Source of the DNA: Plantactinospora endophytica | GTDB taxonomy: Bacteria > Actinomycetota > Actinomycetes > Mycobacteriales > Micromonosporaceae | Direction: 5' to 3' | Assembly: GCF_016862915.1 (NCBI RefSeq) | Contig: NZ_BONW01000041.1 | Location: 124,001 to 188,000 of the forward strand | Length of the DNA stretch: 64,000 nucleotides | Shown: positions 1 to 64,000 of the stretch, piece by piece | How the letters are laid out: each line of letters begins with the position of its first letter | Position numbering within the stretch: position 1 is the first letter of the stretch | Position numbers and translations under genes: made by a program | Notes under the pieces: model-generated | The model's input: only the letters and a program-made list of their open reading frames with translations | The model's database searches: none | Told to the model about the DNA's origin: nothing

Positions 1-865
1 CTGGTGGAGCGGCAGCAGCGGCGGTGCCGGGCGGCCCGCCGTCGGCCCCGTCCGGGTCGGTCGCCGGTGCACCGCCCCCGGCCGGAGCGGGTCGGTCCGG
101 TGCCGGACCGCGCAGCAGCGCCGCGTGGGCCGCCGCGAGCACGGGACCGGGATCGACGCCGAGTTCGTCGGCGAGCCGGGTCCGGGCCGCCCGATAGGCG
201 GCGAACGCCTGCCCCGGGCGCCCGAGCGCGTGGTAGGCCCGGATCAGCAGGGCCTGCACGGCCTCGTCGAGCGGCTGGCCGGCCGCCATCTCGGCCACCG
301 TCGGCAGCGCCTCGGCGGCGGCACCGAGGTCGAGCAGCGCCGCGCAGAGCCGGGCCCGCATCGCCTGCCGTTCCCCGGTCAGAGCCAGCACCCTCGGATG
401 GTCGGCGAGCACCGGTACGTCGGCCATCGGGTCGCCCCGCCACAGCGCGAGTGCCTGTCGGGACAGTGTTGCGACGCGCCGCGGGTCGCCGTCCCGCTCG
501 GCGGAGCGCGCGGCGTCGGCCAGCGCGCGGAACTCTTCCAGGTCCACGCCGTCAGCGGCGAGCCGCAGGGCGTAGCCGCTGCCCACCGCCGGCAGCAACT
601 CGCTCGGCGAGTGCGCCCGCCGGTCGGGTTCGAGGTGCCGGCGCAGGTGCTTGACGTGCGTCTGGAGGATGTTCGCGGCGCTTGGCGGTGGTCGCTCGCC
701 CCAGAGGGCGTCGATGAGTTCGGTGCGCGGCACCGGGTGACCGCGAGCCAGCACGAGCAGGCCGAGTACGGCCCGCCGGCCCGCCGGACCGAGGTCGAGC
801 TCCCGGCCGCCGCGCCAGCCGCGTACCGGACCGAGCACCTGCACCCGTACGCCGCGTACCTGCAC
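1..865 (-). CDS. SARP-family transcriptional regulator, C-terminus outside window
   Basis: The reading frame encodes an OmpR-like winged helix (about residues 1-100, with LIDALWGERPP and HVKHLRRHL) followed by a bacterial transcriptional activator domain (about 104-255, with VDLEEFRAL, YRAARTRLADELG and VDPGPVLAAAH). This order is that of AfsR/DnrI/RedD regulators, which bind direct repeats near promoters of secondary-metabolism genes. After the BTAD it enters an Ala/Pro/Gly linker and runs off the left edge, so an NB-ARC or TPR extension cannot be excluded. The GTG start at 865 is chosen because GGAGG lies 5 nt upstream; the in-frame GTG at 871 overlaps that ribosome site. It lies 83 bp downstream of clpP in the same direction. 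No biosynthetic cluster is visible nearby. Confidence 0.85.
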   Translation of the reverse strand, partial: MQVRGVRVQVLGPVRGWRGGRELDLGPAGRRAVLGLLVLARGHPVPRTELIDALWGERPPPSAANILQTHVKHLRRHLEPDRRAHSPSELLPAVGSGYALRLAADGVDLEEFRALADAARSAERDGDPRRVATLSRQALALWRGDPMADVPVLADHPRVLALTGERQAMRARLCAALLDLGAAAEALPTVAEMAAGQPLDEAVQALLIRAYHALGRPGQAFAAYRAARTRLADELGVDPGPVLAAAHAALLRGPAPDRPAPAGGGAPATDPDGADGGPPGTAAAAAPP

Positions 866-948
866 GCCCACCTCCAGATGCGCGGAACAATGCTGTCACG
901 CGCGATCCATGAGCGTCTACGTGTGTGCGGGCGGTGGGACGGGTGGGC

Positions 949-1572
949 TCAGCCGGGCGTACCGGCGTCCTCGGCGACCCGCCCGGTGTTGCTGACCACC
1001 GCGTCGATGAAGCCGTAGTCCCTGGCCTCGGTCGCGGTGAACCAACGGTCACGGTCGGCGTCCCGCACCACCTGGTCGTAGGTCTGCCCGGTGTGCTGGG
1101 CGATCATCTCCAGCAGCATCCGCTTGGTGTGCAGCATCTGCTCGGCCTGGATCGCGATGTCGGCCGCCGTACCGCCCATGCCGCCGGAGGGCTGGTGCAT
1201 GATGATCCGCGCGTGCGGCAGCGCGTACCGCTTGCCGGGCGTTCCGGCGCAGAGCAGGAACTGTCCCATCGATCCGGCCATCCCCATGGCCACAGTGGAC
1301 ACGTCGTTGTCGATGAACTGCATGGTGTCGTAGATCGCCATGCCGGCGTAGACCGAGCCGCCCGGCGAGTTGATCCAGAGGCTGACGTCCCGTTGCGGGT
1401 CCTCGGCCGCGAGCAGCAGCAGTTGGGCGCAGATCCGGTTGGCCACCTCGTCGGTGACCTCGCTGCCGAGGAAGATGATGCGCTCCTTGAGCAGCCGGCT
1501 GTAGACCGAGTCGTCGAGGGTGCCGTGCGGCTGTTCTCCGCCCCGCGCCTGGGGGGTGTGCAGGTCAGTCAT
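949..1572 (-). CDS. clpP: ATP-dependent Clp protease proteolytic subunit
   Basis: 207 residues, the usual ClpP length. The catalytic triad is visible: Ser101 in GMAGSMG, His126 in IMHQPSG and Asp175 in DRDRW. The Ser-His (25) and His-Asp (49) spacings match E. coli ClpP. ClpP tetradecamers degrade proteins unfolded by ClpX or ClpC in the cytoplasm. Actinobacteria normally carry a clpP1-clpP2 pair next to clpX. This copy stands alone, with a SARP regulator downstream and no Clp ATPase in sight, so it is probably an additional paralogue. A leaderless-type promoter element directly precedes the ATG. Confidence 0.96.
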   Translation of the reverse strand: MTDLHTPQARGGEQPHGTLDDSVYSRLLKERIIFLGSEVTDEVANRICAQLLLLAAEDPQRDVSLWINSPGGSVYAGMAIYDTMQFIDNDVSTVAMGMAGSMGQFLLCAGTPGKRYALPHARIIMHQPSGGMGGTAADIAIQAEQMLHTKRMLLEMIAQHTGQTYDQVVRDADRDRWFTATEARDYGFIDAVVSNTGRVAEDAGTPG

Positions 1573-1578
1573 GTCAGC

Positions 1579-1584
1579 AACGTA
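1579..1584 (-). promoter_or_regulatory. leaderless-type -10 element of clpP
   Basis: TACGTT on the minus strand ends 6 nt before the clpP ATG, matching the TANNNT plus 6-8 nt arrangement of leaderless actinobacterial mRNAs. No Shine-Dalgarno sequence lies upstream of this start, which supports the reading. Confidence 0.55.
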
Positions 1585-1620
1585 GTGACGGCGACCGGGA
1601 AAAATCGCCTGCTTACGCTG

Positions 1621-2229
1621 TCAGCGCACGGCTTCAGCCCTGGGCGGAATCCCGTCACCGTGGCGGCGCAGGTCGGCGTAGACCGCGATCTGCTGGGTCA
1701 GGAACAGCACCATGACGATCTCCACGGCCACCGCCGTCGCCGACAGCACCGAGAAGTCGCCCCGAACGCAGCGGATCACGATGGCGATCATTCCGGGCAG
1801 GCAGAACGTCGTCAGGTCGATGGCCAGTTGGAACAGCTTCCGGCTGCGGCGGCGCCGATCGGAGCGGTGGCTGCCCTCCCAGCCGAACACGGGTTGGGCG
1901 GCGCCCACCATGGCACCCAGCCGGGGACCGAGATCGGTACGGATGTAGTGCCCGATCGCCGAGATCTTCTCGTCGTTGACGAGGTAGGTCCAGCCGAGCA
2001 CCACACACACCGGGGGCAGCAGCAGGAGAAGGTTGACACTGCCGGTCTGGAACGTCCCGAGCACCACGCCCGCGATCGAGACGAGGGTCGCGTACATGAG
2101 ATTGTCGCGGGTGCTGATCCGGTGGCTCTGTTCCTCTTTGAGCCGGTCGTACTCCTGGGTGAGGAGAACTCCCAGGCTCACCTCGTCCCACCTCAAGCCG
2201 TGCGGCTCCGACCTCGCAGCGAACGACAC
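1621..2229 (-). CDS. predicted four-helix membrane protein
   Basis: About 202 residues, function not recognised. Four hydrophobic segments are visible: near ATLVSIAGVVLG, VNLLLLLPPVCVVLGW, TTFCLPGMIAIVI and AVAVEIVMVLFL. A short soluble stretch YLVNDEKISAIGHYI follows the second helix. The frame stays open to a TTG at 2313. I chose the GTG at 2229 because GGAGG sits 5 nt upstream of it. The gene lies between the tRNA-Arg gene and clpP, all on the minus strand. No catalytic motif is seen. Confidence 0.7.
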   Translation of the reverse strand: MSFAARSEPHGLRWDEVSLGVLLTQEYDRLKEEQSHRISTRDNLMYATLVSIAGVVLGTFQTGSVNLLLLLPPVCVVLGWTYLVNDEKISAIGHYIRTDLGPRLGAMVGAAQPVFGWEGSHRSDRRRRSRKLFQLAIDLTTFCLPGMIAIVIRCVRGDFSVLSATAVAVEIVMVLFLTQQIAVYADLRRHGDGIPPRAEAVR

Positions 2230-2344
2230 GAGCGCCTCCGAACGACGGTGGGACCTCAGTATCGCGTAGCGTCTCGCTTGCGTACAGCGACGAAGTTTCG
2301 GCAGAATTTTCAATTCCGCGCCGGTTTCGGACCCGGGGAGGAGG

Positions 2345-2417
2345 TGCGCCCGGCAGGATTCGAACCTGCGACCAACTGCTTAGAAGGCAGCTGCTCTATC
2401 CGCTGAGCTACGGGCGC
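2345..2417 (-). tRNA. tRNA-Arg (anticodon UCU)
   Basis: The minus strand folds as a 73-nt tRNA. The acceptor stem GCGCCCG pairs with CGGGCGC and is followed by discriminator A. The D-arm carries GCTCAGC and the T-arm carries GGTTCGAATCC. The anticodon loop TTCTAAG reads UCU, decoding AGA. CCA is not encoded. AGA is a rare codon in this GC-rich DNA, so the tRNA serves few codons. Confidence 0.95.
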
Positions 2418-2499
2418 GGGACGTGGTCGTGTGCCTCAGCAGGCTACCGTTGCCGGTACATCGGTCGGCCGAGGACGTGACGATCTGGCCTGCACATAC

Positions 2500-2505
2500 T
2501 AGGTT
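2500..2505 (+). promoter_or_regulatory. leaderless-type -10 element
   Basis: TAGGTT ends 7 nt before the GTG at 2513 and fits TANNNT-N7-start. It supports that GTG as the translation start rather than in-frame alternatives at 2423 or 2531. Confidence 0.5.
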
Positions 2506-2512
2506 TCGAAGC

Positions 2513-3655
2513 GTGCAGTTGACGAGCACAATGTTTCTGCCGCTCCTGGTGTCGGTCGACGACACGAGGTACGGCGAGAGTCACCTGCTCGAAGACTTCA
2601 CCCAGGACCTCGACGTGGGCTACTCGTTCGGACCGCCGTACGGTAATCGCCTGGTCACCTGGGATGACTTGGACCAGCTTGAGGTCAGTCAGGCGGAGCT
2701 TCGGCAGGTGGCGGTCGACAACCTCTACCGGCTCCTGCCGAGGTTGCGGATCGACGGGCAGCCACCCGCGCCGATGCTCTCGTTCGGCGGACTGGAGTCC
2801 ACCGTCCTGCTCGCCGCCGAGGTCTGGGAGGACCTGGAACGCTCCGTGCCGGGCGAGCTGGTCGTCGGCGTACCGGCCAGGGACGTGGTGATCGTCACTG
2901 GTACGGCCTCCCGGCCGGGCATGGAGAAGGTACGCCGGGCGGTGGACCGGATCTTCTTCGCGGGCGACCAGAATCTGCTCAGTCGCGAGCTGTTGGTGTG
3001 GCGGCAGGGCGGCTGGTCCCCGTATCGGGCGACGCCGGAGTCCGAGCCGGAGCCGGAGCGGTGGGAGGAGCCGGGTCCGGAGCGGGCCGGTCCGGAGCGG
3101 GATCGCTGGGAGAGTCCGGACCGGGACCCGGATCGGGGCCGAGACCGGGACCGGGACGGTCGAGCGGGTCCGGAGCGGGTTCGGGAGACCCCGCGTGAGG
3201 ACCCGGAGCGGTTCCGTGAGCCCGGCCGTTGGCGGGGCGCGGGTCCCGAGCGGGAGTCTGAGCCTGAGCCGGGTCGGTGGCGGAGTGCGGGTCCCGAGCG
3301 GGAGTCTGAGCCGGGTCGGTGGCGAGGCGCGGGTCCCGAGCGGGAGCCTGAGCCCGAGCTTGGTCGTTGGCGGGGCGCGGGGCCGGAACGGGAGCCTGAG
3401 CCCGAGCCGGGTCGGCGGCGGGCGGCGCCCCGTCCGGAGCCGGGACCGGCGACGCCTCGATGGCAGAGCGGCCCCCGGCCGGAGCCGGAGGACGAACCCG
3501 AGCCTGAGCCGAGTCGGTGGCGGGGTGGACCGACTCGGGAGCCGGGTCCGTACCGGGTGCCCCGGCAGCGGTCGGGAGACGGCGGGACGACGGACTGGCC
3601 GGAGCGTCCGCCGGTGCGTCGGTCGAAACGACGTAGGCCGAGGCCCAACGGTTGA
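2513..3655 (+). CDS. DUF1444-like protein with repetitive charged tail
   Basis: 380 residues. The first ~175 resemble the YtpQ/DUF1444 family of unknown function (FLPLLVSVDD near the start, GELVVGVPARDVVIVTG, VRRAVDRIFF). From about 3030 the protein becomes a low-complexity tail rich in Glu, Pro, Arg and Gly, with recurring blocks such as GRWRGAGPERE; it ends in a basic stretch. The tail is read in-frame from a DNA repeat that also lies inside the C-terminus of the oppositely transcribed hydrolase gene (677 bp of antisense overlap). The conserved domain is moderately secure; whether the whole tail is translated is unproven. Confidence 0.7.
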   Translation: MQLTSTMFLPLLVSVDDTRYGESHLLEDFTQDLDVGYSFGPPYGNRLVTWDDLDQLEVSQAELRQVAVDNLYRLLPRLRIDGQPPAPMLSFGGLESTVLLAAEVWEDLERSVPGELVVGVPARDVVIVTGTASRPGMEKVRRAVDRIFFAGDQNLLSRELLVWRQGGWSPYRATPESEPEPERWEEPGPERAGPERDRWESPDRDPDRGRDRDRDGRAGPERVRETPREDPERFREPGRWRGAGPERESEPEPGRWRSAGPERESEPGRWRGAGPEREPEPELGRWRGAGPEREPEPEPGRRRAAPRPEPGPATPRWQSGPRPEPEDEPEPEPSRWRGGPTREPGPYRVPRQRSGDGGTTDWPERPPVRRSKRRRPRPNG

Positions 3656-4568
3656 GCTCGGTGAACACCTGCCGACGGACGGCCGGTCCGGAGAGGGTGA
3701 GGTCGTGCAGGGCGCCGTCGAACCGGGTCAGCGTTACGTGCCGGCCCAGCTTCGGCGCCCACCGGGCGATGTGCTCGACGTCGAGTACGGCGTCCGACAG
3801 CGCCGCCGACTCGTCCCAGGTCCGTCCCCGGAAGGTGCGGTTCGAGATGCTGACCAGGACCGGCACCGGGATCTCCAGTCCGGCGCGCAGTTGCCGTTGC
3901 GCCCGTCCGATCGCGGCGAGCCAGCCGACCCGGACCGGGAAACCGGCCACCGGCTTCCAGCCGAGGTCGTAGCTCCATTCGCCCCGGTGCTCGGTGTGCA
4001 GGCTGTGGCCGTACACGGCGGACAGCCGGCGGGGGACGGTCCGGTAGGGCATCCGGTGGCTGACCCGGGCGAGCATCGCCAGGCCCGGCCGGCGGACCAG
4101 CCAGGGCATGTTGAGGTCGAAGAACGGGCTGTTCAGGAAGAGCCCGTCGACGATGCCGGCGGATCGGCGGGCGTGCGCCCAGAGCGCCGTGACCAGGCCG
4201 CCGGTGGAGTGTCCGTTGACCAGCAACGTACGGTTGCCGTCCGTCTCGCGGATGATCCGGGCCGCCGCGTCGAGTTCGGGGAAGTACTCGGTCAGGTCGC
4301 GACAGAAGTTCGGCGTCTGGTGCGGCAGCAGGCTGCGCCCGTGTTTGCGCAGGTCGAGTGCGTAGAAGTGCCAGCCGTTCTCGACGAAGAAGTTGGCCAG
4401 GTGGGTCTGGAAGAAGTAGTCGGCGAACCCGTGCACGTAGAGCACGGCACGGTCGCTGGCCCGGCTCGCCCGGCGGTGGACCAGCGTGGCCACCACCGGC
4501 CCCTCCTCGTCCCGGCCGAGGTCGATCGTCTGCCGCTCGTACGGCGGGCCGAGCAGGTCCGGTTCCAC
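2979..4568 (-). CDS. alpha/beta hydrolase (lysophospholipase/monoacylglycerol lipase-like) with Pro/Ala tail
   Basis: 529 residues. About the first 310 form an alpha/beta hydrolase: oxyanion region VLYVHGFADY, nucleophile Ser121 in GHSTGG, and a late His in DGALHDLTLSGP. The family cleaves ester bonds of lipids; the exact substrate is unknown. Residues ~320-529 are a disordered Pro/Ala/Asp tail with repeated PARDPR and ATDPAQ blocks, antisense to the tail of the DUF1444-like gene. The GTG start at 4568 has a leaderless-type promoter (TAGCGT, 7 nt). The gene is divergent from ssb. Family members normally end near the end of the hydrolase domain, so the tail is the odd part. Confidence 0.85.
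   Translation of the reverse strand: MEPDLLGPPYERQTIDLGRDEEGPVVATLVHRRASRASDRAVLYVHGFADYFFQTHLANFFVENGWHFYALDLRKHGRSLLPHQTPNFCRDLTEYFPELDAAARIIRETDGNRTLLVNGHSTGGLVTALWAHARRSAGIVDGLFLNSPFFDLNMPWLVRRPGLAMLARVSHRMPYRTVPRRLSAVYGHSLHTEHRGEWSYDLGWKPVAGFPVRVGWLAAIGRAQRQLRAGLEIPVPVLVSISNRTFRGRTWDESAALSDAVLDVEHIARWAPKLGRHVTLTRFDGALHDLTLSGPAVRRQVFTELNRWASAYVVSTDAPADAPASPSSRRLPTAAGAPGTDPAPESVHPATDSAQARVRPPAPAGGRSAIEASPVPAPDGAPPAADPARAQAPVPAPRPANDQARAQAPARDPRLATDPAQTPARDPHSATDPAQAQTPARDPRPANGRAHGTAPGPHAGSPEPAPDPLDRPGPGLGPDPGPGPDSPSDPAPDRPAPDPAPPTAPAPARTPASPDTGTSRPAATPTARD
3225..3420. repeat. coding minisatellite, about four 48-54 bp units
   Basis: Units of roughly 48-54 bp share a core GCGGGTCCCGAGCGGGAG. 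On the plus strand they encode GRWRxAGPERExEPE blocks; on the minus strand they encode PARDPRxATDPAQ blocks. The array lies between the conserved domains of two convergent genes and is open in both coding frames. Confidence 0.8.
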
Positions 4569-4575
4569 CCTGCCG

Positions 4576-4581
4576 ACGCTA
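4576..4581 (-). promoter_or_regulatory. leaderless-type -10 element of hydrolase gene
   Basis: TAGCGT on the minus strand ends 7 nt before the GTG at 4568. Confidence 0.5.
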
Positions 4582-4739
4582 CTCCGCGATACCAGACCAG
4601 CCCTTGATCAGGGCGTTTTCCACAGGGTGCCTGGTTGTCCACAGTCGGGTGGGCGATGGTGGCAGCCCGCCGTCTCCGGTGGCGATGCTGTCGGTCGAGT
4701 CGGCTCGGACGGGAACAACCGGATCCCTGTGGAGGGACG

Positions 4740-5636
4740 ATGTTCGATACTTATATGACCATTGTCGGTAATGTGCTGACCGCACCGGAATGGCGGCGTA
4801 CCAGCCAGAGTGGCACCCTGGTGGCCAATTTCAAGGTGGCCTCGACCGCTCGTCGCCTCGACCGGGAAAGTGGCCGATGGGTCGACGGCAACAGCCTGCG
4901 CGTCAGGGTGAACTGTTGGCGGAAGCTGGCGGAGGGGGTGGCCTCCTCGGTGATGGTCGGTGACCCGGTCGTCGTGGTCGGTCGGCTCTACACCCGCGAC
5001 TGGACCGACGACACGGGCAACCACCGCACCATGTACGAGTTGGAGGCGGTGGCCGTCGGCCATGACCTGTCCCGGGGAAGGGGACGGTTCGCCCGGAACC
5101 GGCCGTCGATGACGACCTCGTCGATGGAGGAAGCCGAGGCCGAGGCCAGGGTGCACGGCGAGGCCACCGAGTCGGTGTCGCCCGAGGAGGCGCCGGCGCT
5201 GCCCGACGAGCGTCCGTTCGGCGACGACGACTACTACCGGGGCCTCCCTGTGCCGTCGAGCCCCGCGCTCGACCCGGCGCACCTGTCGGCCACGTCCTTC
5301 GACGGCCGGCTCGACCTCGACGGGCTGCCTGACGACGACGTGACCGGTCCGGAGGACGACCTGGACGAGCGATCCGGTTCGTCGACCGGCACCGCCTACG
5401 CTGCGCTGACCAGCGACAACGGCCGGAAGGCCAGCGACAACGGCAGCGGGGCCAGCGGCCGGGACGGCGGCGACGCGCTCGCCGTCGAGGGCGAGGGCGG
5501 CGAACCCGGCACCTCCGGCGGGGGCGAGGACGACCAGCGGCTCGGCAACGAGCACGACGACACCGTGCAGCTCGATCGGACCGGTGGCACCGGTCGCGGC
5601 CGGCGTGGCCGGGGCCGAGAGCCGGTTTCCGTCTGA
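4740..5636 (+). CDS. ssb: single-stranded DNA-binding protein, long variant
   Basis: 298 residues. The N-terminal ~115 residues form an SSB OB-fold (MTIVGNVLTAPEW, ANFKVASTARR, VNCWRKLAEGV, VVVVGRLYTRDW). Proteins of this family coat single-stranded DNA in replication and repair. The remaining ~180 residues are an acidic, Gly/Asp-rich tail. It does not end in the acidic DDDIPF-type tip that recruits partners to the main SSB; instead the C-terminus is basic (GRGRRGRGRE). This suggests a secondary, SsbB-like protein. The ATG at 4740 follows GGAGGG by 3 nt. It is divergent from the hydrolase gene. Confidence 0.9.
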   Translation: MFDTYMTIVGNVLTAPEWRRTSQSGTLVANFKVASTARRLDRESGRWVDGNSLRVRVNCWRKLAEGVASSVMVGDPVVVVGRLYTRDWTDDTGNHRTMYELEAVAVGHDLSRGRGRFARNRPSMTTSSMEEAEAEARVHGEATESVSPEEAPALPDERPFGDDDYYRGLPVPSSPALDPAHLSATSFDGRLDLDGLPDDDVTGPEDDLDERSGSSTGTAYAALTSDNGRKASDNGSGASGRDGGDALAVEGEGGEPGTSGGGEDDQRLGNEHDDTVQLDRTGGTGRGRRGRGREPVSV

Positions 5637-5888
5637 ACGCTTCCGGACCGGGCACATCGGCGGGCTGATATCCAGCCTGGACGTGCCTGATCCGGCGGTC
5701 CGGCCGGGGGTAGGCGGCCGGACAACGGGTCGCCCGGAAAGAGCGGTGGTCGCCTCCCCGCCGCCATCCGGGCCGACCGAGGGTGGGGAGGTCGGTCGCG
5801 GCACTCGCCGGCCTCCCCACCCGACCGTTCGCGCATTACCCCCGCCCGTACCGCCCCGGGATGGGCGGCGGCGCGACCCCCATAGCCC

Positions 5889-7394
5889 TTACGGCCGAGG
5901 GCCCTCGGCACGGGACGTCTGCGCCCGGCGGGGCGCCGGTACCGCTCGGGTCGGCAGACCATCCCGCGCAGCCTGCTCGGTCCGCTCCGGTACCCGGCCA
6001 GTCTGCTCGGTCCGGTCGGGTGCCCGGCCAGTCTGCTCAGTCCGGTCCGGTACCCGGCCAGTCTGCTCGGGCCGGTCGGGTGCCCGGCCAGCCTCGGCAA
6101 CGTCGGCAACCTCACCAGCCTCGGTGGCCGGTACGGGTGGCTGGCCGGGCTGCCGCTGCCGTACGACACCCGACGGCGGTACCGCCGTTCGTGGTCGGCG
6201 CCGGGGACCGAGCACACGCATCATCGGTGTCTCGACGAACCGGAAGAGCAGCCAGGCGGCGGCCAGACTGACCAGCAACAGGACGATCGCGACGACCGGC
6301 CCTCGCCAACCGGTGAACCCGCCGGAGTGCCCGGCAAAGCGGAAGATGGCCTTGATCAGGAAGACATGGACCAGATAGAACGCGAACGAGACCTCGCCGA
6401 GCCAGACCAGCGGCCGGGACCGCCACGGCGACCAGCGCCCGGTCACGTCGGCCCGGGCCGCGCTCGCGATCACCAGTATGTAGCCGAAGGCCAACACGGT
6501 GGTCCAGAGTTCAGCGCGGATCCACTCCATCGACGCCACCCAGATCGCGACGAAGAGACCGGTGGAGAGCAGCAGACCGGGGCCCCGCCACTTCCCGCGC
6601 AGCATCAGTTCGGCGGCGGCGACGCCCATCCAGAACTCGAAGGAGCGGACGACGGGGAAGATCTGGGTGAACCACCAGCGGGCGGTTTCCGGCAGCAGTT
6701 GCTGACCCGGCCACATCGCCATGATCAGCAGTGGCATGGCGACGACGACGGCGTAGAGCTGCCAGGCCCGCATCCGACGGATCAGCGGGAGGACGAACGG
6801 GAGCGCGAGATAGAAGAACATCTCGCAGGCGAGCGACCAACTCACGTTGTTGATGCTGTAGAAGTAGCCGTTGACGGGAATCCACGCCTGGACCAGGAAC
6901 AGGTTGGCCAGCGCGGCCTTCACGTTGACCGGGTCGGCCCAGTAGAGCGCGAGTGCGAGGACCAGGGCCCAGGTGACGAGGTGGTTCGGATAGATCTTCG
7001 CGGCCCGACGCCGCCAGAAAGCGCGTCTGGTGTCGTCCGGCCGGGCAGACCAGACCAGCACGAACCCGCTGAGGATGAAGAAGAACTGCACCCCGGAGAG
7101 GCCGAGCGTGAAGACCCAGTCGACCACCTGGCGATACCCCGGTTCGGCGACGATCTGCATGGTGCCGACGTGAAAGCCGAAGACCAGCATCGCGGCGACC
7201 CACCGCAGCCCGGTCAGCGACGGCAACCGGTTCAGCGCCGTCCCGGCGCCGCCTCGTCCCGTCCCGTCCGGTTTTCTCGTCGCACCGGCGGCAGTCGTTC
7301 CGCCGGCAACCGTCGTGTCGCCGGGTTCCGCCGTTTGGCCCGAGCCTGCCGGACCGCCGGCCGGAATTTCCGTGACGGGCGTCACGCTGGTCAT
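5889..7394 (-). CDS. acyltransferase-3 family membrane protein
   Basis: 501 residues. A Gly/Thr-rich cytoplasmic leader (1-55) is followed by an acyltransferase-3 (OafA/YrhL type) domain with about ten membrane helices. Visible motifs include SLTGLRWVAAMLVFGFH with the catalytic His, FFFILSGFVL, WSLACEMFFY and FAFYLVHVF. Such enzymes move acyl groups onto extracellular glycans or lipids. Residues ~400-501 are a charged tail containing 10-residue repeats (RTEQTGRVPD type) encoded by a 30-bp tandem array. The ATG has GGGGAGG 4 nt upstream. It converges with ssb across a 252-bp spacer in which I see no clear element. Confidence 0.9.
   Translation of the reverse strand: MTSVTPVTEIPAGGPAGSGQTAEPGDTTVAGGTTAAGATRKPDGTGRGGAGTALNRLPSLTGLRWVAAMLVFGFHVGTMQIVAEPGYRQVVDWVFTLGLSGVQFFFILSGFVLVWSARPDDTRRAFWRRRAAKIYPNHLVTWALVLALALYWADPVNVKAALANLFLVQAWIPVNGYFYSINNVSWSLACEMFFYLALPFVLPLIRRMRAWQLYAVVVAMPLLIMAMWPGQQLLPETARWWFTQIFPVVRSFEFWMGVAAAELMLRGKWRGPGLLLSTGLFVAIWVASMEWIRAELWTTVLAFGYILVIASAARADVTGRWSPWRSRPLVWLGEVSFAFYLVHVFLIKAIFRFAGHSGGFTGWRGPVVAIVLLLVSLAAAWLLFRFVETPMMRVLGPRRRPRTAVPPSGVVRQRQPGQPPVPATEAGEVADVAEAGRAPDRPEQTGRVPDRTEQTGRAPDRTEQTGRVPERTEQAARDGLPTRAVPAPRRAQTSRAEGPRP
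5973..6092. repeat. 30-bp coding tandem repeat, four units
   Basis: Four consecutive 30-bp units share the core GTGCCCGGCCAGTCTGCTC with minor changes. They encode the ten-residue repeat in the acyltransferase tail. The 30-bp length keeps the reading frame. Confidence 0.9.
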
Positions 7395-7658
7395 CGGACC
7401 TCCCCGATGGGCACATCGATGGCCAGCACTTACGCCTCCCGTCGGGAAAGTTGTGCCGGGATGTCCGGTCGCGCGGCGCCTCCCGGCCGGGTACGCCCGC
7501 TGTGGCGGGTCCGCCCGCGACCCTATCCGGTGCCGGGGCGGGGTGCCGTGGGCACGGGCACCAACCGGTTCGGCGTACCGGTGGAGGCGCTGGTCAGCGA
7601 GCTGTTGATCGTCATCGGGGCGGCCCGGCTAGGCTCCGGGGCGGGGGAGGTGGTCGCC

Positions 7659-8894
7659 GTGCGGCCAGAAAACAGCACATCCGGAACCGGCAGTGCCGCC
7701 GCACGAGGGCGTGGGCCGGCCGTAACTGGCAACGCCGCCGCACGAGATCGTGGCCCGGCGGGGACCGGCGACGGGATGGGGCATGCCGGTGGTCGGGGCA
7801 GCGTTGCGGGTTGGCTGGTCGGCGGCAGGGCAGCGGGTTGGCTCGCCGGTGGTACGGCCAACGCCGCCGGGCTGGCGGCCGGCTATGCCTTGGACGCGAT
7901 CTTCGGCGACCCCCGCCGAGGCCATCCGGTCGCCGGGTTCGGGCAGTTCGCGGGTGCGCTCGAACGGCGGATGTACCAGCCTCGACGTGCCACTGGCGCG
8001 GGGTTCGCGGCGGCGGCGGTCGGCGTACCGGTGGTGCTCGGTACGGCGGCGGCGGTCGCGACGCGGCGTCGACCGCTCGCCCGCGCGGCGCTGGTCGCCG
8101 CCGCCACCTGGGCGGTGCTCGGCGGGCGGACGCTGCGGCGGGAGGCCACGGTGATGAGCCAGGCACTTCGCCGGGCGGACGTGCCGGCGGCACGACGGCG
8201 GCTGGGACACCTGTGCGGGCGGGATCCGGCGACGCTGGACGAGTCCGAACTCGCCCGGGCCACCGTCGAGTCGGTCGCGGAGAACACCTCCGACGCGGTG
8301 GTCGCGCCGCTGGTCTGGGGCGCGGTGGCCGGACTGCCGGGCCTGCTCGGTTACCGGGCGGCGAACACCCTGGACGCGATGGTCGGGCACCGGTCGGACC
8401 GGTACGCCCGGTTCGGCACCGCCGCCGCCCGCCTCGACGACCTGCTCAACCTGCTGCCGTCCCGGTTGACCGGGCTGCTCACCATCGCCGCCGCCCCGCT
8501 GGTCCGGGGCGATCGGACCCGCGCCTGGCACGTCTGGCGACGTGACCGGGCGGACCACCCCAGCCCCAACGCCGGACAGTGCGAGGCGGCGATGGCCGGA
8601 GCCCTCGGCGTCCGGCTCGGCGGTCGTAACGTCTACTTCGGACGATCGGAGGTCCGGCCGTTCCTCGGCGACGGACCCAGACCTGAGGCCCGGCACATCG
8701 ACCGGGCCGCCCGGCTCTCCGGCGCGGTCGGGCTCGCCGCGCTCGGCCTGACGGTGGCGTACGCGGCCACCAGCCGGCCACGCCGCGCCACGGCCGGCTG
8801 GCTCACCCGCCGATGGAGCGGACCCGGGACATCGCCCGTGACCCGGCGAAGGACCGCACGGACGGTACGCGCGGCGGACCGGCGGGCCCGGTGA
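7659..8894 (+). CDS. cobD: adenosylcobinamide-phosphate synthase
   Basis: About 411 residues. It shows the CobD/CbiB membrane-protein signatures [32 protein letters not shown] and [18 protein letters not shown]. CobD joins aminopropanol (or its phosphate) to adenosylcobyric acid, closing the lower loop of cobalamin at the membrane. The GTG at 7659 is chosen for GGGGGAGG 8 nt upstream; an internal ATG at 7776 would also spare the domain. The first ~40 residues contain two copies of a GxAAARxRGPA block. The stop overlaps the cobQ start by 4 bp (GTGA). No cobalamin riboswitch is visible in the 264 bp upstream. Confidence 0.93.
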
Positions 8895-10462
8895 GCGGCG
8901 GGCTGCTGGTCGCCGGCACCACCTCGGACGCCGGCAAGAGTGTGCTCACCGCCGGCATCTGCCGGTGGCTGCACCGCCGAGGTGTCCGGGTGGCCCCGTT
9001 CAAGGCGCAGAACATGTCCAACAACTCGGCGGTGGTGGTCGGGCCGGACGGGCGGGGCGGCGAGATCGGCCGGGCCCAGGCAATGCAGGCCGCCGCCTGC
9101 GGGGTCGCGGCCGACCTGAGGTTCAACCCGGTACTGCTGAAGCCCGGTAGTGACCGGTCCAGCCAGGTGGTGCTGCTCGGCACGGCGGTCGACACCGTCA
9201 CCGCCGGCAACTTCCGTGCCCTCCGCCCCCGGCTCGCCACCGCCGCCTTCGAGGCACTGGCCGAACTACGCGCCGAGTACGACGTGGTGGTCTGCGAGGG
9301 GGCGGGCAGCCCGACCGAGATCAACCTCCGGGACACCGACTACGCGAACATGGGCCTGGCGAGGCACGCCCGGCTCCCGACGATCGTGGTCGGCGACATC
9401 GACCGGGGTGGCGTCTTCGCGTCGATGTTCGGCACGGTGGCCCTGCTCGACGCCGCCGACCAGGAACTCGTGGCCGGCTTCGTCGTCAACAAGTTCCGGG
9501 GCGACCTGGACCTGCTCCGCCCCGGCCTCGACATGCTGACCCGGCTCACCGGTCGGCCGACGTACGGGGTGCTGCCCTGGCACGTCGACCTGTGGCTGGA
9601 CGCCGAGGACTCGCTCGCCTACGGACGGGTGCTCGGCCGGCCGGCGCCGCCGAAGGGCGACGAGTGGCTGGACGTGGCGGTGATCCGGCTACCCCGGATC
9701 TCCAACGCCACCGACGTGGAGGCACTGGCCACCGAGCCGGGCGTACGGGTCCGGCTGACCGTCGAGCCGGCCGAGGTCGCCGCCGCCGACCTCGTCGTAC
9801 TGCCCGGCACGAAGTCGACCGTGGCCGACCTGGACTGGCTCCGGCGTACCGGCCTTGCCGACGTGGTGCGGGCGCACGTCGCCGCCGGGCGGCCACTGCT
9901 CGGCATCTGCGGCGGCTTCCAGATGCTCGCCCGGCACATCGACGACGAGGTGGAGAGCGGGCAGGGCCGGGTCGCCGGGCTCCAGCTACTGCCCATCGAG
10001 GTCACCTTCGGCGCGGCCAAGACCGTCACCCGCTCGGTCGGCAGCGCGTTCGGATCGGTTCCGGTCCAGGGATACGAGATCCACCACGGGTACGTCTCCC
10101 GGGCCGACCCGGCACCGCCGCCGCTGATCCACTACTCCGACGGCCAGCCGGAGGGGGCTGCGGTCGGCCACCTCTTCGGTACCCACTGGCACGGCGCGTT
10201 CACCTCCGACGGGTTCCGCCGCCGGTTCCTCACCGAGGTGGCCCGGCTGGCCGGCCGACACGGCTTCCGGGTCGCTCCGGACACCTCCTTCGCCGCAGCC
10301 CGGGAACGCACCCTGGACCTGCTCGGCGACCTGGTGGAGGAGCACCTCGACACGGCCGCCCTGTGGCAGCTCGTCGAGCAGGGGCCGCCCCCGGAGCTAC
10401 CGTTCGTCCCACCCGGGGCACCATCGGCAACCGCCCCGGCGCCACACGTCCCGGCGGGATAA
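8891..10462 (+). CDS. cobQ: cobyric acid synthase
   Basis: About 523 residues. The N-terminal amide-ligase domain has the P-loop [27 protein letters not shown] and the ATP-binding [12 protein letters not shown]. The C-terminal class I glutamine amidotransferase domain keeps its catalytic Cys340 (GICGGFQML) and His (GTHWHGAF). CobQ amidates four carboxylates of adenosylcobyrinate a,c-diamide. The GTG at 8891 overlaps the cobD stop, implying translational coupling. An in-frame ATG at 8813 would add 26 residues and overlap cobD by 82 bp. The last ~25 residues are Pro-rich. Confidence 0.95.
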
Positions 10463-10533
10463 CCGACCCACCTCCGGCGACACGTCGGGCAAGTCGGCTC
10501 GCCTGTACCCGTCGGCTTGGGCGTCTGCGCACG

Positions 10534-10733
10534 TCGGGCGGGTCGCCTGCGCCCGCTCGGTCGGGTTACCTACGTGCGGTGGTTGGCCATTCGGGCGGGT
10601 CGCCTGCGCCCGCTCGGTCGGGTTACCTACGTGCGGTGGTTGGCCATTCGGGTGCGGTGCTCGGGTCGGCTACCTGCCGTGGTCGGGTTATCTGGGTGCG
10701 GTGGCCGGGCCTCCGGTGTGCGGTGGCCGGTTA
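10534..10733. repeat. 57-bp tandem duplication plus degenerate copies beside the rhodanese 3' end
   Basis: Two copies of a 57-bp unit occupy 10534-10590 and 10591-10647, followed by shorter, degraded copies. Each copy contains GGTTACCT or GGTTATCT, which recurs at 10728-10735 where it holds the stop codon and last codon of the minus-strand rhodanese gene. The array therefore appears to contain echoes of that gene's 3' end. Confidence 0.75.
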
Positions 10734-11141
10734 CCTGCGCACGTCGCCCGGTCCGGAGCCGCAGGGAAGCCCTGCCCGCCGCCACGCCTCGAAGCCGCCG
10801 ACCAGGTCGGTCGCCCGCCACAACCCCAGGCCCCGCAGGCTGGCCGCCGCCAGACTGGAGCTGTAGCCCTGCCGGCAGATCACCACGATCTCGATGTCGT
10901 AGCCGACCGCCTCCGGGATCCGTGAGCCGCTCGCCGGGTCGAGCCGCCACTCCAGCACGGTACGGTCGATCACCAGCGCTCCGGGCAGTTCGCCCTGCTC
11001 CGTCCGCTGCGGATCGGTACGGGTGTCCACCAGCAGTGCCCCGCGCCGGCCCGCCGCGAGTGTTTCCAGCGGGGTCAGGCGGTGTACCCCGGCACGGGCC
11101 CGAGCCAGCAACGCGGCCACGCCCCGATCTTGATCTGACAC
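10731..11141 (-). CDS. rhodanese-like domain protein
   Basis: 136 residues, a single rhodanese domain. It has LLVDTRTDPQR near the start, the active-site loop CRQGYSSS with Cys89, and a terminal DLVGGFEAWRRAGLP. Rhodaneses carry sulfane sulfur on this Cys; the physiological acceptor is unknown. The GTG start at 11141 has GGGAGAG about 9 nt upstream. It is divergent from the P-loop kinase-like gene 49 bp away. Confidence 0.9.
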   Translation of the reverse strand: MSDQDRGVAALLARARAGVHRLTPLETLAAGRRGALLVDTRTDPQRTEQGELPGALVIDRTVLEWRLDPASGSRIPEAVGYDIEIVVICRQGYSSSLAAASLRGLGLWRATDLVGGFEAWRRAGLPCGSGPGDVRR

Positions 11142-11177
11142 TGGATCATTCTCTCCCTGCCCAGGTCAGCCCCGGAG

Positions 11178-11183
11178 TAGGGT
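11178..11183 (+). promoter_or_regulatory. leaderless-type -10 element
   Basis: TAGGGT ends 7 nt before the ATG at 11191. No ribosome-binding site lies between them. Confidence 0.55.
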
Positions 11184-11190
11184 TCGCCAG

Positions 11191-11811
11191 ATGTCACCCG
11201 TGGTCGAGTCGTACGCCGAGTTGGCGGCGCGGATCCTGCGCCGGCCGGCCCGGCTCGGGCAGACCCGACTGGTCGCGGTCGACGGGCCGAGCGGGGCCGG
11301 CAAGACCCTCTTCGCCGGCCGGCTGGCGGTGGCGCTCGACGCGGCCACGGCACGCGTCGAGCCGGTGACCCCGGTGGTGCACACCGACGATCTGCTGGAC
11401 GGCTGGGCCGACCAGTTCACCTTCTGGTCCCGGCTCGACGAGTGGGTACTCGCCCCGCTGCGCGCCGGCCGACCCGGCCGCTACCACCGGTACGACTGGA
11501 CGCTCGGCCGCTTCGAGCCGGGCTGGACGGTGGTTCCTCCGGCCCCGGTGGTGATCCTCGAAGGAGTCTCCAGCGCCCGCACGCTGATCGCCCCCGAGTT
11601 GGCTCTCTCGGTATTCGTGACCGCACCGGCGCGACTGTGCCGGGACCGTGCCCTGGCCCGGGACGGTGCCGCGCTGGTACCTCAGCTCACGGTCTGGCGC
11701 CGTGGCGAGCGGGCGCACTTCGCCGCGGACCGTACCGTCGAACGGGTCGACCTCGTGGTGGACGGCGCCGCCGGCCCGCTGGACAGCGCCGCTTTCGTCC
11801 GGGTCCGGTGA
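11191..11811 (+). CDS. uridine kinase-like P-loop protein
   Basis: 206 residues. A Walker A motif GPSGAGKT lies near residues 33-40. It is followed by VHTDDLLDGW, the YDWTLGRF region and VILEGVSSAR, an arrangement typical of the uridine kinase/phosphoribulokinase fold. The substrate cannot be assigned from sequence alone, and many actinobacterial homologues are annotated only as (d)NTP-binding proteins. It ends about 90 bp before the M48 protease gene on the same strand. Confidence 0.8.
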   Translation: MSPVVESYAELAARILRRPARLGQTRLVAVDGPSGAGKTLFAGRLAVALDAATARVEPVTPVVHTDDLLDGWADQFTFWSRLDEWVLAPLRAGRPGRYHRYDWTLGRFEPGWTVVPPAPVVILEGVSSARTLIAPELALSVFVTAPARLCRDRALARDGAALVPQLTVWRRGERAHFAADRTVERVDLVVDGAAGPLDSAAFVRVR

Positions 11812-11902
11812 CGGACTGACCCTGGTCCGCTTATGGACGTATCCGGATCGCTGCGGCACGATCGGCAGAACAGGCCGACGCGCGGCGGGCGGGGGGCACA
11901 CC

Positions 11903-13102
11903 ATGACGACAGGCGGCACGAGTGGTATTCCCGCCCGGCGGCGGGTGGTGCTCACCGGGATCAGTTCCCGGGCCTGGGAGCATCCCGCCGACCGTGGCGC
12001 GCTGACCGCGCTGCGCGAACTGCGCGGCTTCGACGACGTGGTCAAGGCGTTCTTCGGGATGTGGAACGAGCGCGGCTTCCGACTCTCCTACCTGGCCGCC
12101 GCGATCCGGGCCGACCACCGGCAGTACCCGCGGGTCTACCGGCTCTACGCCGAGGCGGGCGCCGCGCTGGACGTGGCCGAGCTGCCGGAACTCTTCGTGA
12201 CCCAGTCGCCCTGGCTGACCGGTGAGGCGATCGGCCTCGACCGGCCGTTCATCGTGATCAGCTCGGCCGCCGTCAGCCAACTCGACGACGACGAACTCCG
12301 CTTCCTGCTCGGTCACGAACTGGGCCATGTGGGCAGCGGGCACGCCGTCTACAAGACGATCCTGACCATCCTCACCCGCTGGGCGGCCAACCTGAGCTGG
12401 TTGCCGGTCGGTGCGCTCGCGCTCCGGGCGATCATCGCCGCGATGCTGGAGTGGTGGCGCAAGGCGGAACTGTCGGGCGACCGGGCCGGGCTGCTCGCCA
12501 GCCAGGACCCGGCGGCGGCGCTGCGGGTACTGATGAAGCTGGCCGGCGGCGGCGACCTGAGCCAGATCGACACGACCGCCTTCCTCGAACAGGCATCCGA
12601 GTACGAGGGCGGCGGCGACCTGCGGGACAGCCTGCACAAGATCCGGATGACCGCCTGGAGCACCCACCCGGTGCCGGTGGCCAGGGCGGCGGACCTGCGC
12701 CGGTGGGTCGACTCCGGCGAGTACGCCCGGCTGCTCGGTGGCGACTATCCCCGTCGGGAGGACGACGACCTGACCTCGGTCTCCGCCGAGATCAAGGCTG
12801 CGGCGGAGTCGTACCGGGAGGCTTTCGGACGTTCCCAGGACCCGTTGGTCGGGCTGCTGCGCCGGCTCGGCGACGGCGCCAGTGACCTCGGCGAATGGGC
12901 GGGCGGTGGTGCCGGCCGGGCCCGTTCCTGGATGAGCGCGGCGGGCGAGGCCGCCGCCCGGGCCGCCGGTCGCAACCGCCGGGCCGGCAATCCGGGTACC
13001 AGCCGGCCGTCCCGCCCGGGCACCGACGACAGGGCCGGACACGGGGCCGGACACGGGGACGGTACGGACGACCCGGACGGCCCGACCGACGCCACTGCGT
13101 AA
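11903..13102 (+). CDS. M48 family zinc metallopeptidase
   Basis: 399 residues. The zinc site HELGH (His138, Glu139, His142) lies after a conserved FIVISSAAVSQLDDDELRFLLG stretch, and the third ligand is probably Glu in the KAELSGDRAGLL segment. Hydrophobic stretches after HELGH suggest a membrane-associated HtpX/Ste24-like enzyme. It may act in membrane-protein quality control. The last ~60 residues are Gly/Asp/Arg-rich and low in complexity (DDRAGHGAGHGDG). The ATG at 11903 follows a GGGGGG ribosome site. Confidence 0.88.
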   Translation: MTTGGTSGIPARRRVVLTGISSRAWEHPADRGALTALRELRGFDDVVKAFFGMWNERGFRLSYLAAAIRADHRQYPRVYRLYAEAGAALDVAELPELFVTQSPWLTGEAIGLDRPFIVISSAAVSQLDDDELRFLLGHELGHVGSGHAVYKTILTILTRWAANLSWLPVGALALRAIIAAMLEWWRKAELSGDRAGLLASQDPAAALRVLMKLAGGGDLSQIDTTAFLEQASEYEGGGDLRDSLHKIRMTAWSTHPVPVARAADLRRWVDSGEYARLLGGDYPRREDDDLTSVSAEIKAAAESYREAFGRSQDPLVGLLRRLGDGASDLGEWAGGGAGRARSWMSAAGEAAARAAGRNRRAGNPGTSRPSRPGTDDRAGHGAGHGDGTDDPDGPTDATA

Positions 13103-13175
13103 CACCTGCCGCCCGTACCATCCGCCCGCGCCGGCTGCCTGTAACACCAGGTCGACGGGCCGGCGCGGCGCCGCA

Positions 13176-13181
13176 TACGAT
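13176..13181 (+). promoter_or_regulatory. leaderless-type -10 element of M20 peptidase gene
   Basis: TACGAT ends 7 nt before the ATG at 13189. No Shine-Dalgarno sequence is present. Confidence 0.6.
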
Positions 13182-13188
13182 CTTCCCC

Positions 13189-14553
13189 ATGCCTACGACT
13201 GCCCGCACCGAGTCCGAACTTCGTGCCGCGATCGAGCGTGAGCTGCCCGGCGTACGAGCCGACCTGGAGCGGTTGGTCCGGATCCCCGGCATCGCCTTCG
13301 ACGGCTTCGACCACTCCCAGGTCGAGCGCTCCGCGGAGGCGGTCGCCGAACTGCTGCGCGGCTGCTCCCTCGACGTGCGGGTGGTCCGGTCCGGCGGCCA
13401 GCCGGCGGTGATCGGTCGCCGGCCCGCGCCGCCCGGCGCACCGACCGTGATGCTGTACGCGCACCACGACGTCCAGCCGGTGGGCGACCTGAGCCTCTGG
13501 CAGAGCGACCCGTTCGAGCCGGTGGAGCGGGACGGCCGGCTCTACGGCCGGGGCGCCGCCGACGACAAGGCCGGCGTACTGGCACACGTCGCCGCACTGC
13601 GCGCCTTCGGGGACGCGTTGCCGGTCGGCGTGGTGCTGTTCATCGAGGGTGAGGAGGAGTTCGGCTCCGACTCGCTGGAGCGGCTGCTCGAAGAACACCG
13701 GGACGAGATCGCGGCGGACGTGATCGTGATCGCCGACTCCGGCAACTGGGACGTCGGCGTACCGGCGCTGACCACCTCGCTGCGCGGCATCGTCAACTGT
13801 TTCGTCGAGGTCCGCACGCTGTCCCAGGCCGTGCACAGCGGCATGTTCGGCGGAGGCGTACCCGATGCCCTGACCACGCTCTGCCAACTGCTGGCCACCC
13901 TGCACGACCCGGCCGGCGACGTGGCGGTGCAGGGGCTGGTCAGCGCGCCGGGCGCCACCGTCGACTATCCGGAGGAGCGGCTGCGGACCGAGGCCGGAAT
14001 GCTCGACGGCGTCTCGTTCGTCGGTACCGGCCGGCTGACCGACCGGTTCTGGAACAAGCCGGCGATCTCGGTGATCGGGCTGGACGCGCCGCCGACCGGG
14101 GAGGCGCCGAACGCGCTGGTGCCGTCGGCGAAGGCCAAGCTGAGCGTCCGACTGGCCCCGGGTGACCAGGCCGCGCGGGCGTACGCCGCGCTGACCGAGC
14201 ACCTGCGCAAGCACGCCCCGCACGGGGCGAGCGTCACGGTGACCCTGGAGCACGACGGGGAGCCCTGCGTGATCGACGCCTCGGGCCCGGTGTACGAGGC
14301 GGCCCGGGACGCCTTCCGGACCGCCTGGGACGGGGTCGACCCGGTGGACATGGGGATCGGCGGCTCGATCCCGTTCATCGAGACGTTCCGCCGGATGTTC
14401 CCGGACGCGGCGATCCTGGTGACCGGCGTCGAGGACCCGTACGCGCGGGCGCACGGGCCGAACGAGAGCCTGCACCTGGGGGAGTTCGCCCGGGTCTGCC
14501 TGGCCGAGGCACTGCTGCTGGCCAAGGTCGCCGAGACCGCCTCCGCCGACTGA
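13189..14553 (+). CDS. M20 family dipeptidase
   Basis: 454 residues. Metal ligands of the M20 co-catalytic site are visible: AHHDVQP, GRGAADDKAG and EGEEEFGSDS, with the late His in AHGPNESLHLGEF. The lid/dimerisation insert (VHSGMFGGGVPDAL) is complete. Enzymes of this group (M20C/CNDP-like) hydrolyse dipeptides in the cytoplasm. The start is supported by a leaderless-type promoter. It converges with the surface-protein gene, with a strong inverted repeat in between. Confidence 0.94.
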   Translation: MPTTARTESELRAAIERELPGVRADLERLVRIPGIAFDGFDHSQVERSAEAVAELLRGCSLDVRVVRSGGQPAVIGRRPAPPGAPTVMLYAHHDVQPVGDLSLWQSDPFEPVERDGRLYGRGAADDKAGVLAHVAALRAFGDALPVGVVLFIEGEEEFGSDSLERLLEEHRDEIAADVIVIADSGNWDVGVPALTTSLRGIVNCFVEVRTLSQAVHSGMFGGGVPDALTTLCQLLATLHDPAGDVAVQGLVSAPGATVDYPEERLRTEAGMLDGVSFVGTGRLTDRFWNKPAISVIGLDAPPTGEAPNALVPSAKAKLSVRLAPGDQAARAYAALTEHLRKHAPHGASVTVTLEHDGEPCVIDASGPVYEAARDAFRTAWDGVDPVDMGIGGSIPFIETFRRMFPDAAILVTGVEDPYARAHGPNESLHLGEFARVCLAEALLLAKVAETASAD

Positions 14554-14664
14554 CCGACCCAGCTCGACCTGCTCCGGCTGACCTGTGGCCGACCCGGACG
14601 GCGTCCCCGGTGACGGCGACGCGGGCGGCGGTTCAGGCTGGCCGGCTCGAACGGACCGGGCTCA

Positions 14665-14700
14665 GGCTGGCCGGCTCCGGTCCACCGGAGCCGGCCAGCC
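14665..14700. terminator. 16-bp perfect hairpin between convergent genes
   Basis: Two perfectly complementary 16-nt arms (14665-14680, 14685-14700) flank a 4-nt loop TCCA. There is no T-tract, as is common for GC-rich actinobacterial terminators. Its place between the M20 peptidase stop and the minus-strand surface-protein stop fits a bidirectional terminator. Confidence 0.7.
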
Positions 14701-14732
14701 GGCGTTGTTCGCGCGACGGCCGTAGCCGTCGA

Positions 14733-14836
14733 GGTCGCGGTGTGACCCGGTCGGCTACTCCGACGGCGGAGGCACCGTCGACCGGGTCGCGGTGTGACCC
14801 GGTCGGCTACTCCGACGGCGGAGGCACCGTCGACCG
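14733..14836. repeat. perfect 52-bp tandem duplication covering a gene 3' end
   Basis: Two identical 52-bp copies lie head to tail (14733-14784 and 14785-14836). The right copy contains the last ten codons and stop of the minus-strand LPITG protein. The left copy is a non-coding echo with its own stop. Because 52 is not a multiple of three, the reading frame ends in the right copy. Confidence 0.97.
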
Positions 14837-16570
14837 GCGCCGTCGGCCGAGGAGCAGCAGTACCGCGCCGAGGAGCAGGACACCGGCACCGACCGCCGCG
14901 ATCGGGCCGGTCCGCGCCCCGGTGATCGGCAAGCCGTCGTCGTCGCCGTCGACGGCACCGCCGCCGCCACCCGGTTCGTTGAACACGATCTTGGCGGTGT
15001 TGCTCTTCGGACCGGTCTCCGTCGACGGGCCGACGCTGCGGACCGTGACCGTGCCGTTCGTACCCGGCGTGGAGTTGATTTTCACTCGGACGACGGACGA
15101 CAGCACTCCCTCGCCGGAGGCCGTCGCCGGCCACTGGCTCTCGGTGCCGCAGTCGACCTCGCTCAGTTCGGCGATCGACTCGCCCGCCTCGTCCCGGAAC
15201 GCGCACCATTGGCTCGGCAGCAGGACGGTGCCGCTGGGTGCGACGATCCGCCAGGTGGCAGCGCCGTCCGACGGGCCGTGGTTGGTGATGGTGTACGGCA
15301 CCTCCACCGTGTCACCGACCGAGCCGGTGACCGCGGTGGCGCGTACCTCGAGATCGTGGCTGTTGGCCTTGGTCCAGATGCTGAACTCGTCGACGTTGGT
15401 CCCGGCCTCGGCGTCCACCCGGGCCGGGCCGGCGCCACCGGTCGTGGCCTGCGGTCCCGCCGGGTTCTGCGGTCCCGCCGTGTCGTGCTGTCCCGCCGTG
15501 GCCGGTGGTCCCGTCGTCGGCGGCTCGTCGGGAGTCCGCTCTCCCGCCGATCGAGGCTTGGCCCGGCTCGGCGGACCGGTCCCGTTCCGCTGTTCCGCCT
15601 CGGCGCGCAGCTCGGCGATCTTGTCGGCCAGCGACGGGCCGGCGGTCGTACCGGTCCGGCTCAGGGCGTCCGGCAGGGCCTGGTCGTCCAGTTCGGCGGC
15701 CTCGAACCAGCCGGCCTCCTCGGCGGGCCCCGGCAGGTTCTTGCCGAAGACGAGGTTGAACGCCGCGTCGCCGGACTGCGGATCGGAGAAGGCGACTCCG
15801 GCACCGGGCTCGAGGATCAGGTTCATCCGGCAGGTCACCCGCTGCGGGCCGTAGACGTAGCCGGCCGGTGGCTCGCCGGGCCAGTCGTCGTCGTAGACGC
15901 AGTCGCTGTACCGTTCGCCGAAGGTCGCGCCGAGCGGCAGGGTGATGTTCAGCAGGAAGCCGGGCAGCGCCGTGTCGCCGAAGTTGAAGACGGTGGCGTC
16001 CAGCGGTCGCCGATCGCCGCCGCCGACCCGCTGCTGTGCGGAGCCGAGATCGCCGACGCTGGCCACCAGGCCCGAGCCGCTTGCCCGGATGCTGACCGGA
16101 AGCTCGTAACTGGCCGAGACCGCGCCGTCAGGACCCTGGGCCGAGACGCTGACCCTGACGGTGCCCGCCGGGCCGGGCCGGGCGTCCGGGGTACTCCGCA
16201 GCACGATCGGATAGACCAGCAGGTCCTGCCCCGCAGCCAGCTCGCCGTGCCGACAGTCCGCCGTCCGGCCCACCTGGCGGCAGTCGGTGCTGCCCTCGGG
16301 TACCGAGAGGATCACGTCGTCGCTGGTGGTCCCGGCGTCGTAGACCGCGCCGACCCCGGTGGCCGGGGCGTCTCCGGCGTTGCGGAGCTGGAATCCGACG
16401 GTGGTGCCGGCAGGGCCGATCCGGACGTCGGCGGTGCTGGACACCTGCAACTGCGGCTGCGCGGCAGCGTACGCCGGGCGGGTCGTGACGGGGAGAGCGA
16501 GTGTCGCGAGGACTGCGGCGGCGGCCGCGGCAACCCGTCTGCCGCCTGGGCGAAGGATGGCGTTCGGCAT
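14807..16570 (-). CDS. LPITG-anchored secreted surface protein
   Basis: 587 residues. It has an N-terminal signal peptide (basic MPNAILRPGGRR, hydrophobic Ala-rich core, likely cut after AYA). The extracellular region contains two beta-rich, DUF11-like segments (around 40-300 and 395-540) separated by a Pro/Thr/Gly-rich linker with TAGPQNPAGPQ repeats. The C-terminus is a sortase signal: LPITG at about 547-551, a hydrophobic helix and RRRR. It is predicted to be covalently attached to peptidoglycan. No sortase is adjacent; a class F sortase lies about 30 kb away. Start ATG with GGAG upstream. Function unknown. Confidence 0.88.
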   Translation of the reverse strand: MPNAILRPGGRRVAAAAAAVLATLALPVTTRPAYAAAQPQLQVSSTADVRIGPAGTTVGFQLRNAGDAPATGVGAVYDAGTTSDDVILSVPEGSTDCRQVGRTADCRHGELAAGQDLLVYPIVLRSTPDARPGPAGTVRVSVSAQGPDGAVSASYELPVSIRASGSGLVASVGDLGSAQQRVGGGDRRPLDATVFNFGDTALPGFLLNITLPLGATFGERYSDCVYDDDWPGEPPAGYVYGPQRVTCRMNLILEPGAGVAFSDPQSGDAAFNLVFGKNLPGPAEEAGWFEAAELDDQALPDALSRTGTTAGPSLADKIAELRAEAEQRNGTGPPSRAKPRSAGERTPDEPPTTGPPATAGQHDTAGPQNPAGPQATTGGAGPARVDAEAGTNVDEFSIWTKANSHDLEVRATAVTGSVGDTVEVPYTITNHGPSDGAATWRIVAPSGTVLLPSQWCAFRDEAGESIAELSEVDCGTESQWPATASGEGVLSSVVRVKINSTPGTNGTVTVRSVGPSTETGPKSNTAKIVFNEPGGGGGAVDGDDDGLPITGARTGPIAAVGAGVLLLGAVLLLLGRRRRSTVPPPSE

Positions 16571-16743
16571 GACTCTCCGGGGTCTCTCGCCGGTGCCCGG
16601 TCCCTGATGCGGGACGGCGATCGGCTGGAGGGGAGTGTGGACAGAGGACGGAGGTCCGTAGTCGAAAGATAGCCCACTTCCGCCGCGACGGGAGATCCGT
16701 GGGAAGAAAGCGGAGAAAGCGCCCGGCGGGACGGTCGGGACGA

Positions 16744-16749
16744 TAGGAT
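16744..16749 (+). promoter_or_regulatory. leaderless-type -10 element
   Basis: TAGGAT ends 6 nt before the ATG at 16756. Confidence 0.55.
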
Positions 16750-16755
16750 TCGAAC

Positions 16756-16962
16756 ATGAGTACGAACGAGGCCATCGCGCGGCTCGACGCCGCGGTCAGT
16801 GCGTTGCGGGACGTCGACGTCTCCGCGTGGTCCGAGGATGCGCTCCGGGACCAGCTCGGCGATCTTTCCACCGTTCTCTGTGCGCTCGATGCCGCCCTCG
16901 CCCGGGTGGCCGACAGCGTGCGTGCCCGTGGCCTGCGCATCGAGGAGCCGGCCCCGGCCTGA
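16756..16962 (+). CDS. small helical protein resembling the start of DUF222 proteins
   Basis: 68 residues, predicted wholly helical: LDAAVSALRDVD, WSEDALRDQLGDLSTVLCALDAALARVADSVRARG. The pattern resembles the first helices of DUF222 (13E12-type) HNH proteins, but the rest of that family is absent. It could be a stand-alone small protein or a remnant. The leaderless-type promoter and intact frame favour an expressed gene. It lies 169 bp before the DNA ligase gene and is divergent from the surface protein. Confidence 0.55.
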   Translation: MSTNEAIARLDAAVSALRDVDVSAWSEDALRDQLGDLSTVLCALDAALARVADSVRARGLRIEEPAPA

Positions 16963-16995
16963 CCGCCCACACCCCGCCGAGCCGAAGCCGGACCG

Positions 16996-17115
16996 AAGCC
17001 GGGACGAGGGCGGGACGGGGCCAGGACGAGGGCGGGACGGGGAGCGAGGGCGGCCGGAGAACGTGGCCGGGCGGCCGGAGGATGAGGTCGGACGGCCGGA
17101 AGATGTCGGTGGTGG
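16996..17115. repeat. two degenerate short tandem repeats upstream of ligase
   Basis: The spacer holds two copies of a ~22-bp unit with core GGACGAGGGCGGGACGGGG, then three diverged copies of a ~22-bp unit beginning CGGCCGGA (GAACG, GGATG and AAGATG variants). No gene is seen here. Confidence 0.65.
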
Positions 17116-17131
17116 CTGCCAGGATGGAGCC

Positions 17132-19042
17132 GTGCGCTTCGTTGACCTGGCAACCACCTCCGCCGCCGTCGCCGCCACCTCCGGGCGGCGGGCCAAGGTC
17201 GAGCTGCTTGCCGGGGCGCTGCGCGACCTTGCGCCGGACGAACTCGCCGCTGGTTCGGCTTACCTTGCCGGTGAGCTGCGGCAGCGGCAGACCGGGGTCG
17301 GCTACGCCAGCCTCCGTGAGCTGCCGCCACCGGCCGAGCAGCCCACCCTGACGGTGGCCGGTGTCGACGCGGCGATAGCCGAGCTGTCCGAGGTGCGCGG
17401 GCCGGGCTCGCAGCACCGCCGCCGCGAGTTGCTGTCCGCCCTCTTCGAGGCGGCCACCGTCGACGAGCGGCGGATGCTGCTCGGCCTGTTCAGCGGCGAG
17501 CTACGGCAGGGCGCCCAGGCCGGCCTGCTGGCCGAGGCGATCGCCCGGGCGGCCGAGGTGCCGCTGCCCACGGTCCGCCGGGCGCTGCTGCTGGCCGGTG
17601 ACCTGAAGACGGTCGCGGTGGCCGCGCTCACCGGCGGCTCGGGCGCGCTGTCCGGGTTCGCGTTGCAGGTCGGCCGTCCGCTCTCGCCGATGCTGGCGCA
17701 GAGTGCCGCCTCGGTCGAGGAGGCGCTGACCGCCGTCGGGCTGCCGGCGGTGGTCGACGTGAAACTCGACGGCATCCGCATCCAGGTGCACCGCTCCGGC
17801 GACGACATCGCGGTCTTCACCCGCAGCCTTGACGAGATCACCTCGCGGGTTCCGGAGGTGGTGGCGGCGGTCCGGTCGCTGCCGGCCCGCGAGCTGGTGC
17901 TGGACGGCGAGGCGATCGCGCTCGACGCCGCCGGCCGGCCCCGACCGTTCCAGGAGACCGCCAGCCGGGCGGCGACCAGAGGCGCCCGGCGAGCCGTCCG
18001 CGACGAGGCCGACCGCGCTCACGGCGTTACGGCAGGCGCCGAGGCGGGCGGCGGACATCCGGCAGGCATCGAGGCGGGCCGTGCCCAGGGCGGTGCGGAA
18101 CCTGCCGAAGCCGGCTTCGCGCCGGATGCCGCAGGCGACGCCGGGGTCGGTTCTGCGCAGACCGACGCCGAAGTCGTCGGAGGCGGCGGTACCCGGAGTT
18201 TCGGGGCGGCGCCGGCCGCGCCGTCGACGGCCGGGGCGGCCCGGATGGTGGGGCCGGTGGACATCTCCGAGGTGCCCCGGATCGGCACCTCCGGCACAGC
18301 GCCCGCCGAGATTCCCGGGCCGGACCGGCCGGTGACCGCCGCGCCGTCGGTGGTCGCGGCGGCCAGCACCAGTGGCGGGGTCGTGCTGACGCCGTACTTC
18401 TTCGACATCCTGCACCTGGACGGCGTCGACCTGCTCGACGCACCGGGGCACGAGCGCTGGGCCGCGCTGGCCGCCACGGTCTCGGCCACGCAACTCGTCG
18501 AGCGGATCACCGTCGACACGGTGGAGCAGGCGTCCGCCGCGTTCGCCGCCGCCGTCGACGCGGGGCACGAGGGCATCGTGGTCAAGGCGCCGGACGCGGC
18601 GTACGACGCGGGGCGGCGCGGAGCCGCCTGGGTCAAGGTGAAGCCGAGGCACACCCTCGACCTCGTCGTGCTCGCCGTCGAGTGGGGCAGTGGTCGGCGC
18701 AAGGGCTGGCTGTCGAACCTGCACCTCGGCGCCCGCGACCCCGAGACCGGTGGCTTCGTGATGCTCGGCAAGACGTTCAAGGGGCTGACCGACGAGTTGC
18801 TGCGCTGGCAGACCGAGCGCTTCCAGGAACTGGCGGTGGAACGCGGCGACTGGGTGGTCCGGGTACGTCCGGAGCAGGTCGTGGAGATCGCCTTCGACGG
18901 GGTGCAGAGCAGCCCGCGCTATCCGGGCGGGGTGGCGCTGCGGTTCGCCCGGGTGGTGCGTTACCGCGACGACAAGAGCGCGGCGGAGGCGGACACGATC
19001 GAGGCCGTACGGGCCATCCACGCAGGTCGGCGCCCCGACTGA
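17132..19042 (+). CDS. ligB: ATP-dependent DNA ligase with large insertion
   Basis: 636 residues; LigB-type ligases are usually near 510. An N-terminal helical DNA-binding domain (~1-190) precedes the nucleotidyltransferase domain, with adenylated Lys211 in KLDGIRIQVH, ELVLDGEAI, FFDILHLDG, EGIVVKAP and WVKVKP. The C-terminal OB domain contains RPEQVVEIAFDGVQ. Residues ~280-414 are an Ala/Gly-rich insertion between PRPFQETASR and LTPYFFDI, replacing the short loop usually seen. LigB enzymes seal nicks and are dispensable next to NAD-dependent LigA. The GTG at 17132 is the family-like start (MRFVDLATTS). It continues toward uppS. Confidence 0.93.
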   Translation: MRFVDLATTSAAVAATSGRRAKVELLAGALRDLAPDELAAGSAYLAGELRQRQTGVGYASLRELPPPAEQPTLTVAGVDAAIAELSEVRGPGSQHRRRELLSALFEAATVDERRMLLGLFSGELRQGAQAGLLAEAIARAAEVPLPTVRRALLLAGDLKTVAVAALTGGSGALSGFALQVGRPLSPMLAQSAASVEEALTAVGLPAVVDVKLDGIRIQVHRSGDDIAVFTRSLDEITSRVPEVVAAVRSLPARELVLDGEAIALDAAGRPRPFQETASRAATRGARRAVRDEADRAHGVTAGAEAGGGHPAGIEAGRAQGGAEPAEAGFAPDAAGDAGVGSAQTDAEVVGGGGTRSFGAAPAAPSTAGAARMVGPVDISEVPRIGTSGTAPAEIPGPDRPVTAAPSVVAAASTSGGVVLTPYFFDILHLDGVDLLDAPGHERWAALAATVSATQLVERITVDTVEQASAAFAAAVDAGHEGIVVKAPDAAYDAGRRGAAWVKVKPRHTLDLVVLAVEWGSGRRKGWLSNLHLGARDPETGGFVMLGKTFKGLTDELLRWQTERFQELAVERGDWVVRVRPEQVVEIAFDGVQSSPRYPGGVALRFARVVRYRDDKSAAEADTIEAVRAIHAGRRPD

Positions 19043-19081
19043 CGGTCGTCGCGGCTACCACCGCCACCGGCGACGGGTTGC

Positions 19082-19087
19082 TACCGT
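19082..19087 (+). promoter_or_regulatory. leaderless-type -10 element of isoprenyl transferase gene
   Basis: TACCGT ends 6 nt before the ATG at 19094. No Shine-Dalgarno sequence is seen. Confidence 0.6.
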
Positions 19088-19093
19088 TCGGCA

Positions 19094-19870
19094 ATGATCT
19101 TCCGGCACCCGCTCTACCGGCTGTACGTCCGCCGCCTGCGGGCTCAACTCGTCGGGAAGTCGTTGCCCCGGCACGTGGCCATGGTGATGGACGGCAACCG
19201 GCGGTGGGCACGGCAGCAGGGCTTCGAGAACCCGAGCGTCGGCCACCGGTACGGCGCGGAGCACGTCGACGAGGTGCTCGGCTGGTGTGCCGAACTCGGC
19301 ATCGAACACGTGACGATCTTCGTCGCCTCGACCGACAACCTGCGCAAGCGGGCCTCCGGCGAGGTGCAGTACCTGATGGAGGTGATCGAGCGGATCGTCG
19401 CCGCCCGGCTCGCCGAACGTCCCGGCCGGTGGCAGTTGCACCTCGCCGGCCGGCTGGACACGCTGCCCGACTCGACCCGGCACGCGCTGAAACTGGCCCG
19501 GGACGCGACCGCCGAGCGTGGAGCCCGGTTCCACCTGACCATCGCGGTCGGCTACGACGGTCGGGTGGAGATCGTCGACGCGATCCGCGCCCTGCTGGAC
19601 GAGGCGGCCCGGGACGGCGCGACCCCGACCGAGCTGGCACGCCGACTGACCGACGAGGACATCGCGGCGCACCTCTACACCCAGGGACGACCCGATCCCG
19701 ACCTGATCATCCGGACCAGTGGCGAGCAGCGGATGTCCGGCTTCCTGCTGTGGCAGGCGGCCTACTCCGAGCTGTACTTCTGCGACGCGTACTGGCCCGG
19801 GTTCCGGTACGTCGACTTCCTGCGCGCCCTGCGGTCGTACGCCGCGCGGCAGCGCCGGTACGGCGCCTGA
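19094..19870 (+). CDS. uppS: cis-isoprenyl diphosphate synthase (UppS family)
   Basis: 258 residues. It has the family signature HVAMVMDGNRRWARQQG with catalytic Asp33, then NLRKRASGEVQYLM, LTIAVGYDGRVEIVDA and DLIIRTSGEQRMSGFLLWQ. The family condenses isopentenyl diphosphate onto allylic diphosphates, making lipid carriers for cell-wall glycans. The N-terminal extension and motif details resemble the actinobacterial short-chain Z-farnesyl-type enzyme, so this may not be the main undecaprenyl synthase; chain length cannot be read from sequence here. Confidence 0.93.
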   Translation: MIFRHPLYRLYVRRLRAQLVGKSLPRHVAMVMDGNRRWARQQGFENPSVGHRYGAEHVDEVLGWCAELGIEHVTIFVASTDNLRKRASGEVQYLMEVIERIVAARLAERPGRWQLHLAGRLDTLPDSTRHALKLARDATAERGARFHLTIAVGYDGRVEIVDAIRALLDEAARDGATPTELARRLTDEDIAAHLYTQGRPDPDLIIRTSGEQRMSGFLLWQAAYSELYFCDAYWPGFRYVDFLRALRSYAARQRRYGA

Positions 19871-19895
19871 CCCGGGTCCGCGCCCCGGGCGCCGC

Positions 19896-20525
19896 TCAGA
19901 TCGCGGCCAGCGATCGCGCGTAGTTCACCTGCTGGTGGATCTGCCGCACCTGGGGCTCGGCGGTGACCGGGATCCGGGCGACGTATTGCCGCGCGCCGTT
20001 GGTCACGGTGACCTGCACCGTTCCACGGTGGACGGTCTCCTTCACCAGCAGGAACAGCAGGCTGAACACGGTCAGCACGCAGAACCCGACCACCGCCAGC
20101 ACGATCGCCCAGGTCGGCGTCTTCTGTTCGCTGTGCCAGTAGTCCGCGACGTGCCACTGCGAGCCGGCCAGCGGAAGGACGCCGCTCGGGGTGCGTACCG
20201 TCAACGGGGTGACCGCGATCTCGCCGATCTGCGCGACCACCGGCTCCACCGGGACCGGCGCCTGCCAGCCGGTCCCACCGGTCGGCTGGCCACCACCGGA
20301 GTACGGCTGCGCCGACACCGGGTACGACTGCCCGGCTACCGGATACGGCTCCGCGCCGAGCGGGTACGGCTGGGCCGGGTAGCCCGGAGGCGGTGTCGCC
20401 GGCCCGGACGGAGTGTCCTGCGGTTGCGGCGGCGGTGGATAGCCGGGTGAGACCGAGGCGTCGGTCGGCCACGGATCGGTCGGCGGCGGAGGTACGTCCG
20501 GCGCTCCGGTCGGGTCCACGCTCAT
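19896..20525 (-). CDS. single-pass membrane protein with Pro/Tyr-rich N-terminus
   Basis: 209 residues. The first ~85 are Pro/Tyr/Gly/Gln-rich (YPAQPYPLGAEPYP). One strong helix TPTWAIVLAVVGFCVLTV near 130-155 precedes a ~60-residue C-terminal domain (GTVQVTVTNGARQYVARIPV). The ATG at 20525 has GGAGGAG 5 nt upstream. Similar low-complexity plus membrane architectures are common in actinobacteria; function unknown. It converges with uppS 25 bp away. Confidence 0.8.
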   Translation of the reverse strand: MSVDPTGAPDVPPPPTDPWPTDASVSPGYPPPPQPQDTPSGPATPPPGYPAQPYPLGAEPYPVAGQSYPVSAQPYSGGGQPTGGTGWQAPVPVEPVVAQIGEIAVTPLTVRTPSGVLPLAGSQWHVADYWHSEQKTPTWAIVLAVVGFCVLTVFSLLFLLVKETVHRGTVQVTVTNGARQYVARIPVTAEPQVRQIHQQVNYARSLAAI

Positions 20526-20698
20526 GCCGGCTCCTCCCACTGCCACACCGGCCCGTTCCGCAGACCTTAACCCGGAGCGCCCGCCAGCCTTCACCCCGGA
20601 GCGCCCGCCAGCCCTCGGATCCGAAGCCTCCGACCGCACCTCAGCTCCGGAGCATGATCGCTGCCGTCGGTAGCTGCGCCGAGTGCCACGCCCGGCCC

Positions 20699-20760
20699 GA
20701 GTTCAGGGGCGGGGAGTGCTGGCCGGCTGGAGTTCAGGAGCGGGGAGTGTTGGCCGGCTC
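20699..20760. repeat. 31-bp tandem duplication covering the SURF1 gene 3' end
   Basis: Two 31-bp copies (20699-20729, 20730-20760) differ at three positions. The right copy contains the last codons and TGA of the minus-strand SURF1 gene; the left copy is non-coding and repeats the stop. Confidence 0.9.
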
Positions 20761-21567
20761 GTCCAGTCGGTCCAGTCCGGCCCGGTTCCGGCGGTCGTCG
20801 CCGTCCTTGAGGTCGCCGCGCGCCTCCCGGCGGGCCGCCCAGCCGAAGCCGACCAGGGTCAGCAGCGCGAACAGCCACCACTGGACGACGTACCCGCCGT
20901 TCTGCCAGTCGTTCTCGTGCCGGATCGGTATCGCCGAGAATGTCGGGTCGGCGGCCGGGGTCTGCTCGTCCAGCAGCAGGTACCCGGAGAAGACCGGATA
21001 GGGCAGTTCGCGGGCCAGCGCCGGTACGGCGATCCGCCGGGTCTCGATCCGGCCGTCCCGTCGGGTGACGGCGTCGGGCTTGCTCTCCGACAGGTGCACC
21101 CGGCCGATCACCGTCACCTCGCCGGACGGGGCGGCGGGGATCTCCGGCCGGGCCAGCGCGCTGCCACCGGCGGCCGGCGGGATCCAGCCCCGGTCGACCA
21201 GCACCGCACTTCCGTCGGGCAGCCGCAACGGGGTGAGCACCTCGAACCCGACCTTGCTCTCCACGGTGCGGCTGCGGATCAGGATCACGTTCGTGCTGTC
21301 GTACCGTCCGGTCACCGTGACCCGGGTCCAGGCCGCGCCGGCCGGCGGCGCCGGACCGGTCGTGCCGGCCGCGCCGTCGGGCCGGGGCAACACCTGGTCC
21401 ACCGGTACCGGCGCCAGGGTCGCGGTCTCGTCGATCCGCTCGTTGATCGCCGCCCGCTCCTGGTAGCGACTCAACTGCCAGTTGCCGAGCAGCACCATCA
21501 CCGCAGCCGCGGCCAGGGTCAGCGCGAGGATGCCCAGCCAGCGGGGCGTGAGCAGGAACCGGTACAC
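20734..21567 (-). CDS. SURF1 family cytochrome oxidase assembly protein
   Basis: 277 residues with the SURF1 layout: an N-terminal helix (FLLTPRWLGILALTLAAAAVMVLLGNWQL), a periplasm-facing domain with VTVTGRYD, VGFEVLTPLRL and VLVDRGWIPP, and a second helix (GYVVQWWLFALLTLVGFGW). SURF1 helps haem A insertion into cytochrome c oxidase. The start is GTG with a leaderless-type promoter. The 3' end is duplicated in the downstream spacer. Confidence 0.93.
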   Translation of the reverse strand: MYRFLLTPRWLGILALTLAAAAVMVLLGNWQLSRYQERAAINERIDETATLAPVPVDQVLPRPDGAAGTTGPAPPAGAAWTRVTVTGRYDSTNVILIRSRTVESKVGFEVLTPLRLPDGSAVLVDRGWIPPAAGGSALARPEIPAAPSGEVTVIGRVHLSESKPDAVTRRDGRIETRRIAVPALARELPYPVFSGYLLLDEQTPAADPTFSAIPIRHENDWQNGGYVVQWWLFALLTLVGFGWAARREARGDLKDGDDRRNRAGLDRLDEPANTPRS

Positions 21568-21573
21568 AGCACG

Positions 21574-21579
21574 AGGCTA
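21574..21579 (-). promoter_or_regulatory. leaderless-type -10 element of SURF1 gene
   Basis: TAGCCT on the minus strand ends 6 nt before the GTG at 21567. Confidence 0.55.
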
Positions 21580-21772
21580 CCCGGGCCCCTCCGGCGGTTT
21601 CCCAGGTGGCCGGCTCGGCGGGCGAGCGCGGCGCCCGGTGCCGGGTATCCTCACGCGCGTCGGTTCGATCGACGGGTCGGGCCGGGCCGTCCCGCGCACC
21701 ACCCACGCCGTCCGTACCGCACCCTCCGCACCGCCCGCACCGGGCCGGTGACCGCGCCCCGAGGAGCCGACC

Positions 21773-24346
21773 ATGATCGCTGCGCCACGTGTAGTGGTGA
21801 GCGCACCGTCATCCGGACACGGCAAGACCGCCATCGCGGTCGGCCTGCTCGCCGCGCTCGCCGCCCGAGAGCTGGACGCCGCCGGTTTCAAGGTCGGCCC
21901 CGACCACACCGACGCCGCCTACCTCGGCCTCGCCGCCGGGCGGCCGGGCCGCAACCTCGACCCCCGGCTGGTCGGCTCGCAGCGGATCGCGCCGCTCTTC
22001 GCGCACGGCTCCGCGGACGCGGACATCGCGGTGGTGGAGGGCACGATGGGGCTCTTCGACAGCCTGGCCGGCCGGCCGGAGGTCGACTCGACCGCCGCGA
22101 TCGCCACCGCGCTGCGCGCCCCGGTGGTGCTGGTCGTCGACGTCGGCTCGATGGGCCAGTCCGTCGCCGCGCTGGCGCACGGCTTCCGGGCGTACGACGA
22201 GATGCTCTGGCTCGGCGGCGTGATCCTGAACCGGGTCGCCTCGGACCGGCACGAGCAACTGCTCCGCGACGCACTGGACGACATCGGCGTACCGGTCTTC
22301 GGGGCGTTGCGCCGACGGGACCTGCCCGCCGTCCTGCCGTCCCGGCAGCACGGGGTGGTGCCGGTGATGCAGCGCGGGGTCGAGGCGTACCGGGGGGTGC
22401 GCCGGCTCGGCGAGGCGATCGCCGGAGCCGTCGATCTCGACCGGCTGCTGGCGCTGGCCCGCTCGGCACCCCGGGTGCCGGTGACCGCCTGGTCGGCGGC
22501 GGAGGCGCTCGCCGAACTGGGGCCGGTCGACGAGGCACCGGCCCGGCGTACGGTGGTGGCGCTGGCCGGTGGACCCTCCCTGTCGTACTCGTACGCCGAG
22601 ACTGCGGAACTGCTGGCGGCGGCCGGTGCCGAGGTGGTGACCTTCGACCCGCTCCGCGACGAGGCGCTGCCGTCCGGTGCCGGTGCGCTGGTGATCGGCG
22701 GCGCGCTGCCGGAGGCGTACGCCGAGGAGTTGTCGGCGAACCGTCGGCTCTGCATCGCGGTCGCCGAACTGGCCCGTACCGGTCGACCCGTGATCGCCGA
22801 GGGAGCCGGCCTGCTCTGGCTGGCCCGGGAGTTCGACGGGCGGCCGATGTGCGGGGTGCTGGACGCCGTCGGGGCGAGCCTGGACCGGACGGTGGTCGGT
22901 TACCGGGAGGCGACAGCGCGCGCCGACACTCCGGTGGCCCGGCTCGGTGCCCGGGTGGTTGGCTACAAGCAGCATCGCGGGTTGCTGACTCCGCGCGCCG
23001 GGCAGACCCCGGCATGGAGCTGGGGCGGTGGCCCGCCGGAGGGATTCGTCTGGCGCCGGGTCCACGCCTCGCAGTTGACCCTGCACTGGGCGAGCAGCCC
23101 GGTGATCGCCAGCCGGCTGGTCGCCGCCGCCGCGTCGGTCGTAACGCCCGACCCGGCCGGACCGGCGCCCGTGCCGTCCGCCGCCCCGGCCGGCGCCGCT
23201 GCCTCGGCCCCGGACCCGGCCGGCTCGGCCACCCCGGTGTCGCCCGGCCCGGTGGGCCCGGCCGCTCCGGTGTCGCCCGGCCCGGTGGGTCTGGCCGCTC
23301 CGGTGTCACCGGCGCTGGTCGGCCCGGCCGCTCCGGTCTCCCCGTCGGGCCTGGTGGGCCCGGCGGCGCCGGTCTCGCCGCCGGCCCCGGGTGGGCCGGT
23401 CACCCCGGTTCCGCCGTCCGGCCCGGCCGCCCGGCCGCCCGTCCCCGCCGCTCCGACGTCAGCCGCACCGGGCCAGCCGACGCCGGGCGCTCCGGCCCGA
23501 CCCGTACCGTCCGGCGGTCCGGTGCCACCCGCCGGCTCCGTTCCGCCTGCCGGCCTTGTTCCGCCCGCCGGCTCTGTTCCGTCTGGCGGGCCTGTTCCGC
23601 CCGGCGGCCCTGTTTCGCCTGCTGGACCGGTTCCGTCCGGTGGCCCTGTGTCGTCCGGTGGCCCTGTGTCGTCCGGTGGTCCCGCTCAGTCGGTTGGTCC
23701 CGCTCAGGCGGGTGGCCCCGCTCAGCCGGGTGGTCCTGGGCGGTCCGGGCCGGGCTGGGCCGGACCCGGTGGCGGTGGCCCGGGTACTCCTGCTTCGATG
23801 TTCGGCGCCCCCGCCGCGCCCTCCGGAGCGGGGCCGGCCGGATCGGGCGCCCCCCGGCCACACTCGGGTCCGCCCGCACCGTTGGCCGGGTCGACCGCTG
23901 CCCAGCGGGACGTTCCCGGGTCACCCGGCTCGCCCGGTAGCTCACCGCCCGGTTCGGCCGGTAGTCCGCCCCCGGTTCCGGCCGGCAACCCGCCGTCCGG
24001 CGTGCACGGGGTCGGGGCCGGTCCGATCGTTCCTCCCGCGCCTCGGCAACGGCCGGCTGCCGGGGCCGACACCGGCGGGACTGGGGCCGCGCCCCGGCCG
24101 AGGCCGGTACCCGCCGACGAGCACGGTGCGCCGACGGGCGCCGTCGACCGACCGGCGCCGGCCCGGAGCGGCGAGCCGGCTACCAGGCCGGGGGCCGACC
24201 CCGCGTACGTCCCGGGCAGGCCGCCCGGTTCCGGCCGGCCGGGGACCGACCCGGCGGCGGACGTCGCCGGACCGGGGCGAGCGGCCGGTCCCGACCCGGT
24301 GGCCGGCTCGGTGCCGAGCAGCCCGGCCGGTGGACCGGTGGCGTGA
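21773..24346 (+). CDS. cobB: CobB/CbiA-like cobyrinate a,c-diamide synthase with degenerate glutaminase site and long tail
   Basis: 857 residues; the family is usually about 450-470. Residues 1-~225 keep the ligase domain: P-loop SSGHGKT, KVGPD..D, GRPGRNLDP and VVEGTMGLFD. Residues ~260-450 align with the glutamine amidotransferase domain, but the expected AEC(A/G)G is AEGAG (Gly344 in place of the nucleophile Cys) and the expected HASYLH is HASQLT (Thr436 in place of His). Residues ~460-857 are a Pro/Ala/Gly/Ser tail built of 33- and 18-bp DNA repeats. The protein may use free ammonia, or be a non-catalytic paralogue; the gene symbol marks family, not proven activity. The ATG has GAGGAG upstream. 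Confidence 0.85.
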   Translation: MIAAPRVVVSAPSSGHGKTAIAVGLLAALAARELDAAGFKVGPDHTDAAYLGLAAGRPGRNLDPRLVGSQRIAPLFAHGSADADIAVVEGTMGLFDSLAGRPEVDSTAAIATALRAPVVLVVDVGSMGQSVAALAHGFRAYDEMLWLGGVILNRVASDRHEQLLRDALDDIGVPVFGALRRRDLPAVLPSRQHGVVPVMQRGVEAYRGVRRLGEAIAGAVDLDRLLALARSAPRVPVTAWSAAEALAELGPVDEAPARRTVVALAGGPSLSYSYAETAELLAAAGAEVVTFDPLRDEALPSGAGALVIGGALPEAYAEELSANRRLCIAVAELARTGRPVIAEGAGLLWLAREFDGRPMCGVLDAVGASLDRTVVGYREATARADTPVARLGARVVGYKQHRGLLTPRAGQTPAWSWGGGPPEGFVWRRVHASQLTLHWASSPVIASRLVAAAASVVTPDPAGPAPVPSAAPAGAAASAPDPAGSATPVSPGPVGPAAPVSPGPVGLAAPVSPALVGPAAPVSPSGLVGPAAPVSPPAPGGPVTPVPPSGPAARPPVPAAPTSAAPGQPTPGAPARPVPSGGPVPPAGSVPPAGLVPPAGSVPSGGPVPPGGPVSPAGPVPSGGPVSSGGPVSSGGPAQSVGPAQAGGPAQPGGPGRSGPGWAGPGGGGPGTPASMFGAPAAPSGAGPAGSGAPRPHSGPPAPLAGSTAAQRDVPGSPGSPGSSPPGSAGSPPPVPAGNPPSGVHGVGAGPIVPPAPRQRPAAGADTGGTGAAPRPRPVPADEHGAPTGAVDRPAPARSGEPATRPGADPAYVPGRPPGSGRPGTDPAADVAGPGRAAGPDPVAGSVPSSPAGGPVA
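23237..23740. repeat. coding tandem repeats in the CobB tail
   Basis: From 23237, three 33-bp units and one 36-bp unit encode VSPGPVGPAAP-type blocks. From about 23510 to 23740, shorter units (mostly 18 bp) encode SGGPVS/PAGSVP-type blocks, including consecutive TCCGGTGGCCCTGTGTCG copies. All unit lengths are multiples of three. Confidence 0.85.
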
Positions 24347-24380
24347 TCCGCTCCGGTGGCGAGTGGGGTGAGTCGACGGT

Positions 24381-24950
24381 ATGAGCGGCGAGGTGGCGGT
24401 GCGCCGCTTTCCGACCCTGACCGTGTCGACGCCCCGGGTGCACGTACGGCCGCTGCGGGCAAGGGACGCGGGCGCGGTATCGGCGATCTTCGCCGACAAG
24501 CAGACCCAGCGCTGGCTGCCGTTCCACCGCGAACTCGGGCAGATCGACGGCGACGCGTGGTGCACCGAGATGGCCCAGGAGCGGCGGGACAGCGGTAACG
24601 GTGACCACTACGGCGTGGTCCGGCGCGAGGACGAGCGGCTGGTGGGCTGCCTGTGGACGAAACGCACCGACTGGGGAGGCCGGGTCACCGAGGTGTCGTA
24701 CGCGATCGCGCCGGAGGCGCGCGGGTTCGGTATGGCGGCGGAGGCGGTCGACGCGATAGCCGTGGCGTTGATCCTGGAGCACGGATTCCAGCGCCTCGAA
24801 CTTCGGGTGGCTCCCGGCAACACCGCGTCCCGGCGGGTCGCGGAGAAGGCCGGCTTCACCTACGAGGGGCTGCTGCGCAACGCCGGGTACGTGCACAGCG
24901 GCCGGGTCGACCTGGAGGTCTGGTCCCTGGTCGCGGCCGACCTGCACTGA
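24381..24950 (+). CDS. GNAT family N-acetyltransferase (RimJ/RimL-like)
   Basis: 189 residues. It has the opening VHVRPLRARDAGAVSAIF, the acetyl-CoA-binding region EARGFGMAAEAV, LELRVAPGNTASRRVAEKAGF and the ending EGLLRNAGYVHSGRVDLEVW. This matches acetyltransferases acting on protein N-termini or small amines; the substrate is unknown. The stop codon lies in the first unit of a 15-bp tandem array that continues into the spacer. Confidence 0.9.
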   Translation: MSGEVAVRRFPTLTVSTPRVHVRPLRARDAGAVSAIFADKQTQRWLPFHRELGQIDGDAWCTEMAQERRDSGNGDHYGVVRREDERLVGCLWTKRTDWGGRVTEVSYAIAPEARGFGMAAEAVDAIAVALILEHGFQRLELRVAPGNTASRRVAEKAGFTYEGLLRNAGYVHSGRVDLEVWSLVAADLH

Positions 24951-25040
24951 GCCGACCCGCACTGAGCCCACTTGCGCTGTGCCGGCGTGCACCGAGGCGG
25001 CGTGCACCGAGGCGGCGTGCGCCGAGGCGACCTGCATTGG
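24936..25040. repeat. 15-bp tandem repeat, seven units, starting in the GNAT gene end
   Basis: Seven contiguous 15-bp units. Unit 1 (24936-24950) is the last four codons and stop of the acetyltransferase gene. The following units carry the same GCxGxCxTGCxCxGA pattern with increasing divergence. The array fills most of the spacer before the convergent PBP gene. Confidence 0.85.
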
Positions 25041-25088
25041 GCTGCCGGGCGGTGAACCGGCCCGCGCCGCGTGGCGGCGTTGCGCGCG

Positions 25089-27254
25089 TCAGCCGGTCAT
25101 CTCGTCCGAGGGCGGGTTGAACTGGCGTACCGGCTGGTCTTTCAGCGCGTTCTTCAGGAAGCCGGCGACCGCGTCGATGGGTATGTTCGCCGGGCCCCCG
25201 CCGACCGGGTTCATCGGGCTGTCCGGGTCGGAGAGGAAGCTCGCGACGGCCAGCTCGGGGGTGTAGCCCACGAACCAGGCGGCCCGGTCGCTGTCGGTGG
25301 TACCCGTCTTGCCGGCGACCGGCCGGCCGACGATGCCTCGGACCCGGTCGGCGGTGGACCAGCCGCCGCAGCCGCCCCGGGCGGGGGTGTCCCCGGTCGG
25401 GCACCGGGCGGCGTCGGTGGCGGCCCGGGCCGCGTCGGCGCCGACCTCCTGGCTGCATCGGGGCAGGGCGATCTCCAGATCCATTCCGGCGCCGGTCCGG
25501 TACGTCGCCGGTGTGCCGTCGGCCGCGACGATCGAGGTGACCGGCAACGCCTCGCAGAACCGGCCCTCGGCGGCGACCGTGGCGTACGCGTTGGCCATCT
25601 CCAGCGGAGTGACGTCGGAGACTCCGAGGGTGAAGGAGCCCCACTTGTTCGCCTGGCTGGGCGACGCCTGCCGCTTGTCGATGTCGGTACGCCACTGTAG
25701 GCCCAGCCGCTCGGCCAGCCGGACCACGTTCTCGGCGCCGACCTTCTGCTCAAGCCAGACGAAGTAGGTGTTCACCGACTTGCCGAAGCCGGACCACATG
25801 GTCTGGTTGCCGCTCATCGCGCCGCTGGCGTTCGACGGGCACCAGTATCCGCCGCAGTCGGTCGGGCCGCCGGTGCCGTCCGGATAGATCGAGACGAACC
25901 GGTGCGGGGAGTTGAAGTCCGTGCTCAGCGGCAGCCCGGCGTCCAGCGCGGCGAGCATGGTGAACATCTTGAACGTCGATCCGGCCTGGTAGCCGGGGAG
26001 GTCCCCGCCGCCGAGCAGCGGTACGACGGTGTTCGGGTAGTTGCCCTTCATCCGGCCGCGCTTGCTCGGGTCGGAGTGGGTGCCGTTCTCGCTCTGGTCC
26101 AGTGAGTAGGCCCGGTTGACCGCCATCGACCTGACGTAGCCGGTGCCGGGCTCGACGGCGACCAGGCCGTGCGCGTACGGGCTGCCGATGGACTGGCCGG
26201 CCCGCACCTGGTCGTCGGCGACCTCCTGCATCTTCGGGTCGAGACTGGTGACGATGGTGTAGCCGCCCCGGCGCAGCCGGTCGAGGCGTTCGAGCGAGTT
26301 GCTGCCGAACGCGGGCTGCGCGGCCCACCAGGCTTTCAGGTAGTCGCAGAAGAAGCCCCAGGAGTTGTGGCCCTCCGGCACCGACATGCAGTCGTTCGGC
26401 GGGCTGCTCAGGCGGAGCTGGATCGGCTCGGCCCTCGCCGCCGTGGCGGCCTGCGGCGACAGGTAGCCCATCGCCTGCATCCGGTCCAGTACGTAGTTGC
26501 GCCGGTCGGTGGCGGCCTTCCGGTCCGAGCTGGCCGGGTCGTACGTCGTCGGCGCCTTCACCAGACCGGCGAGGGTGGCCGCCTCGACCGGGGTGAGGTC
26601 CTTCGGCAGCTTGGAGAAGAAGATCTCCGACGCCGAGTAGATGCCGTACGCCCGGTGGCCGAAGTAGGCCGAGTTGAGGTAGCGCTCCAGGATCTGCGAC
26701 TTCGTCGTCTCCTTCTCCAGGTCGAGGGCGAGCCGCATCTCGCGGAGTTTGCGCAGTGGCGTCTGCTCGGTCGCCTGTCGGACCTCGATCGGGGTCTTCG
26801 CGCTGTCCCGCAGGGCCATCCGGACGTACTGCATGGTGAGTGTGGAGGCACCCTGGGACACCCCGCCGGCCTGCTGGTTGGCGACGAAGGCCCGGATCAC
26901 GCCCTTGGGGTCGACCCCGTTGTGCTCGTAGAACCGGGAGTCCTCCGACGCCACGATCGCCTGCTGGATGTACGGCGACATCTGCGAGATCGGCACGTAC
27001 CGCCGGTGTTCCTCGTAGAAGGTGGTGATCAGGGTGGTGCCGTCGGCGGCGTAGAGATAGCTGGTCTGCGCCGGCGACGAGGCGAGCAGGTCGGCCGGGG
27101 TCTTCTGCACCAGGTCGGCGCCGGCCTTGGCGGCCAGGCCACCGGCCGCGACGAACGGGAACAGCGCCGCCGCGACGACCACACCGGCGATGAGTCCGGA
27201 GCGGAGCAGGGGTACGAGTCGACCAGGGGCAGAGCGGGTGGTGGGGTTGGTCAC
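25089..27254 (-). CDS. class A penicillin-binding protein (bifunctional)
   Basis: 721 residues. A single N-terminal helix (LIAGVVVAAALFPFVAAGGL) anchors the protein. The glycosyltransferase domain (~60-280) has catalytic Glu104 in ASEDSRFYEHNGVD and the GASTLTMQY motif. The transpeptidase domain has Ser426 in STFK, SVN at 493-495 and KTG at 649-651. It polymerises and cross-links peptidoglycan outside the membrane. It lacks the long C-terminal PASTA or Pro-rich extension of some PonA proteins. The GTG start has a leaderless-type promoter. It is divergent from the cobC-like operon. Confidence 0.96.
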   Translation of the reverse strand: MTNPTTRSAPGRLVPLLRSGLIAGVVVAAALFPFVAAGGLAAKAGADLVQKTPADLLASSPAQTSYLYAADGTTLITTFYEEHRRYVPISQMSPYIQQAIVASEDSRFYEHNGVDPKGVIRAFVANQQAGGVSQGASTLTMQYVRMALRDSAKTPIEVRQATEQTPLRKLREMRLALDLEKETTKSQILERYLNSAYFGHRAYGIYSASEIFFSKLPKDLTPVEAATLAGLVKAPTTYDPASSDRKAATDRRNYVLDRMQAMGYLSPQAATAARAEPIQLRLSSPPNDCMSVPEGHNSWGFFCDYLKAWWAAQPAFGSNSLERLDRLRRGGYTIVTSLDPKMQEVADDQVRAGQSIGSPYAHGLVAVEPGTGYVRSMAVNRAYSLDQSENGTHSDPSKRGRMKGNYPNTVVPLLGGGDLPGYQAGSTFKMFTMLAALDAGLPLSTDFNSPHRFVSIYPDGTGGPTDCGGYWCPSNASGAMSGNQTMWSGFGKSVNTYFVWLEQKVGAENVVRLAERLGLQWRTDIDKRQASPSQANKWGSFTLGVSDVTPLEMANAYATVAAEGRFCEALPVTSIVAADGTPATYRTGAGMDLEIALPRCSQEVGADAARAATDAARCPTGDTPARGGCGGWSTADRVRGIVGRPVAGKTGTTDSDRAAWFVGYTPELAVASFLSDPDSPMNPVGGGPANIPIDAVAGFLKNALKDQPVRQFNPPSDEMTG

Positions 27255-27260
27255 GTTTCC

Positions 27261-27266
27261 AAGCTA
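27261..27266 (-). promoter_or_regulatory. leaderless-type -10 element of PBP gene
   Basis: TAGCTT on the minus strand ends 6 nt before the GTG at 27254. It lies in a locally AT-rich intergenic stretch. Confidence 0.55.
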
Positions 27267-27392
27267 TGATAAGTCCTGGCAAAACATGATAAAGATTCGC
27301 GGATGTGCCGCTCTCCGGCCCGACCGGTTCGATCACCTCCGATCCGCTCCGAGACGTCCGCTGGCCGCCACGGTCGGCCGCCCGGCAGGATC

Positions 27393-28604
27393 ATGCGCAT
27401 GCACCGGCCGGCACCCGCTCCGCCCTCCGTCGGGCCTGATCTCGGCCACCACGGCGACGTCGAGCTCGCCCCCGGCCTGGTGGATCTCGCGGTCAACGTC
27501 CAGCGGCAGCCGATGCCCGCCTGGCTGCGGGAGCCGATCGTCGCCTCGCTGGAGACGCTGACCGCCTATCCCGATCCGGCCCCGGCCCGGGCCGCCGTCG
27601 CCGCCCGGCACCGGCGGCCGGTCGACGAGGTGCTGCTGACCGCCGGGGCGGCGGAGGGGTTCGTGCTGCTCGCCCAGGCTCTCCGGGGGGCCCGCCGGCC
27701 GGTGGTCGTGCATCCCCAGTTCACCGAGCCGGAGGCCGCGCTGCGGGCGGCCGGACACCTGGTCGAGCGGGTGCTGCTGCCGCCGGAGACCGGCTTCCGG
27801 CTGGACCCCGACCTGGTACCGGCCGACGCCGACCTGGTCTTCGTGGGCAACCCGACCAATCCCACCTCGGTACTGCACCCGGCCGACGTCCTGGCCGGCC
27901 TGGCCCGTCCCGGCCGGACCCTGGTCGTCGACGAGGCGTTCGCCGACTCCACCATCACCCCCGTTGACCCCCAGACCGACCCCGCCAGCCGTCAGCCCGA
28001 CCCCGCCAGCCGTCAGCCCGAGCCATCCAGCCGTCAGCCCGAGCCAGGGAACGGTCATTCCGAGCCAGGGAACGGTCAGCCTGAGTCCGGGGACGGTCGG
28101 CCCGAGCCGGAGTCGCTGGCCGGCCGGCGGGACCTGCCGGGGTTGGTCGTTGTGCGGAGCCTCACCAAGACCTGGGGACTGGCCGGACTCCGGATCGGCT
28201 ACCTGCTCGGCCCGGCCCCGCTGCTCGGGCGGCTGGCGGCGGTACAACCGCTCTGGGCGGTCTCGACTCCCGCGCTCGCGGCGGCTGCCGCCTGCGCCAC
28301 TCCCGAGGCGGTGGCGGCCGAGCGCCGGATCGCCGCGCGACTCGCCGCCGAACGCGGGTACCTGGTCCGTCGGCTGGGCGAACTGCCCCGGGTACGCGTC
28401 GCGGGTACCCCGGCCAGCGCCTTCGTGCTGATCCACCTGCCCGGGGCGGCGCGGGTACGGCTGGCGCTGCGGGATCGGGGCTTCGCGGTCCGGCGCGGGG
28501 ACACCTTCCCGGGCTTGGGCCCCGACTGGCTACGCCTCGCGGTACGGGACACTGCCACCACCGACCTGTTCGTGGCCGCGCTGGCCGGAATCCTGGAGGA
28601 ATGA
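27393..28604 (+). CDS. cobC: PLP-dependent aminotransferase, CobC/threonine-phosphate decarboxylase-like
   Basis: 403 residues, fold-type I aminotransferase of the HisC/CobD-like group: DLAVNVQRQPMP, FVGNPTNPTSVLHP, VVDEAFADS and PLP Lys259 in SLTKTWGLAGLRIGYL. Neighbours cobT and cysG-cobA, linked by 4-bp overlaps, favour a role in making the aminopropanol part of cobalamin over histidine synthesis. A 42-residue insertion of seven-residue repeats (PASRQPD type) lies between the VVDEAF and SLTK motifs. Two starts are possible (ATG 27393 or 27399, after AGGA). Confidence 0.85.
   Translation: MRMHRPAPAPPSVGPDLGHHGDVELAPGLVDLAVNVQRQPMPAWLREPIVASLETLTAYPDPAPARAAVAARHRRPVDEVLLTAGAAEGFVLLAQALRGARRPVVVHPQFTEPEAALRAAGHLVERVLLPPETGFRLDPDLVPADADLVFVGNPTNPTSVLHPADVLAGLARPGRTLVVDEAFADSTITPVDPQTDPASRQPDPASRQPEPSSRQPEPGNGHSEPGNGQPESGDGRPEPESLAGRRDLPGLVVVRSLTKTWGLAGLRIGYLLGPAPLLGRLAAVQPLWAVSTPALAAAAACATPEAVAAERRIAARLAAERGYLVRRLGELPRVRVAGTPASAFVLIHLPGAARVRLALRDRGFAVRRGDTFPGLGPDWLRLAVRDTATTDLFVAALAGILEE
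27978..28103. repeat. 21-bp coding tandem repeat, six units
   Basis: Six 21-bp units with core CCAGCCGTCAGCC in the early copies and GGGAACGGTCA in the later ones. They encode seven-residue blocks inside the cobC-like enzyme without breaking frame. Confidence 0.92.
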
Positions 28605-29686
28605 TGTTGGACGCCACCCTCGCCGAGATCGGTCCGCTCGACGAGGCGGCCATGGCCGCGGCTCACGACCTGCACGCCCGGCTCACCAAGCCGGCCGGTT
28701 CGCTGGGCGCGCTGGAGGAGCTGTCGATCCGACTGGCCGGGCTGGCCGGCGTCTGCCCGCCGCCGCTGCCCGAGCCCGCCGCGGTGGCGATCTTCGCCGC
28801 CGACCACGGCGTGCACGCCCAGGGGGTGACGCCGTGGCCGCAGGAGGTCACCGCGCAGATGGTGGGCAACTTCCTGGCCGGCGGTGCGGTGGTGAACGCG
28901 TTCGCCCGGCAGACCGGCGCCACGGTGACCGTGGTCGACGTCGGGGTGGCCACCCCGCTGACCCCCGCGCCGGTGCCCGCGCAGCGGTCCGGGAGCCCGG
29001 CACCCCGGCTGGTGACCGCGAAGGTGCGGGCCGGCACCCGGGACATGACCGCCCGGCCGGCGCTGACCAGGGACGAGGTACGCGCGACGGTCGAGACCGG
29101 CATCCGGACGGCGTACGAGTTGCTCGACTCCGGCGCCGGAATCCTGGTCACCGGCGACATGGGGATCGGCAACACCACGGCTGCCGCCGCGCTGATCGCC
29201 GCCTGTACCGGGATCGACCCGGCCGAGGCCACCGGTCGGGGTACCGGGATCGACGACGCCACGTACGCCCGCAAGGTGGCCGTGGTCCGGGCGGCGCTGG
29301 CCCGGCACGTACCCGATCCGGCCGATCCGGTCGGGCTGCTGGCGGCCGTGGGCGGGCTGGAGCACGCGGCGCTGGCCGGTTTCATCCTCGGCGGCGCCGC
29401 ACGGCGGGTCCCGGTGCTGCTGGACGGGGTGAGCGCGGTCGCCGCCGCGCTCGTCGCCGCCGCGTTCGCTCCGGACGCGGTCGGCGCGATGGTCGCCGGC
29501 CACCGTTCGGCCGAGCCCGGCGCGACCGCCGGGTTGGACCGGTTGGGGCTGCTGCCGATAATCGACCTGGGCCTACGGCTCGGCGAGGGCACCGGCGCCC
29601 TGCTTGCCTATCCGGTGGTCGCCGGTGCGGTGCGGGTGCTGCACGAGGTGGCCACGTTCGACGCGGCGGGAGTGTCGGAGAAATGA
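28601..29686 (+). CDS. cobT: nicotinate-nucleotide--dimethylbenzimidazole phosphoribosyltransferase
   Basis: 361 residues, typical CobT length. It has LTKPAGSLGALEEL, FAADHGVHAQGVTPWPQEVT, GDMGIGNTT and catalytic Glu329 in GEGTGALL. The enzyme activates the lower-ligand base by making alpha-ribazole phosphate. The start overlaps the cobC-like stop (ATGA) and its own stop overlaps or abuts the cysG start, so the three genes form one translationally coupled operon. Confidence 0.96.
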   Translation: MMLDATLAEIGPLDEAAMAAAHDLHARLTKPAGSLGALEELSIRLAGLAGVCPPPLPEPAAVAIFAADHGVHAQGVTPWPQEVTAQMVGNFLAGGAVVNAFARQTGATVTVVDVGVATPLTPAPVPAQRSGSPAPRLVTAKVRAGTRDMTARPALTRDEVRATVETGIRTAYELLDSGAGILVTGDMGIGNTTAAAALIAACTGIDPAEATGRGTGIDDATYARKVAVVRAALARHVPDPADPVGLLAAVGGLEHAALAGFILGGAARRVPVLLDGVSAVAAALVAAAFAPDAVGAMVAGHRSAEPGATAGLDRLGLLPIIDLGLRLGEGTGALLAYPVVAGAVRVLHEVATFDAAGVSEK

Positions 29687-29688
29687 TC

Positions 29689-31230
29689 ATGTATCCGCTT
29701 GCGCTGCGGCTCGCCGGCCGACGGGTGCTGGTGGTGGGTGGCGGTGCGGTGGCGACCCGGCGGGTGCCGGCGCTGCTGGACGCGGAGGCCCGGGTGGTGG
29801 TGGTCGCGCCCGAACTGACCCCGGCGCTGCGCGCGCACGTCGACGCGGGCCGGCTGGAGTGGGTCGCCCGGGAGTTCGTGCCGGCCGACCTCGACGGAGC
29901 CTGGCTGGTGCAGGTGGCCGTCGACGACCCGGCCGCCGCCGAGGCGGTCAGCGCCGCCGCGCTGGAGCGGCAGATCTTCTGCGTACGTGCCGACGACCGC
30001 GACGCCGCGACCGCCTGGACCCCCGCGGTGACCCGGTACGGCCCGCTCACCGTCGCCGTGCTCGGCGGCGGTGACCCGCGTCGGGCCGTGGCGGTCCGGG
30101 ACGCGATCCGCGAGCAGTTCATCACCGGAACGCTCGCCACCGGAACGCTCACCACCGGAGCACTCGCCACCGGTGCGGATGCCACCGGAGCACTTGCCAC
30201 CGCTGCGGATGCCAGCGGAACACTCGCCACCGGCGCGGACGCGGCCGGTAACGGCGTCTCGCCGGAGCGGACCGGCACCGACGGCCCGACGGCCGACCCG
30301 GCGACGATGGACGACTCGACGGCCGACGGCTCCATGCCGGACGACTTGACGTTGGACGGCTCGACGGTCGACGGGGCGGCGGTCGACGGGACGAGGGTCG
30401 ACGGGACGGCGGTCGACAGGGCGATGGCGGACGGAGGCAGCCCGGGCGGGCGGCCGACGCGTCCCGTCGGCCGGGTCGCGCTGGTCGGTGCGGGGCCGGG
30501 CGACCCCGAGCTGATCACGATCCGTGGCCGGCGGCTGCTCGCCGAGGCGGACGTGGTGGTCGCCGACCGGCTGGTCCCCGGGTTGCTCCTCGACGAGTTG
30601 CGCCCCGAGGTCGAGCTGGTGGACGCCACCAAGATCCCGCACGGGCCGGCCGCCGCGCAGGAGGAGATCAACCGGGTCCTGGTGGACCGGGCCCTGGCCG
30701 GCGCCCGGGTGGTACGCCTGAAGGGCGGCGACCCGTACGTCTTTGGCCGGGGTGGCGAGGAGGCGCTGGCCTGTGCCGCCGCCGGCATACCGGTGACCGT
30801 GGTGCCCGGGGTGACCAGCTCGGTCGCCGCGCCGGCAGCGGTGGGCATCCCGGTGACGCACCGGGGCGTGGCGCACGAGTTCACGGTCGTCTCCGGGCAC
30901 CTTCCGCCGGACCATCCCGGTTCGCTTGTCGACTGGTCGGCGCTGGCGAAGCTGCGCGGCACCCTGGTCGTACTGATGGGGCTGAACAACCTGCCGGCGA
31001 TCACCGCCGCGCTGCGGGCGTACGGCCGGTCGCCGGAGACCCCGGCGGCGGTGGTGCAGGAGGGTACGACCGACGGTCAGCGGCTGCTCCGGTCGACGCT
31101 CGGCGCGATCGCGGAGGAGGTGCGGGCCGCCGGGTTCCGTCCGCCGGCCGTGGTGGTCGTCGGTGACGTGGTGGAGACGCTGGCCGGACTGCCCGCCACC
31201 AGCGGCGTCACCGGCAGCCGAGTCGATTGA
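29689..31230 (+). CDS. cobA: fused siroheme/precorrin-2 dehydrogenase-like domain and uroporphyrinogen-III C-methyltransferase
   Basis: 513 residues. The N-terminal CysG-B-like domain (1-~145) has a Rossmann GGGAVATRR motif. The C-terminal SAM methyltransferase domain (~260-505) has VGAGPGDPELITIRG, RLKGGDPYVFGRGGEE and VTHRGVAHEFT. It makes precorrin-2, the branch point to cobalamin and siroheme. The linker is a ~110-residue low-complexity stretch encoded partly by a 15-bp array (TGxLA) and then Asp/Gly/Thr-rich blocks. I chose ATG 29689 for GGAG 8 nt upstream; ATG 29683 overlaps the cobT stop. Confidence 0.94.
   Translation: MYPLALRLAGRRVLVVGGGAVATRRVPALLDAEARVVVVAPELTPALRAHVDAGRLEWVAREFVPADLDGAWLVQVAVDDPAAAEAVSAAALERQIFCVRADDRDAATAWTPAVTRYGPLTVAVLGGGDPRRAVAVRDAIREQFITGTLATGTLTTGALATGADATGALATAADASGTLATGADAAGNGVSPERTGTDGPTADPATMDDSTADGSMPDDLTLDGSTVDGAAVDGTRVDGTAVDRAMADGGSPGGRPTRPVGRVALVGAGPGDPELITIRGRRLLAEADVVVADRLVPGLLLDELRPEVELVDATKIPHGPAAAQEEINRVLVDRALAGARVVRLKGGDPYVFGRGGEEALACAAAGIPVTVVPGVTSSVAAPAAVGIPVTHRGVAHEFTVVSGHLPPDHPGSLVDWSALAKLRGTLVVLMGLNNLPAITAALRAYGRSPETPAAVVQEGTTDGQRLLRSTLGAIAEEVRAAGFRPPAVVVVGDVVETLAGLPATSGVTGSRVD
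30124..30243. repeat. 15-bp coding tandem repeat, eight units
   Basis: Eight consecutive 15-bp units of the ACCGGAACGCTCGCC type, diverging to the right, encode five-residue TGTLA/TGADA blocks at the junction of the two enzyme domains. Confidence 0.92.
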
Positions 31231-31403
31231 AGCATCTTTACATATCGATCGAGTCGCGCGAAACTTGTCGCCATAGGTGGCGGGGCTGATCCAGCCGCCA
31301 CTCAGGATGGCGGCCCCGGTGTGCGGTGCGATCGGTTCCGGCGTCCGACGAGGCCGGCCGACCCCGGTCGGCGGTGCGGCCGACGAGGCGAGGGGCGCTG
31401 GCG

Positions 31404-33167
31404 ATGGCAGACCCATACGGGCGAATTCGGCGACGTTCGTGGCACGGCAGGACCGGTACCCGGCGGCTGCTGCTGACCGGGCTGCTGGCCCTGGCGACGA
31501 CCGCCGCCGGCCTGACACCGGCCGGCGCGGCGCTCCCGACGCCCGGCGGAGCGCTCCCGCCGGCCGACCGAGCACCGACATCAGCCGGCGGAGCAGGTCC
31601 GGCAAGCGGAGCAGGTCTGGCGGGCGGTGCAGGTCTGGCGGGCGGTGCAGGTCTGGCGGGCGGTGCAGGTCCGGTGGGCGGGGCGGACGGCGTGCCGCCG
31701 CCCACCGTCGCGGACCGGTCCAGTGTGGACTGCCCGGTGGGCGACGTCCCGAAGCGGCAGCTCCGGGGCACCTGGATCGCGTCCGTCTCCAACATCAACT
31801 GGCCGTCCCGGGCCGGACTGACCGCCGCCGCGCAGCAGGCCGAACTGCGCGGCCTACTCGACCAGGCTGCCGCGCTCCGGCTCAACGCGGTGTTCCTCCA
31901 GATCCGGCCGGCCGCCGACGCGTTCTGGCCGTCACCCCACGAGCCGTGGTCGCAGTATCTGACCGGCAGCCAGGGCGGGAATCCCGGGTACGACCCGCTC
32001 GCCTTCGCCGTCGCCGAGGCGCACGCCCGCAACCTTGAACTGCACGGCTGGTTCAACCCGTACCGGGTGAGTACCCAGGGCGATCCGGCCCGGCTGGTCG
32101 CCGGGCATCCGGCCCGGGTCAACCCGAGCTGGGTGGAACGCTACGACGGCAAGCTCTACTACAACCCCGGGGTGCCGGCCGCCCGGCGGCACACGGTCAA
32201 CGCGATCATGGACGCGGTGACCCGGTACGACCTCGACGGGGTGCACTTCGACGACTACTTCTACCCGTACCCGGTGAGTGGCCAGACCTTCGACGACGCG
32301 GCCGAGTACGACGCGTACGGGGCGGGCCGGTCGCTCGCGGACTGGCGGCGGTCCAACGTCGACACGCTGGTGCAGGAGTTGGGCGCTCGGATCAGGCAGG
32401 CCAAGCCGCACGTCAGGTACGGCATCTCACCGTTCGGCATCTGGCGCAACGCCGGCACCGACCCGCTCGGCTCGGCCACCACCGGCCTACAGTCCTACGA
32501 CGCCATCTATGCCGACACCCGTAAGTGGGTGAAGCAGGGCTGGATCGACTACGTGGCGCCGCAGCTCTACTGGACGATCGGTTTCCCGGCCGCCGCCTAC
32601 GACGTGCTGGTGCCCTGGTGGTCCGAGGTCGTCGCCGGCACCGACGTGCAGCTCTACGTCGGCCAGGCGGCGTACCGGATCGCGGAGTGGGGCGACCCGG
32701 CGGAGATGCCGGACCATCTGCTGCTGAACCGGAACCACCGGGTCTCCGGGGACATCTACTACTCGGTCAAGCAACTGCTTGCCAACCCGCTGGGCTTCGC
32801 CGACCGGCTGCGTACCGACTTCCACCGCTATCCGGCGCTGGTGCCGGTCAACGCCCGGCTCGGCGGTACGCCGCCCGGAGCGGTCCGGTCGCTGGCCGCC
32901 CGCCGGGTCGGTACCGGCGTGGAGCTGACCTGGACGGCCCCGTCCGGCGGTACCGCACCGGCCTACTATGCGATCTACCGCGCCGACGCTGCCGGCTGCG
33001 GCATCGACGCCGCCCGCAACCTGCTCCGGCTCCAGCGGGCCGGCTCCGGCACCCAGCGCTTCACCGACACCGCACCGCCCCCGGTCGGCGCCCCGGGCTA
33101 CCTGGTCACCGCCGTCTCCCGCCTGCACCACGAGAGCCCGCCCACAGCGGTCACCGTGGCGCCGTAG
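31404..33167 (+). CDS. secreted glycoside hydrolase-like protein (GHL10/DUF187)
   Basis: 587 residues. A signal peptide (basic start, LLLTGLLALATTAAGLTPAGA) is followed by a Gly/Ala linker with five six-residue GAGLAG repeats. Then comes a GHL10-type barrel (~105-470): RGTWIASVSNINWPS, LNAVFLQIRPAADAFW, DGVHFDDYFYPYP, YGISPFGIWRN and YVAPQLYW. A fibronectin-III-like C-terminal domain (~490-587) ends it. The family is thought to hydrolyse extracellular glycans; the substrate is unknown. The ATG follows AGGGG. A strong hairpin terminator lies downstream. Confidence 0.88.
   Translation: MADPYGRIRRRSWHGRTGTRRLLLTGLLALATTAAGLTPAGAALPTPGGALPPADRAPTSAGGAGPASGAGLAGGAGLAGGAGLAGGAGPVGGADGVPPPTVADRSSVDCPVGDVPKRQLRGTWIASVSNINWPSRAGLTAAAQQAELRGLLDQAAALRLNAVFLQIRPAADAFWPSPHEPWSQYLTGSQGGNPGYDPLAFAVAEAHARNLELHGWFNPYRVSTQGDPARLVAGHPARVNPSWVERYDGKLYYNPGVPAARRHTVNAIMDAVTRYDLDGVHFDDYFYPYPVSGQTFDDAAEYDAYGAGRSLADWRRSNVDTLVQELGARIRQAKPHVRYGISPFGIWRNAGTDPLGSATTGLQSYDAIYADTRKWVKQGWIDYVAPQLYWTIGFPAAAYDVLVPWWSEVVAGTDVQLYVGQAAYRIAEWGDPAEMPDHLLLNRNHRVSGDIYYSVKQLLANPLGFADRLRTDFHRYPALVPVNARLGGTPPGAVRSLAARRVGTGVELTWTAPSGGTAPAYYAIYRADAAGCGIDAARNLLRLQRAGSGTQRFTDTAPPPVGAPGYLVTAVSRLHHESPPTAVTVAP
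31590..31679. repeat. 18-bp coding tandem repeat, five units
   Basis: Five 18-bp units of the GGTGCAGGTCTGGCGGGC type encode GAGLAG between the signal peptide and the catalytic domain. Confidence 0.95.
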
Positions 33168-33213
33168 CGCGCAAGATCGCCCTCCATACACGACAAGATC
33201 GCGCTCTGAACCG

Positions 33214-33252
33214 GAAGTAGTGGCCTCACGGGCTCCGTGAGGCCACTACTTC
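33214..33252. terminator. 18-bp perfect hairpin between convergent genes
   Basis: Two perfectly complementary 18-nt arms (33214-33231, 33235-33252) flank the 3-nt loop GCT. It sits 46 bp after the GHL10 gene and 33 bp from the stop of the minus-strand otsB fusion. This position and symmetry fit a bidirectional terminator. Confidence 0.85.
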
Positions 33253-33285
33253 ACCGAAACAGCGCCGATCTCCGCCCGAGGACGG

Positions 33286-35891
33286 TCAGGCCTTGACCAT
33301 GTTGTCGAGGAGGAGGGCGCAGCGGATCAGGCCGAGGTGGGAGTACGCCTGGGGGTGGTTGCCCAGGCCGCGTTCGGAGATCGGGTCGTACTGCTCGGGG
33401 AGCAGTCCGGTCGGGCCGGCGGTGTCCACCATCTGGGTGAACAGCTCCTCGGCGTCGGAGCGTCGACCGGTGCGCAGGTACGCCTCGATCAGCCACGCCG
33501 TGCAGATGTGGAAGCCGCCCTCCCGACCCGGCAGCCCGTCGTCCCAGCGGTAGCGGTAGACCACCGGACCGCTGCGCAGGTCGGCCTCGACCTTCAGCAC
33601 GGTGGCCAGGAACCGGGGGTCGTCGTCGGGCAGCAGCCCGGACAGGCCGATCCAGAGCGAGGAGGCGTCCATCTCCTCGTCCCCGTACGCCACGGTGTAG
33701 GCGCCGGCGCCCTCGTGCCAGCCGAACTCCAGCACGTTGTGCCCGATCCGGTCCCGCAGCTCGACCCACTCCGGCCGGTCGCCGTCGCCGTGCTGGCGTA
33801 CGACGTGCAGCGCCCGGTCCACCGTCATCCAGCACATCACCTTGGAGTAGACGTGGTGCCGGGGTGGCAGCCGCGCCTCCCAGAGCCCGTGGTCGGGCTC
33901 GTGCCAGCGTCGGGCAACCGCCTCGACCATGTTCTCCAGCACCCGCCACTCGGTGTCGCGTACCGAGCCGCGCAGGTCGGCGACCGCCGCCAGCAGGTCG
34001 GCGACCGGCCCGAAGACGTCGAGTTGGAGCTGGTGGTTGGCGAGGTTGCCGACCCGGACCGGCCGGGAGCCGGCGTACCCGGGCAGGGTGTCGATGACCG
34101 CCTCGGCGCCCAGCTCGAACCCGTCGACGGTGTAGAGCGGGTGCAGCCGTTCCGGGTGCCCGCCGGTGCGCTCGACGCAGCCGTCGACCCAGCGCAGGAA
34201 GCCCTCGGCCTCGGGCAGCGAGCCCAGGTCGACAAGCGCCCGCGCGGTCATCGCGGCGTCCCGGAGCCAGCAGTACCGGTAGTCCCAGTTGCGGACCCCG
34301 CCCAGCTCCTCGGGGAGCGAGGTGGTGGCGGCGGCCAGGATCGAGCCGCTGGCCTCGTGCACCAGGCCGCGCAGGGTCAGCGCGCTCCGCCCGACCAGCT
34401 CGCGGGCGGAGGTCGGCAGCCGCAGCCCGGCGACCCAGTCCCGCCACGGCTGCTCGGCCACCGCCTGCCGCTCGTGCACCGGCACCCGGTGGTGCTCCAG
34501 GCTGTGCGAGCCGAACCGCAGCTCGCAGGTGACCTGGCCACCGGCGGCGGCCAGGTCGACCACGGCCCGGGCGGTCTCGTAGCCGCCGTCGTTGACGATC
34601 TGCCACTCGACACCGGGGGAGTAGAGCGCGATCGGCTCGTTGGAGCCGAGCACCAGCAGCCCGTCGCCGAGCGGCTGGAGCTGCACCGCGACCTGGCCGA
34701 ACTCGGGGCGGGGGGCGAAGTCCAGCCGGACCCGGCCGGCGCCGCTGAGCACCCGGATCAGGGTCGAGTCGCCGCTGATCACCGCCGCGCCGGTGGGCAC
34801 GTTGTCGGTCGACGGCCGGTCCAGCCAGTCGGTGACGGTCAGCCCGGACCAGCGGGTCTCCACGGTCATCGTGCCCGGCCGGTAGCGCTGGCCGAGCGGC
34901 AGGCCGCCGCGCTCGGGGGCGATGCTGAAGAAGCCGGCCGGGTGGCCGCCGACCAGGTCGGCGAAGATCGCCGGGGAGTCGGGCTTGGGGTGGCAGAGCC
35001 AGCTCAGGCTCGCCTCCGGGGTGACCAGTGCGACGGTACGCCCGTTGGCCAGCATCGAGTGCCGCTCGATCGGTACGGCCCGCTCGCCGAAGAGCCAGTT
35101 CCGGCGTACCTCCAGCAGCAGCGCGAGCACCCGGGCCGCGTCGACCGGCTCGTTGATCCGGAAGGTGGCCCGGGTCTCGCCCGGACCGATCTTGATGCCG
35201 ACGTCCGGCCCGTGCAGCTTGGCGAAGGCGTTCTCGTCGGTGACGTCGTCGCCGAGGAAGAGTGCCGCGCTCGCCGAGAGCTGGGTACGGAGCTGTTCGA
35301 GCGCGGTGCCCTTGTTGGTGGGGATCACCGACAGCTCGATCACCTCCTTGCCCCGGGTGACGGTGACGTCCGGCCAGGTGGCGGGGCCGCCGTCGACTGC
35401 ACCGACCACCTCGGCGGCCACCTCGGGCTCGGCGCCACGGGTGTGCACCGCGATACTGGCCGGCTTGGTCTCCAGGCGTACCCGGACCTTGCCGGCGACG
35501 ATCTGCCGCAGCTCGTTACGGAGCCGGGTGCGTACCTCGATCAGCTCGGGGGAGAGCCGCTCGACGAACCCGACGTCGAACTCGGAGCCGTGGCTGCCGA
35601 CCAGGTGCACCTCGCTGGGCAGCCGGGAGAGGGTGGCCAGGTCACGCAGGGCTCGACCGGAGACCACCGCCACGGTGGTCTGCGGCAGGGCGGCCAGCGC
35701 GCGTACGGCGGCGACCGACTCGGGCAGCGGTACGGCCTTGGTCGGGTCCTCCACGATCGGCGCCAGGGTGCCGTCGTAGTCGCAGGCGACCAGGAGCTGT
35801 GGCACCCGGGCGATCCGGCCGACCGCGGCCCTCAGCTCGGGATCGATCGCGTCGAGGGTGCGTGGACCCCCGTCGAGTAGGGAGCCGGACT

Positions 35892-35895
<4 letters not shown>
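33286..35895 (-). CDS. otsB: trehalose-6-phosphate phosphatase fused to GH15 glycoside hydrolase
   Basis: 869 residues. Residues ~25-265 are a HAD phosphatase of OtsB type (DYDGTLAPI with the nucleophile Asp, [15 protein letters not shown]). Residues ~285-869 form a GH15 glucoamylase/trehalase domain ([46 protein letters not shown]). The phosphatase makes trehalose from trehalose-6-P. The GH15 half could hydrolyse trehalose or another alpha-glucoside, so the two activities may oppose each other or process different pools. The GTG start overlaps the otsA stop (GTGA), giving translational coupling. Confidence 0.93.
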
Positions 35896-37292
<1,397 letters not shown>

Positions 37293-37624
37293 AATCAGTG
37301 CACCTCCGGTGATGACGGGTGTCCACCGCTGAGCGTACTGAGCGTAGCTGCGGTGCCTAACCCCCAGTGGCACTCTTACTGCCCTGCGGGATCCGCCGGA
37401 GAACGCGAAGGTGATCATGACCACCTGGTACGCCTGCCGGCGGGTCCGGCGGAGGGTGATGTGGGCGGGCCGGGCCGGACCTGTCAGGATTGACGACGGC
37501 GCTCTTCGCCTCACCGCGTGGCCGGCACGAAACCGACAGCGCGGTCCACCGCAAGCCCGACGTCGTGGTCGGTCGAACATACGACATCCGGGGACAAACA
37601 CATCCGTGGGAGGTAGGCCGCACC

Positions 37625-39301
37625 GTGGCCCAGTACATCTACGTCCTGGAGAAGGCGCGCAAGGCGCACGGCGACAAGGTCGTGCTGGACAACGTGACGC
37701 TGAGCTTCCTGCCGGGGGCCAAGATCGGTGTGGTCGGCCCGAACGGCGCCGGTAAGTCCAGCCTGCTGAAGATCATGGCGGGGCTGGACCGGCCGAGCAA
37801 CGGCGAGGCCCGGCTGATGCCCGGCTACACCGTCGGACTGCTCGCCCAGGAGCCGCCGCTCAACGACGCCAAGACCGTGCTCGGCAACATCGAGGAGGCG
37901 GTGGCGGAGACCAAGGCCAAGCTGGAGCGGTTCAACAAGATCGCCGAGCAGATGGCCACCGACTACTCCGACGAGCTGATGACCGAGATGGGGCAGCTCC
38001 AGGAGGAGCTGGACCACGCCGACGCCTGGGACATCGACTCCAAGCTCGAACTGGCGATGGACGCGCTGCGCTGCCCGCCGCCGGACGCCGACGTCACCCA
38101 GCTCTCCGGCGGTGAGCGGCGCCGGGTCGCGCTCTGCAAGCTGCTGCTGGAGGCGCCCGACCTGCTGTTGCTGGACGAGCCGACCAACCACCTGGACGCG
38201 GAGAGCGTGCAGTGGCTGGAGCAGCACCTCGCCAAGTACGCCGGCACGGTCATGGCGATCACCCACGACCGGTACTTCCTCGACAACGTCGCCGGCTGGA
38301 TCCTCGAACTCGACCGGGGCCGCGCCGTCGGCTACGAGGGCAACTACTCCACCTACCTGGAGAAGAAGGCCGCCCGGCTGGCCGTCGAGGGTCGCCGCGA
38401 CGCGAAGATGAAGAAGCGGCTGAGCGAGGAACTGGAGTGGGTCCGGTCCAACGCCAAGGCCCGGCAGACCAAGTCCAAGGCCCGGCTGGACCGCTACGAC
38501 GAGATGGCCAACGAGGCGGAGAAGACCCGCAAGCTCGACTTCGAGGAGATCCAGATCCCGCCGGGCCCCCGGCTGGGCAACACCGTCATCGAGGTGCAGG
38601 GGCTGCGCAAGGCGTTCGGCGACCGGGTGCTGATCGACAACCTCAGCTTCTCGCTGCCCCGCAACGGCATCGTCGGCATCATCGGCCCGAACGGCGTCGG
38701 CAAGACCACCCTGTTCAAGACCATCGTCGGGCTGGAGCAGCCGACCGACGGCGCGGTCAAGGTCGGCGAGACGGTCAAGCTGTCGTACGTCGACCAGAAC
38801 CGGGCGGGGCTGGCCGGCGACAAGACGCTCTGGGAGACGGTCTCGGACGGGCTGGACCACCTGATGGTGGGCAAGGTCGAGATGCCGTCCCGGGCGTACG
38901 TGGCGGCCTTCGGGTTCAAGGGTCCGGACCAGCAGAAGCCGACCAAGGTGCTCTCCGGCGGCGAGCGCAACCGGCTCAACCTGGCGCTGACCCTCAAGAT
39001 CGGTGGCAACGTCATCCTGCTCGACGAGCCGACCAACGACCTGGACGTGGAGACCCTCTCCTCGCTGGAGAACGCACTGCTTGAGTTTCCCGGCTGCGCC
39101 GTGGTCATCTCGCACGACCGGATGTTCCTGGACCGGGTCGCCACGCACATCCTGGCCTGGGAGGGCGACGACGAGAACCCGTCGAAGTGGTTCTGGTTCG
39201 AGGGCAACTTCGAGGCGTACGAGAAGAACAAGATCGACCGGCTCGGCGCGGAGGCGGCCCGGCCGCACCGGGTCACCTACCGCAAGCTCACCCGTGACTA
39301 G
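37625..39301 (+). CDS. ettA: ABC-F energy-dependent translational throttle protein
   Basis: 558 residues with two ABC domains and no membrane helices. Walker A motifs GPNGAGKS and GPNGVGKT, signatures LSGGERRR and LSGGERNR, Walker [13 protein letters not shown] and [12 protein letters not shown]. The interdomain linker is charged ([28 protein letters not shown]). Length and linker match EttA, which binds the ribosomal E site and gates translation by ATP level. The GTG follows GGGAGGT. The stop overlaps the next gene by 8 bp. Confidence 0.95.
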
Positions 39302-39809
39302 TCCGGTCGAGGCCCGACCGGCGCAGACGGCCGCGCCGGTCGAGCCGGTCGACGGCCGGCGGTACGTCTACGACTGCACGCTGCGCTGGTCGGACCTTGA
39401 CGCGTACGGGCACGTCAACAACGCCCGCTTCCTCACCCTCTACGAGGAGGCCCGGGTCGCGCTGATGTTCGCCGGTGGCCGGGCCTGGGGCGTCGGCTCG
39501 TTCGCCGACGGTGTGGTGATCTACCGGCACGAGATCGACTACCTGCGCCCGGTCGAGTACGCGCTCGGCCGGGCGACCGCCGAGCGCGCCCCGACGGTAC
39601 GCATCGAGATGTGGGTCGAGGACCTGCGGCAGGCCCGCTTCACCATCGCGTACGAGCTGTTCGACGGTGGCGTACTGGCCAGCCGGGCCCGGTCCGTACT
39701 GGTGCCGTTCGATCTGGAGAAGCAGCGTCCACGCCGGCTGACCGAGGCGGAGCAGGAGTTCCTGCGGCGGTACCTGGTCGAGCCGGCGGTACCGGAGAAG
39801 CGAGCGTAG
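39294..39809 (+). CDS. hotdog-fold acyl-CoA thioesterase
   Basis: 171 residues. The single hotdog domain has RWSDLDAYGHVNNARFLTLYEEAR, typical of 4HBT thioesterases with the Asp catalytic residue, and VVIYRHEIDYLRPVEY. It probably hydrolyses acyl-CoA thioesters. The GTG at 39294 overlaps the ettA stop by 8 bp, so the two are co-translated; the same pairing is common in actinobacteria. Confidence 0.9.
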   Translation: MTSPVEARPAQTAAPVEPVDGRRYVYDCTLRWSDLDAYGHVNNARFLTLYEEARVALMFAGGRAWGVGSFADGVVIYRHEIDYLRPVEYALGRATAERAPTVRIEMWVEDLRQARFTIAYELFDGGVLASRARSVLVPFDLEKQRPRRLTEAEQEFLRRYLVEPAVPEKRA

Positions 39810-39820
39810 GGAGCGGTTCG

Positions 39821-40579
39821 GTGCCCGGTGCGGAGAAGGCTGCGGGTGGTGCGGTGGTGGCGACGACCGGGCACGGGCACGGGCTGTCCGGCCTGCCGGA
39901 CGCCGGTGCGTTCCTGGCCCGGCTGACCCGGCTCGACCCGGCGGCGGTGGTCCGACTCCGGTCGGGGACACCCGGTGGGACGGCCGGACCTGCGGACCGG
40001 ACGGTGCTCTGGGCGCGACTGCCCTGGGGTGTCCTGGTGGGCCGGGTGGTGGCCGGGGCGGGACCGGGCGACGCCACGGTCTCCGCCGCCGAGCTGCTGG
40101 CGGAACTCGCCGACGGCGGTGCGGCACTGCCCCGACGTAGGGACGCCGACTGGCGGTGGCCGGTGCCCGGCGGGCCCGGGTCGGTGGTGGAGACGATCGC
40201 CGGTCCCGAGCTGCGGCGAATCGCCGCAGCGGCGGCGGAGACCCTGCGCGGCGCGGCCACCGAGGGGGTCGCCGGCCGGGCGGTGGGCCAGCGGGCGGTC
40301 CGGGACGCGCTGCTCGACCACGTCGCGGTGGTGGTCACCGGCGGTGCCGGCGGGACGGATCCGACCCGGGACGGCGGCCGGATCGAGGTCTCTCAACGAC
40401 TGGTCCAGGCCATCGTCCGGATGGGCTTTCTCGGCTCCTCCGGCCCGGCCGACCGGGACGCCGTACAGGTGCGGATCATGGGTCGTTGGGTCGGATTGGC
40501 CGCACCATTCGGAGTGGCATGGTCACAGAAAGTCAGTCAGCTTGCGATAAAACCGGCGCGTGATCACCCGAACGGCTGA
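39821..40579 (+). CDS. conserved actinobacterial protein of unknown function
   Basis: 252 residues, Ala/Gly-rich. Recognisable stretches are AFLARLTRLDPAAVVRLR, LWARLPWGVLVGR, DWRWPVPGG and VRMGFLG, with a C-terminal IMGRWVGLAAPFGVAW. No catalytic motif is seen. GGAG lies 7 nt before the GTG. It follows the thioesterase by 11 bp and is probably in the same operon. Confidence 0.75.
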   Translation: MPGAEKAAGGAVVATTGHGHGLSGLPDAGAFLARLTRLDPAAVVRLRSGTPGGTAGPADRTVLWARLPWGVLVGRVVAGAGPGDATVSAAELLAELADGGAALPRRRDADWRWPVPGGPGSVVETIAGPELRRIAAAAAETLRGAATEGVAGRAVGQRAVRDALLDHVAVVVTGGAGGTDPTRDGGRIEVSQRLVQAIVRMGFLGSSGPADRDAVQVRIMGRWVGLAAPFGVAWSQKVSQLAIKPARDHPNG

Positions 40580-40710
40580 TCCGGCATGGTCCATCTGTCT
40601 TGGGGGTGCAGTTGGGGGGGTGCTTCAAGCCGGCTGTACGGGTACCGTCGGGCCTCGGATCCAACGCAACGTAGGCATGTGGATCCGCTGGGGAGTGAGG
40701 TGCGCAAGCG

Positions 40711-41334
40711 ATGCCGTGGTGGTCATGGCGCCCCGGCCACGCCGGTGGCGGCGAGCCGGAAACTCGAAGCAGGATCCCGTCGGACGGTGCCGTCCGGGTC
40801 GGGCCGCCGGCGCCTCGGGAGCCGGAGCACGACTGCCGACCCGAGCCAGACGTCCGGCCCGGTGACCGGGACTCCCGGCCGGGGGACCGGGCCTCGATCA
40901 GGGAGATCCCCCCGGTGATCGCACCGGTGACCCTGCGCCGGGTCGGGGACGCGCTGGACCTGCTCGACGTGCGCTATCTCGCCGACGGCGACGGCAGCCT
41001 GCTGGCCATGTGGGAGCGGCACGCCGTGCTGTTCGCCCTGGAGGGGCCGGACGACGAAATCCTCGTCATGCGGGCCCGTCCACACTCCACCGTGCCGCCG
41101 GACTGGGCCGACCGGGCCTACCGGGTGGTCAACGAGTGGAACCACACCCGCCGGTTCTGCAAGGCGTACGTCGGTGACCCCACCGAGCGCGGTCAGCTCC
41201 CGATCTACGCCGAGCTACAGGTGCCGCTGAGCGCCGGGGCGCACGACGCCCTGCTCGTCGAGATGCTCGACTGCGGCGCCGCCGTGGCGACCACCTTCGT
41301 CGACTGGCTGCACGACGAGGGCGCCCTGCTCTAG
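40711..41334 (+). CDS. YbjN domain protein
   Basis: 207 residues. The C-terminal ~135 form a YbjN domain: ALDLLDVRYLADGDG, WERHAVLFALEG, WNHTRRFCKAYV and LPIYAELQVPL. YbjN proteins resemble type III secretion chaperones in fold; here the role is unknown. The N-terminal ~65 residues (starting MPWWSWRPG) are polar and Pro/Arg-rich. The ATG at 40711 follows GAGG by 10 nt; a GTG at 40915 with GGGAGA upstream would give only the domain. The spacer before it shows no clear element. Confidence 0.8.
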   Translation: MPWWSWRPGHAGGGEPETRSRIPSDGAVRVGPPAPREPEHDCRPEPDVRPGDRDSRPGDRASIREIPPVIAPVTLRRVGDALDLLDVRYLADGDGSLLAMWERHAVLFALEGPDDEILVMRARPHSTVPPDWADRAYRVVNEWNHTRRFCKAYVGDPTERGQLPIYAELQVPLSAGAHDALLVEMLDCGAAVATTFVDWLHDEGALL

Positions 41335-41391
41335 GGGCTGTCAGCCCGGTGCCAGGGGGACGCTAGGCCCGAACCGCTCGACCGACCGGGC

Positions 41392-41823
41392 TCAGTGCGC
41401 CGGCCCAGGTGTCTCGTCCATGGTGTTGACCATGAAGTACGCGGCCCGTTCGAGGTACTGCCACAGCGTCTCGGCCTGCTCCGGCGTCAGTTCCAGCCGG
41501 TCCACCGCCCCGCGCATGTGCCGCAGCCAGGCGTCCCGCTCGACCGGCCCGACCCGGAACGGTGCGTGCCGCATCCGCAGCCGGGGATGGCCGCGCTGTG
41601 CCGAGTAGGTGTTCGGGCCACCCCAGTACTGGATCAGGAAGAGCGTGAGCCGCTCGGCGGCCGGGCCGAGGTCCTCCTCCGGGTACATCGGCCGGAGCAC
41701 CGGGTCGGTGGCGACACCCGCGTAGAACTCGTCGACCAGCCTCCGGAAGGCCGGTTCGCCGCCGATCTCCTCGTAGAAGGTCGGCGACGGGCGGGTCTGC
41801 TCTCGCTCACCTGCGGGATTCAC
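41392..41823 (-). CDS. glbO: group II truncated haemoglobin
   Basis: 143 residues. Proximal His86 in RMRHAPF, Tyr47 (CD1) in RPMYPEED, Tyr34 (B10) and Trp99 (G8) align with M. tuberculosis GlbO. These proteins bind O2 and NO tightly at the membrane side of the cytoplasm. Start GTG with GGAG upstream. It converges with the YbjN gene across 57 bp. Confidence 0.94.
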   Translation of the reverse strand: MNPAGEREQTRPSPTFYEEIGGEPAFRRLVDEFYAGVATDPVLRPMYPEEDLGPAAERLTLFLIQYWGGPNTYSAQRGHPRLRMRHAPFRVGPVERDAWLRHMRGAVDRLELTPEQAETLWQYLERAAYFMVNTMDETPGPAH

Positions 41824-41913
41824 CGCTCCATCCTGCCATCCGGCCCGGTGATCGACCGCAGCCGGAGCGGCCGGCCGGGTGCGGGCTGGCTCACACCATC
41901 CCGGCGGAACCGT

Positions 41914-43287
41914 TCAGACGGCGCCGATACCGGCCTCGGAGGACGGCGGCCGAGGGTTCGGCGGCGGCGTACGCTCCGACCTGCGGGCCGCCGGGGCCGA
42001 CGCGATCCGGCCGTCCGTGACACCGGCCCGCCCGGCCTGCGCGATCGCCGCGTCGAACTGCGCGGACTGCGGCCAGCGCAGCGCCAGCAGCAGCATCAGC
42101 AGCACTCCGGCGACGCTCCACAGCCCCACCACCCGGGGGATGGTGAACCGCTCGGCCAGTACGCCGGTGGCGAGTACCGCGACGCCCTGCATCACCTGCA
42201 CGCCGGTGTTCATCACGCCGTTGGCCCGGGCCCGGTAGCCGTGCGGCAGGGAGAGCACGAAGAGCCCGTTCGTCACCGGCAGCAGGCCGGCGACCGCCAC
42301 GCCGGCGACCGCAGCCAGCAGTGCGACCACCAGCGGCGGTGGATTGAGCAGGGCGGGCACCATGGCCAGCGGGGCGAGCACCGCGAACGGCCGCACCAGG
42401 GACCGGCGCAGGTCCGGCCGGACGCCCCGGCCGATCAGCAGCCCGCCGAGGATGAAGCCGGCCGGCGCGGCGATCATGATCAGTGCCTGGGTGGCGCTCC
42501 GGTCGGCGCCCGCACCCGCGAACTCGGTGGCCCAGGCCGCGGCCAACCCCTCCGGCACGATCGCGAACAGCATCGCGCAGAACACCAGGATCGCGATGGC
42601 CCGCAGGACCGGAGTGCCGAAGACCAGGGCGAAGCCGGCGGCGGTCTCCCGGAGCAGGTGCTGGCGGCCGTGCTCGGGAGGTACGGCGGGCCGGTGCCGG
42701 ACGCCGAAGAAGATGATCAGCGCGGAGAGGCCGAAGGTGGCGGCGTTGACGAGCAGGGCCAGCGCCGGGCTGTACAACGCGATCCCGGCCCCGGCGACGT
42801 AGCCGAGCACCTGGGCCGCCTGTCCCGCGCTGCCGTGCAGCGAGAGCGCGACGACCAGCCGGTCCCCGGTGAGCAGGAGCGGCAGCATCGCGGACCGGGC
42901 CGCCTGGCTGGGCGGGTTCGCCAGCGTCGCGGCGAAGAGCAGCGCCAGGATCACCGGGGTGTCCAGACCGTCGATCGCGATGGCCGCGTACAGCGGCAGC
43001 CGGACGAGGTCGCAGATCACCATGACCGTCCGGTACGGGTACCGGTCGGCGAGGGTGGTGAGCAGTGGTCCACCGACCAGCCACGGTAGGTAACTGGTGG
43101 CGAAGGCGGCGGCGGAGAGTGCGACGGACTCGCTCTGCTGGTAGACCAGGAGTGTGACGGCGGCCTTCGCGAGGTAGTCGCCGGTCCAGGTCAGTACGGT
43201 GGCCGCGAAGACCGCCCGGTATTCACGCTGGGCGAACACTTCCCGAAAGGTTGCCGGCCGTTCGGGAGCGCGTGTCTCTTCGGACAC
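41914..43287 (-). CDS. MFS transporter
   Basis: 457 residues with about 11-12 hydrophobic helices. The loop 2-3 region LTTLADRYPYRTVMV matches the MFS motif A, and the layout fits the MFS_3/enterobactin-exporter-like branch. The last ~45 residues are Pro/Arg-rich and cytoplasmic. Substrate unknown. The GTG follows GGAGG by 7 nt. A palindrome 53-67 bp upstream may be an operator. Confidence 0.88.
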   Translation of the reverse strand: MSEETRAPERPATFREVFAQREYRAVFAATVLTWTGDYLAKAAVTLLVYQQSESVALSAAAFATSYLPWLVGGPLLTTLADRYPYRTVMVICDLVRLPLYAAIAIDGLDTPVILALLFAATLANPPSQAARSAMLPLLLTGDRLVVALSLHGSAGQAAQVLGYVAGAGIALYSPALALLVNAATFGLSALIIFFGVRHRPAVPPEHGRQHLLRETAAGFALVFGTPVLRAIAILVFCAMLFAIVPEGLAAAWATEFAGAGADRSATQALIMIAAPAGFILGGLLIGRGVRPDLRRSLVRPFAVLAPLAMVPALLNPPPLVVALLAAVAGVAVAGLLPVTNGLFVLSLPHGYRARANGVMNTGVQVMQGVAVLATGVLAERFTIPRVVGLWSVAGVLLMLLLALRWPQSAQFDAAIAQAGRAGVTDGRIASAPAARRSERTPPPNPRPPSSEAGIGAV

Positions 43288-43339
43288 CGGTGGGCCTCCA
43301 TCGTTCTCGACCGCTGACCAGTTGTGATGGGGCTGCCGG

Positions 43340-43354
43340 GAACGTTAGACGTTC
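43340..43354. promoter_or_regulatory. perfect palindrome upstream of MFS gene
   Basis: GAACGT-TAG-ACGTTC is a perfect 6-bp inverted repeat with a 3-nt spacer, in the 264-bp gap before the MFS gene. The same gap also holds a near-complementary pair of CCAGTTGT-type boxes about 90 bp apart. This looks like an operator, but no regulator is encoded beside it. Confidence 0.4.
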
Positions 43355-43551
43355 GGATCAGCAAGGTCTTCGTCACGCTCCGGGAGGGAGCTTGTTCTGG
43401 ATTCTGCCCGATCGTATGACAACTGGCTAGGGCGAACGGATAGATCGTCGCATCCCCGACTGGTCGAACGGACGATACCCGACCGCCCGCGCGGTACGCG
43501 ACCCCTGCCGGGCGGCCCGCCGGCCGGTCCGTCCGGTGGAGCATCGGTCGG

Positions 43552-44610
43552 TCAGGTCGCTCCACCCTGGCCGGTCTCGCCGTCGGCCGGCGGGGTCGAC
43601 GGCCGGGGGTACATCCGGGTCGCCGCGATGCCGGCGGTGATGCCGGAATTCTCCAGCGCCTCGGCGAGTCGGCGGCGCAGTTCCCGGGAGACCGCGAACT
43701 GGCCGTCGGCGGTGGTCTTGGCGATCGTCCGGATCACCGAACCGTCCACGGTGATCTGCTCGACCCCGAGCACCTCGGGCGGCTCCACCAGTTCCGGCTC
43801 CAGTTCCGGGTCGACCGCGACCGAGGCGGCGGCGGTCCGCAGTACCGCGGTGGCCTCCTCGGTGCGGGCGAAGCCGATCGGCATGTCCACCACGACCATC
43901 GCCCAGCCCTGGCTCTTGTTGCCGACCCGGATGATCTCGCCGTTGCGGATGTACCAGACCACCCCGCGCGCGTCCCGGACGGTGGTGATCCGCAGGCCGA
44001 CCGCCTCCACCACCCCGGTCGCCTCGCCGAGGTCCACCGTGTCGCCGACCCCGTACTGGTCCTCCAGCAGCATGAACAGCCCGGCCAGCAGGTCCTTGAC
44101 CAGCGTCTGGGCGCCGAACCCGAGGGCCAGGCCGGCGATGCCGGCACTGGCCAGCAGCGGGGCCAGGTCGAAGCTGAGTTCGCTGAGGATCTGCAACCCG
44201 GCGATCGCGAACACCACCGCCGTGGTCATGCTGCGCAGCACCGATCCGATCGCCTCGGCCCGCTGCCGGCGCCGTTCGGGTACGACGGCCTGCGGGTCCG
44301 GCGCGGCGCTCGGGATCCGTTCCCGCAGCGGCCGGAGCACGGTGGGGATCCGGCTCTCCGAGGTGCTCCGCACCAGCCGGTTGATCGTCCGGTGCAACAG
44401 GAAGCGGAGCAGGATCGCGACCAGCAGGATCAGCACGATGGTGGCCGGCTTGATCAGCAGGTAGTTGCTGCCCTCGGCGAACCACGCCGACTTGGTCACT
44501 TGCCAGACCTGCTTGCAGAAGGGGTTGTCCAGGCAGCTCGGCTCGGGATTCGGCGTCTCGGCTTCCGGCATCCCGAGCACGGCGGCAGTGATCAGCGTCG
44601 CGGGGTTCAC
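43552..44610 (-). CDS. mechanosensitive ion channel, MscS family
   Basis: About 352 residues. Helices TIVLILLVAILLRFLL and TTAVVFAIAGLQIL are followed by the pore-lining helix ASAGIAGLALGFGAQTLVKDLLAGLF and the beta domain start YGVGDTVDLG..GVVEAVGLRITTVR. It opens at high membrane tension to release solutes. The GTG at 44610 gives a normal N-terminus; the frame is open to an ATG at 44736 that would add an unusual Pro/Arg leader. Confidence 0.9.
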   Translation of the reverse strand: MNPATLITAAVLGMPEAETPNPEPSCLDNPFCKQVWQVTKSAWFAEGSNYLLIKPATIVLILLVAILLRFLLHRTINRLVRSTSESRIPTVLRPLRERIPSAAPDPQAVVPERRRQRAEAIGSVLRSMTTAVVFAIAGLQILSELSFDLAPLLASAGIAGLALGFGAQTLVKDLLAGLFMLLEDQYGVGDTVDLGEATGVVEAVGLRITTVRDARGVVWYIRNGEIIRVGNKSQGWAMVVVDMPIGFARTEEATAVLRTAAASVAVDPELEPELVEPPEVLGVEQITVDGSVIRTIAKTTADGQFAVSRELRRRLAEALENSGITAGIAATRMYPRPSTPPADGETGQGGAT

Positions 44611-44954
44611 GGTTGTCTTCGTACCGTACCGGCGTCCGTCGGTGTCGGCCGACCCGCCGGCCCGTGGCGGACACCGCCCGGCGCCGACCGGGGGTGCCGT
44701 CGAGGTCGGCCCCGGCGACGGGACGGAACCGGTCATCTTGCCACGGGACGTGAAAGCTTTCTGCGGGACCCCCGATTAGTACGTGCAATCACGCCGGCTA
44801 TCGGGGACTATTGGCGCACGGACGCCGGTGATCTGCCGGCGTCGGCCGTGGTCTTGGCGGTCTGTCGGTCAGTGCTGTCCGACCGACCAGCCGGGGCGGG
44901 GCCGGCACCAGGCGGGCGAGGGAGCGGACGAGTACGACCGAGAGGGTGAGCGCG
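44611..44954. other. divergent intergenic region between MscS and HNH genes
   Basis: About 340 bp. It holds a small AT-richer stretch (44750-44815) with the palindrome AAAGCTTT and a GATTAGTACG segment that could carry promoters. If the longer MscS start is used, 126 bp of this are coding. Nothing further can be supported. Confidence 0.4.
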
Positions 44955-45488
44955 ATGCCTGACATACGACCCACGGTGGGCTCCGGAGCGTTGGTGCTCA
45001 ATGCCACCTATGAGCCGCTGTGTGTCGTTTCAGTGCGTCGGGCCGCCATCCTGGTGCTCTCCGCCAAGGCCGTCTGTGTGGCCGACGGGGACGGTATCCT
45101 GCACAGTGCCCGAAATGCCCTGCCAGTGCCTTCGGTGGTTCGGTTGACCCGGTTCGTCCGAGTGCCCTACCGGACGCACGTCGGGCTCTCCCGGCGGGCC
45201 ATCTTCGCCCGGGACAACTGGCGCTGCGTCTACTGCCGAGGCCCGGCCGAGACCATCGACCACGTCTTCCCGCGCAGTCGGGGTGGCCGGCACGCCTGGG
45301 AGAACGTCGTCGCGGCCTGCGCCAAGTGCAACCACACCAAGGGCGACAAGACCCCGGCGGAGCTGGGCTGGCGGCTGCACTCGCTGCCGGCCGCGCCGAA
45401 GGGCATCGCCTGGCGGGTGCTCGGGCACCGGGCGCCGGACCCGCGCTGGGCGGACTGGCTCGACCTGCGCGAGGCCGAGGCGGCCTGA
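44955..45488 (+). CDS. HNH endonuclease
   Basis: 177 residues. The C-terminal HNH domain has paired CxxC zinc knuckles (CVYC, CAKC) around the core DHVFPRSRGGRHAWENVVAAC and ends NHTKGDK. The N-terminal half (LVLNATYEPLCVVSVRRAA) is the conserved leader of stand-alone actinobacterial HNH proteins. The DNA substrate is unknown. AGAGGG lies 8 nt before the ATG; the GTG at 44946 lacks spacing. Its last 15 bp and stop are repeated just downstream. Confidence 0.9.
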   Translation: MPDIRPTVGSGALVLNATYEPLCVVSVRRAAILVLSAKAVCVADGDGILHSARNALPVPSVVRLTRFVRVPYRTHVGLSRRAIFARDNWRCVYCRGPAETIDHVFPRSRGGRHAWENVVAACAKCNHTKGDKTPAELGWRLHSLPAAPKGIAWRVLGHRAPDPRWADWLDLREAEAA

Positions 45489-45529
45489 CCGGATTCCGGC
45501 GGCCGAGGCGGCCTGGCCGGTTCCGCGCC
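45474..45529. repeat. 28-bp tandem duplication covering the HNH gene 3' end
   Basis: Two 28-bp units. The first contains the last codons and TGA of the HNH gene; the second matches it at 18 of the first 19 positions, with TGA changed to TGG, then diverges. Confidence 0.75.
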
Positions 45530-45602
45530 GAGCGCCTGAGCGCTTGGCCGCCGTCGGCCGGCTCGCCGGTGCGGCTGATCGTGTAGTGGAGACCTGGGAC
45601 GC

Positions 45603-46427
45603 TCATTGCCGGGCCGAGACCAGGGACGCGAAGACGATGACGTTGTCGGCGTACCCGGTGGAGCCGCCCACCCAGCGACCGCCGCAGGTGATCAGCCGGA
45701 GCGACGGCCGGCTGAAGTCGCCGTAGACCCGGTCGACCGGTAACTCCGACTTGTTGAACCGCTTGACGGAGTTGACCTCGAAGACCGCCACCGACCGGTC
45801 CTCCCGGTCGACCTCGATCTTGGCGCCGGGACGCAGCCCGGACAGGTCGTGGAAGACGGCCGGTCCGGTCCGGGTGTCGACGTGACCGACGATCACCGAC
45901 GGGCCGTACTGACCCGGGGTCGGACTCTGCCGGTACCAGCCGGCCTCGTCGCGGCGGTCCGACGCCGGTACCTCGATGGTGCCGTCCGGCGCGACCCCGA
46001 CCGGATGCACCGGCGCGGTCAGGCCGAGCGACCGGATGCCGATCCCGACCGGCGGGCTCGACTCCATGACCGGGAACTTGCGGGGTGGCGCCGGAGCGCC
46101 GAACGGCAGCCCGCTCGGCAGCAGGGTGATTCCGGTGACGCTCTGCACCCCGAAGAGGGTGACCAGCAGGCCCAGCAGGAGGGTGATCACGGGTACCGGA
46201 CCGGGCCGGCGGGACAGCCCGCGCCGGTTCGACCGTCGGGCCGGCCGGGGCGGCGTCGCGTCCAGGGTTCCCGGTGGCGTGCCGTCGGCCGGATCCGGGC
46301 TGGTGATGCTCGCCGCGGTCGCCTGCCGGGCCAGTCGGGCCGTACGGCGTCGCCACCGTCCCGTCCGCGCCCACCACCGGCCCGTCCGGCCCCGCCACGT
46401 GCCACCGGCCGTGGGGAAGCGGAACAT
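45603..46427 (-). CDS. class F sortase
   Basis: 274 residues. A long Arg-rich cytoplasmic leader (1-77) precedes one membrane helix (VITLLLGLLVTLFGVQSV). The sortase domain has His182 in GHVDT, Cys248 in LITCGG and Arg251, with the class F ending GYADNVIVFA. Class F sortases attach or process surface proteins at the actinobacterial cell wall. It follows the small surface-protein gene by 14 bp, so the two form an operon. Confidence 0.93.
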   Translation of the reverse strand: MFRFPTAGGTWRGRTGRWWARTGRWRRRTARLARQATAASITSPDPADGTPPGTLDATPPRPARRSNRRGLSRRPGPVPVITLLLGLLVTLFGVQSVTGITLLPSGLPFGAPAPPRKFPVMESSPPVGIGIRSLGLTAPVHPVGVAPDGTIEVPASDRRDEAGWYRQSPTPGQYGPSVIVGHVDTRTGPAVFHDLSGLRPGAKIEVDREDRSVAVFEVNSVKRFNKSELPVDRVYGDFSRPSLRLITCGGRWVGGSTGYADNVIVFASLVSARQ

Positions 46428-46441
46428 GGTCCGTCCGCAGG

Positions 46442-46966
46442 TCAGCTACTCGGCTCGGTACGTCGTCGACGCCGCCCGGCCAGCCCGAAGCCGATGCCGA
46501 GCGCGACGATGCCGAGGCCGCCGACGACCATCAGCGTCCCGCCCGGGCCGCTGGCCGTACCGCCGCCACCGGTGGCCGGCCCCTGGCTGCCCTGACTCAT
46601 GTTCACCACGGTCAGCGTGGTGGTGGCGTTGTTGCCGTTCTGCTGGCAGGCCAGGTTCACCGCGTACGCGCCCGGGGCCTTGCTGCCCGGGATGGTCACC
46701 GATCCGGTGAGGAAACCGTTGTCGGGTCGGACGATCACCCGGCCGAACGCGTCCGACTGTACGGTTGCCTGCTGGTTGTTCGCGCCGTCGCAACTCGCCC
46801 GGATGTTGACCCGGCTGCCCGCCTGGGCGGTGTTCGGGGTGACCTCGACGAAGGTGTTGGGTCCGGCCCGTACCTCGGCCACGTCTCCCGACAGCGGCCC
46901 GGGGACCACGGCGGCGACGGTGACGCCGGCGGCGATCGTCCGGCCGACGACCTTGGCAGTGAGCAT
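46442..46966 (-). CDS. secreted, membrane-anchored protein paired with sortase
   Basis: 174 residues. A signal peptide (GRTIAAGVTVAAVVPGPLSG) precedes a single Ig-like domain with two Cys (RASCDG, NLACQQN) that may form a disulfide. The C-terminus is a Gly-rich spacer, a hydrophobic helix (TLMVVGGLGIVALGIGFGLA) and RRRRR. No canonical LPxTG is seen; the closest is PATGGGG before the helix. The ATG follows GGGAGG. The operon position suggests it is a substrate or partner of the sortase. Confidence 0.85.
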   Translation of the reverse strand: MLTAKVVGRTIAAGVTVAAVVPGPLSGDVAEVRAGPNTFVEVTPNTAQAGSRVNIRASCDGANNQQATVQSDAFGRVIVRPDNGFLTGSVTIPGSKAPGAYAVNLACQQNGNNATTTLTVVNMSQGSQGPATGGGGTASGPGGTLMVVGGLGIVALGIGFGLAGRRRRRTEPSS

Positions 46967-47114
46967 GACTTCCCTCCCCGGCGGTGCATCCCCTCGGCCG
47001 GGCACACCCCGCGTCGGGGCGCGGTCGGGTGCACGGCCGTCGTCGCTGCGGGTGTTCCCACCGACCCGGCGCACACACGCCCCCGGGTGACCCGTCGAGG
47101 GAAGACTCCCTCGA

Positions 47115-47573
47115 TCAGGCGGGCGGAACCGGCGGGATCGGCAGTACCGGGTGCCAGTCCAGCGGGCTGGACAGCACCATCGTGCTGGACGGCTGCCCGT
47201 ACGGGGCGAGACGGTCGATGACCTGCTCGAACGCCTCGATCGACCCGGCCGCGACCTTGAGCATGCTGCACGCGTCCCCGGTGATCCGGTGGATTTCCAG
47301 GATCTCCGGCCAGTCCGGCACCGCCGGGTCCCGGAGGATGCACCGGGCCCCGTAACAGGACATCCGGATCATCGCCACCACGTTCCGGCCGGCCCGGGCC
47401 AGGTCCACGTGCGCGTGGTACCCGGTCACCACGCCGGACTCCTCCAGCCGGCGGACCCGTTCGGCGACGGCGGGCGGGGAGAGGTGCACCCGGCGGGACA
47501 GTTCGCTGAACGACAGCCGGGCGTCGGCCTGGAGTTCCCGGAGCAGCGCCCAGTCCATCTCATCCATGTTCAC
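47115..47573 (-). CDS. Lrp/AsnC family transcriptional regulator
   Basis: 152 residues. An AsnC-type winged HTH (LLRELQADARLSFSELSRRVHLSPPAVAERVRRLEESG) precedes an effector-binding RAM domain (GDACSMLKVAAGSIEAFEQVIDRL). Such proteins respond to amino acids and often control adjacent genes. It is divergent from kynA across 173 bp, suggesting that it senses tryptophan or a metabolite and regulates kynA-kynU. The start is GTG 47573 or ATG 47567. Confidence 0.94.
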   Translation of the reverse strand: MNMDEMDWALLRELQADARLSFSELSRRVHLSPPAVAERVRRLEESGVVTGYHAHVDLARAGRNVVAMIRMSCYGARCILRDPAVPDWPEILEIHRITGDACSMLKVAAGSIEAFEQVIDRLAPYGQPSSTMVLSSPLDWHPVLPIPPVPPA

Positions 47574-47628
47574 TCACTCCCCGTGACCTGACCGCCAACT
47601 CCGGATCGACCTTTCAAACGTTAAGCCA

Positions 47629-47642
47629 GTTCGACATCGAAC
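47629..47642. promoter_or_regulatory. palindromic candidate operator for Lrp regulator / kyn operon
   Basis: GTTCGA-CA-TCGAAC is a perfect 6-bp inverted repeat in the AT-richer part of the divergent spacer. Its place between an Lrp gene and its probable targets fits an operator; binding is inferred only. Confidence 0.45.
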
Positions 47643-47746
47643 CGCACATCCGGCGGATCTGCGCTCCGACGGCCGTCGGTCCGGCATTCCGTCCAGCCGG
47701 GCGGCGGAGAGATCATGACGGTAGTGCGTCACGGAACGGAGGCAAC

Positions 47747-48649
47747 GTGGAGAGCATCCAGCGGCAGCGGCGACCGGGCCGCCCCCGGGTACGCCCGGCG
47801 AACGCCGCACAGCGGGCCGCCCGCGCGGCGGCCAACGGCGGCGAGCCGACCCTGGAGGCGGCCGGGCGGACGCCGTACGACGCGTACGTGCACGCCAGTA
47901 CGCTGCACCGCCTCCAACAGCCGCTGAGCCGGGATCCCGGCGAGATGTCGTTCCTGATGGTCAGCCAGATCATGGAGCTGTACTTCGGGCTGACCTGCTT
48001 CGAACTGCGCGAGGCGCGGCAGCGGCTGCGCGCCGACGACCTCTGGGGCGCCCTGGCCCCGCTGCACCGGGCCGCCCTGCACCTGGAGGGGCTGAACGCC
48101 GCCTGGCGGGGACTGCGCTGGATGACCCCGGCGGACTTCAACCGGTTCCGCAACCTGCTCGGCGAGGGCTCCGGCTTCCAGTCCGCCATGTACCGGCAGT
48201 TGGAGTTCCTGCTCGGGCTGAAGACCGCGACCCTGGTCCGGCCGTTCCACCGGCAGCCCGAGGTGCACGCCGAACTGGTCGAGACGCTGCACGCGCCGAG
48301 CCTCTGGGACGAGGTGACCGCCCTACTGGCCCGCCGGGGCTTCCCGCTGCCGGACACGCTGCTGCACCGGGACTTCTCCGTCGACGCCGAGCCGAGCGCC
48401 GAGCTGACCGCCGCCTGGGTGGAGATCTACGCCGACACCGGGCCGGACAACCACCTGCGGCAGCTCGGTGAGACCCTGGTCGAGATCGTGGAGCAGTTCG
48501 ACGACTGGCGTGCCCAGCACCTCAAGGCCGTACGCCGGACCATGGGTGCCAAGGTCGGCACCGGCGGATCGGCCGGCGCGGCGTGGCTGCGCCGGAGCAT
48601 GGCCCGGGAGGTCTTCCCCGAGCTGTGGGCCGCCCGGACCGACATGTGA
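47747..48649 (+). CDS. kynA: tryptophan 2,3-dioxygenase
   Basis: 300 residues. Haem dioxygenase signatures: FLMVSQIMELYFGLTCFEL, LRWMTPADFNRFRNLLGEGSGFQS and, near the end, KVGTGGSAGAAWLR. It opens the tryptophan ring to N-formylkynurenine. The first ~35 residues are a basic Ala/Arg leader longer than usual. The GTG follows GGAGG by 4 nt. kynU follows by 91 bp on the same strand. Confidence 0.95.
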   Translation: MESIQRQRRPGRPRVRPANAAQRAARAAANGGEPTLEAAGRTPYDAYVHASTLHRLQQPLSRDPGEMSFLMVSQIMELYFGLTCFELREARQRLRADDLWGALAPLHRAALHLEGLNAAWRGLRWMTPADFNRFRNLLGEGSGFQSAMYRQLEFLLGLKTATLVRPFHRQPEVHAELVETLHAPSLWDEVTALLARRGFPLPDTLLHRDFSVDAEPSAELTAAWVEIYADTGPDNHLRQLGETLVEIVEQFDDWRAQHLKAVRRTMGAKVGTGGSAGAAWLRRSMAREVFPELWAARTDM

Positions 48650-48740
48650 CGGACGGCCTTCCCGGCGGCCCGACCGCCCCGACGACGGAAATCGCCGGCA
48701 CCCCCGGTACGAGCGAGTGACGAGGAAGGACGACGAGCGG

Positions 48741-50021
48741 ATGACCACCCCGGAGCAGGAGGCGGCGGCCCGACAGCGCGACGAGGCCGACCCCGGTCAC
48801 CGGCACCTGTTCCACGTGCCGCCGGCCCAGGGCGGCCGGTACGCCGAGGCCGCGTACCTGGTCGGCAACTCGCTCGGGCTGCAACCCCGGGCCGCCCGGG
48901 CGGACCTCGACGCCGAACTGTCCACCTGGGCCACCCTCGGGGTCTCCGGACACTTCGACGGCGACCGCCCCTGGGTGCCGTCGTACCGGTCGCTGACCGG
49001 GCCGAGCGCGTCGCTGGTCGGCGCACTGCCGGCCGAGACCGTGGTGATGAACTCGCTGACGGTCAACCTGCACCTGCTGATGGTGTCGTTCTACCGGCCC
49101 ACGCCCGGACGCGACCGGATCCTGATCGAGGACGGGGCCTTTCCGTCGGACAGCTACGCGGTCCGCAGCCAGGCCCGGCACCACGGGCTGGACCCGGACG
49201 AGGCCGTCGTCCGGCTGCGTCCCCGGCCCGGCGAGGAGACGCTGCGCACCGAGGACGTGCTCGACTACCTCGACCGGGAGGGTCAGCGGGTCGCGCTGGT
49301 CCTGCTCGGCGGGGTGAACTACCTCACCGGCGAGCTGATGGACATCCCGGAGATCACCCGAGCCGGGCACCGGGCCGGCGCGCTGGTCGGCTGGGACCTC
49401 GCACACGCGGTCGGCAACGTACCGCTGGCGCTGCACGACTGGGATGTGGACTTCGCCGCCTGGTGCACCTACAAATACCTGAACTCCGGGCCGGGTTCGC
49501 TGGCCGGGGCGTTCGTGCACGAGCGGCATCTCGGCGACCCGGCGGTCGACCGGTTCGAGGGGTGGTGGGGCACCGACGAGACGACCCGGTTCGAGATGGC
49601 TCCGGTCTCCCGGCCACCGGCCACCGTGGAAGCCTGGCTGATCTCCAACCCGCCGGTACTGGCGATGGCGCCGATGCGCTCCGCGCTGGAGATCTTCACG
49701 CAGGTGGGGATGCCCGCGCTGCGGGAGCGCAGCGAGCGGTTGACCGGCTATCTCGAAGGACTGGTCGACGAGATCACCCCGAGCCGCCCGCTCACCGTGC
49801 TCACCCCGCGCGAGCCGGCCCGGCGCGGCTGTCAGCTCTCGGTACGGATCGGGCAGGGCGGGGCCGCCGCGCTGACCAAGCGGCTGTCGCACGAGTACGG
49901 AGTGGTCGTCGACGACCGTGAGCCGGACGTGATCCGGCTGGCCCCGGTACCGCTGTACTCGACGTACCACGACTGCTGGCGGGCGGCCGACGCGCTGGCC
50001 CGGCTCGTCGACGAAAGCTGA
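48741..50021 (+). CDS. kynU: kynureninase
   Basis: 426 residues, normal for the family. It is a PLP enzyme with VGNSLGLQPRAARADL, the PLP Lys245 in WCTYKYLNSGPGS, and WWGTDETTRFEM. It cleaves kynurenine to anthranilate and alanine. A formamidase gene (kynB) is not present between kynA and kynU or elsewhere in this window, so that step must be encoded elsewhere or occur by another hydrolase. An in-frame GTG at 48717 is an alternative start. Confidence 0.95.
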   Translation: MTTPEQEAAARQRDEADPGHRHLFHVPPAQGGRYAEAAYLVGNSLGLQPRAARADLDAELSTWATLGVSGHFDGDRPWVPSYRSLTGPSASLVGALPAETVVMNSLTVNLHLLMVSFYRPTPGRDRILIEDGAFPSDSYAVRSQARHHGLDPDEAVVRLRPRPGEETLRTEDVLDYLDREGQRVALVLLGGVNYLTGELMDIPEITRAGHRAGALVGWDLAHAVGNVPLALHDWDVDFAAWCTYKYLNSGPGSLAGAFVHERHLGDPAVDRFEGWWGTDETTRFEMAPVSRPPATVEAWLISNPPVLAMAPMRSALEIFTQVGMPALRERSERLTGYLEGLVDEITPSRPLTVLTPREPARRGCQLSVRIGQGGAAALTKRLSHEYGVVVDDREPDVIRLAPVPLYSTYHDCWRAADALARLVDES

Positions 50022-50206
50022 CCCGGCAGGTGTTCCGGGACCGGTCCCGGGAAGGCGATGCACAGGTCCTTCCCGGGCCGGAACGGCCCCCCGAGAACTG
50101 GTGGGCAGCGGTTTCCGATACCGTGAAGCACGACCGGGTCGGTCGGGTGGACAAGGTCGTCACCTGGTCCGGCCGGGCACGATGATCCCGTTTTCGCCTG
50201 GGGGCG

Positions 50207-50509
50207 TTGAGGTTGTCTGTTTCCGACACGTTGCTGATCTTCGTTGCCATCCCGGCCGCCGCGGTACTGGTGATCACCCTGCTGGCCCGGGCCGGCAAGA
50301 GCGGCCGTAACGCCCGGCGCTACCGCCCGGGGCGGCCCTTCGAGTTCACGCCGGTCTGGTTCCTCTCCTCGCCCGAGCACCTGACCGAGTCCGCCCGGAC
50401 GGCGCTGCCGGCCGGTGCGGAGGCCCGGGAGTTGACCGGCGGCGAGATCGAGACCATCAGCGCGCCGAAGCGCGCGGGCGTGACGGGGGGCGCAAGTGAC
50501 CGCTGGTAA
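50207..50509 (+). CDS. small single-helix membrane protein
   Basis: 100 residues. One N-terminal helix (TLLIFVAIPAAAVLVITLLA), then a basic segment and a ~45-residue cytoplasmic tail (RPFEFTPVWFLSSPEHL). The start is uncertain (TTG 50207 or TTG 50213, both after a GGGGGC). It overlaps the DUF5130-like gene by 14 bp, so the pair is probably one operon. This pairing is typical of actinobacteria; function unknown. Confidence 0.75.
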   Translation: MRLSVSDTLLIFVAIPAAAVLVITLLARAGKSGRNARRYRPGRPFEFTPVWFLSSPEHLTESARTALPAGAEARELTGGEIETISAPKRAGVTGGASDRW

Positions 50510-50939
50510 GAGCGTGGCGACGGCCGAACGGCCGGAGGCCGAGGTCGGGCCGAGCGACACCGCCCGCCCGAACGTGCTCGACGGGCCGTTCACCACCCGT
50601 CAACTGCTGCGGATCGACGAGGCGCTGCGGATCGCCGACGAGTCCACCGGCCTGGTCTTCACCGTCTACGTCGGGCCGCTGACCGAACCGGTCCGGGAGC
50701 ACGCGCAGCGGCTCCACCTGGAGCTGGCCGACCCGGCCCGCGCCGTACTGATCGCGCTGTCGCCGAACCAGCGGGTGCTGGAGGTGGTGACCGGTGCCGA
50801 GGCGCGCAAGCGGCTTCCGGACCGGGACGCCAAGCTGGCCGCACTCTCCATGGTGGCCGCCTTCGGCGGCGGCGACCTGACCGGCGGCATCGTCAGCGGC
50901 CTCGACCAGCTCGCCACCCGGGCCGGCCGGACCGCCTAG
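50496..50939 (+). CDS. DUF5130/TPM-like protein
   Basis: 147 residues. FTTRQLLRIDEALRIADESTGLVFTVYVGPL and VLIALSPNQRVLEVVTGAEARKRLPD match the TPM-like DUF5130 family of actinobacteria. No signal peptide is seen, so it probably lies at the inner membrane face with the small protein before it. GTG after a GGGGGG site. Confidence 0.85.
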   Translation: MTAGKSVATAERPEAEVGPSDTARPNVLDGPFTTRQLLRIDEALRIADESTGLVFTVYVGPLTEPVREHAQRLHLELADPARAVLIALSPNQRVLEVVTGAEARKRLPDRDAKLAALSMVAAFGGGDLTGGIVSGLDQLATRAGRTA

Positions 50940-50998
50940 CCTCTTCGCGCGCCCGTCCGGCCGCCGCTCCCGCCACACAGGTGGGTTCCGGCGGCCGG

Positions 50999-51562
50999 TC
51001 AGGGGAGCCAGGTGCCGGGAGCGACCCGGACCGGGAACGGCACGTCGACCAGCTCCGCCTCGGTCGGCTCGACGCTGTGCAGCAGCTCGTAGTGGCCGGC
51101 CGGGGCACGCAGGTAGAGATGGGCGACCGGTCCCCGGTCGGCCCGCTCGATCCGCCAGTACGACTCGATGCCGGCCTCGGCGTACAGGCCCAGTTTGACG
51201 AACCGGTCGTGCCGGCGGCTGCTCGGCGACTCCACCTCCACCACCAGCGCGACGTCTTCCGGCTCGGCCCACATCGCGTCCTGCGGAGCACTCGGCCGCA
51301 ACACGGTGATGTCCGGAATCGCGTTGCCCCCAGGTACCCGTAGACCGATCTCGCGGATCACCCGCCACTTCGGGGGAACGGCCGCACGTAGGGCGGCGCG
51401 GATCTCGTCGGCCAGCTCGTGATGCTGGAAGTCGGCCGGAGGGGTCACGTGCAGGCTCCCGTCGATGATCTCGTAGCGGTGCCCGTCCGCAGGCAGGGTG
51501 CGCAGATCGTCCTCGGTCCAGCCCTGCTCGGGCGGGCGCCACTCGTAGCGCGGTTGGGCCAT
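50999..51562 (-). CDS. Uma2 family (DUF820) endonuclease-like protein
   Basis: 187 residues. The PD-(D/E)xK-like core is visible: IPDITVLRP, then VALVVEVESPSSRRHDRFVKLGLYAEAGIESYW. These proteins are widespread in actinobacteria and cyanobacteria and are thought to be nucleases of unknown role. Stand-alone here, converging with the DUF5130-like gene and followed upstream by a 200-bp gap to pepN. Confidence 0.9.
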   Translation of the reverse strand: MAQPRYEWRPPEQGWTEDDLRTLPADGHRYEIIDGSLHVTPPADFQHHELADEIRAALRAAVPPKWRVIREIGLRVPGGNAIPDITVLRPSAPQDAMWAEPEDVALVVEVESPSSRRHDRFVKLGLYAEAGIESYWRIERADRGPVAHLYLRAPAGHYELLHSVEPTEAELVDVPFPVRVAPGTWLP

Positions 51563-51762
51563 CTGAATCCACCTCCATCAGGGAGCGTAGCGGCCCGGGC
51601 GGGTCGGCGGCGGACAGCGCGTCCGCACGGCTGCACAGGCCGGCAACCAGGACGCCGGAATCCGGCCGCAGCGGGCGTACCCGATGGGTCTCGGGTGTGG
51701 GAACGACGACGCCGGGCGTCGGAAGAGATCCGGCGCCCGGCGGCGGTGGTGGTCGGTGGGGC

Positions 51763-54324
51763 TCAGCCAGCGGAGGCGGCGTCCTTGGCGCGGGCCTTCA
51801 GCGCCCGCAGCACGCCGTCCCGGCCCTCGGCGACCAGCCGGCGCAGCGGCGCCGGATGCCCCGACTCGGCCAGCCAGGCGTCGGTGGCCCGGATGGTCTC
51901 CTCGCTGATCTGGTACGCCGGGTAGGCGAGTACGACGAACTCCTGCGCCGGCTCGCTGTCCCGGCTCGCCCAGACCTGGCCGGCGACGGCGAAGAACCGC
52001 TCGGCGTACGGGGCGGTCAGCTCGACCTGCGCCGGGTGCTGGAAGCCCTGCAACAGGGCCCGGTGCCGCCAGTTCGGCAGCGCCTCGTCACCGGTCAGGG
52101 TGCGCCACACCGTCTCCTTGTTCTCGGCGGTGGGCACCAGCGCGTGCGCGAGTGCCGCCTCCCGCTCGCCGCTCGACGTCCGGTCGGCGGCCAGCTCCGC
52201 GTCGATCTCGGGGTGGCCCGCCGCGCCGCCCGCGACCAGGGCCCGGAGCACCGTCCAGCGCAGCTCGGTGTCGATGGTCAGCCCGGCCGGCACCTCGGCG
52301 CCGTCCAGCCAGCCCCGGAGCACCGCCAGCTCCTCCTCGCTGCGGGCCGCCGAGGCGTACGTTCGGGCCCAGGCCAGTTGCAGGCCGCTGCCCGGCTCGG
52401 CGGCGCGCAGCGCGGTCGCCGCCGTACGGGCGAACTCGGCCCAACCGGTCGGCGCCCACTCCGGGGCGGCGTACGAGGTGAGCGTGGCGGCGACCTGCCG
52501 CAGAGTCGCGGTGACCAGGTTGATGTCGGTCTCGGCGGGCAGCCCGGCCAGCGCCAGCGCCACGTAGTCCCGGGCGGCGAGTTCGGCGTCCCGGACCATG
52601 TCCCAGGCGGCGGCCCAGCACAGGCCCCGGGCCAGCGACGACTCGAACGCGGCGATGTGCCGCACCACCGTCGCCATCGACCGCTCGTCCAGCCGGAGCT
52701 TGGCGTAGGTCAGGTCGTCGTCGTTGAGCAGCAGCACGTCCGGTGCGGCCACCCCGGCGAGCTGGGCCAGCTCGGTGCGCTCGCCGGCCACGTCGACCTC
52801 GATCCGGTCCCGCCGGACCAGCCGGCCGTCCCGCAGGTCGTAGAGGCCCACCCCGATCCGGTGCGTACGCAGCGTCGGGTGCCCGCTCGGCGCCTCCTGC
52901 CGGACCACCACCGACTCGTACGTCCCGTCCGCGGCGATCGACACCTCCGGGTGCAGCGTGTTGACCTGTGCGGTCTCCAGCCACTCGGCGGCGAACTTGC
53001 GCAGCTCGCGGCCGGAGGCCGCCTCCAGCTCGGTGAGCAGGTCGTCGAAGGTGGCGTTGCTCCAGGCGTACTTGCCGAAGTAGCTGCGCAGGCCCTGGAG
53101 GAACGGTGCCTCGCCGACGTACGCGACGAGCTGCTTGAGCACGCTGGCGCCCTTGGCGTACGTGATGCCGTCGAAGTTGACCTCGACGGCCTCCAGGTCC
53201 GGCATCTCGCAGTAGACCGGGTGGGTGGAGGAGAGCTGGTCCTGCCGGTAGCCCCAGTTCTTCCGGATGGAGAGGAACGTCGTCCAGGCGTCGGAGAACC
53301 GGGTGGCGTTGGTGTTGGCCCAGTGGCTCGCCCACTCGGCGAACGACTCGTTCAACCACAGGTCGTTCCACCAGCGCATGGTCACCAGGTCGCCGAACCA
53401 CATGTGGGCCAGCTCGTGCAGGATCGTGTTCGCCCGCTGCTCGTACTCGAAGTCGGTCTCCTGGGACCGGAACAGGTAGTGCGCCTCGGCGTGCGTGACG
53501 CAGCCGAAGTTCTCCATCGCGCCCGCGTTGAAGTCGGGCACCCACACCTGGTCGTACTTGGGCAGCGGGTAGCGGACGCCGAACTGCTGGTGGAAGAAGT
53601 CGAAGCCCTGGGTGGTGACCAGGTTCAGGTCGTCCGAGTCCAGGTACTGCGCCATGCTGGTCCGGCAGAAGTAGCCGAGGTCGATGCCGTCGTGGGTGTA
53701 CCGCACCTCGTGGTACGGCCCGGCGCAGACCGCCGTGATGTAGGTGCTCATCCGGGCCGACTCCACGAAGTGGATCGTCTTGGTCCCGTCGCCGGCCGGC
53801 TCCTCGGTGCCGACCGGCATGTTGGAGATCACCCGCCAGTGCGCCGGCACGGTGGTGTGCCAGGTGAAGACGCTCTTCAGGTCGGGCTGGTCGAAGCAGG
53901 CGAAGACCCGCTGCGCGTCGGCGGTCTCGAACTGGCTGTAGAGGTAGGTCTCGCCGTCCACCGGGTCGACGCTGCGGTGCAACCCCTGCCCGCTGGACGA
54001 GTAGGAGAAGTCGGCGTCGACGACCAGGGTGTTCTCGGCGGCCAGACCGGTCAGGGTGAGTCCGGCCTCGGCCGACCAGCCGGAGATGTCCACCGGCTCG
54101 CCGTTCAGCGTCGCGGTGCGTACCGAATCGGCGGCCACCTCGATGAAGGTGGTGGCACCAGGCTCGGCGGACCGGAACCGGACCTCGGTCGTCGAACGGA
54201 AGGTACGGCTGGCCGCGCCCTGCCCGGCGGACGACAGGTCGAGGCGGATGTCGTAGCCGGTGACGTCGAGCAGGCGTCCCCGCTCCGTGGCCTCGACCTG
54301 GGTCAGGTTACGCACTCCTGGCAC
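51763..54324 (-). CDS. pepN: aminopeptidase N (M1 family)
   Basis: About 853 residues. It has the exopeptidase motif GAMEN, the zinc site HELAHMWFGD with the downstream Glu in WLNESFAEW, and a complete ERAP1-like C-terminal helical domain. It removes N-terminal residues from peptides in the cytoplasm. The GTG at 54324 is preferred because GGAG lies 6 nt upstream and the protein then begins PGVRNLTQ; an ATG at 54336 is in-frame. Confidence 0.97.
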   Translation of the reverse strand: MPGVRNLTQVEATERGRLLDVTGYDIRLDLSSAGQGAASRTFRSTTEVRFRSAEPGATTFIEVAADSVRTATLNGEPVDISGWSAEAGLTLTGLAAENTLVVDADFSYSSSGQGLHRSVDPVDGETYLYSQFETADAQRVFACFDQPDLKSVFTWHTTVPAHWRVISNMPVGTEEPAGDGTKTIHFVESARMSTYITAVCAGPYHEVRYTHDGIDLGYFCRTSMAQYLDSDDLNLVTTQGFDFFHQQFGVRYPLPKYDQVWVPDFNAGAMENFGCVTHAEAHYLFRSQETDFEYEQRANTILHELAHMWFGDLVTMRWWNDLWLNESFAEWASHWANTNATRFSDAWTTFLSIRKNWGYRQDQLSSTHPVYCEMPDLEAVEVNFDGITYAKGASVLKQLVAYVGEAPFLQGLRSYFGKYAWSNATFDDLLTELEAASGRELRKFAAEWLETAQVNTLHPEVSIAADGTYESVVVRQEAPSGHPTLRTHRIGVGLYDLRDGRLVRRDRIEVDVAGERTELAQLAGVAAPDVLLLNDDDLTYAKLRLDERSMATVVRHIAAFESSLARGLCWAAAWDMVRDAELAARDYVALALAGLPAETDINLVTATLRQVAATLTSYAAPEWAPTGWAEFARTAATALRAAEPGSGLQLAWARTYASAARSEEELAVLRGWLDGAEVPAGLTIDTELRWTVLRALVAGGAAGHPEIDAELAADRTSSGEREAALAHALVPTAENKETVWRTLTGDEALPNWRHRALLQGFQHPAQVELTAPYAERFFAVAGQVWASRDSEPAQEFVVLAYPAYQISEETIRATDAWLAESGHPAPLRRLVAEGRDGVLRALKARAKDAASAG

Positions 54325-54536
54325 GTGAATCTCCATCCGGTCTTCCCGCTGGCTGTCCCCGTTGACAGCGCCGAGCCATCCCCACGGCTCGACGTCGAGT
54401 GTTTCATGCCTGCGGGCATGTCATTGGTGCTCCAGGTCACGGTCTCATCCCGCTGTCGTCGGTGGGTCCCTGGGGTGAAGATCTGTAACGGTGGTCGCCG
54501 ATTTCGGCCTCCCGTGACGACGAAGGGAGCCGCGCC

Positions 54537-55166
54537 GTGTCCGAGCGCGCGTCCGTTGACATGTTCTTCGACCCGATCTGCCCGTGGGCCTGGATCACCT
54601 CCCGCTGGCTGCTGGAGGTGGAGAAGGTCCGCGAGGTCGACATCCGGTTCCGGGTGATGAGTCTCGCGGTCCTGAACGAGGGCCGGGAAGACCTGCCCGA
54701 GCAGTACCGGGAGGGGCTGAAGACCGCCTGGGGCCCGGTCCGGATCTGTATCGCGGTGGAGCAGCAGTACGGCGCCGAGACCGTCGCCAAGCTCTACACC
54801 GCGCTCGGCAACCGGATCCACCTCGCCAAGGAGGACCGGGGTCCGGAGCTGTACCGGGCGGCCCTGGCCGACGTCGGGCTGGACCCGGCGCTGGCCGAGA
54901 TCGCCGACTCGACCGAGTACGACGAGGCGCTCCGGGCCAGTCACAACGCCGGGATGAAGCCGGTCGGCCAGGACGTCGGCACTCCCGTCGTGCACGCCCC
55001 CGGGCCGGTGCCGGGGGAGACCGTCGCCTTCTTCGGCCCGGTGATCACGCCGGCACCGAAGGGCGAGGCGGCCGGCCGGCTCTGGGACGGCGTACTCCTG
55101 GTCGCCGGCACCCCCGGCTTCTACGAGTTGAAGCGGACCCGTACCGAGCGGCCGATCTTCGACTGA
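54537..55166 (+). CDS. DsbA-like protein, mycothiol-dependent nitroreductase (Rv2466c) type
   Basis: 209 residues with a thioredoxin-like fold of DsbA type. The active-site segment is FDPICPWAW: Cys15 is kept but the second Cys of the CPWC motif is Ala18, so it is a monothiol. MTSRW-like ITSRWLLEVEKVR and FRVMSLAVLNEGR follow. Rv2466c uses mycothiol as reductant. The GTG has GGGAG 7 nt upstream. A strong hairpin follows the gene. Confidence 0.9.
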   Translation: MSERASVDMFFDPICPWAWITSRWLLEVEKVREVDIRFRVMSLAVLNEGREDLPEQYREGLKTAWGPVRICIAVEQQYGAETVAKLYTALGNRIHLAKEDRGPELYRAALADVGLDPALAEIADSTEYDEALRASHNAGMKPVGQDVGTPVVHAPGPVPGETVAFFGPVITPAPKGEAAGRLWDGVLLVAGTPGFYELKRTRTERPIFD

Positions 55167-55171
55167 GCGGA

Positions 55172-55220
55172 CCCCGTGGGCGGCCCGGCCGGTACCCCGC
55201 CGGTCGGGCCGCCCACGGGG
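55172..55220. terminator. 16-bp hairpin after the DsbA-like gene
   Basis: Perfect 16-nt arms (55172-55187, 55205-55220) around a 17-nt loop that can itself pair through CCGG. It starts 5 bp after the stop codon and lies before the next gene's promoter. There is no T-tract. Confidence 0.8.
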
Positions 55221-55264
55221 TGGAAACGGTCGGGGTATCCGTACGGGGGCTCCGGCGTCGCCGG

Positions 55265-55270
55265 TAGCGT
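55265..55270 (+). promoter_or_regulatory. leaderless-type -10 element of DUF1015 gene
   Basis: TAGCGT ends 8 nt before the ATG at 55279, directly after the upstream terminator. Confidence 0.55.
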
Positions 55271-55278
55271 TCCCGCAC

Positions 55279-56574
55279 ATGACGGTCGTGCATCCGATCA
55301 CCCGGGCCTGGGTCACCACTGGTGGCACCGGCGCCCAGAACTACGACGAGTTCGCCGACGACGCCGAGATCACGGCGATCATCCGGGACAACCCAGCCAG
55401 CGCACTCGCGATCGAGATGCCGCACCGGGCGCCGGACAGCCTCGGACGGTCGTTCACCGAGGCGCTGCCCGACGCCGTCGACCGGCTGGCGCAGGCCCGG
55501 GCCGACGGCAGCTACACCCCGGCCGAGCAGGTCGTGGTGCTCTACCGGATCAGCGCGCCCGGCGACGAGCCCGGCTACGGGATGTTCGCCATGGTCGACA
55601 CCGACCAGATCTCCACCAGCGCGGACGAGCCCGGACTGGTGATCCGCAACGAGGACGTCTTCATCGCCAAGGTGCGGGAGCGGGTCGCGCTGGCCGAGGC
55701 GACCGGCCACCTCCTCTCCCCGGTACTGCTGCTCCAGACCGGCAACCGGGCCGGTGCCGACACCGGTTCGTCCGGCGACACCGGCACCGGAGACGGCGAC
55801 GGTGCCGCCGAGCGGAACGCCGGGGAGGCGCTGCACCGGGCGCTGGCCGAGGCGACCGAGGCGGCCGGGGCACCGGCCGCGACCGACGTCGACCAGGCCG
55901 GACGTACCCACGCGATCTGGCTGCTCGGGCCGGGCGCCCACCAGGACGAGCTGCTGGCCCTGGCCGGCGCCGGTGAACTGGTCGTCGCGGACGGCAACCA
56001 CCGCAGCCTGGCCGCGCAGATCGGCGAGCTGCCCCGGTTCCTCGCCGTGATCACCACGCCCGGTTCGGTGGCGATCCAGCCGTACAACCGGCTGGTCAGC
56101 GAGCTGACCAGCACTCCGGACGAGCTGCTCGACCGGCTGCGCGCGGCCGGCGCCCGGGTCGAGCCGGTCGCCGGTCCGGCGGCGGTGCCGCCCACCGGCG
56201 GCACGATCCAGCTCTACACCGCCGGCACGAGCTACGCGGTCACGCTGCCGGCCGGCTCCGGCGGGGTGGAGAACCTGGACCACGCGCTGGTCGAGCGGGT
56301 ACTGCTGCGGGACGCGCTCGGGCTGGACCCGGGCGACAAGCGGATCACGTACGTCGGCGGGGACTATCCGGCGAGTTGGCTGGTCGGCGAGGTGAACGCG
56401 GGTCGGGCGGAGTTGGCGATCCTGATCGCCCCGGTGACCGTGCGGGACTTCGTCGCGGTCAACCTGGCCCGACAGAAGATGCCCCGGAAGAGCACCTGGT
56501 TCACCCCGAAGGCCCGGGGCGGGCTGGTCCTGGCCGAGCTGGGCCGGGACACCACGGAGACGGCGCGCGGTTGA
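55279..56574 (+). CDS. DUF1015 family protein (SerK-like)
   Basis: 431 residues. The family core is clear: FADDAEITAIIRDNPASALAIE, VADGNHRSLAA with a catalytic-type Asp/His, and the C-terminal MPRKSTWFTPKARGGLVL. Some DUF1015 members are free-serine kinases; whether this one is cannot be read from sequence. An Asp/Gly/Thr-rich insert (about residues 157-180) is another low-complexity addition. Leaderless-type promoter. Confidence 0.9.
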   Translation: MTVVHPITRAWVTTGGTGAQNYDEFADDAEITAIIRDNPASALAIEMPHRAPDSLGRSFTEALPDAVDRLAQARADGSYTPAEQVVVLYRISAPGDEPGYGMFAMVDTDQISTSADEPGLVIRNEDVFIAKVRERVALAEATGHLLSPVLLLQTGNRAGADTGSSGDTGTGDGDGAAERNAGEALHRALAEATEAAGAPAATDVDQAGRTHAIWLLGPGAHQDELLALAGAGELVVADGNHRSLAAQIGELPRFLAVITTPGSVAIQPYNRLVSELTSTPDELLDRLRAAGARVEPVAGPAAVPPTGGTIQLYTAGTSYAVTLPAGSGGVENLDHALVERVLLRDALGLDPGDKRITYVGGDYPASWLVGEVNAGRAELAILIAPVTVRDFVAVNLARQKMPRKSTWFTPKARGGLVLAELGRDTTETARG

Positions 56575-56745
56575 CCTCGCGCGGCGGCCGGGCGCTCGGA
56601 CGGTGTGCCGGGCGCCCGGACGGGCCGTACCCAGCGGAGATCTCCGGTCGCGCCGACGTGACGCCGACCGGGTCCGGTTGTGATCTGTCCGGCTGTCGCC
56701 GCGCCTGCCCGCAGACTCCGGCGCCGGGCTGACAGACTGCGCGGT

Positions 56746-57219
56746 ATGCGCGTCTATCTGGGATCCGACCATGCCGGTTACGAACTGAAGGTGCACCTGG
56801 CCAACCACCTGGCCAAGCAGGGCTACGAACTGGTGGACGTCGGGCCGTACCTCTTCGACCCGGACGACGACTATCCGGTTTTCTGCCTGCACAGCGGTGC
56901 CCGGGTGGTGGCGGATGCGGGCAGCCTGGGCGTGGTGATCGGCGGTTCCGGCAACGGCGAGCAGATCGCCGCCAACAAGGTCGCCGGGGTACGCGCCGCG
57001 CTCGCCTGGAACGTCGAGACGGCGCAGCTCGCCCGGGAGCACAACGACGCGAACGTGGTCGCGGTCGGCGCCCGCCAACACACCCTGGACGAGGCGACGG
57101 CGATCGTGGAGGCGTTCCTCACCACGGCGTTCTCCGGCAACGAGCGGCACGCGCGGCGGATCGGCCAGGTCGCCGAGTACGAGCGCTCCGGCGCCCTGCC
57201 GGCGCTGCCGGTGCCGTAG
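56746..57219 (+). CDS. rpiB: ribose-5-phosphate isomerase B
   Basis: 157 residues. It has GSDHAGYELK at the start and the phosphate-binding GGSGNGEQIAANKVAGVRA. Glu72 takes the place of the catalytic Cys of E. coli RpiB, as in mycobacterial enzymes. It interconverts ribose-5-P and ribulose-5-P in the pentose phosphate pathway. CAGACT followed by 7 nt precedes the ATG, a weak leaderless-type promoter. Confidence 0.96.
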   Translation: MRVYLGSDHAGYELKVHLANHLAKQGYELVDVGPYLFDPDDDYPVFCLHSGARVVADAGSLGVVIGGSGNGEQIAANKVAGVRAALAWNVETAQLAREHNDANVVAVGARQHTLDEATAIVEAFLTTAFSGNERHARRIGQVAEYERSGALPALPVP

Positions 57220-57260
57220 CGGGGACCGGCGCCCGCCCCCGGTCGGCCGGGCGACGGCGT

Positions 57261-57575
57261 TCAGCGACCGCCGCGCGGCAGCTCGTCCCGGGGTACCCAG
57301 TTGCGCCGGACCAGCACCAGCCGCTCGGCCGCCTCGGCGAGGTCGGCGTCGGTCGGCCGGGCCGCATCCCGGGCACGCATCGCCGCCGCGACACTCACCT
57401 GGGAGGCGCCCGAGCCGATCAGTCCACGCAGGCCGCGTTCCGCGTCCCGGTCGTCGCCGTTCCCGGTTCCGTTGCCGGCGTCCGGGCCGCCCCGCCGCCC
57501 CTCGCCGGGCTGGCCGCCGGCACCGCCGGACGGGTCGTGCCGCAGTCGCCGCCGTCGACGCTCGGAATCGGTCAC
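57261..57575 (-). CDS. small conserved actinobacterial protein
   Basis: 104 residues, function not recognised. A basic N-terminus (TDSERRRRRLRHD) leads into a Gly/Asp-rich region and a helical C-terminus (LAEAAERLVLVRRNWVP). AGGAGG lies 4 nt before the GTG at 57575. It converges with rpiB across 41 bp. The 214 bp between it and the Eis-like gene show nothing clear. Confidence 0.65.
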   Translation of the reverse strand: MTDSERRRRRLRHDPSGGAGGQPGEGRRGGPDAGNGTGNGDDRDAERGLRGLIGSGASQVSVAAAMRARDAARPTDADLAEAAERLVLVRRNWVPRDELPRGGR

Positions 57576-57789
57576 CACGCCTCCTCGCCGCACTCGCCGG
57601 CACCGTACCCCGATGGAGGTGGCGGGTGCCCGGCCATGGGCCGACCCTACCGTCCGGCACGGCGCCGCCGCCCGGTCAGCGGCTGCCAGGAACTCCCAGC
57701 CCGGGACCGGTCACCGGATCGTGGGCCGGAGACACGCTCGCGGCTGCCGGACCCGAATCCGCCTGACCGGCCCCGGGTAGCGGGGGAAG

Positions 57790-59046
57790 TCAGAAGCTGC
57801 CCAGGCCGGCGGGGGCGCGGTGCCAGCCGAAGGCGGCGGACGTCCGGGCCAGGGCGTCCGGGCGGATCTCCCGGACCCGGCCGGCCGAGGCCAGCGCGGC
57901 CAGGGACGGGCCGCCGAGATAGGCGGCGGCGAGATCGCGTACGTCGCAGACCAGCTCGGCCGGCGCCTCGGTACGGGTGCACCGGGCCGTACCGGCGGCG
58001 GCGGTCAGTCGCCACCGTCCCGCGTTCTCCGGCAGCAGCGGGTCGGTGACCTCCAGTACGACGTCGACCCCGGTGGCGTACCGGCGGGCCGCCAGCGCCG
58101 CCGGCAGGTCCACGATCCGCACCCACAGCCCGTGACCGAGCCGGGCGCCGAGCTGGCGTACCTCGTCGACGAGGTGTTGCACCGGCTCGTCGACGGCGGC
58201 GTAGTCGTAGTGGAGGCTCCGGGTCAGGTCGATGTTGAGCAGGAACCGCCACAGCGTCGCGTACGCCGCCGGATCCGCGGCCACCAGCTCGTCGAGGAGT
58301 ACGACTCCCTGTGGTCCACGCTCGTCCCACCTGGCCCGGGTCCGCCAGAGCGCGTAGCCGACCGGCCCGTCCGCCGTCTCGGCGAGTACCGCCCGCCGGG
58401 CCGTCGCCCCGGCCCGCGCGTTCGGGCCGTCGGCGAGCAGGAAGCGCCACCACGGGTCGGTCCGCTCGGACCAGCCCGGCCGGTCGGGGCGGAGCCGGTC
58501 CCACAGGGTGCCGAGGACCGGACGCAGGGCCGCCGGGTCGCCGGTGCGGAGGGTGATCGCCGGGCCGGTCCCGTCCGATTCGACCGGCCGCAGTCCGGCG
58601 GCCCGTACGTCCAGGTACCACCGCTGTGCCGCATGGCCGTAGCCGAACCGGGGATAGATCTGCCCCTCGCTGGCCCAGAGCACCGCTATCGGCTCCCGCC
58701 CGGCGGCCCGGACGTCCCGCAGTTGCTGCCGCATCAGCCGGCTGAGCAGCCCCTGCCGCCGGTGGGTGGCGGCGACCGCGACCCTGGTGACGTGCGCCGC
58801 CGGTACGACCGCACCCGGCACGGTCAGTTCCCGGGTGAACGCCGCGGCGTGTGCCACGAGGGTGTCCCCGGCGCGGACCACCAGCGAACGGTCCAGTTCG
58901 GTGATGCCCCAGCCCGCCTCCCGCTCGGCCTCCGTCTCGTCGCGCGGGGAGTGGAAGGTGGTGAACAGCAGCTCGGCGATGTCGTCCCAGTCGGCCGGGG
59001 TCCCGACCTCGATCGGTGCCTCCGAACCGGGCAGCGTGGCGGTCAT
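57790..59046 (-). CDS. Eis-type GNAT acetyltransferase
   Basis: 418 residues with two GNAT folds and a sterol-carrier-like C-terminal domain. It has HVTRVAVAATHRRQGLLSRLM (acetyl-CoA loop), IYPRFGYG with the expected general-acid Tyr, and it ends in Phe, the C-terminal carboxylate used as base in M. tuberculosis Eis. Relatives acetylate aminoglycosides and proteins; the substrate here is unknown. ATG start. Confidence 0.9.
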   Translation of the reverse strand: MTATLPGSEAPIEVGTPADWDDIAELLFTTFHSPRDETEAEREAGWGITELDRSLVVRAGDTLVAHAAAFTRELTVPGAVVPAAHVTRVAVAATHRRQGLLSRLMRQQLRDVRAAGREPIAVLWASEGQIYPRFGYGHAAQRWYLDVRAAGLRPVESDGTGPAITLRTGDPAALRPVLGTLWDRLRPDRPGWSERTDPWWRFLLADGPNARAGATARRAVLAETADGPVGYALWRTRARWDERGPQGVVLLDELVAADPAAYATLWRFLLNIDLTRSLHYDYAAVDEPVQHLVDEVRQLGARLGHGLWVRIVDLPAALAARRYATGVDVVLEVTDPLLPENAGRWRLTAAAGTARCTRTEAPAELVCDVRDLAAAYLGGPSLAALASAGRVREIRPDALARTSAAFGWHRAPAGLGSF

Positions 59047-59155
59047 CGCCCATGTCTAGCCGGTCGACGCTGACGCGGCGACCTTTTTACCGGCTGGCTA
59101 CCCTCGGAAGTAGGTCGGGGTTCCAGGCCCGGGCCGATGGGGAGGACAGGGACTG

Positions 59156-59701
59156 ATGGCAGACCAGACGCAGCCGTGGGCCGAACGGACCGTCGAGATG
59201 CCGCCCGATGCGGACGGGCCGGGGATGCCGCCCGGTCCCGAGGGCTTCCGGCGGGGCGTGGCGCAGGTCGGCGCGCCGCGGCAGCGTACCGGGCCGGAGG
59301 CGCCGCACGAGCCGACCGGTACCGGATGGCCGGCGGTCGAGCCGGAGCGGGAGCAGCTTCCGCCGGGCTACCACTGGCGGCAGCTTCGGATCGGACGGCA
59401 CTGGAGCATGCTGGGCGGTCTGTTCGCCTTCGTCTGCTGGGGAATCTGGGCGATCTCGGCCCGGGGCGACCTGACCAGTCCGGTGGTCACCTTCGTGCTG
59501 ACCCTCTTCGTCGCGGTCGGCCTGTTCGCGCTGGCCCGGCTGGTCGGCCGGGTGGTCTGGGAGCGTCAGCTCGGCCGGATCCGCCGCAGCGCCCGGGGAG
59601 CGCACCTGGTGACCGGGCTGTTCCTGGCCGGCGTCGGGGTGGCGTACCTGCGCCAGACGGAGTGGGTGGTCGACCTGTGGAACTGGGTGGCGGGGCTCTG
59701 A
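59156..59701 (+). CDS. membrane protein with three helices
   Basis: 181 residues. The first ~70 are polar and Pro-rich. Three helices follow: WSMLGGLFAFVCWGIWAI, VVTFVLTLFVAVGLFALARL and LVTGLFLAGVGVAYL. GGGGAGG lies upstream of the ATG. No family recognised. Confidence 0.8.
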   Translation: MADQTQPWAERTVEMPPDADGPGMPPGPEGFRRGVAQVGAPRQRTGPEAPHEPTGTGWPAVEPEREQLPPGYHWRQLRIGRHWSMLGGLFAFVCWGIWAISARGDLTSPVVTFVLTLFVAVGLFALARLVGRVVWERQLGRIRRSARGAHLVTGLFLAGVGVAYLRQTEWVVDLWNWVAGL

Positions 59702-59887
59702 GCCGGGTCGCCTTCCCGTGCCGGGTTGCCCCGCCTGCGGGTGCCGGCCGGCCAACCGGCTGATCAGGGACAGGTGTTGATCGAAGCGACAAATCACAAT
59801 TTGGTCACTCGATAGTTACTGAGCGCGTGGCGTCTGATTACTCGACGCTACGATTCGGTCTCCGTCCTCCACCGGAGGTATTCCGCG

Positions 59888-61000
59888 GTGACCCTGCTCA
59901 GCGTGATCGTCCCGGTCTACCAGGTGCGGGCGTACCTGGCCGAGTGCCTGGACTCCATTCTCGACCAGTCCCTCCGCGACCTCGAACTGGTGGCGGTGGA
60001 CGACGGTTCCACCGACGGCTGTGCCGCCGTCCTGGCCCGGTACGCCGCCCGCGATCCCCGGCTGGTGGTGGTCACCCTGGACCGCAACCAGGGGCTCGGC
60101 GCGGCCCGCAACACCGGCCTGTCCCGGGCCACCGGCGAGTACGTGTGGTTCGTCGACGGCGACGACTGGCTGCCCGAGGGGAGCCTCGCCGCCGTCGCCG
60201 ACCGGCTCACCCGGAACCGCCCGGACCTGCTGGTCACGGCGTACACCCGGCACTACCCGAACGGTGGCACCCGGCACCTCTCGCTCGCCCAGGTCGGTGC
60301 GGGGCGGCCGGTGCCGGAGACCTTCACCCTCGCGGAGCGGCCGGCGCTGCTCTCGGTGCTGCACATCACCTGTAACAAGGTGATCCGGCGCCGGTTCCTC
60401 CTCGACCTCGGCCTGACCTTCGGCCCCGGGTGGTACGAGGACGTCTCGTTCAGCTTTCCGCTGATGTTCGCCGCCGAGCGGATCACCCTGCTGGACCGCT
60501 GCTGCTACGGCTACCGGCAGCGCCCGGAGGGGGCGATCACCGCCACGGTCAGCGAGCGGCACTTCGAGGTATTCGCCCACTGGGACGAGGTGCTGACCCG
60601 GCTGGACGCCGACCCGGCGGTACCGGCCGAACTGCGCCACCTGATCTTTCAACGGATGATCTGGCACCTGTTGCAGGTGCTCGGCCATCCCCGACGAGTG
60701 CCGCCGAACCGGCGTCGGGAGTTCTTCGCCGAGATCGTCACCCGGTACCGGGCGCACCGGCCGCCGGCCGGTTACCAGCCGCCCGGCGGCGCGCTCGGGC
60801 TCAAGCACCGGCTGGTCGGTCGCGGGGCGTACGGGCTGTTCACCGCGCTCCAGGTCGCCCGGCGGGCGCACATCGGCGTGGTCGCCCGGGTCCGGCATCC
60901 GCTGGCCGGGCCGCAGCGCCCCGCCGGCCCCGCCCCGACCACGGTGCCCGGCAGCCGCACCGAGGCGGTACCCGGCGAGTTGACCGACCGGGTGGGCTGA
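59888..61000 (+). CDS. glycosyltransferase family 2
   Basis: 370 residues. The GT-A domain (1-~230) has LLSVIVPVYQVRAYLAECLDSI, the DDGST motif, NQGLGAARNTGL and WFVDGDDW, the metal-binding DxD. The C-terminal ~140 residues are helical and may position an acceptor. It likely builds a cell-envelope glycan such as a teichoic acid. GGAGG lies 9 nt before the GTG. Neighbouring deacetylase fits an envelope-glycan role. Confidence 0.9.
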   Translation: MTLLSVIVPVYQVRAYLAECLDSILDQSLRDLELVAVDDGSTDGCAAVLARYAARDPRLVVVTLDRNQGLGAARNTGLSRATGEYVWFVDGDDWLPEGSLAAVADRLTRNRPDLLVTAYTRHYPNGGTRHLSLAQVGAGRPVPETFTLAERPALLSVLHITCNKVIRRRFLLDLGLTFGPGWYEDVSFSFPLMFAAERITLLDRCCYGYRQRPEGAITATVSERHFEVFAHWDEVLTRLDADPAVPAELRHLIFQRMIWHLLQVLGHPRRVPPNRRREFFAEIVTRYRAHRPPAGYQPPGGALGLKHRLVGRGAYGLFTALQVARRAHIGVVARVRHPLAGPQRPAGPAPTTVPGSRTEAVPGELTDRVG

Positions 61001-61028
61001 CGCGGCCGGACCAGCCGGGTCAGCCAGC

Positions 61029-61763
61029 TCAGCCGTGTTCGCTGAGCGGGCCGACCCGCCAGCCCCGGCGCAGGCACTCCTCGAGCAGGTGCGGCAGGGC
61101 GGCGAGGCTGGCCCGCCAGGAGCCCGGCGCGGAGGTGCAGTCGGAGTCGTGCAGCAGTACGGTGCCGCCGCCGGCCAGCCCGCCGCGCAGCGTGCTGAGT
61201 ACCGAGTTGCGGGTCGCCGAGCGGGTCCAGTCCCGTCCCCAGCAGGTCCAGAGCACCGGGGTCAGGTCCAGCCGGCGGGCCGCCATCAGGGCAGCGGCGC
61301 TGAGCACCCCGTACGGCGGGCGGAAGAACCGGGGTACCCGACCGGTCACCGCGCCGATCAGTTCGTGGGTCCGGGCCAGGTCGCGGTACGTCGCGTGCGG
61401 GCCACGGAGCAGCAGGTTCTGGTGCGCCCAGCCGTGTACCGCCACCTCGTGCCCGGCGGCGGCGAGGTCCAGGCCGAGTTCCGGTGCCCGGGCCAGCATC
61501 GAGCCGAGCAGGAAGAACGTCGCGCGGGTCCGGTGTGCGGCCAGGGCCTCGACGAAGAGCGGGGTGGAGACGGGGTCCGGTCCGTCGTCGAAGGTGAGCG
61601 CGACGTGCCCCGGTGCGCCGCGCCCGCTGAGCCGGGGAAAGAACCGCAGCCGTACCCCCGGCAGCACCGTCAGGGCGGGCACGACCTGGGCGGCCAGCGC
61701 GGCACCGACCGTTGTCGCCGGTACCGCGCGTGCCCGCACCCGTTCCTCCACCCGCCACACCAT
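61029..61763 (-). CDS. polysaccharide deacetylase (CE4)
   Basis: 244 residues. NodB-type motifs: TFDDGPDP (Asp59/60), HGWAHQN (metal His110 and His114), RPPYG and LLHDSD. It removes acetyl groups from N-acetylated glycans, possibly peptidoglycan. The N-terminus is basic and hydrophobic (VGAALAAQVVPALTV), perhaps a signal anchor. Its 3' end is followed by two 9-bp echoes of GGCTGAGCT (61008-61034). Confidence 0.92.
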   Translation of the reverse strand: MVWRVEERVRARAVPATTVGAALAAQVVPALTVLPGVRLRFFPRLSGRGAPGHVALTFDDGPDPVSTPLFVEALAAHRTRATFFLLGSMLARAPELGLDLAAAGHEVAVHGWAHQNLLLRGPHATYRDLARTHELIGAVTGRVPRFFRPPYGVLSAAALMAARRLDLTPVLWTCWGRDWTRSATRNSVLSTLRGGLAGGGTVLLHDSDCTSAPGSWRASLAALPHLLEECLRRGWRVGPLSEHG

Positions 61764-62111
61764 CGCGGCTGCGGTTACCCGCGTGACCGGTGTTCATCCT
61801 CACCCGGACGGGTGGCCCGGCTGCCGTTCGTCCTGACTCGGACGGGTGGCCCGGAGGCGCGGCACTCTCTCCCGGTTCCGGCGCCGGTCAGCTCTGGACC
61901 CCGGCGGCCCTGGCCCGGTCGGCGGCCCGGACCTGCCTGCTCGCGCCGGCCGCTGCCGAGGTGGCGGCGACGTTTGCCGGGGCGCCGGTCGGGTAGCCGG
62001 CGCCGGCGACACGGACGGGCCGGGACAGGCAGGCCGGAGATACGCGGGTCGGCGACACGGACGGGCCGGGACACGCGGGCCGGAGACGCGGGCCGGATAC
62101 GGGGGAGCGGG
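61764..62111. repeat. 348-bp spacer with degenerate short repeats
   Basis: No gene is seen. It holds a pair of GACGGGTGGCCCGG copies (61806-61855) and two diverged ~40-bp copies of a unit with GCGACACGGACGGGCCGGGACA (62006-62090). A promoter for the SDR gene is expected but not recognised. Confidence 0.55.
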
Positions 62112-63140
62112 ATGCGCGGGCGACCTGCGCCACGGGTGGCGGTGATCACCGGGGCGAGCGCCGGGGTGGGGCGGGCCACCGCCCGGCTGCTGGCCCGCCG
62201 GGGCATGCGGATCGCCCTGCTGGCCCGGGGCGGGGCCGGCCTGCGGGGCGCGGCCGAGGACGTACGCGCGGGCGGCGGCGTCGCGCTGCCGATCGAGACG
62301 GACGTGTCGGAGTACGCCCAGGTGGAGGCGGCGGCGGAGCGGGCGACCAGCGAACTCGGGCCGATCGACCTGTGGATCAACGACGCCTTCGCCTCGGTGT
62401 TCGCGCCGTTCGGGGAGATCGGCCCCGAGGAGTTCCGGCGGGTGACCGAGGTCTGCTATCTCGGCTACGTCTACGGCACCCGGGTGGCGCTGGACCGGAT
62501 GCGGACGCGCCGGGCCGGCACCATCGTGCAGGTCGGCTCGGCGCTGGCGTACCGGTCGATCCCGCTCCAGTCCGCGTACTGCGGGGCGAAGCACGCGATC
62601 GTCGGCTTCACCGAGGCGCTCCGGTGTGAGCTGCTGCACGACCGCAGCCCGGTCCGGGTCACCATGGTGCACCTGCCGGCGGTGAACACCCCTCAGTTCG
62701 ACTGGGTGCTGTCCCGGCTGCGTAACCGGGCCCGACCGGTACCCCCGATCTACCAGCCCGAGATCGCCGCCCGGGCGATCGTGTACGCGGCCGACCACCC
62801 CGGCCGGCGGGAGTACTGGGTCGGCGCCTCGACGGTGGGCACGATCCTCGCTAACCGCTGTGTCCCGGGACTGCTCGACCGGTACCTGGCCCGGGCCGGG
62901 TACTCCGGCCAGCAGACGGCGCAGTCGGCCGACCGCGACCGACCGGCCAACCTCTGGCACCCGGTCGACGACGGCTCCGGGGCGGACCCGGGTGCACACG
63001 GCTCGTTCGACGCACACGCTCGCACACGGAGTCCGTTACTGTGGCTGTCCCGGTACCGGGGTCCGCTGGCGGCCGGGCTGCTCTCGGCCGGTACGGTCGC
63101 CGGTGTGCTGTTGCGCACAGCGCGCCGGCACCGACGGTAG
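62112..63140 (+). CDS. short-chain dehydrogenase/reductase
   Basis: 342 residues. Rossmann TGASAGVGRATAR near residue 14, WINDAF, Ser in VGSALAYRS and the YCGAKHA catalytic Tyr-Lys. The ~90-residue C-terminal extension ends in a hydrophobic helix (GPLAAGLLSAGTVAGVLL) and RRHRR, so the enzyme may be membrane-tethered. Substrate unknown. GGAG lies 4 nt before the ATG. A similar SDR architecture is common in actinobacteria. Confidence 0.9.
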   Translation: MRGRPAPRVAVITGASAGVGRATARLLARRGMRIALLARGGAGLRGAAEDVRAGGGVALPIETDVSEYAQVEAAAERATSELGPIDLWINDAFASVFAPFGEIGPEEFRRVTEVCYLGYVYGTRVALDRMRTRRAGTIVQVGSALAYRSIPLQSAYCGAKHAIVGFTEALRCELLHDRSPVRVTMVHLPAVNTPQFDWVLSRLRNRARPVPPIYQPEIAARAIVYAADHPGRREYWVGASTVGTILANRCVPGLLDRYLARAGYSGQQTAQSADRDRPANLWHPVDDGSGADPGAHGSFDAHARTRSPLLWLSRYRGPLAAGLLSAGTVAGVLLRTARRHRR

Positions 63141-63325
63141 CCAGGGCCGCACCCGCACCGGCCAATCTGGACGTTTCCGCACGTCGGGCGCTTGGGAACG
63201 CGCTTGGTAAATAGCCGACAGCAGCTAGTTGATAATCGCGGGTCAAAGCATCCCCTTCGATGCGTCCGACACGCCGTGATTACTGATAGTCGTTGCGCGG
63301 CAACGCCTTTACCGGGAATCGGGTG

Positions 63326-63356
63326 TTGCCATTCAGGAAGTGAAACCGGGTATGCT
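63326..63356 (+). promoter_or_regulatory. candidate promoter for riboswitch transcript
   Basis: TTGCCA and TATGCT are spaced 19 bp apart, about 40 bp before the riboswitch. This fits a housekeeping sigma promoter with a long spacer. Confidence 0.45.
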
Positions 63357-63394
63357 GTCTGCCGTTCATAGCCGCCGGATACCGCGTGGTGCCG

Positions 63395-63525
63395 GCGCTG
63401 ATCGCCGCCTAATCGCCGCACGGCGAGCCGGGGACCCACGCACCCCTGGGGTGAATCCGCGACAGCGGTAGGGACCACTTCCATCCCGAACCCGTCAGCT
63501 AACCCGGTCGGCGGCCGACGGAAGG
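63395..63525 (+). promoter_or_regulatory. ydaO/yuaA-type cyclic di-AMP riboswitch
   Basis: The leader holds the conserved pieces of this class in order: CCGCCTAATCGCCG, GAGCCGGGGACCCAC, GGGGTGAATCC, TAGGGACCACTTCCATCCCGA and ACCCGTCAGCTAACCC. The closing stem GCCGCC (63404) pairs with GGCGGC (63510). In actinobacteria this class normally lowers expression of cell-wall remodelling genes when c-di-AMP is high, which fits the gene that follows. Confidence 0.9.
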
Positions 63526-63532
63526 GATACAT

Positions 63533-64000
63533 GTGAGGGCACCCCTACGCCGAAGGCTGGCGACTGCCCTGGCACTGCTCACCGCCGCAACACTGGTCGC
63601 GGTCCCGTCGGAGGCGTCGGCGGCACCTGCGCCGAAGCCGGCCCCGCAGGAGGAGGCCGACTCGCCGGTTCTCGGCGACGTGCTCGCCAGCGCGGGTAAG
63701 CGGCTCGCCGAGGCGAAGGCCGAGCGCACCAAGTCGCAGCGGCGGCAGCAGCAGCTCGGCAACCAGTTGAAGCAGGCCGAGTCCAAGCTGGCGGCACTCG
63801 CCCCGGAGGCGAGCGAGATCGCCGCCGCCTCCTACCGCAGCGGCAAGCTCAGCGCGATCTCGATGCTGCTGAGCAACGCCGAGTCCGACTCGTTCATGGA
63901 CCGGGCCTCCGCACTCAACGAGCTGAACCTGTTCAACAACAGCAAGCTCCGGGCGCTGAACGAGGCGCGTGACCAGGTGGGCCAGGCCAAGAAGGCGATC
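63533..64000 (+). CDS. secreted coiled-coil cell-wall protein, N-terminus (probable NlpC/P60-type hydrolase)
   Basis: 156 residues are inside the window; the gene runs off the right edge. A signal peptide (basic PLRRR, hydrophobic ATALALLTAATLVAV, cut near ASA) precedes a long coiled coil (KRLAEAKAERTKSQRRQQQLGNQL and further). This is the N-terminal layout of RipA/PcsB-like peptidoglycan hydrolases whose catalytic domain follows. The catalytic domain is not visible, so the enzyme type is inferred from architecture and the c-di-AMP riboswitch upstream. GTG at 63533 after GGAAGG. Confidence 0.8.
   Translation, partial: MRAPLRRRLATALALLTAATLVAVPSEASAAPAPKPAPQEEADSPVLGDVLASAGKRLAEAKAERTKSQRRQQQLGNQLKQAESKLAALAPEASEIAAASYRSGKLSAISMLLSNAESDSFMDRASALNELNLFNNSKLRALNEARDQVGQAKKAI

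Follow-up and report, generated by a model that had tools for sequence, protein, structure and literature searches.

The window analysed here, the whole stretch of 64,000 nucleotides from Plantactinospora endophytica, carries 33 merged arrays detected by Tandem Repeats Finder (TRF), which amounts to 0.516 per kb and 4.55% of the bases; 11 of them reach a score of at least 100. On the plus strand lies a DUF1444-like gene (2423-3655); its repeat tail is charged, and its C-terminal end is conserved across the genus. An alpha/beta hydrolase gene (2979-4568, minus strand; Pfam Hydrolase_4, E 4e-19) lies opposite, its C-terminal tail staying open on the strand antisense to the DUF1444-like tail, and an array with a unit of about 45-48 (90) bp (3217-3422) lies within the open frames of both strands. 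An SSB-family protein (4773-5633, plus) has a weak array of unit 21 (5410-5457, plus) towards its C terminus, and an acyltransferase-3 protein (5889-7394, minus) has an array of unit 30/60 (5969-6094, minus) in its C-terminal tail. The long tail of CobB (21773-24343), a protein identified by NCBIfam whose domain ends near residue 440-468, contains two arrays on the plus strand, one with units 15/18/33/66 (23209-23440) and one with units 18/36/54 (23528-23736). Also on the plus strand are an array of unit 21/42 (27972-28108) in a loop inside the aminotransferase domain of CobC, two arrays of unit 15/30 (30123-30239 and 30279-30434) in the linker joining the two domains of a CysG-type protein (29689-31230), and an array of unit 18 (31587-31681) between the N-terminal hydrophobic segment and the GHL10 domain of another protein (frame 31326-33164). 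The latter array is upstream of the start chosen by the gene caller (31674), yet within the open frame beginning at 31326.

Other arrays in the window are intergenic or at gene edges: units 57 and 22 at 10534-10709, unit 52, which is no multiple of three, at 14733-14837 on the 3' edge of a gene that stops at 14807, unit 22 at 16998-17042 upstream of a ligase core, unit 31 at 20692-20761, unit 28 at 45473-45539, and an array classed as intergenic with 6.7 copies of a 15-bp unit at 24936-25036. The unit of the 10534-10709 array was not found in four relatives, two of which carry a different array there. Two weak TRF rows, at 33976 and 46336, have orthologues equal in length to within 3 bp and are judged by this comparison to be no expansions.

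An earlier sequence-only reading of this DNA had described in-frame minisatellites at the domain borders of unrelated proteins. All six arrays for which it gave coordinates (DUF1444-like/hydrolase, acyltransferase-3, CobB, CobC, CysG-type and GHL10) were recovered by TRF. The ligase insert (about 17970-18375), which it had listed beside them as less regular, is not tandem even at a TRF score of 30; its sole repeat is 2.1 copies of a 9-mer, and the length of the insert differs between species. Nor was any array of score at least 50 found for the DUF1015 insert, whose gene (55279-56571) lies outside the range that the reading had covered. The statement that all unit lengths are multiples of three holds for the best-scoring period of 28 of the 33 arrays and fails for several edge and intergenic ones, among them the units of 52 (14733), 22 (16998), 31 (20692) and 28 (45473), which the reading had passed over. 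Placement at domain borders is likewise too narrow a description: the CobC and ligase inserts are loops inside catalytic domains.

We compared the window with 20 copies of itself in which triplets had been permuted within 1.5-kb blocks. The shuffled copies gave a mean of 3.5 arrays and a maximum of 7, against 33 in the real sequence, and no array of score at least 100 appeared in any of the 20, so random triplets do not yield these arrays. In the comparison made beside this test, 20 of 58 named-loci rows, with a GC of at most 0.68 or no longer than 10 kb, were dropped, and stretch L094 was left out since it overlaps the window. The units are GC-rich, and copies within an array differ by 15-20% per site; they are neither near-perfect nor A-rich. 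The best periods of strong coding arrays extend from 6 to 261 bp, with no single constant unit size. Inserts of a similar kind in many unrelated proteins could suggest a mobile in-frame element, and the palindromic elements of Rickettsia, which have one sequence common to their insertion sites, are of this type. Here, the units are not common to different sites, as had been proposed from the sequence: among 58 strong arrays sampled from this genome, 6 of 1653 pairs reached a local score of 50. Even between sister species, one and the same site often carries different units. An element of the Rickettsia type was thus rejected on unit dissimilarity, and we regard a mobile origin as highly improbable.

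The clearest regularity concerned the reading frame. In 60 segments of the genus, the best period was divisible by three in all 63 strong arrays (score at least 100) located in called genes, versus only 14 of 26 intergenic ones (Fisher p 4e-8); for the other genera of the family, the corresponding figures were 18/18 coding and 2/6 intergenic, although coding labels are less sure there because the gene caller was trained on the genus. Lower thresholds blur the filter, with 95 of 97 coding arrays divisible by three at a score of at least 80 and 232 of 267 at any score; intergenic arrays of any score gave 32 of 76. Strong arrays were also denser outside called genes than inside, 0.238 versus 0.045 per kb in spaced genus samples, the former value including gene edges. 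It is inflated, since the 3-periodic Markov caller, which cannot represent overlapping genes, truncates some starts, and arrays at such starts are counted as gene edge. When only clear intergenic DNA was taken the contrast was smaller (0.115 versus 0.063 per kb in genes), and in other genera the values were 0.033 and 0.029 per kb. Within genes, 51 of the 95 coding arrays of score at least 80 sit within the final 30% of the called gene.

That the arrays are a mark of this genome found no support. They are genus-wide and present in other genera of the family, where the density of strong arrays is about half that of the genus. The idea of a genome-wide process at the DNA level is supported, and arrays also occur outside genes. 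Base composition as the sole cause was discarded, because across other genera GC is correlated with arrays as a whole (rho 0.74, p 2e-4), but strong arrays taken alone show no such correlation (rho 0.16, p 0.49). We also considered that the genus might be a slippage mutator that has lost a repair function, the arrays marking the defect, as its density of strong arrays outside genes, 0.238 per kb against 0.077 in 20 genomes of other genera, would allow. Loss of NucS, the repair gene examined, was rejected, the gene being present in all seven genus genomes, and individual genomes of other genera match the genus in total density (0.375 per kb in G055); we therefore hold a mutator to be unlikely. 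A passage of a review (PMC8228993) states that NucS does not correct indels. Tandem repeats are often misassembled, the present assembly consists of 90 contigs, and the lengths of its arrays may be wrong. That the arrays themselves are products of assembly or gene calling is nevertheless barely credible: the single-contig genomes G003 and G004 show 0.340 and 0.330 arrays per kb, and alignments of several species, leaving aside CobC and most of CobB, put the arrays and the enzyme cores beside them into a single open frame.

We looked at the same linkers in genomes of the genus with 83-89% DNA identity, and found other array lengths and often unrelated units. Arrays occupy poorly conserved segments of the proteins, in line with the tolerance that had been suggested: in seven relatives, 17-57% of coding array bases could be aligned, versus 87-98% of the remaining coding bases. 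The CobC loop differed in length by +243, −66, −78, −87, −123, −129 and −129 in these relatives; the differences were multiples of three in 7/7 there and in 7/7 across the CysG linker. No array is present at the CobC loop in six of the seven, nor at the CysG linker in five. The CobB tail carries arrays in all six genus relatives, with differences that include −265, +8 and −611 and are not all multiples of three, the intervals at protein tails reaching past the stop; two weak best periods at such tails are 14 and 19. Both conditions that would have told against the earlier interpretation failed to appear: shuffled triplets do not give the arrays, and in the relatives array lengths are mostly not shared, nor often are units. 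In 12 of 21 comparisons of a strong coding array with an array at the same site of a relative, the two were no more alike than random array pairs (95% level). In the other nine the resemblance exceeded that of random pairs, and some arrays may therefore be old; across the full set of 17 sites, which includes conserved weak ones, this held for 23 of 51 same-site pairs. When coding units were searched for in array-less relatives as possible seeds, none of 20 comparisons reached the 95th percentile, and for the other arrays 8 of 16 did. The 28-bp unit at 45473 was above the 99th percentile in all four array-less relatives, as would be expected if it had been duplicated in place.

Differences between copies were spread over all codon positions, with rates of 0.146, 0.148 and 0.197 at positions 1, 2 and 3 in the 49 of 63 strong arrays that have an indel-free row, and most of them alter the protein. 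For orthologues outside arrays the rates were 0.051-0.077, 0.040-0.058 and 0.159-0.237. Selection on the peptide is nonetheless weak rather than absent, because synonymous differences are in excess when copies are read in the true frame (0.316 versus about 0.21 in shifted frames) and arginine is lower there (0.074 versus 0.152-0.259 in other frames). The peptides of the 95 coding arrays of score at least 80 contain 0.118 hydrophobic residues, versus 0.314 for all genes and 0.145-0.189 in their own other five frames; once arrays of every score are included, the true frame is no longer the poorer one (0.152 versus 0.126-0.168). Disorder-type residues make up a fraction of 0.858, and the peptides may be disordered. 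Alternatively, selection could maintain the arrays, with the length of a linker or the repeated peptide adjusting enzyme activity, or they could be contingency loci varying within a population. The synonymous excess and the recurrence of arrays at some linkers in several species, such as the CobB tail, fit this proposal; the prevalence of protein-changing differences, the frequent turnover of units and the empty CobC and CysG sites of most relatives do not, and we consider it improbable.

Taken together, these results make it very probable that the arrays are minisatellites produced by local duplication and by slippage or recombination across a GC-rich genome, and filtered by frame and by tolerance of disorder. 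Units would be born by local duplication anywhere on a chromosome of 71-73% GC, and would grow or shrink by replication slippage or unequal recombination, a step that we infer. In genes, arrays whose unit is not divisible by three would be lost, and the others would survive only where a disordered insert is tolerated, that is in tails, linkers and surface loops. High GC probably helps, because GC-rich repeats have few stop codons and give hydrophobic-poor peptides in all six frames. A peptide close to neutral would lead to the different lengths and often unrelated units seen at the same linker across species.

The array at 3217-3422 deserves separate treatment. The DUF1444-like and hydrolase genes overlap convergently by 677 bp, and since the array sits inside this overlap, it seems to extend a protein on each strand. 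The DUF1444-like assignment comes from hits below cut-off (Pfam DUF1444, E 7e-4; NCBIfam PRK13668, E 6e-7); the core of the protein is 79-98% identical in six genus relatives, with substitutions chiefly at codon position 3. Of 24 family loci that could be tested, 23 have the overlap, invariably in the same phase. After codon shuffling of the overlapping DUF1444-like tail, the hydrolase frame remained open with a probability of 0.11-0.87 (23 loci); openness in any one species is thus unsurprising, and selection for an open hydrolase frame was not retained. We propose tentatively, with slightly less than even confidence, that the array at 3217-3422 is a minisatellite serving two proteins on two strands. 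The convergent overlap around it would be ancient and locked in frame, any expansion that keeps the frame would add to both proteins simultaneously, and this would have happened repeatedly in the family; more widely, long antisense overlaps would arise in GC-rich disordered tails and grow there through the expansion of repeats. This pair would illustrate how a single mutation could extend two proteins, and offers a testable setting for the growth of such overlaps.

Among the literature matches listed, judged by title and the start of the abstract, none dealt with tandem arrays located where convergent bacterial genes overlap or with minisatellites in enzyme linkers of Micromonosporaceae, which is no proof of absence. 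The system allows mutation and selection on repeats to be separated, non-genic arrays representing the raw process, genic ones the survivors and sister species the turnover; it also means that in high-GC actinobacteria the length of an enzyme and the sequence of its tail can be repeat noise. The nearest parallel is provided by the archaeal Borg elements, for which passages of PMC9879509 describe scattered arrays of unrelated units that arose independently and recently, all divisible by three in ORFs versus only 14-38% in intergenic regions, and encoding commonly disordered peptides. The arrays studied here resemble them in divisibility by three within genes and less so outside, in independent origin and in fast turnover. 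However, the Borg repeats are described there as perfect, A-rich and under strong selection on the peptide, whereas the present arrays lie on a bacterial chromosome, are GC-rich with divergent copies and look nearly neutral. The prokaryotic coding satellites, in the excerpts of PMC6749651 and of PMC8161180 on Bacillus, similarly have long units that are for the most part divisible by three, owing to their location in genes; our densities are not comparable with the few satellites per Mb of the PMC6749651 survey, because its excerpt indicates that it uses its own criteria. Orthologous sites are not compared in these excerpts. The excerpt of PMC8161180 also mentions constant-size bacterial repeats of 20-21 or 52 nt, with one unit size and variable sequence, from which the wide span of periods found here differs. 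Finally, accelerated divergence of protein repeat copies under relaxed selection (excerpt of PMC5120217) and a concentration of protein repeats in disordered regions and towards protein termini (excerpt of PMC7230257) agree with the relaxed copy divergence, the disorder-promoting residues and the bias to protein ends observed in this work; as excerpted, those are surveys across life, while here the same linkers were followed in one bacterial genus.

Tandem Repeats Finder (TRF) returned 55 rows in the window, which merged to 33 arrays covering 4.55% of its bases, and 11 of the 33 were strong (score of at least 100). When window triplets were permuted inside 1.5-kb blocks, the 20 shuffled copies held 3.5 arrays on average and 7 at most, none of them scoring 100 or more. 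The claim of the sequence-only reading that in-frame minisatellites extend unrelated proteins thus survives the comparison with shuffled sequence, and TRF recovered all six of the arrays it had located. The host genes encode a long-tailed CobB, CobC, an acyltransferase-3, an alpha/beta hydrolase and its DUF1444-like neighbour, a GHL10 protein, and a CysG-type fusion protein that joins a siroheme synthase N-terminal domain to a uroporphyrinogen methyltransferase domain. Two further examples fared less well: the ligase insert is indeed variable but is not a tandem array, and the DUF1015 gene (55279-56571) has no array. The left half of the window contains 28 arrays and the right half 5 (p 1.5e-4); the left part of the region is also array-denser in all six genus relatives, and not in L003 (a contig from Micromonospora echinofusca MPMI6). 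This crowding of 28/33 arrays at positions 1-33200 may stem from the genes that lie there or from a mutational hotspot. The protein at 14810-16570 (minus strand), with two weak arrays, gave a weak LPXTG-anchor match in NCBIfam (17.6 bits, cut-off 15.9) and no Pfam family over cut-off. As for ARAGORN calls, tRNA-Arg at 2343-2417 appears ordinary; the tRNA-Ala calls at 7534-7629 and 24230-24306, of odd length or anticodon position, look false, and the latter sits within the CobB open frame.

Array periods were compared over 60 genus segments (the window plus 59 loci), in which a simple 3-periodic Markov model supplied the gene calls. In the pooled counts, which include syntenic regions and thus count some sites in several species, the best period was divisible by three for 63/63 strong arrays within called genes, as against 14/26 in clear intergenic DNA (p 4e-8), and for 22/36 at gene edges or upstream open extensions. 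At a score of at least 80 the proportions were 95/97 (coding) and 21/40 (intergenic), and at any score 232/267 and 32/76. Strong arrays from other genera of the family gave 18/18 coding, 2/6 intergenic and 5/8 edge. In the spaced samples, strong arrays were found at 0.045 per kb inside called genes versus 0.238 outside (gene edges included) in the genus, and at 0.029 versus 0.077 in other genera; for clear intergenic DNA only, the 60 segments gave 0.115 per kb versus 0.063 in genes. Since strong arrays are denser outside genes and in frame within them, the process acts everywhere, with genes keeping the survivors.

The window (G000:C41:124001-188000 of a 9.68-Mb genome) was chained to syntenic regions from six other genus genomes, in stretches of at most 20 kb (partial for two of them, G001 and G005), with mean identities of 83-89% over aligned segments. 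The cores of the hydrolase, acyltransferase, CysG-type protein and ligase aligned nearly without gaps, while their tails and linkers did not. Taking in these relatives and L003, 17-57% of array bases in called genes were aligned, compared with 87-98% of other coding bases. The CobC loop (array 27972-28108) differed in length by +243, -66, -78, -87, -123, -129 and -129, and the CysG linker (arrays 30123-30239 and 30279-30434, centred on the second) by -249, -255, -162, +27, -213, -99 and -282, each value being divisible by three. For the CobB tail the differences were -265, -345, -405, +8, -611 and -234, some not multiples of three, the intervals compared for protein tails extending beyond the stop codon. 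Arrays were present in this tail in 6/6 genus relatives, and their best periods varied by species (14-48 bp); two weak ones were not multiples of three (14 in G002, 19 in G005). When strong coding arrays were compared with the same-site array in a relative, 9/21 pairs exceeded the likeness of 95% of random array pairs and 12/21 did not. Relatives therefore mostly do not carry identical arrays, as the earlier claim needed; turnover is common, yet some arrays may share ancestry.

CobB (21773-24343) and CobC (27303-28601) are separate, and both match the NCBIfam fused CobBC family below cut-off; the array-bearing tail of CobB starts near residue 468, a point that roughly corresponds to the expected start of the CobC half in the fused protein. 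The GHL10 gene (31326-33164) is missing there from the aligned regions of 6/6 genus relatives, which have merely a short interval, and is present in L003 (82% identity). A second GHL10 gene of the window's genome, on contig C1 (53% identity), resembles the single copy of each genus relative and is probably its orthologue. One locus (L063, genome G006) has a single in-frame TGA within its GHL10 match.

The first array (3217-3422) sits where the DUF1444-like gene (2423-3655, plus strand) and the hydrolase gene (2979-4568, minus strand) converge, and both frames are stop-free until past it, giving an ORF overlap of 677 bp. The DUF1444-like core was found in 56/121 family genomes (E 1e-10), and the best 30 loci were surveyed. 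Both genes and both stops were present in 24/30; in the other six, which include the genus genomes G001 and G005, the hydrolase match was missing or the contig end was reached. The genes overlapped in 23/24 loci (95 to 791 bp; the exception is G027), with an identical phase in 23/23 (length 2 modulo 3) across eight genera. From the DUF1444-like stop to the hydrolase core end, as we cut it, the distance was 29 bp in 22/23 loci and 38 bp in the window's genome. Arrays lay within or touched the overlap in 5/5 genus genomes and 5/18 other loci, and each of the 17 merged overlap arrays had a best period divisible by three; the 45-bp array of G002 holds one sub-period row of 23. In a locus of another genus (L198 of G091, 792-1368), four 144-bp units occupy the DUF1444-like tail and end just within the hydrolase overlap.

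The stop-free frames suggest that both overlapping tails are translated. Ahead of the array, codon-position differences singled out neither frame. Beyond it, differences to two relatives were 9, 14, 23 and 9, 9, 20 at DUF1444-like codon positions 1, 2 and 3, most of them thus at its position 3, corresponding to the second position of hydrolase codons. In the final 60 bases ahead of the DUF1444-like stop, mean column entropies at its three positions were 0.93, 1.23 and 1.06 (23 loci), which leans slightly towards constraint on the hydrolase frame. When the codons of the plus-strand tail were shuffled, the hydrolase frame was still open with a probability of 0.11 to 0.87 per locus, meaning that the overlap could arise from composition alone. 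This gene pair is the part that deserves experiment.

In the 49 strong coding arrays having an indel-free row, neighbouring copies differed at rates of 0.146, 0.148 and 0.197 at codon positions 1, 2 and 3; for orthologues outside arrays (three relatives) the rates were 0.051-0.077, 0.040-0.058 and 0.159-0.237. The synonymous share between copies was 0.316 in the true frame and about 0.21 in shifted frames, so a weak constraint persists on the array peptides. Hydrophobic residues made up 0.118 of the peptides of 95 coding arrays (score of at least 80), compared with 0.314 across all genes; the other five frames of the same DNA gave 0.145-0.189, and once arrays of every score were counted, the true frame, at 0.152, was no different from the others (0.126-0.168). 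GC-rich repeats yield hydrophobic-poor peptides in whichever frame they are read. As to placement, 51 of the 95 lay in the final three tenths of the called gene.

Array density was higher in the window than in its own genome. The genus, sampled in 20-kb stretches (792 kb; 20 from the window's genome on 13 hand-picked contigs, ten evenly spaced from each of G003 and G004), had 0.345 arrays per kb (strong, 0.082), and other genera of the family 0.209 (strong, 0.040; 40 stretches, 20 genomes, 800 kb). Single genomes elsewhere reach 0.375 per kb, so the genus tops a range and is not set apart. The mean per 20 kb was 6.8 in the genus versus 4.9 in other-genera stretches with GC above 0.70 (n=40 versus 29, p 0.007), stretches from one genome not being independent. 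Named loci, all picked around one gene, gave 0.218 per kb (strong, 0.027; 38/58 loci with GC above 0.68 and over 10 kb, 737 kb). The earlier observation is largely right, and its interpretation as a genome-wide process largely holds but was framed too locally.

Excess, frame filter, placement, turnover and the spread of copy differences over codon positions are direct observations. The arrays would arise by local duplication, then slippage or unequal exchange, as hinted by nested TRF periods (15/30, 18/36, 30/60) and by the 28-bp unit of the gene-edge array at 45473, which is recognisable in 4/4 relatives without the array. For coding arrays, a seed reached the 95th percentile in 0/20 comparisons with relatives. 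NucS, the actinobacterial mismatch endonuclease, was found in 7/7 genus genomes and 119/121 of the family sample. According to a review (PMC8228993) it leaves indels uncorrected, and its pathway is thus not expected to block slippage.

These arrays belong to an already known phenomenon. Published work describes satellites in the coding DNA of prokaryotes at large whose units are multiples of three (PMC6749651), relaxed selection between repeat copies (PMC5120217), and an enrichment of repeats in disorder and at protein ends (PMC7230257). Of the published cases listed, the nearest is the Borg elements of archaea, for which PMC9879509 gives ORF units all divisible by three versus 14-38% between genes, a recent and independent origin, and disordered peptides. 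Borg repeats are described there as perfect and A-rich, whereas the arrays here are imperfect and GC-rich. For bacteria, the turnover seen at fixed enzyme linkers illustrates the phenomenon clearly. The variant that none of the literature matches listed (12 of 92 and 12 of 194) describes is the putatively double-coding array in a gene overlap shared across the family.
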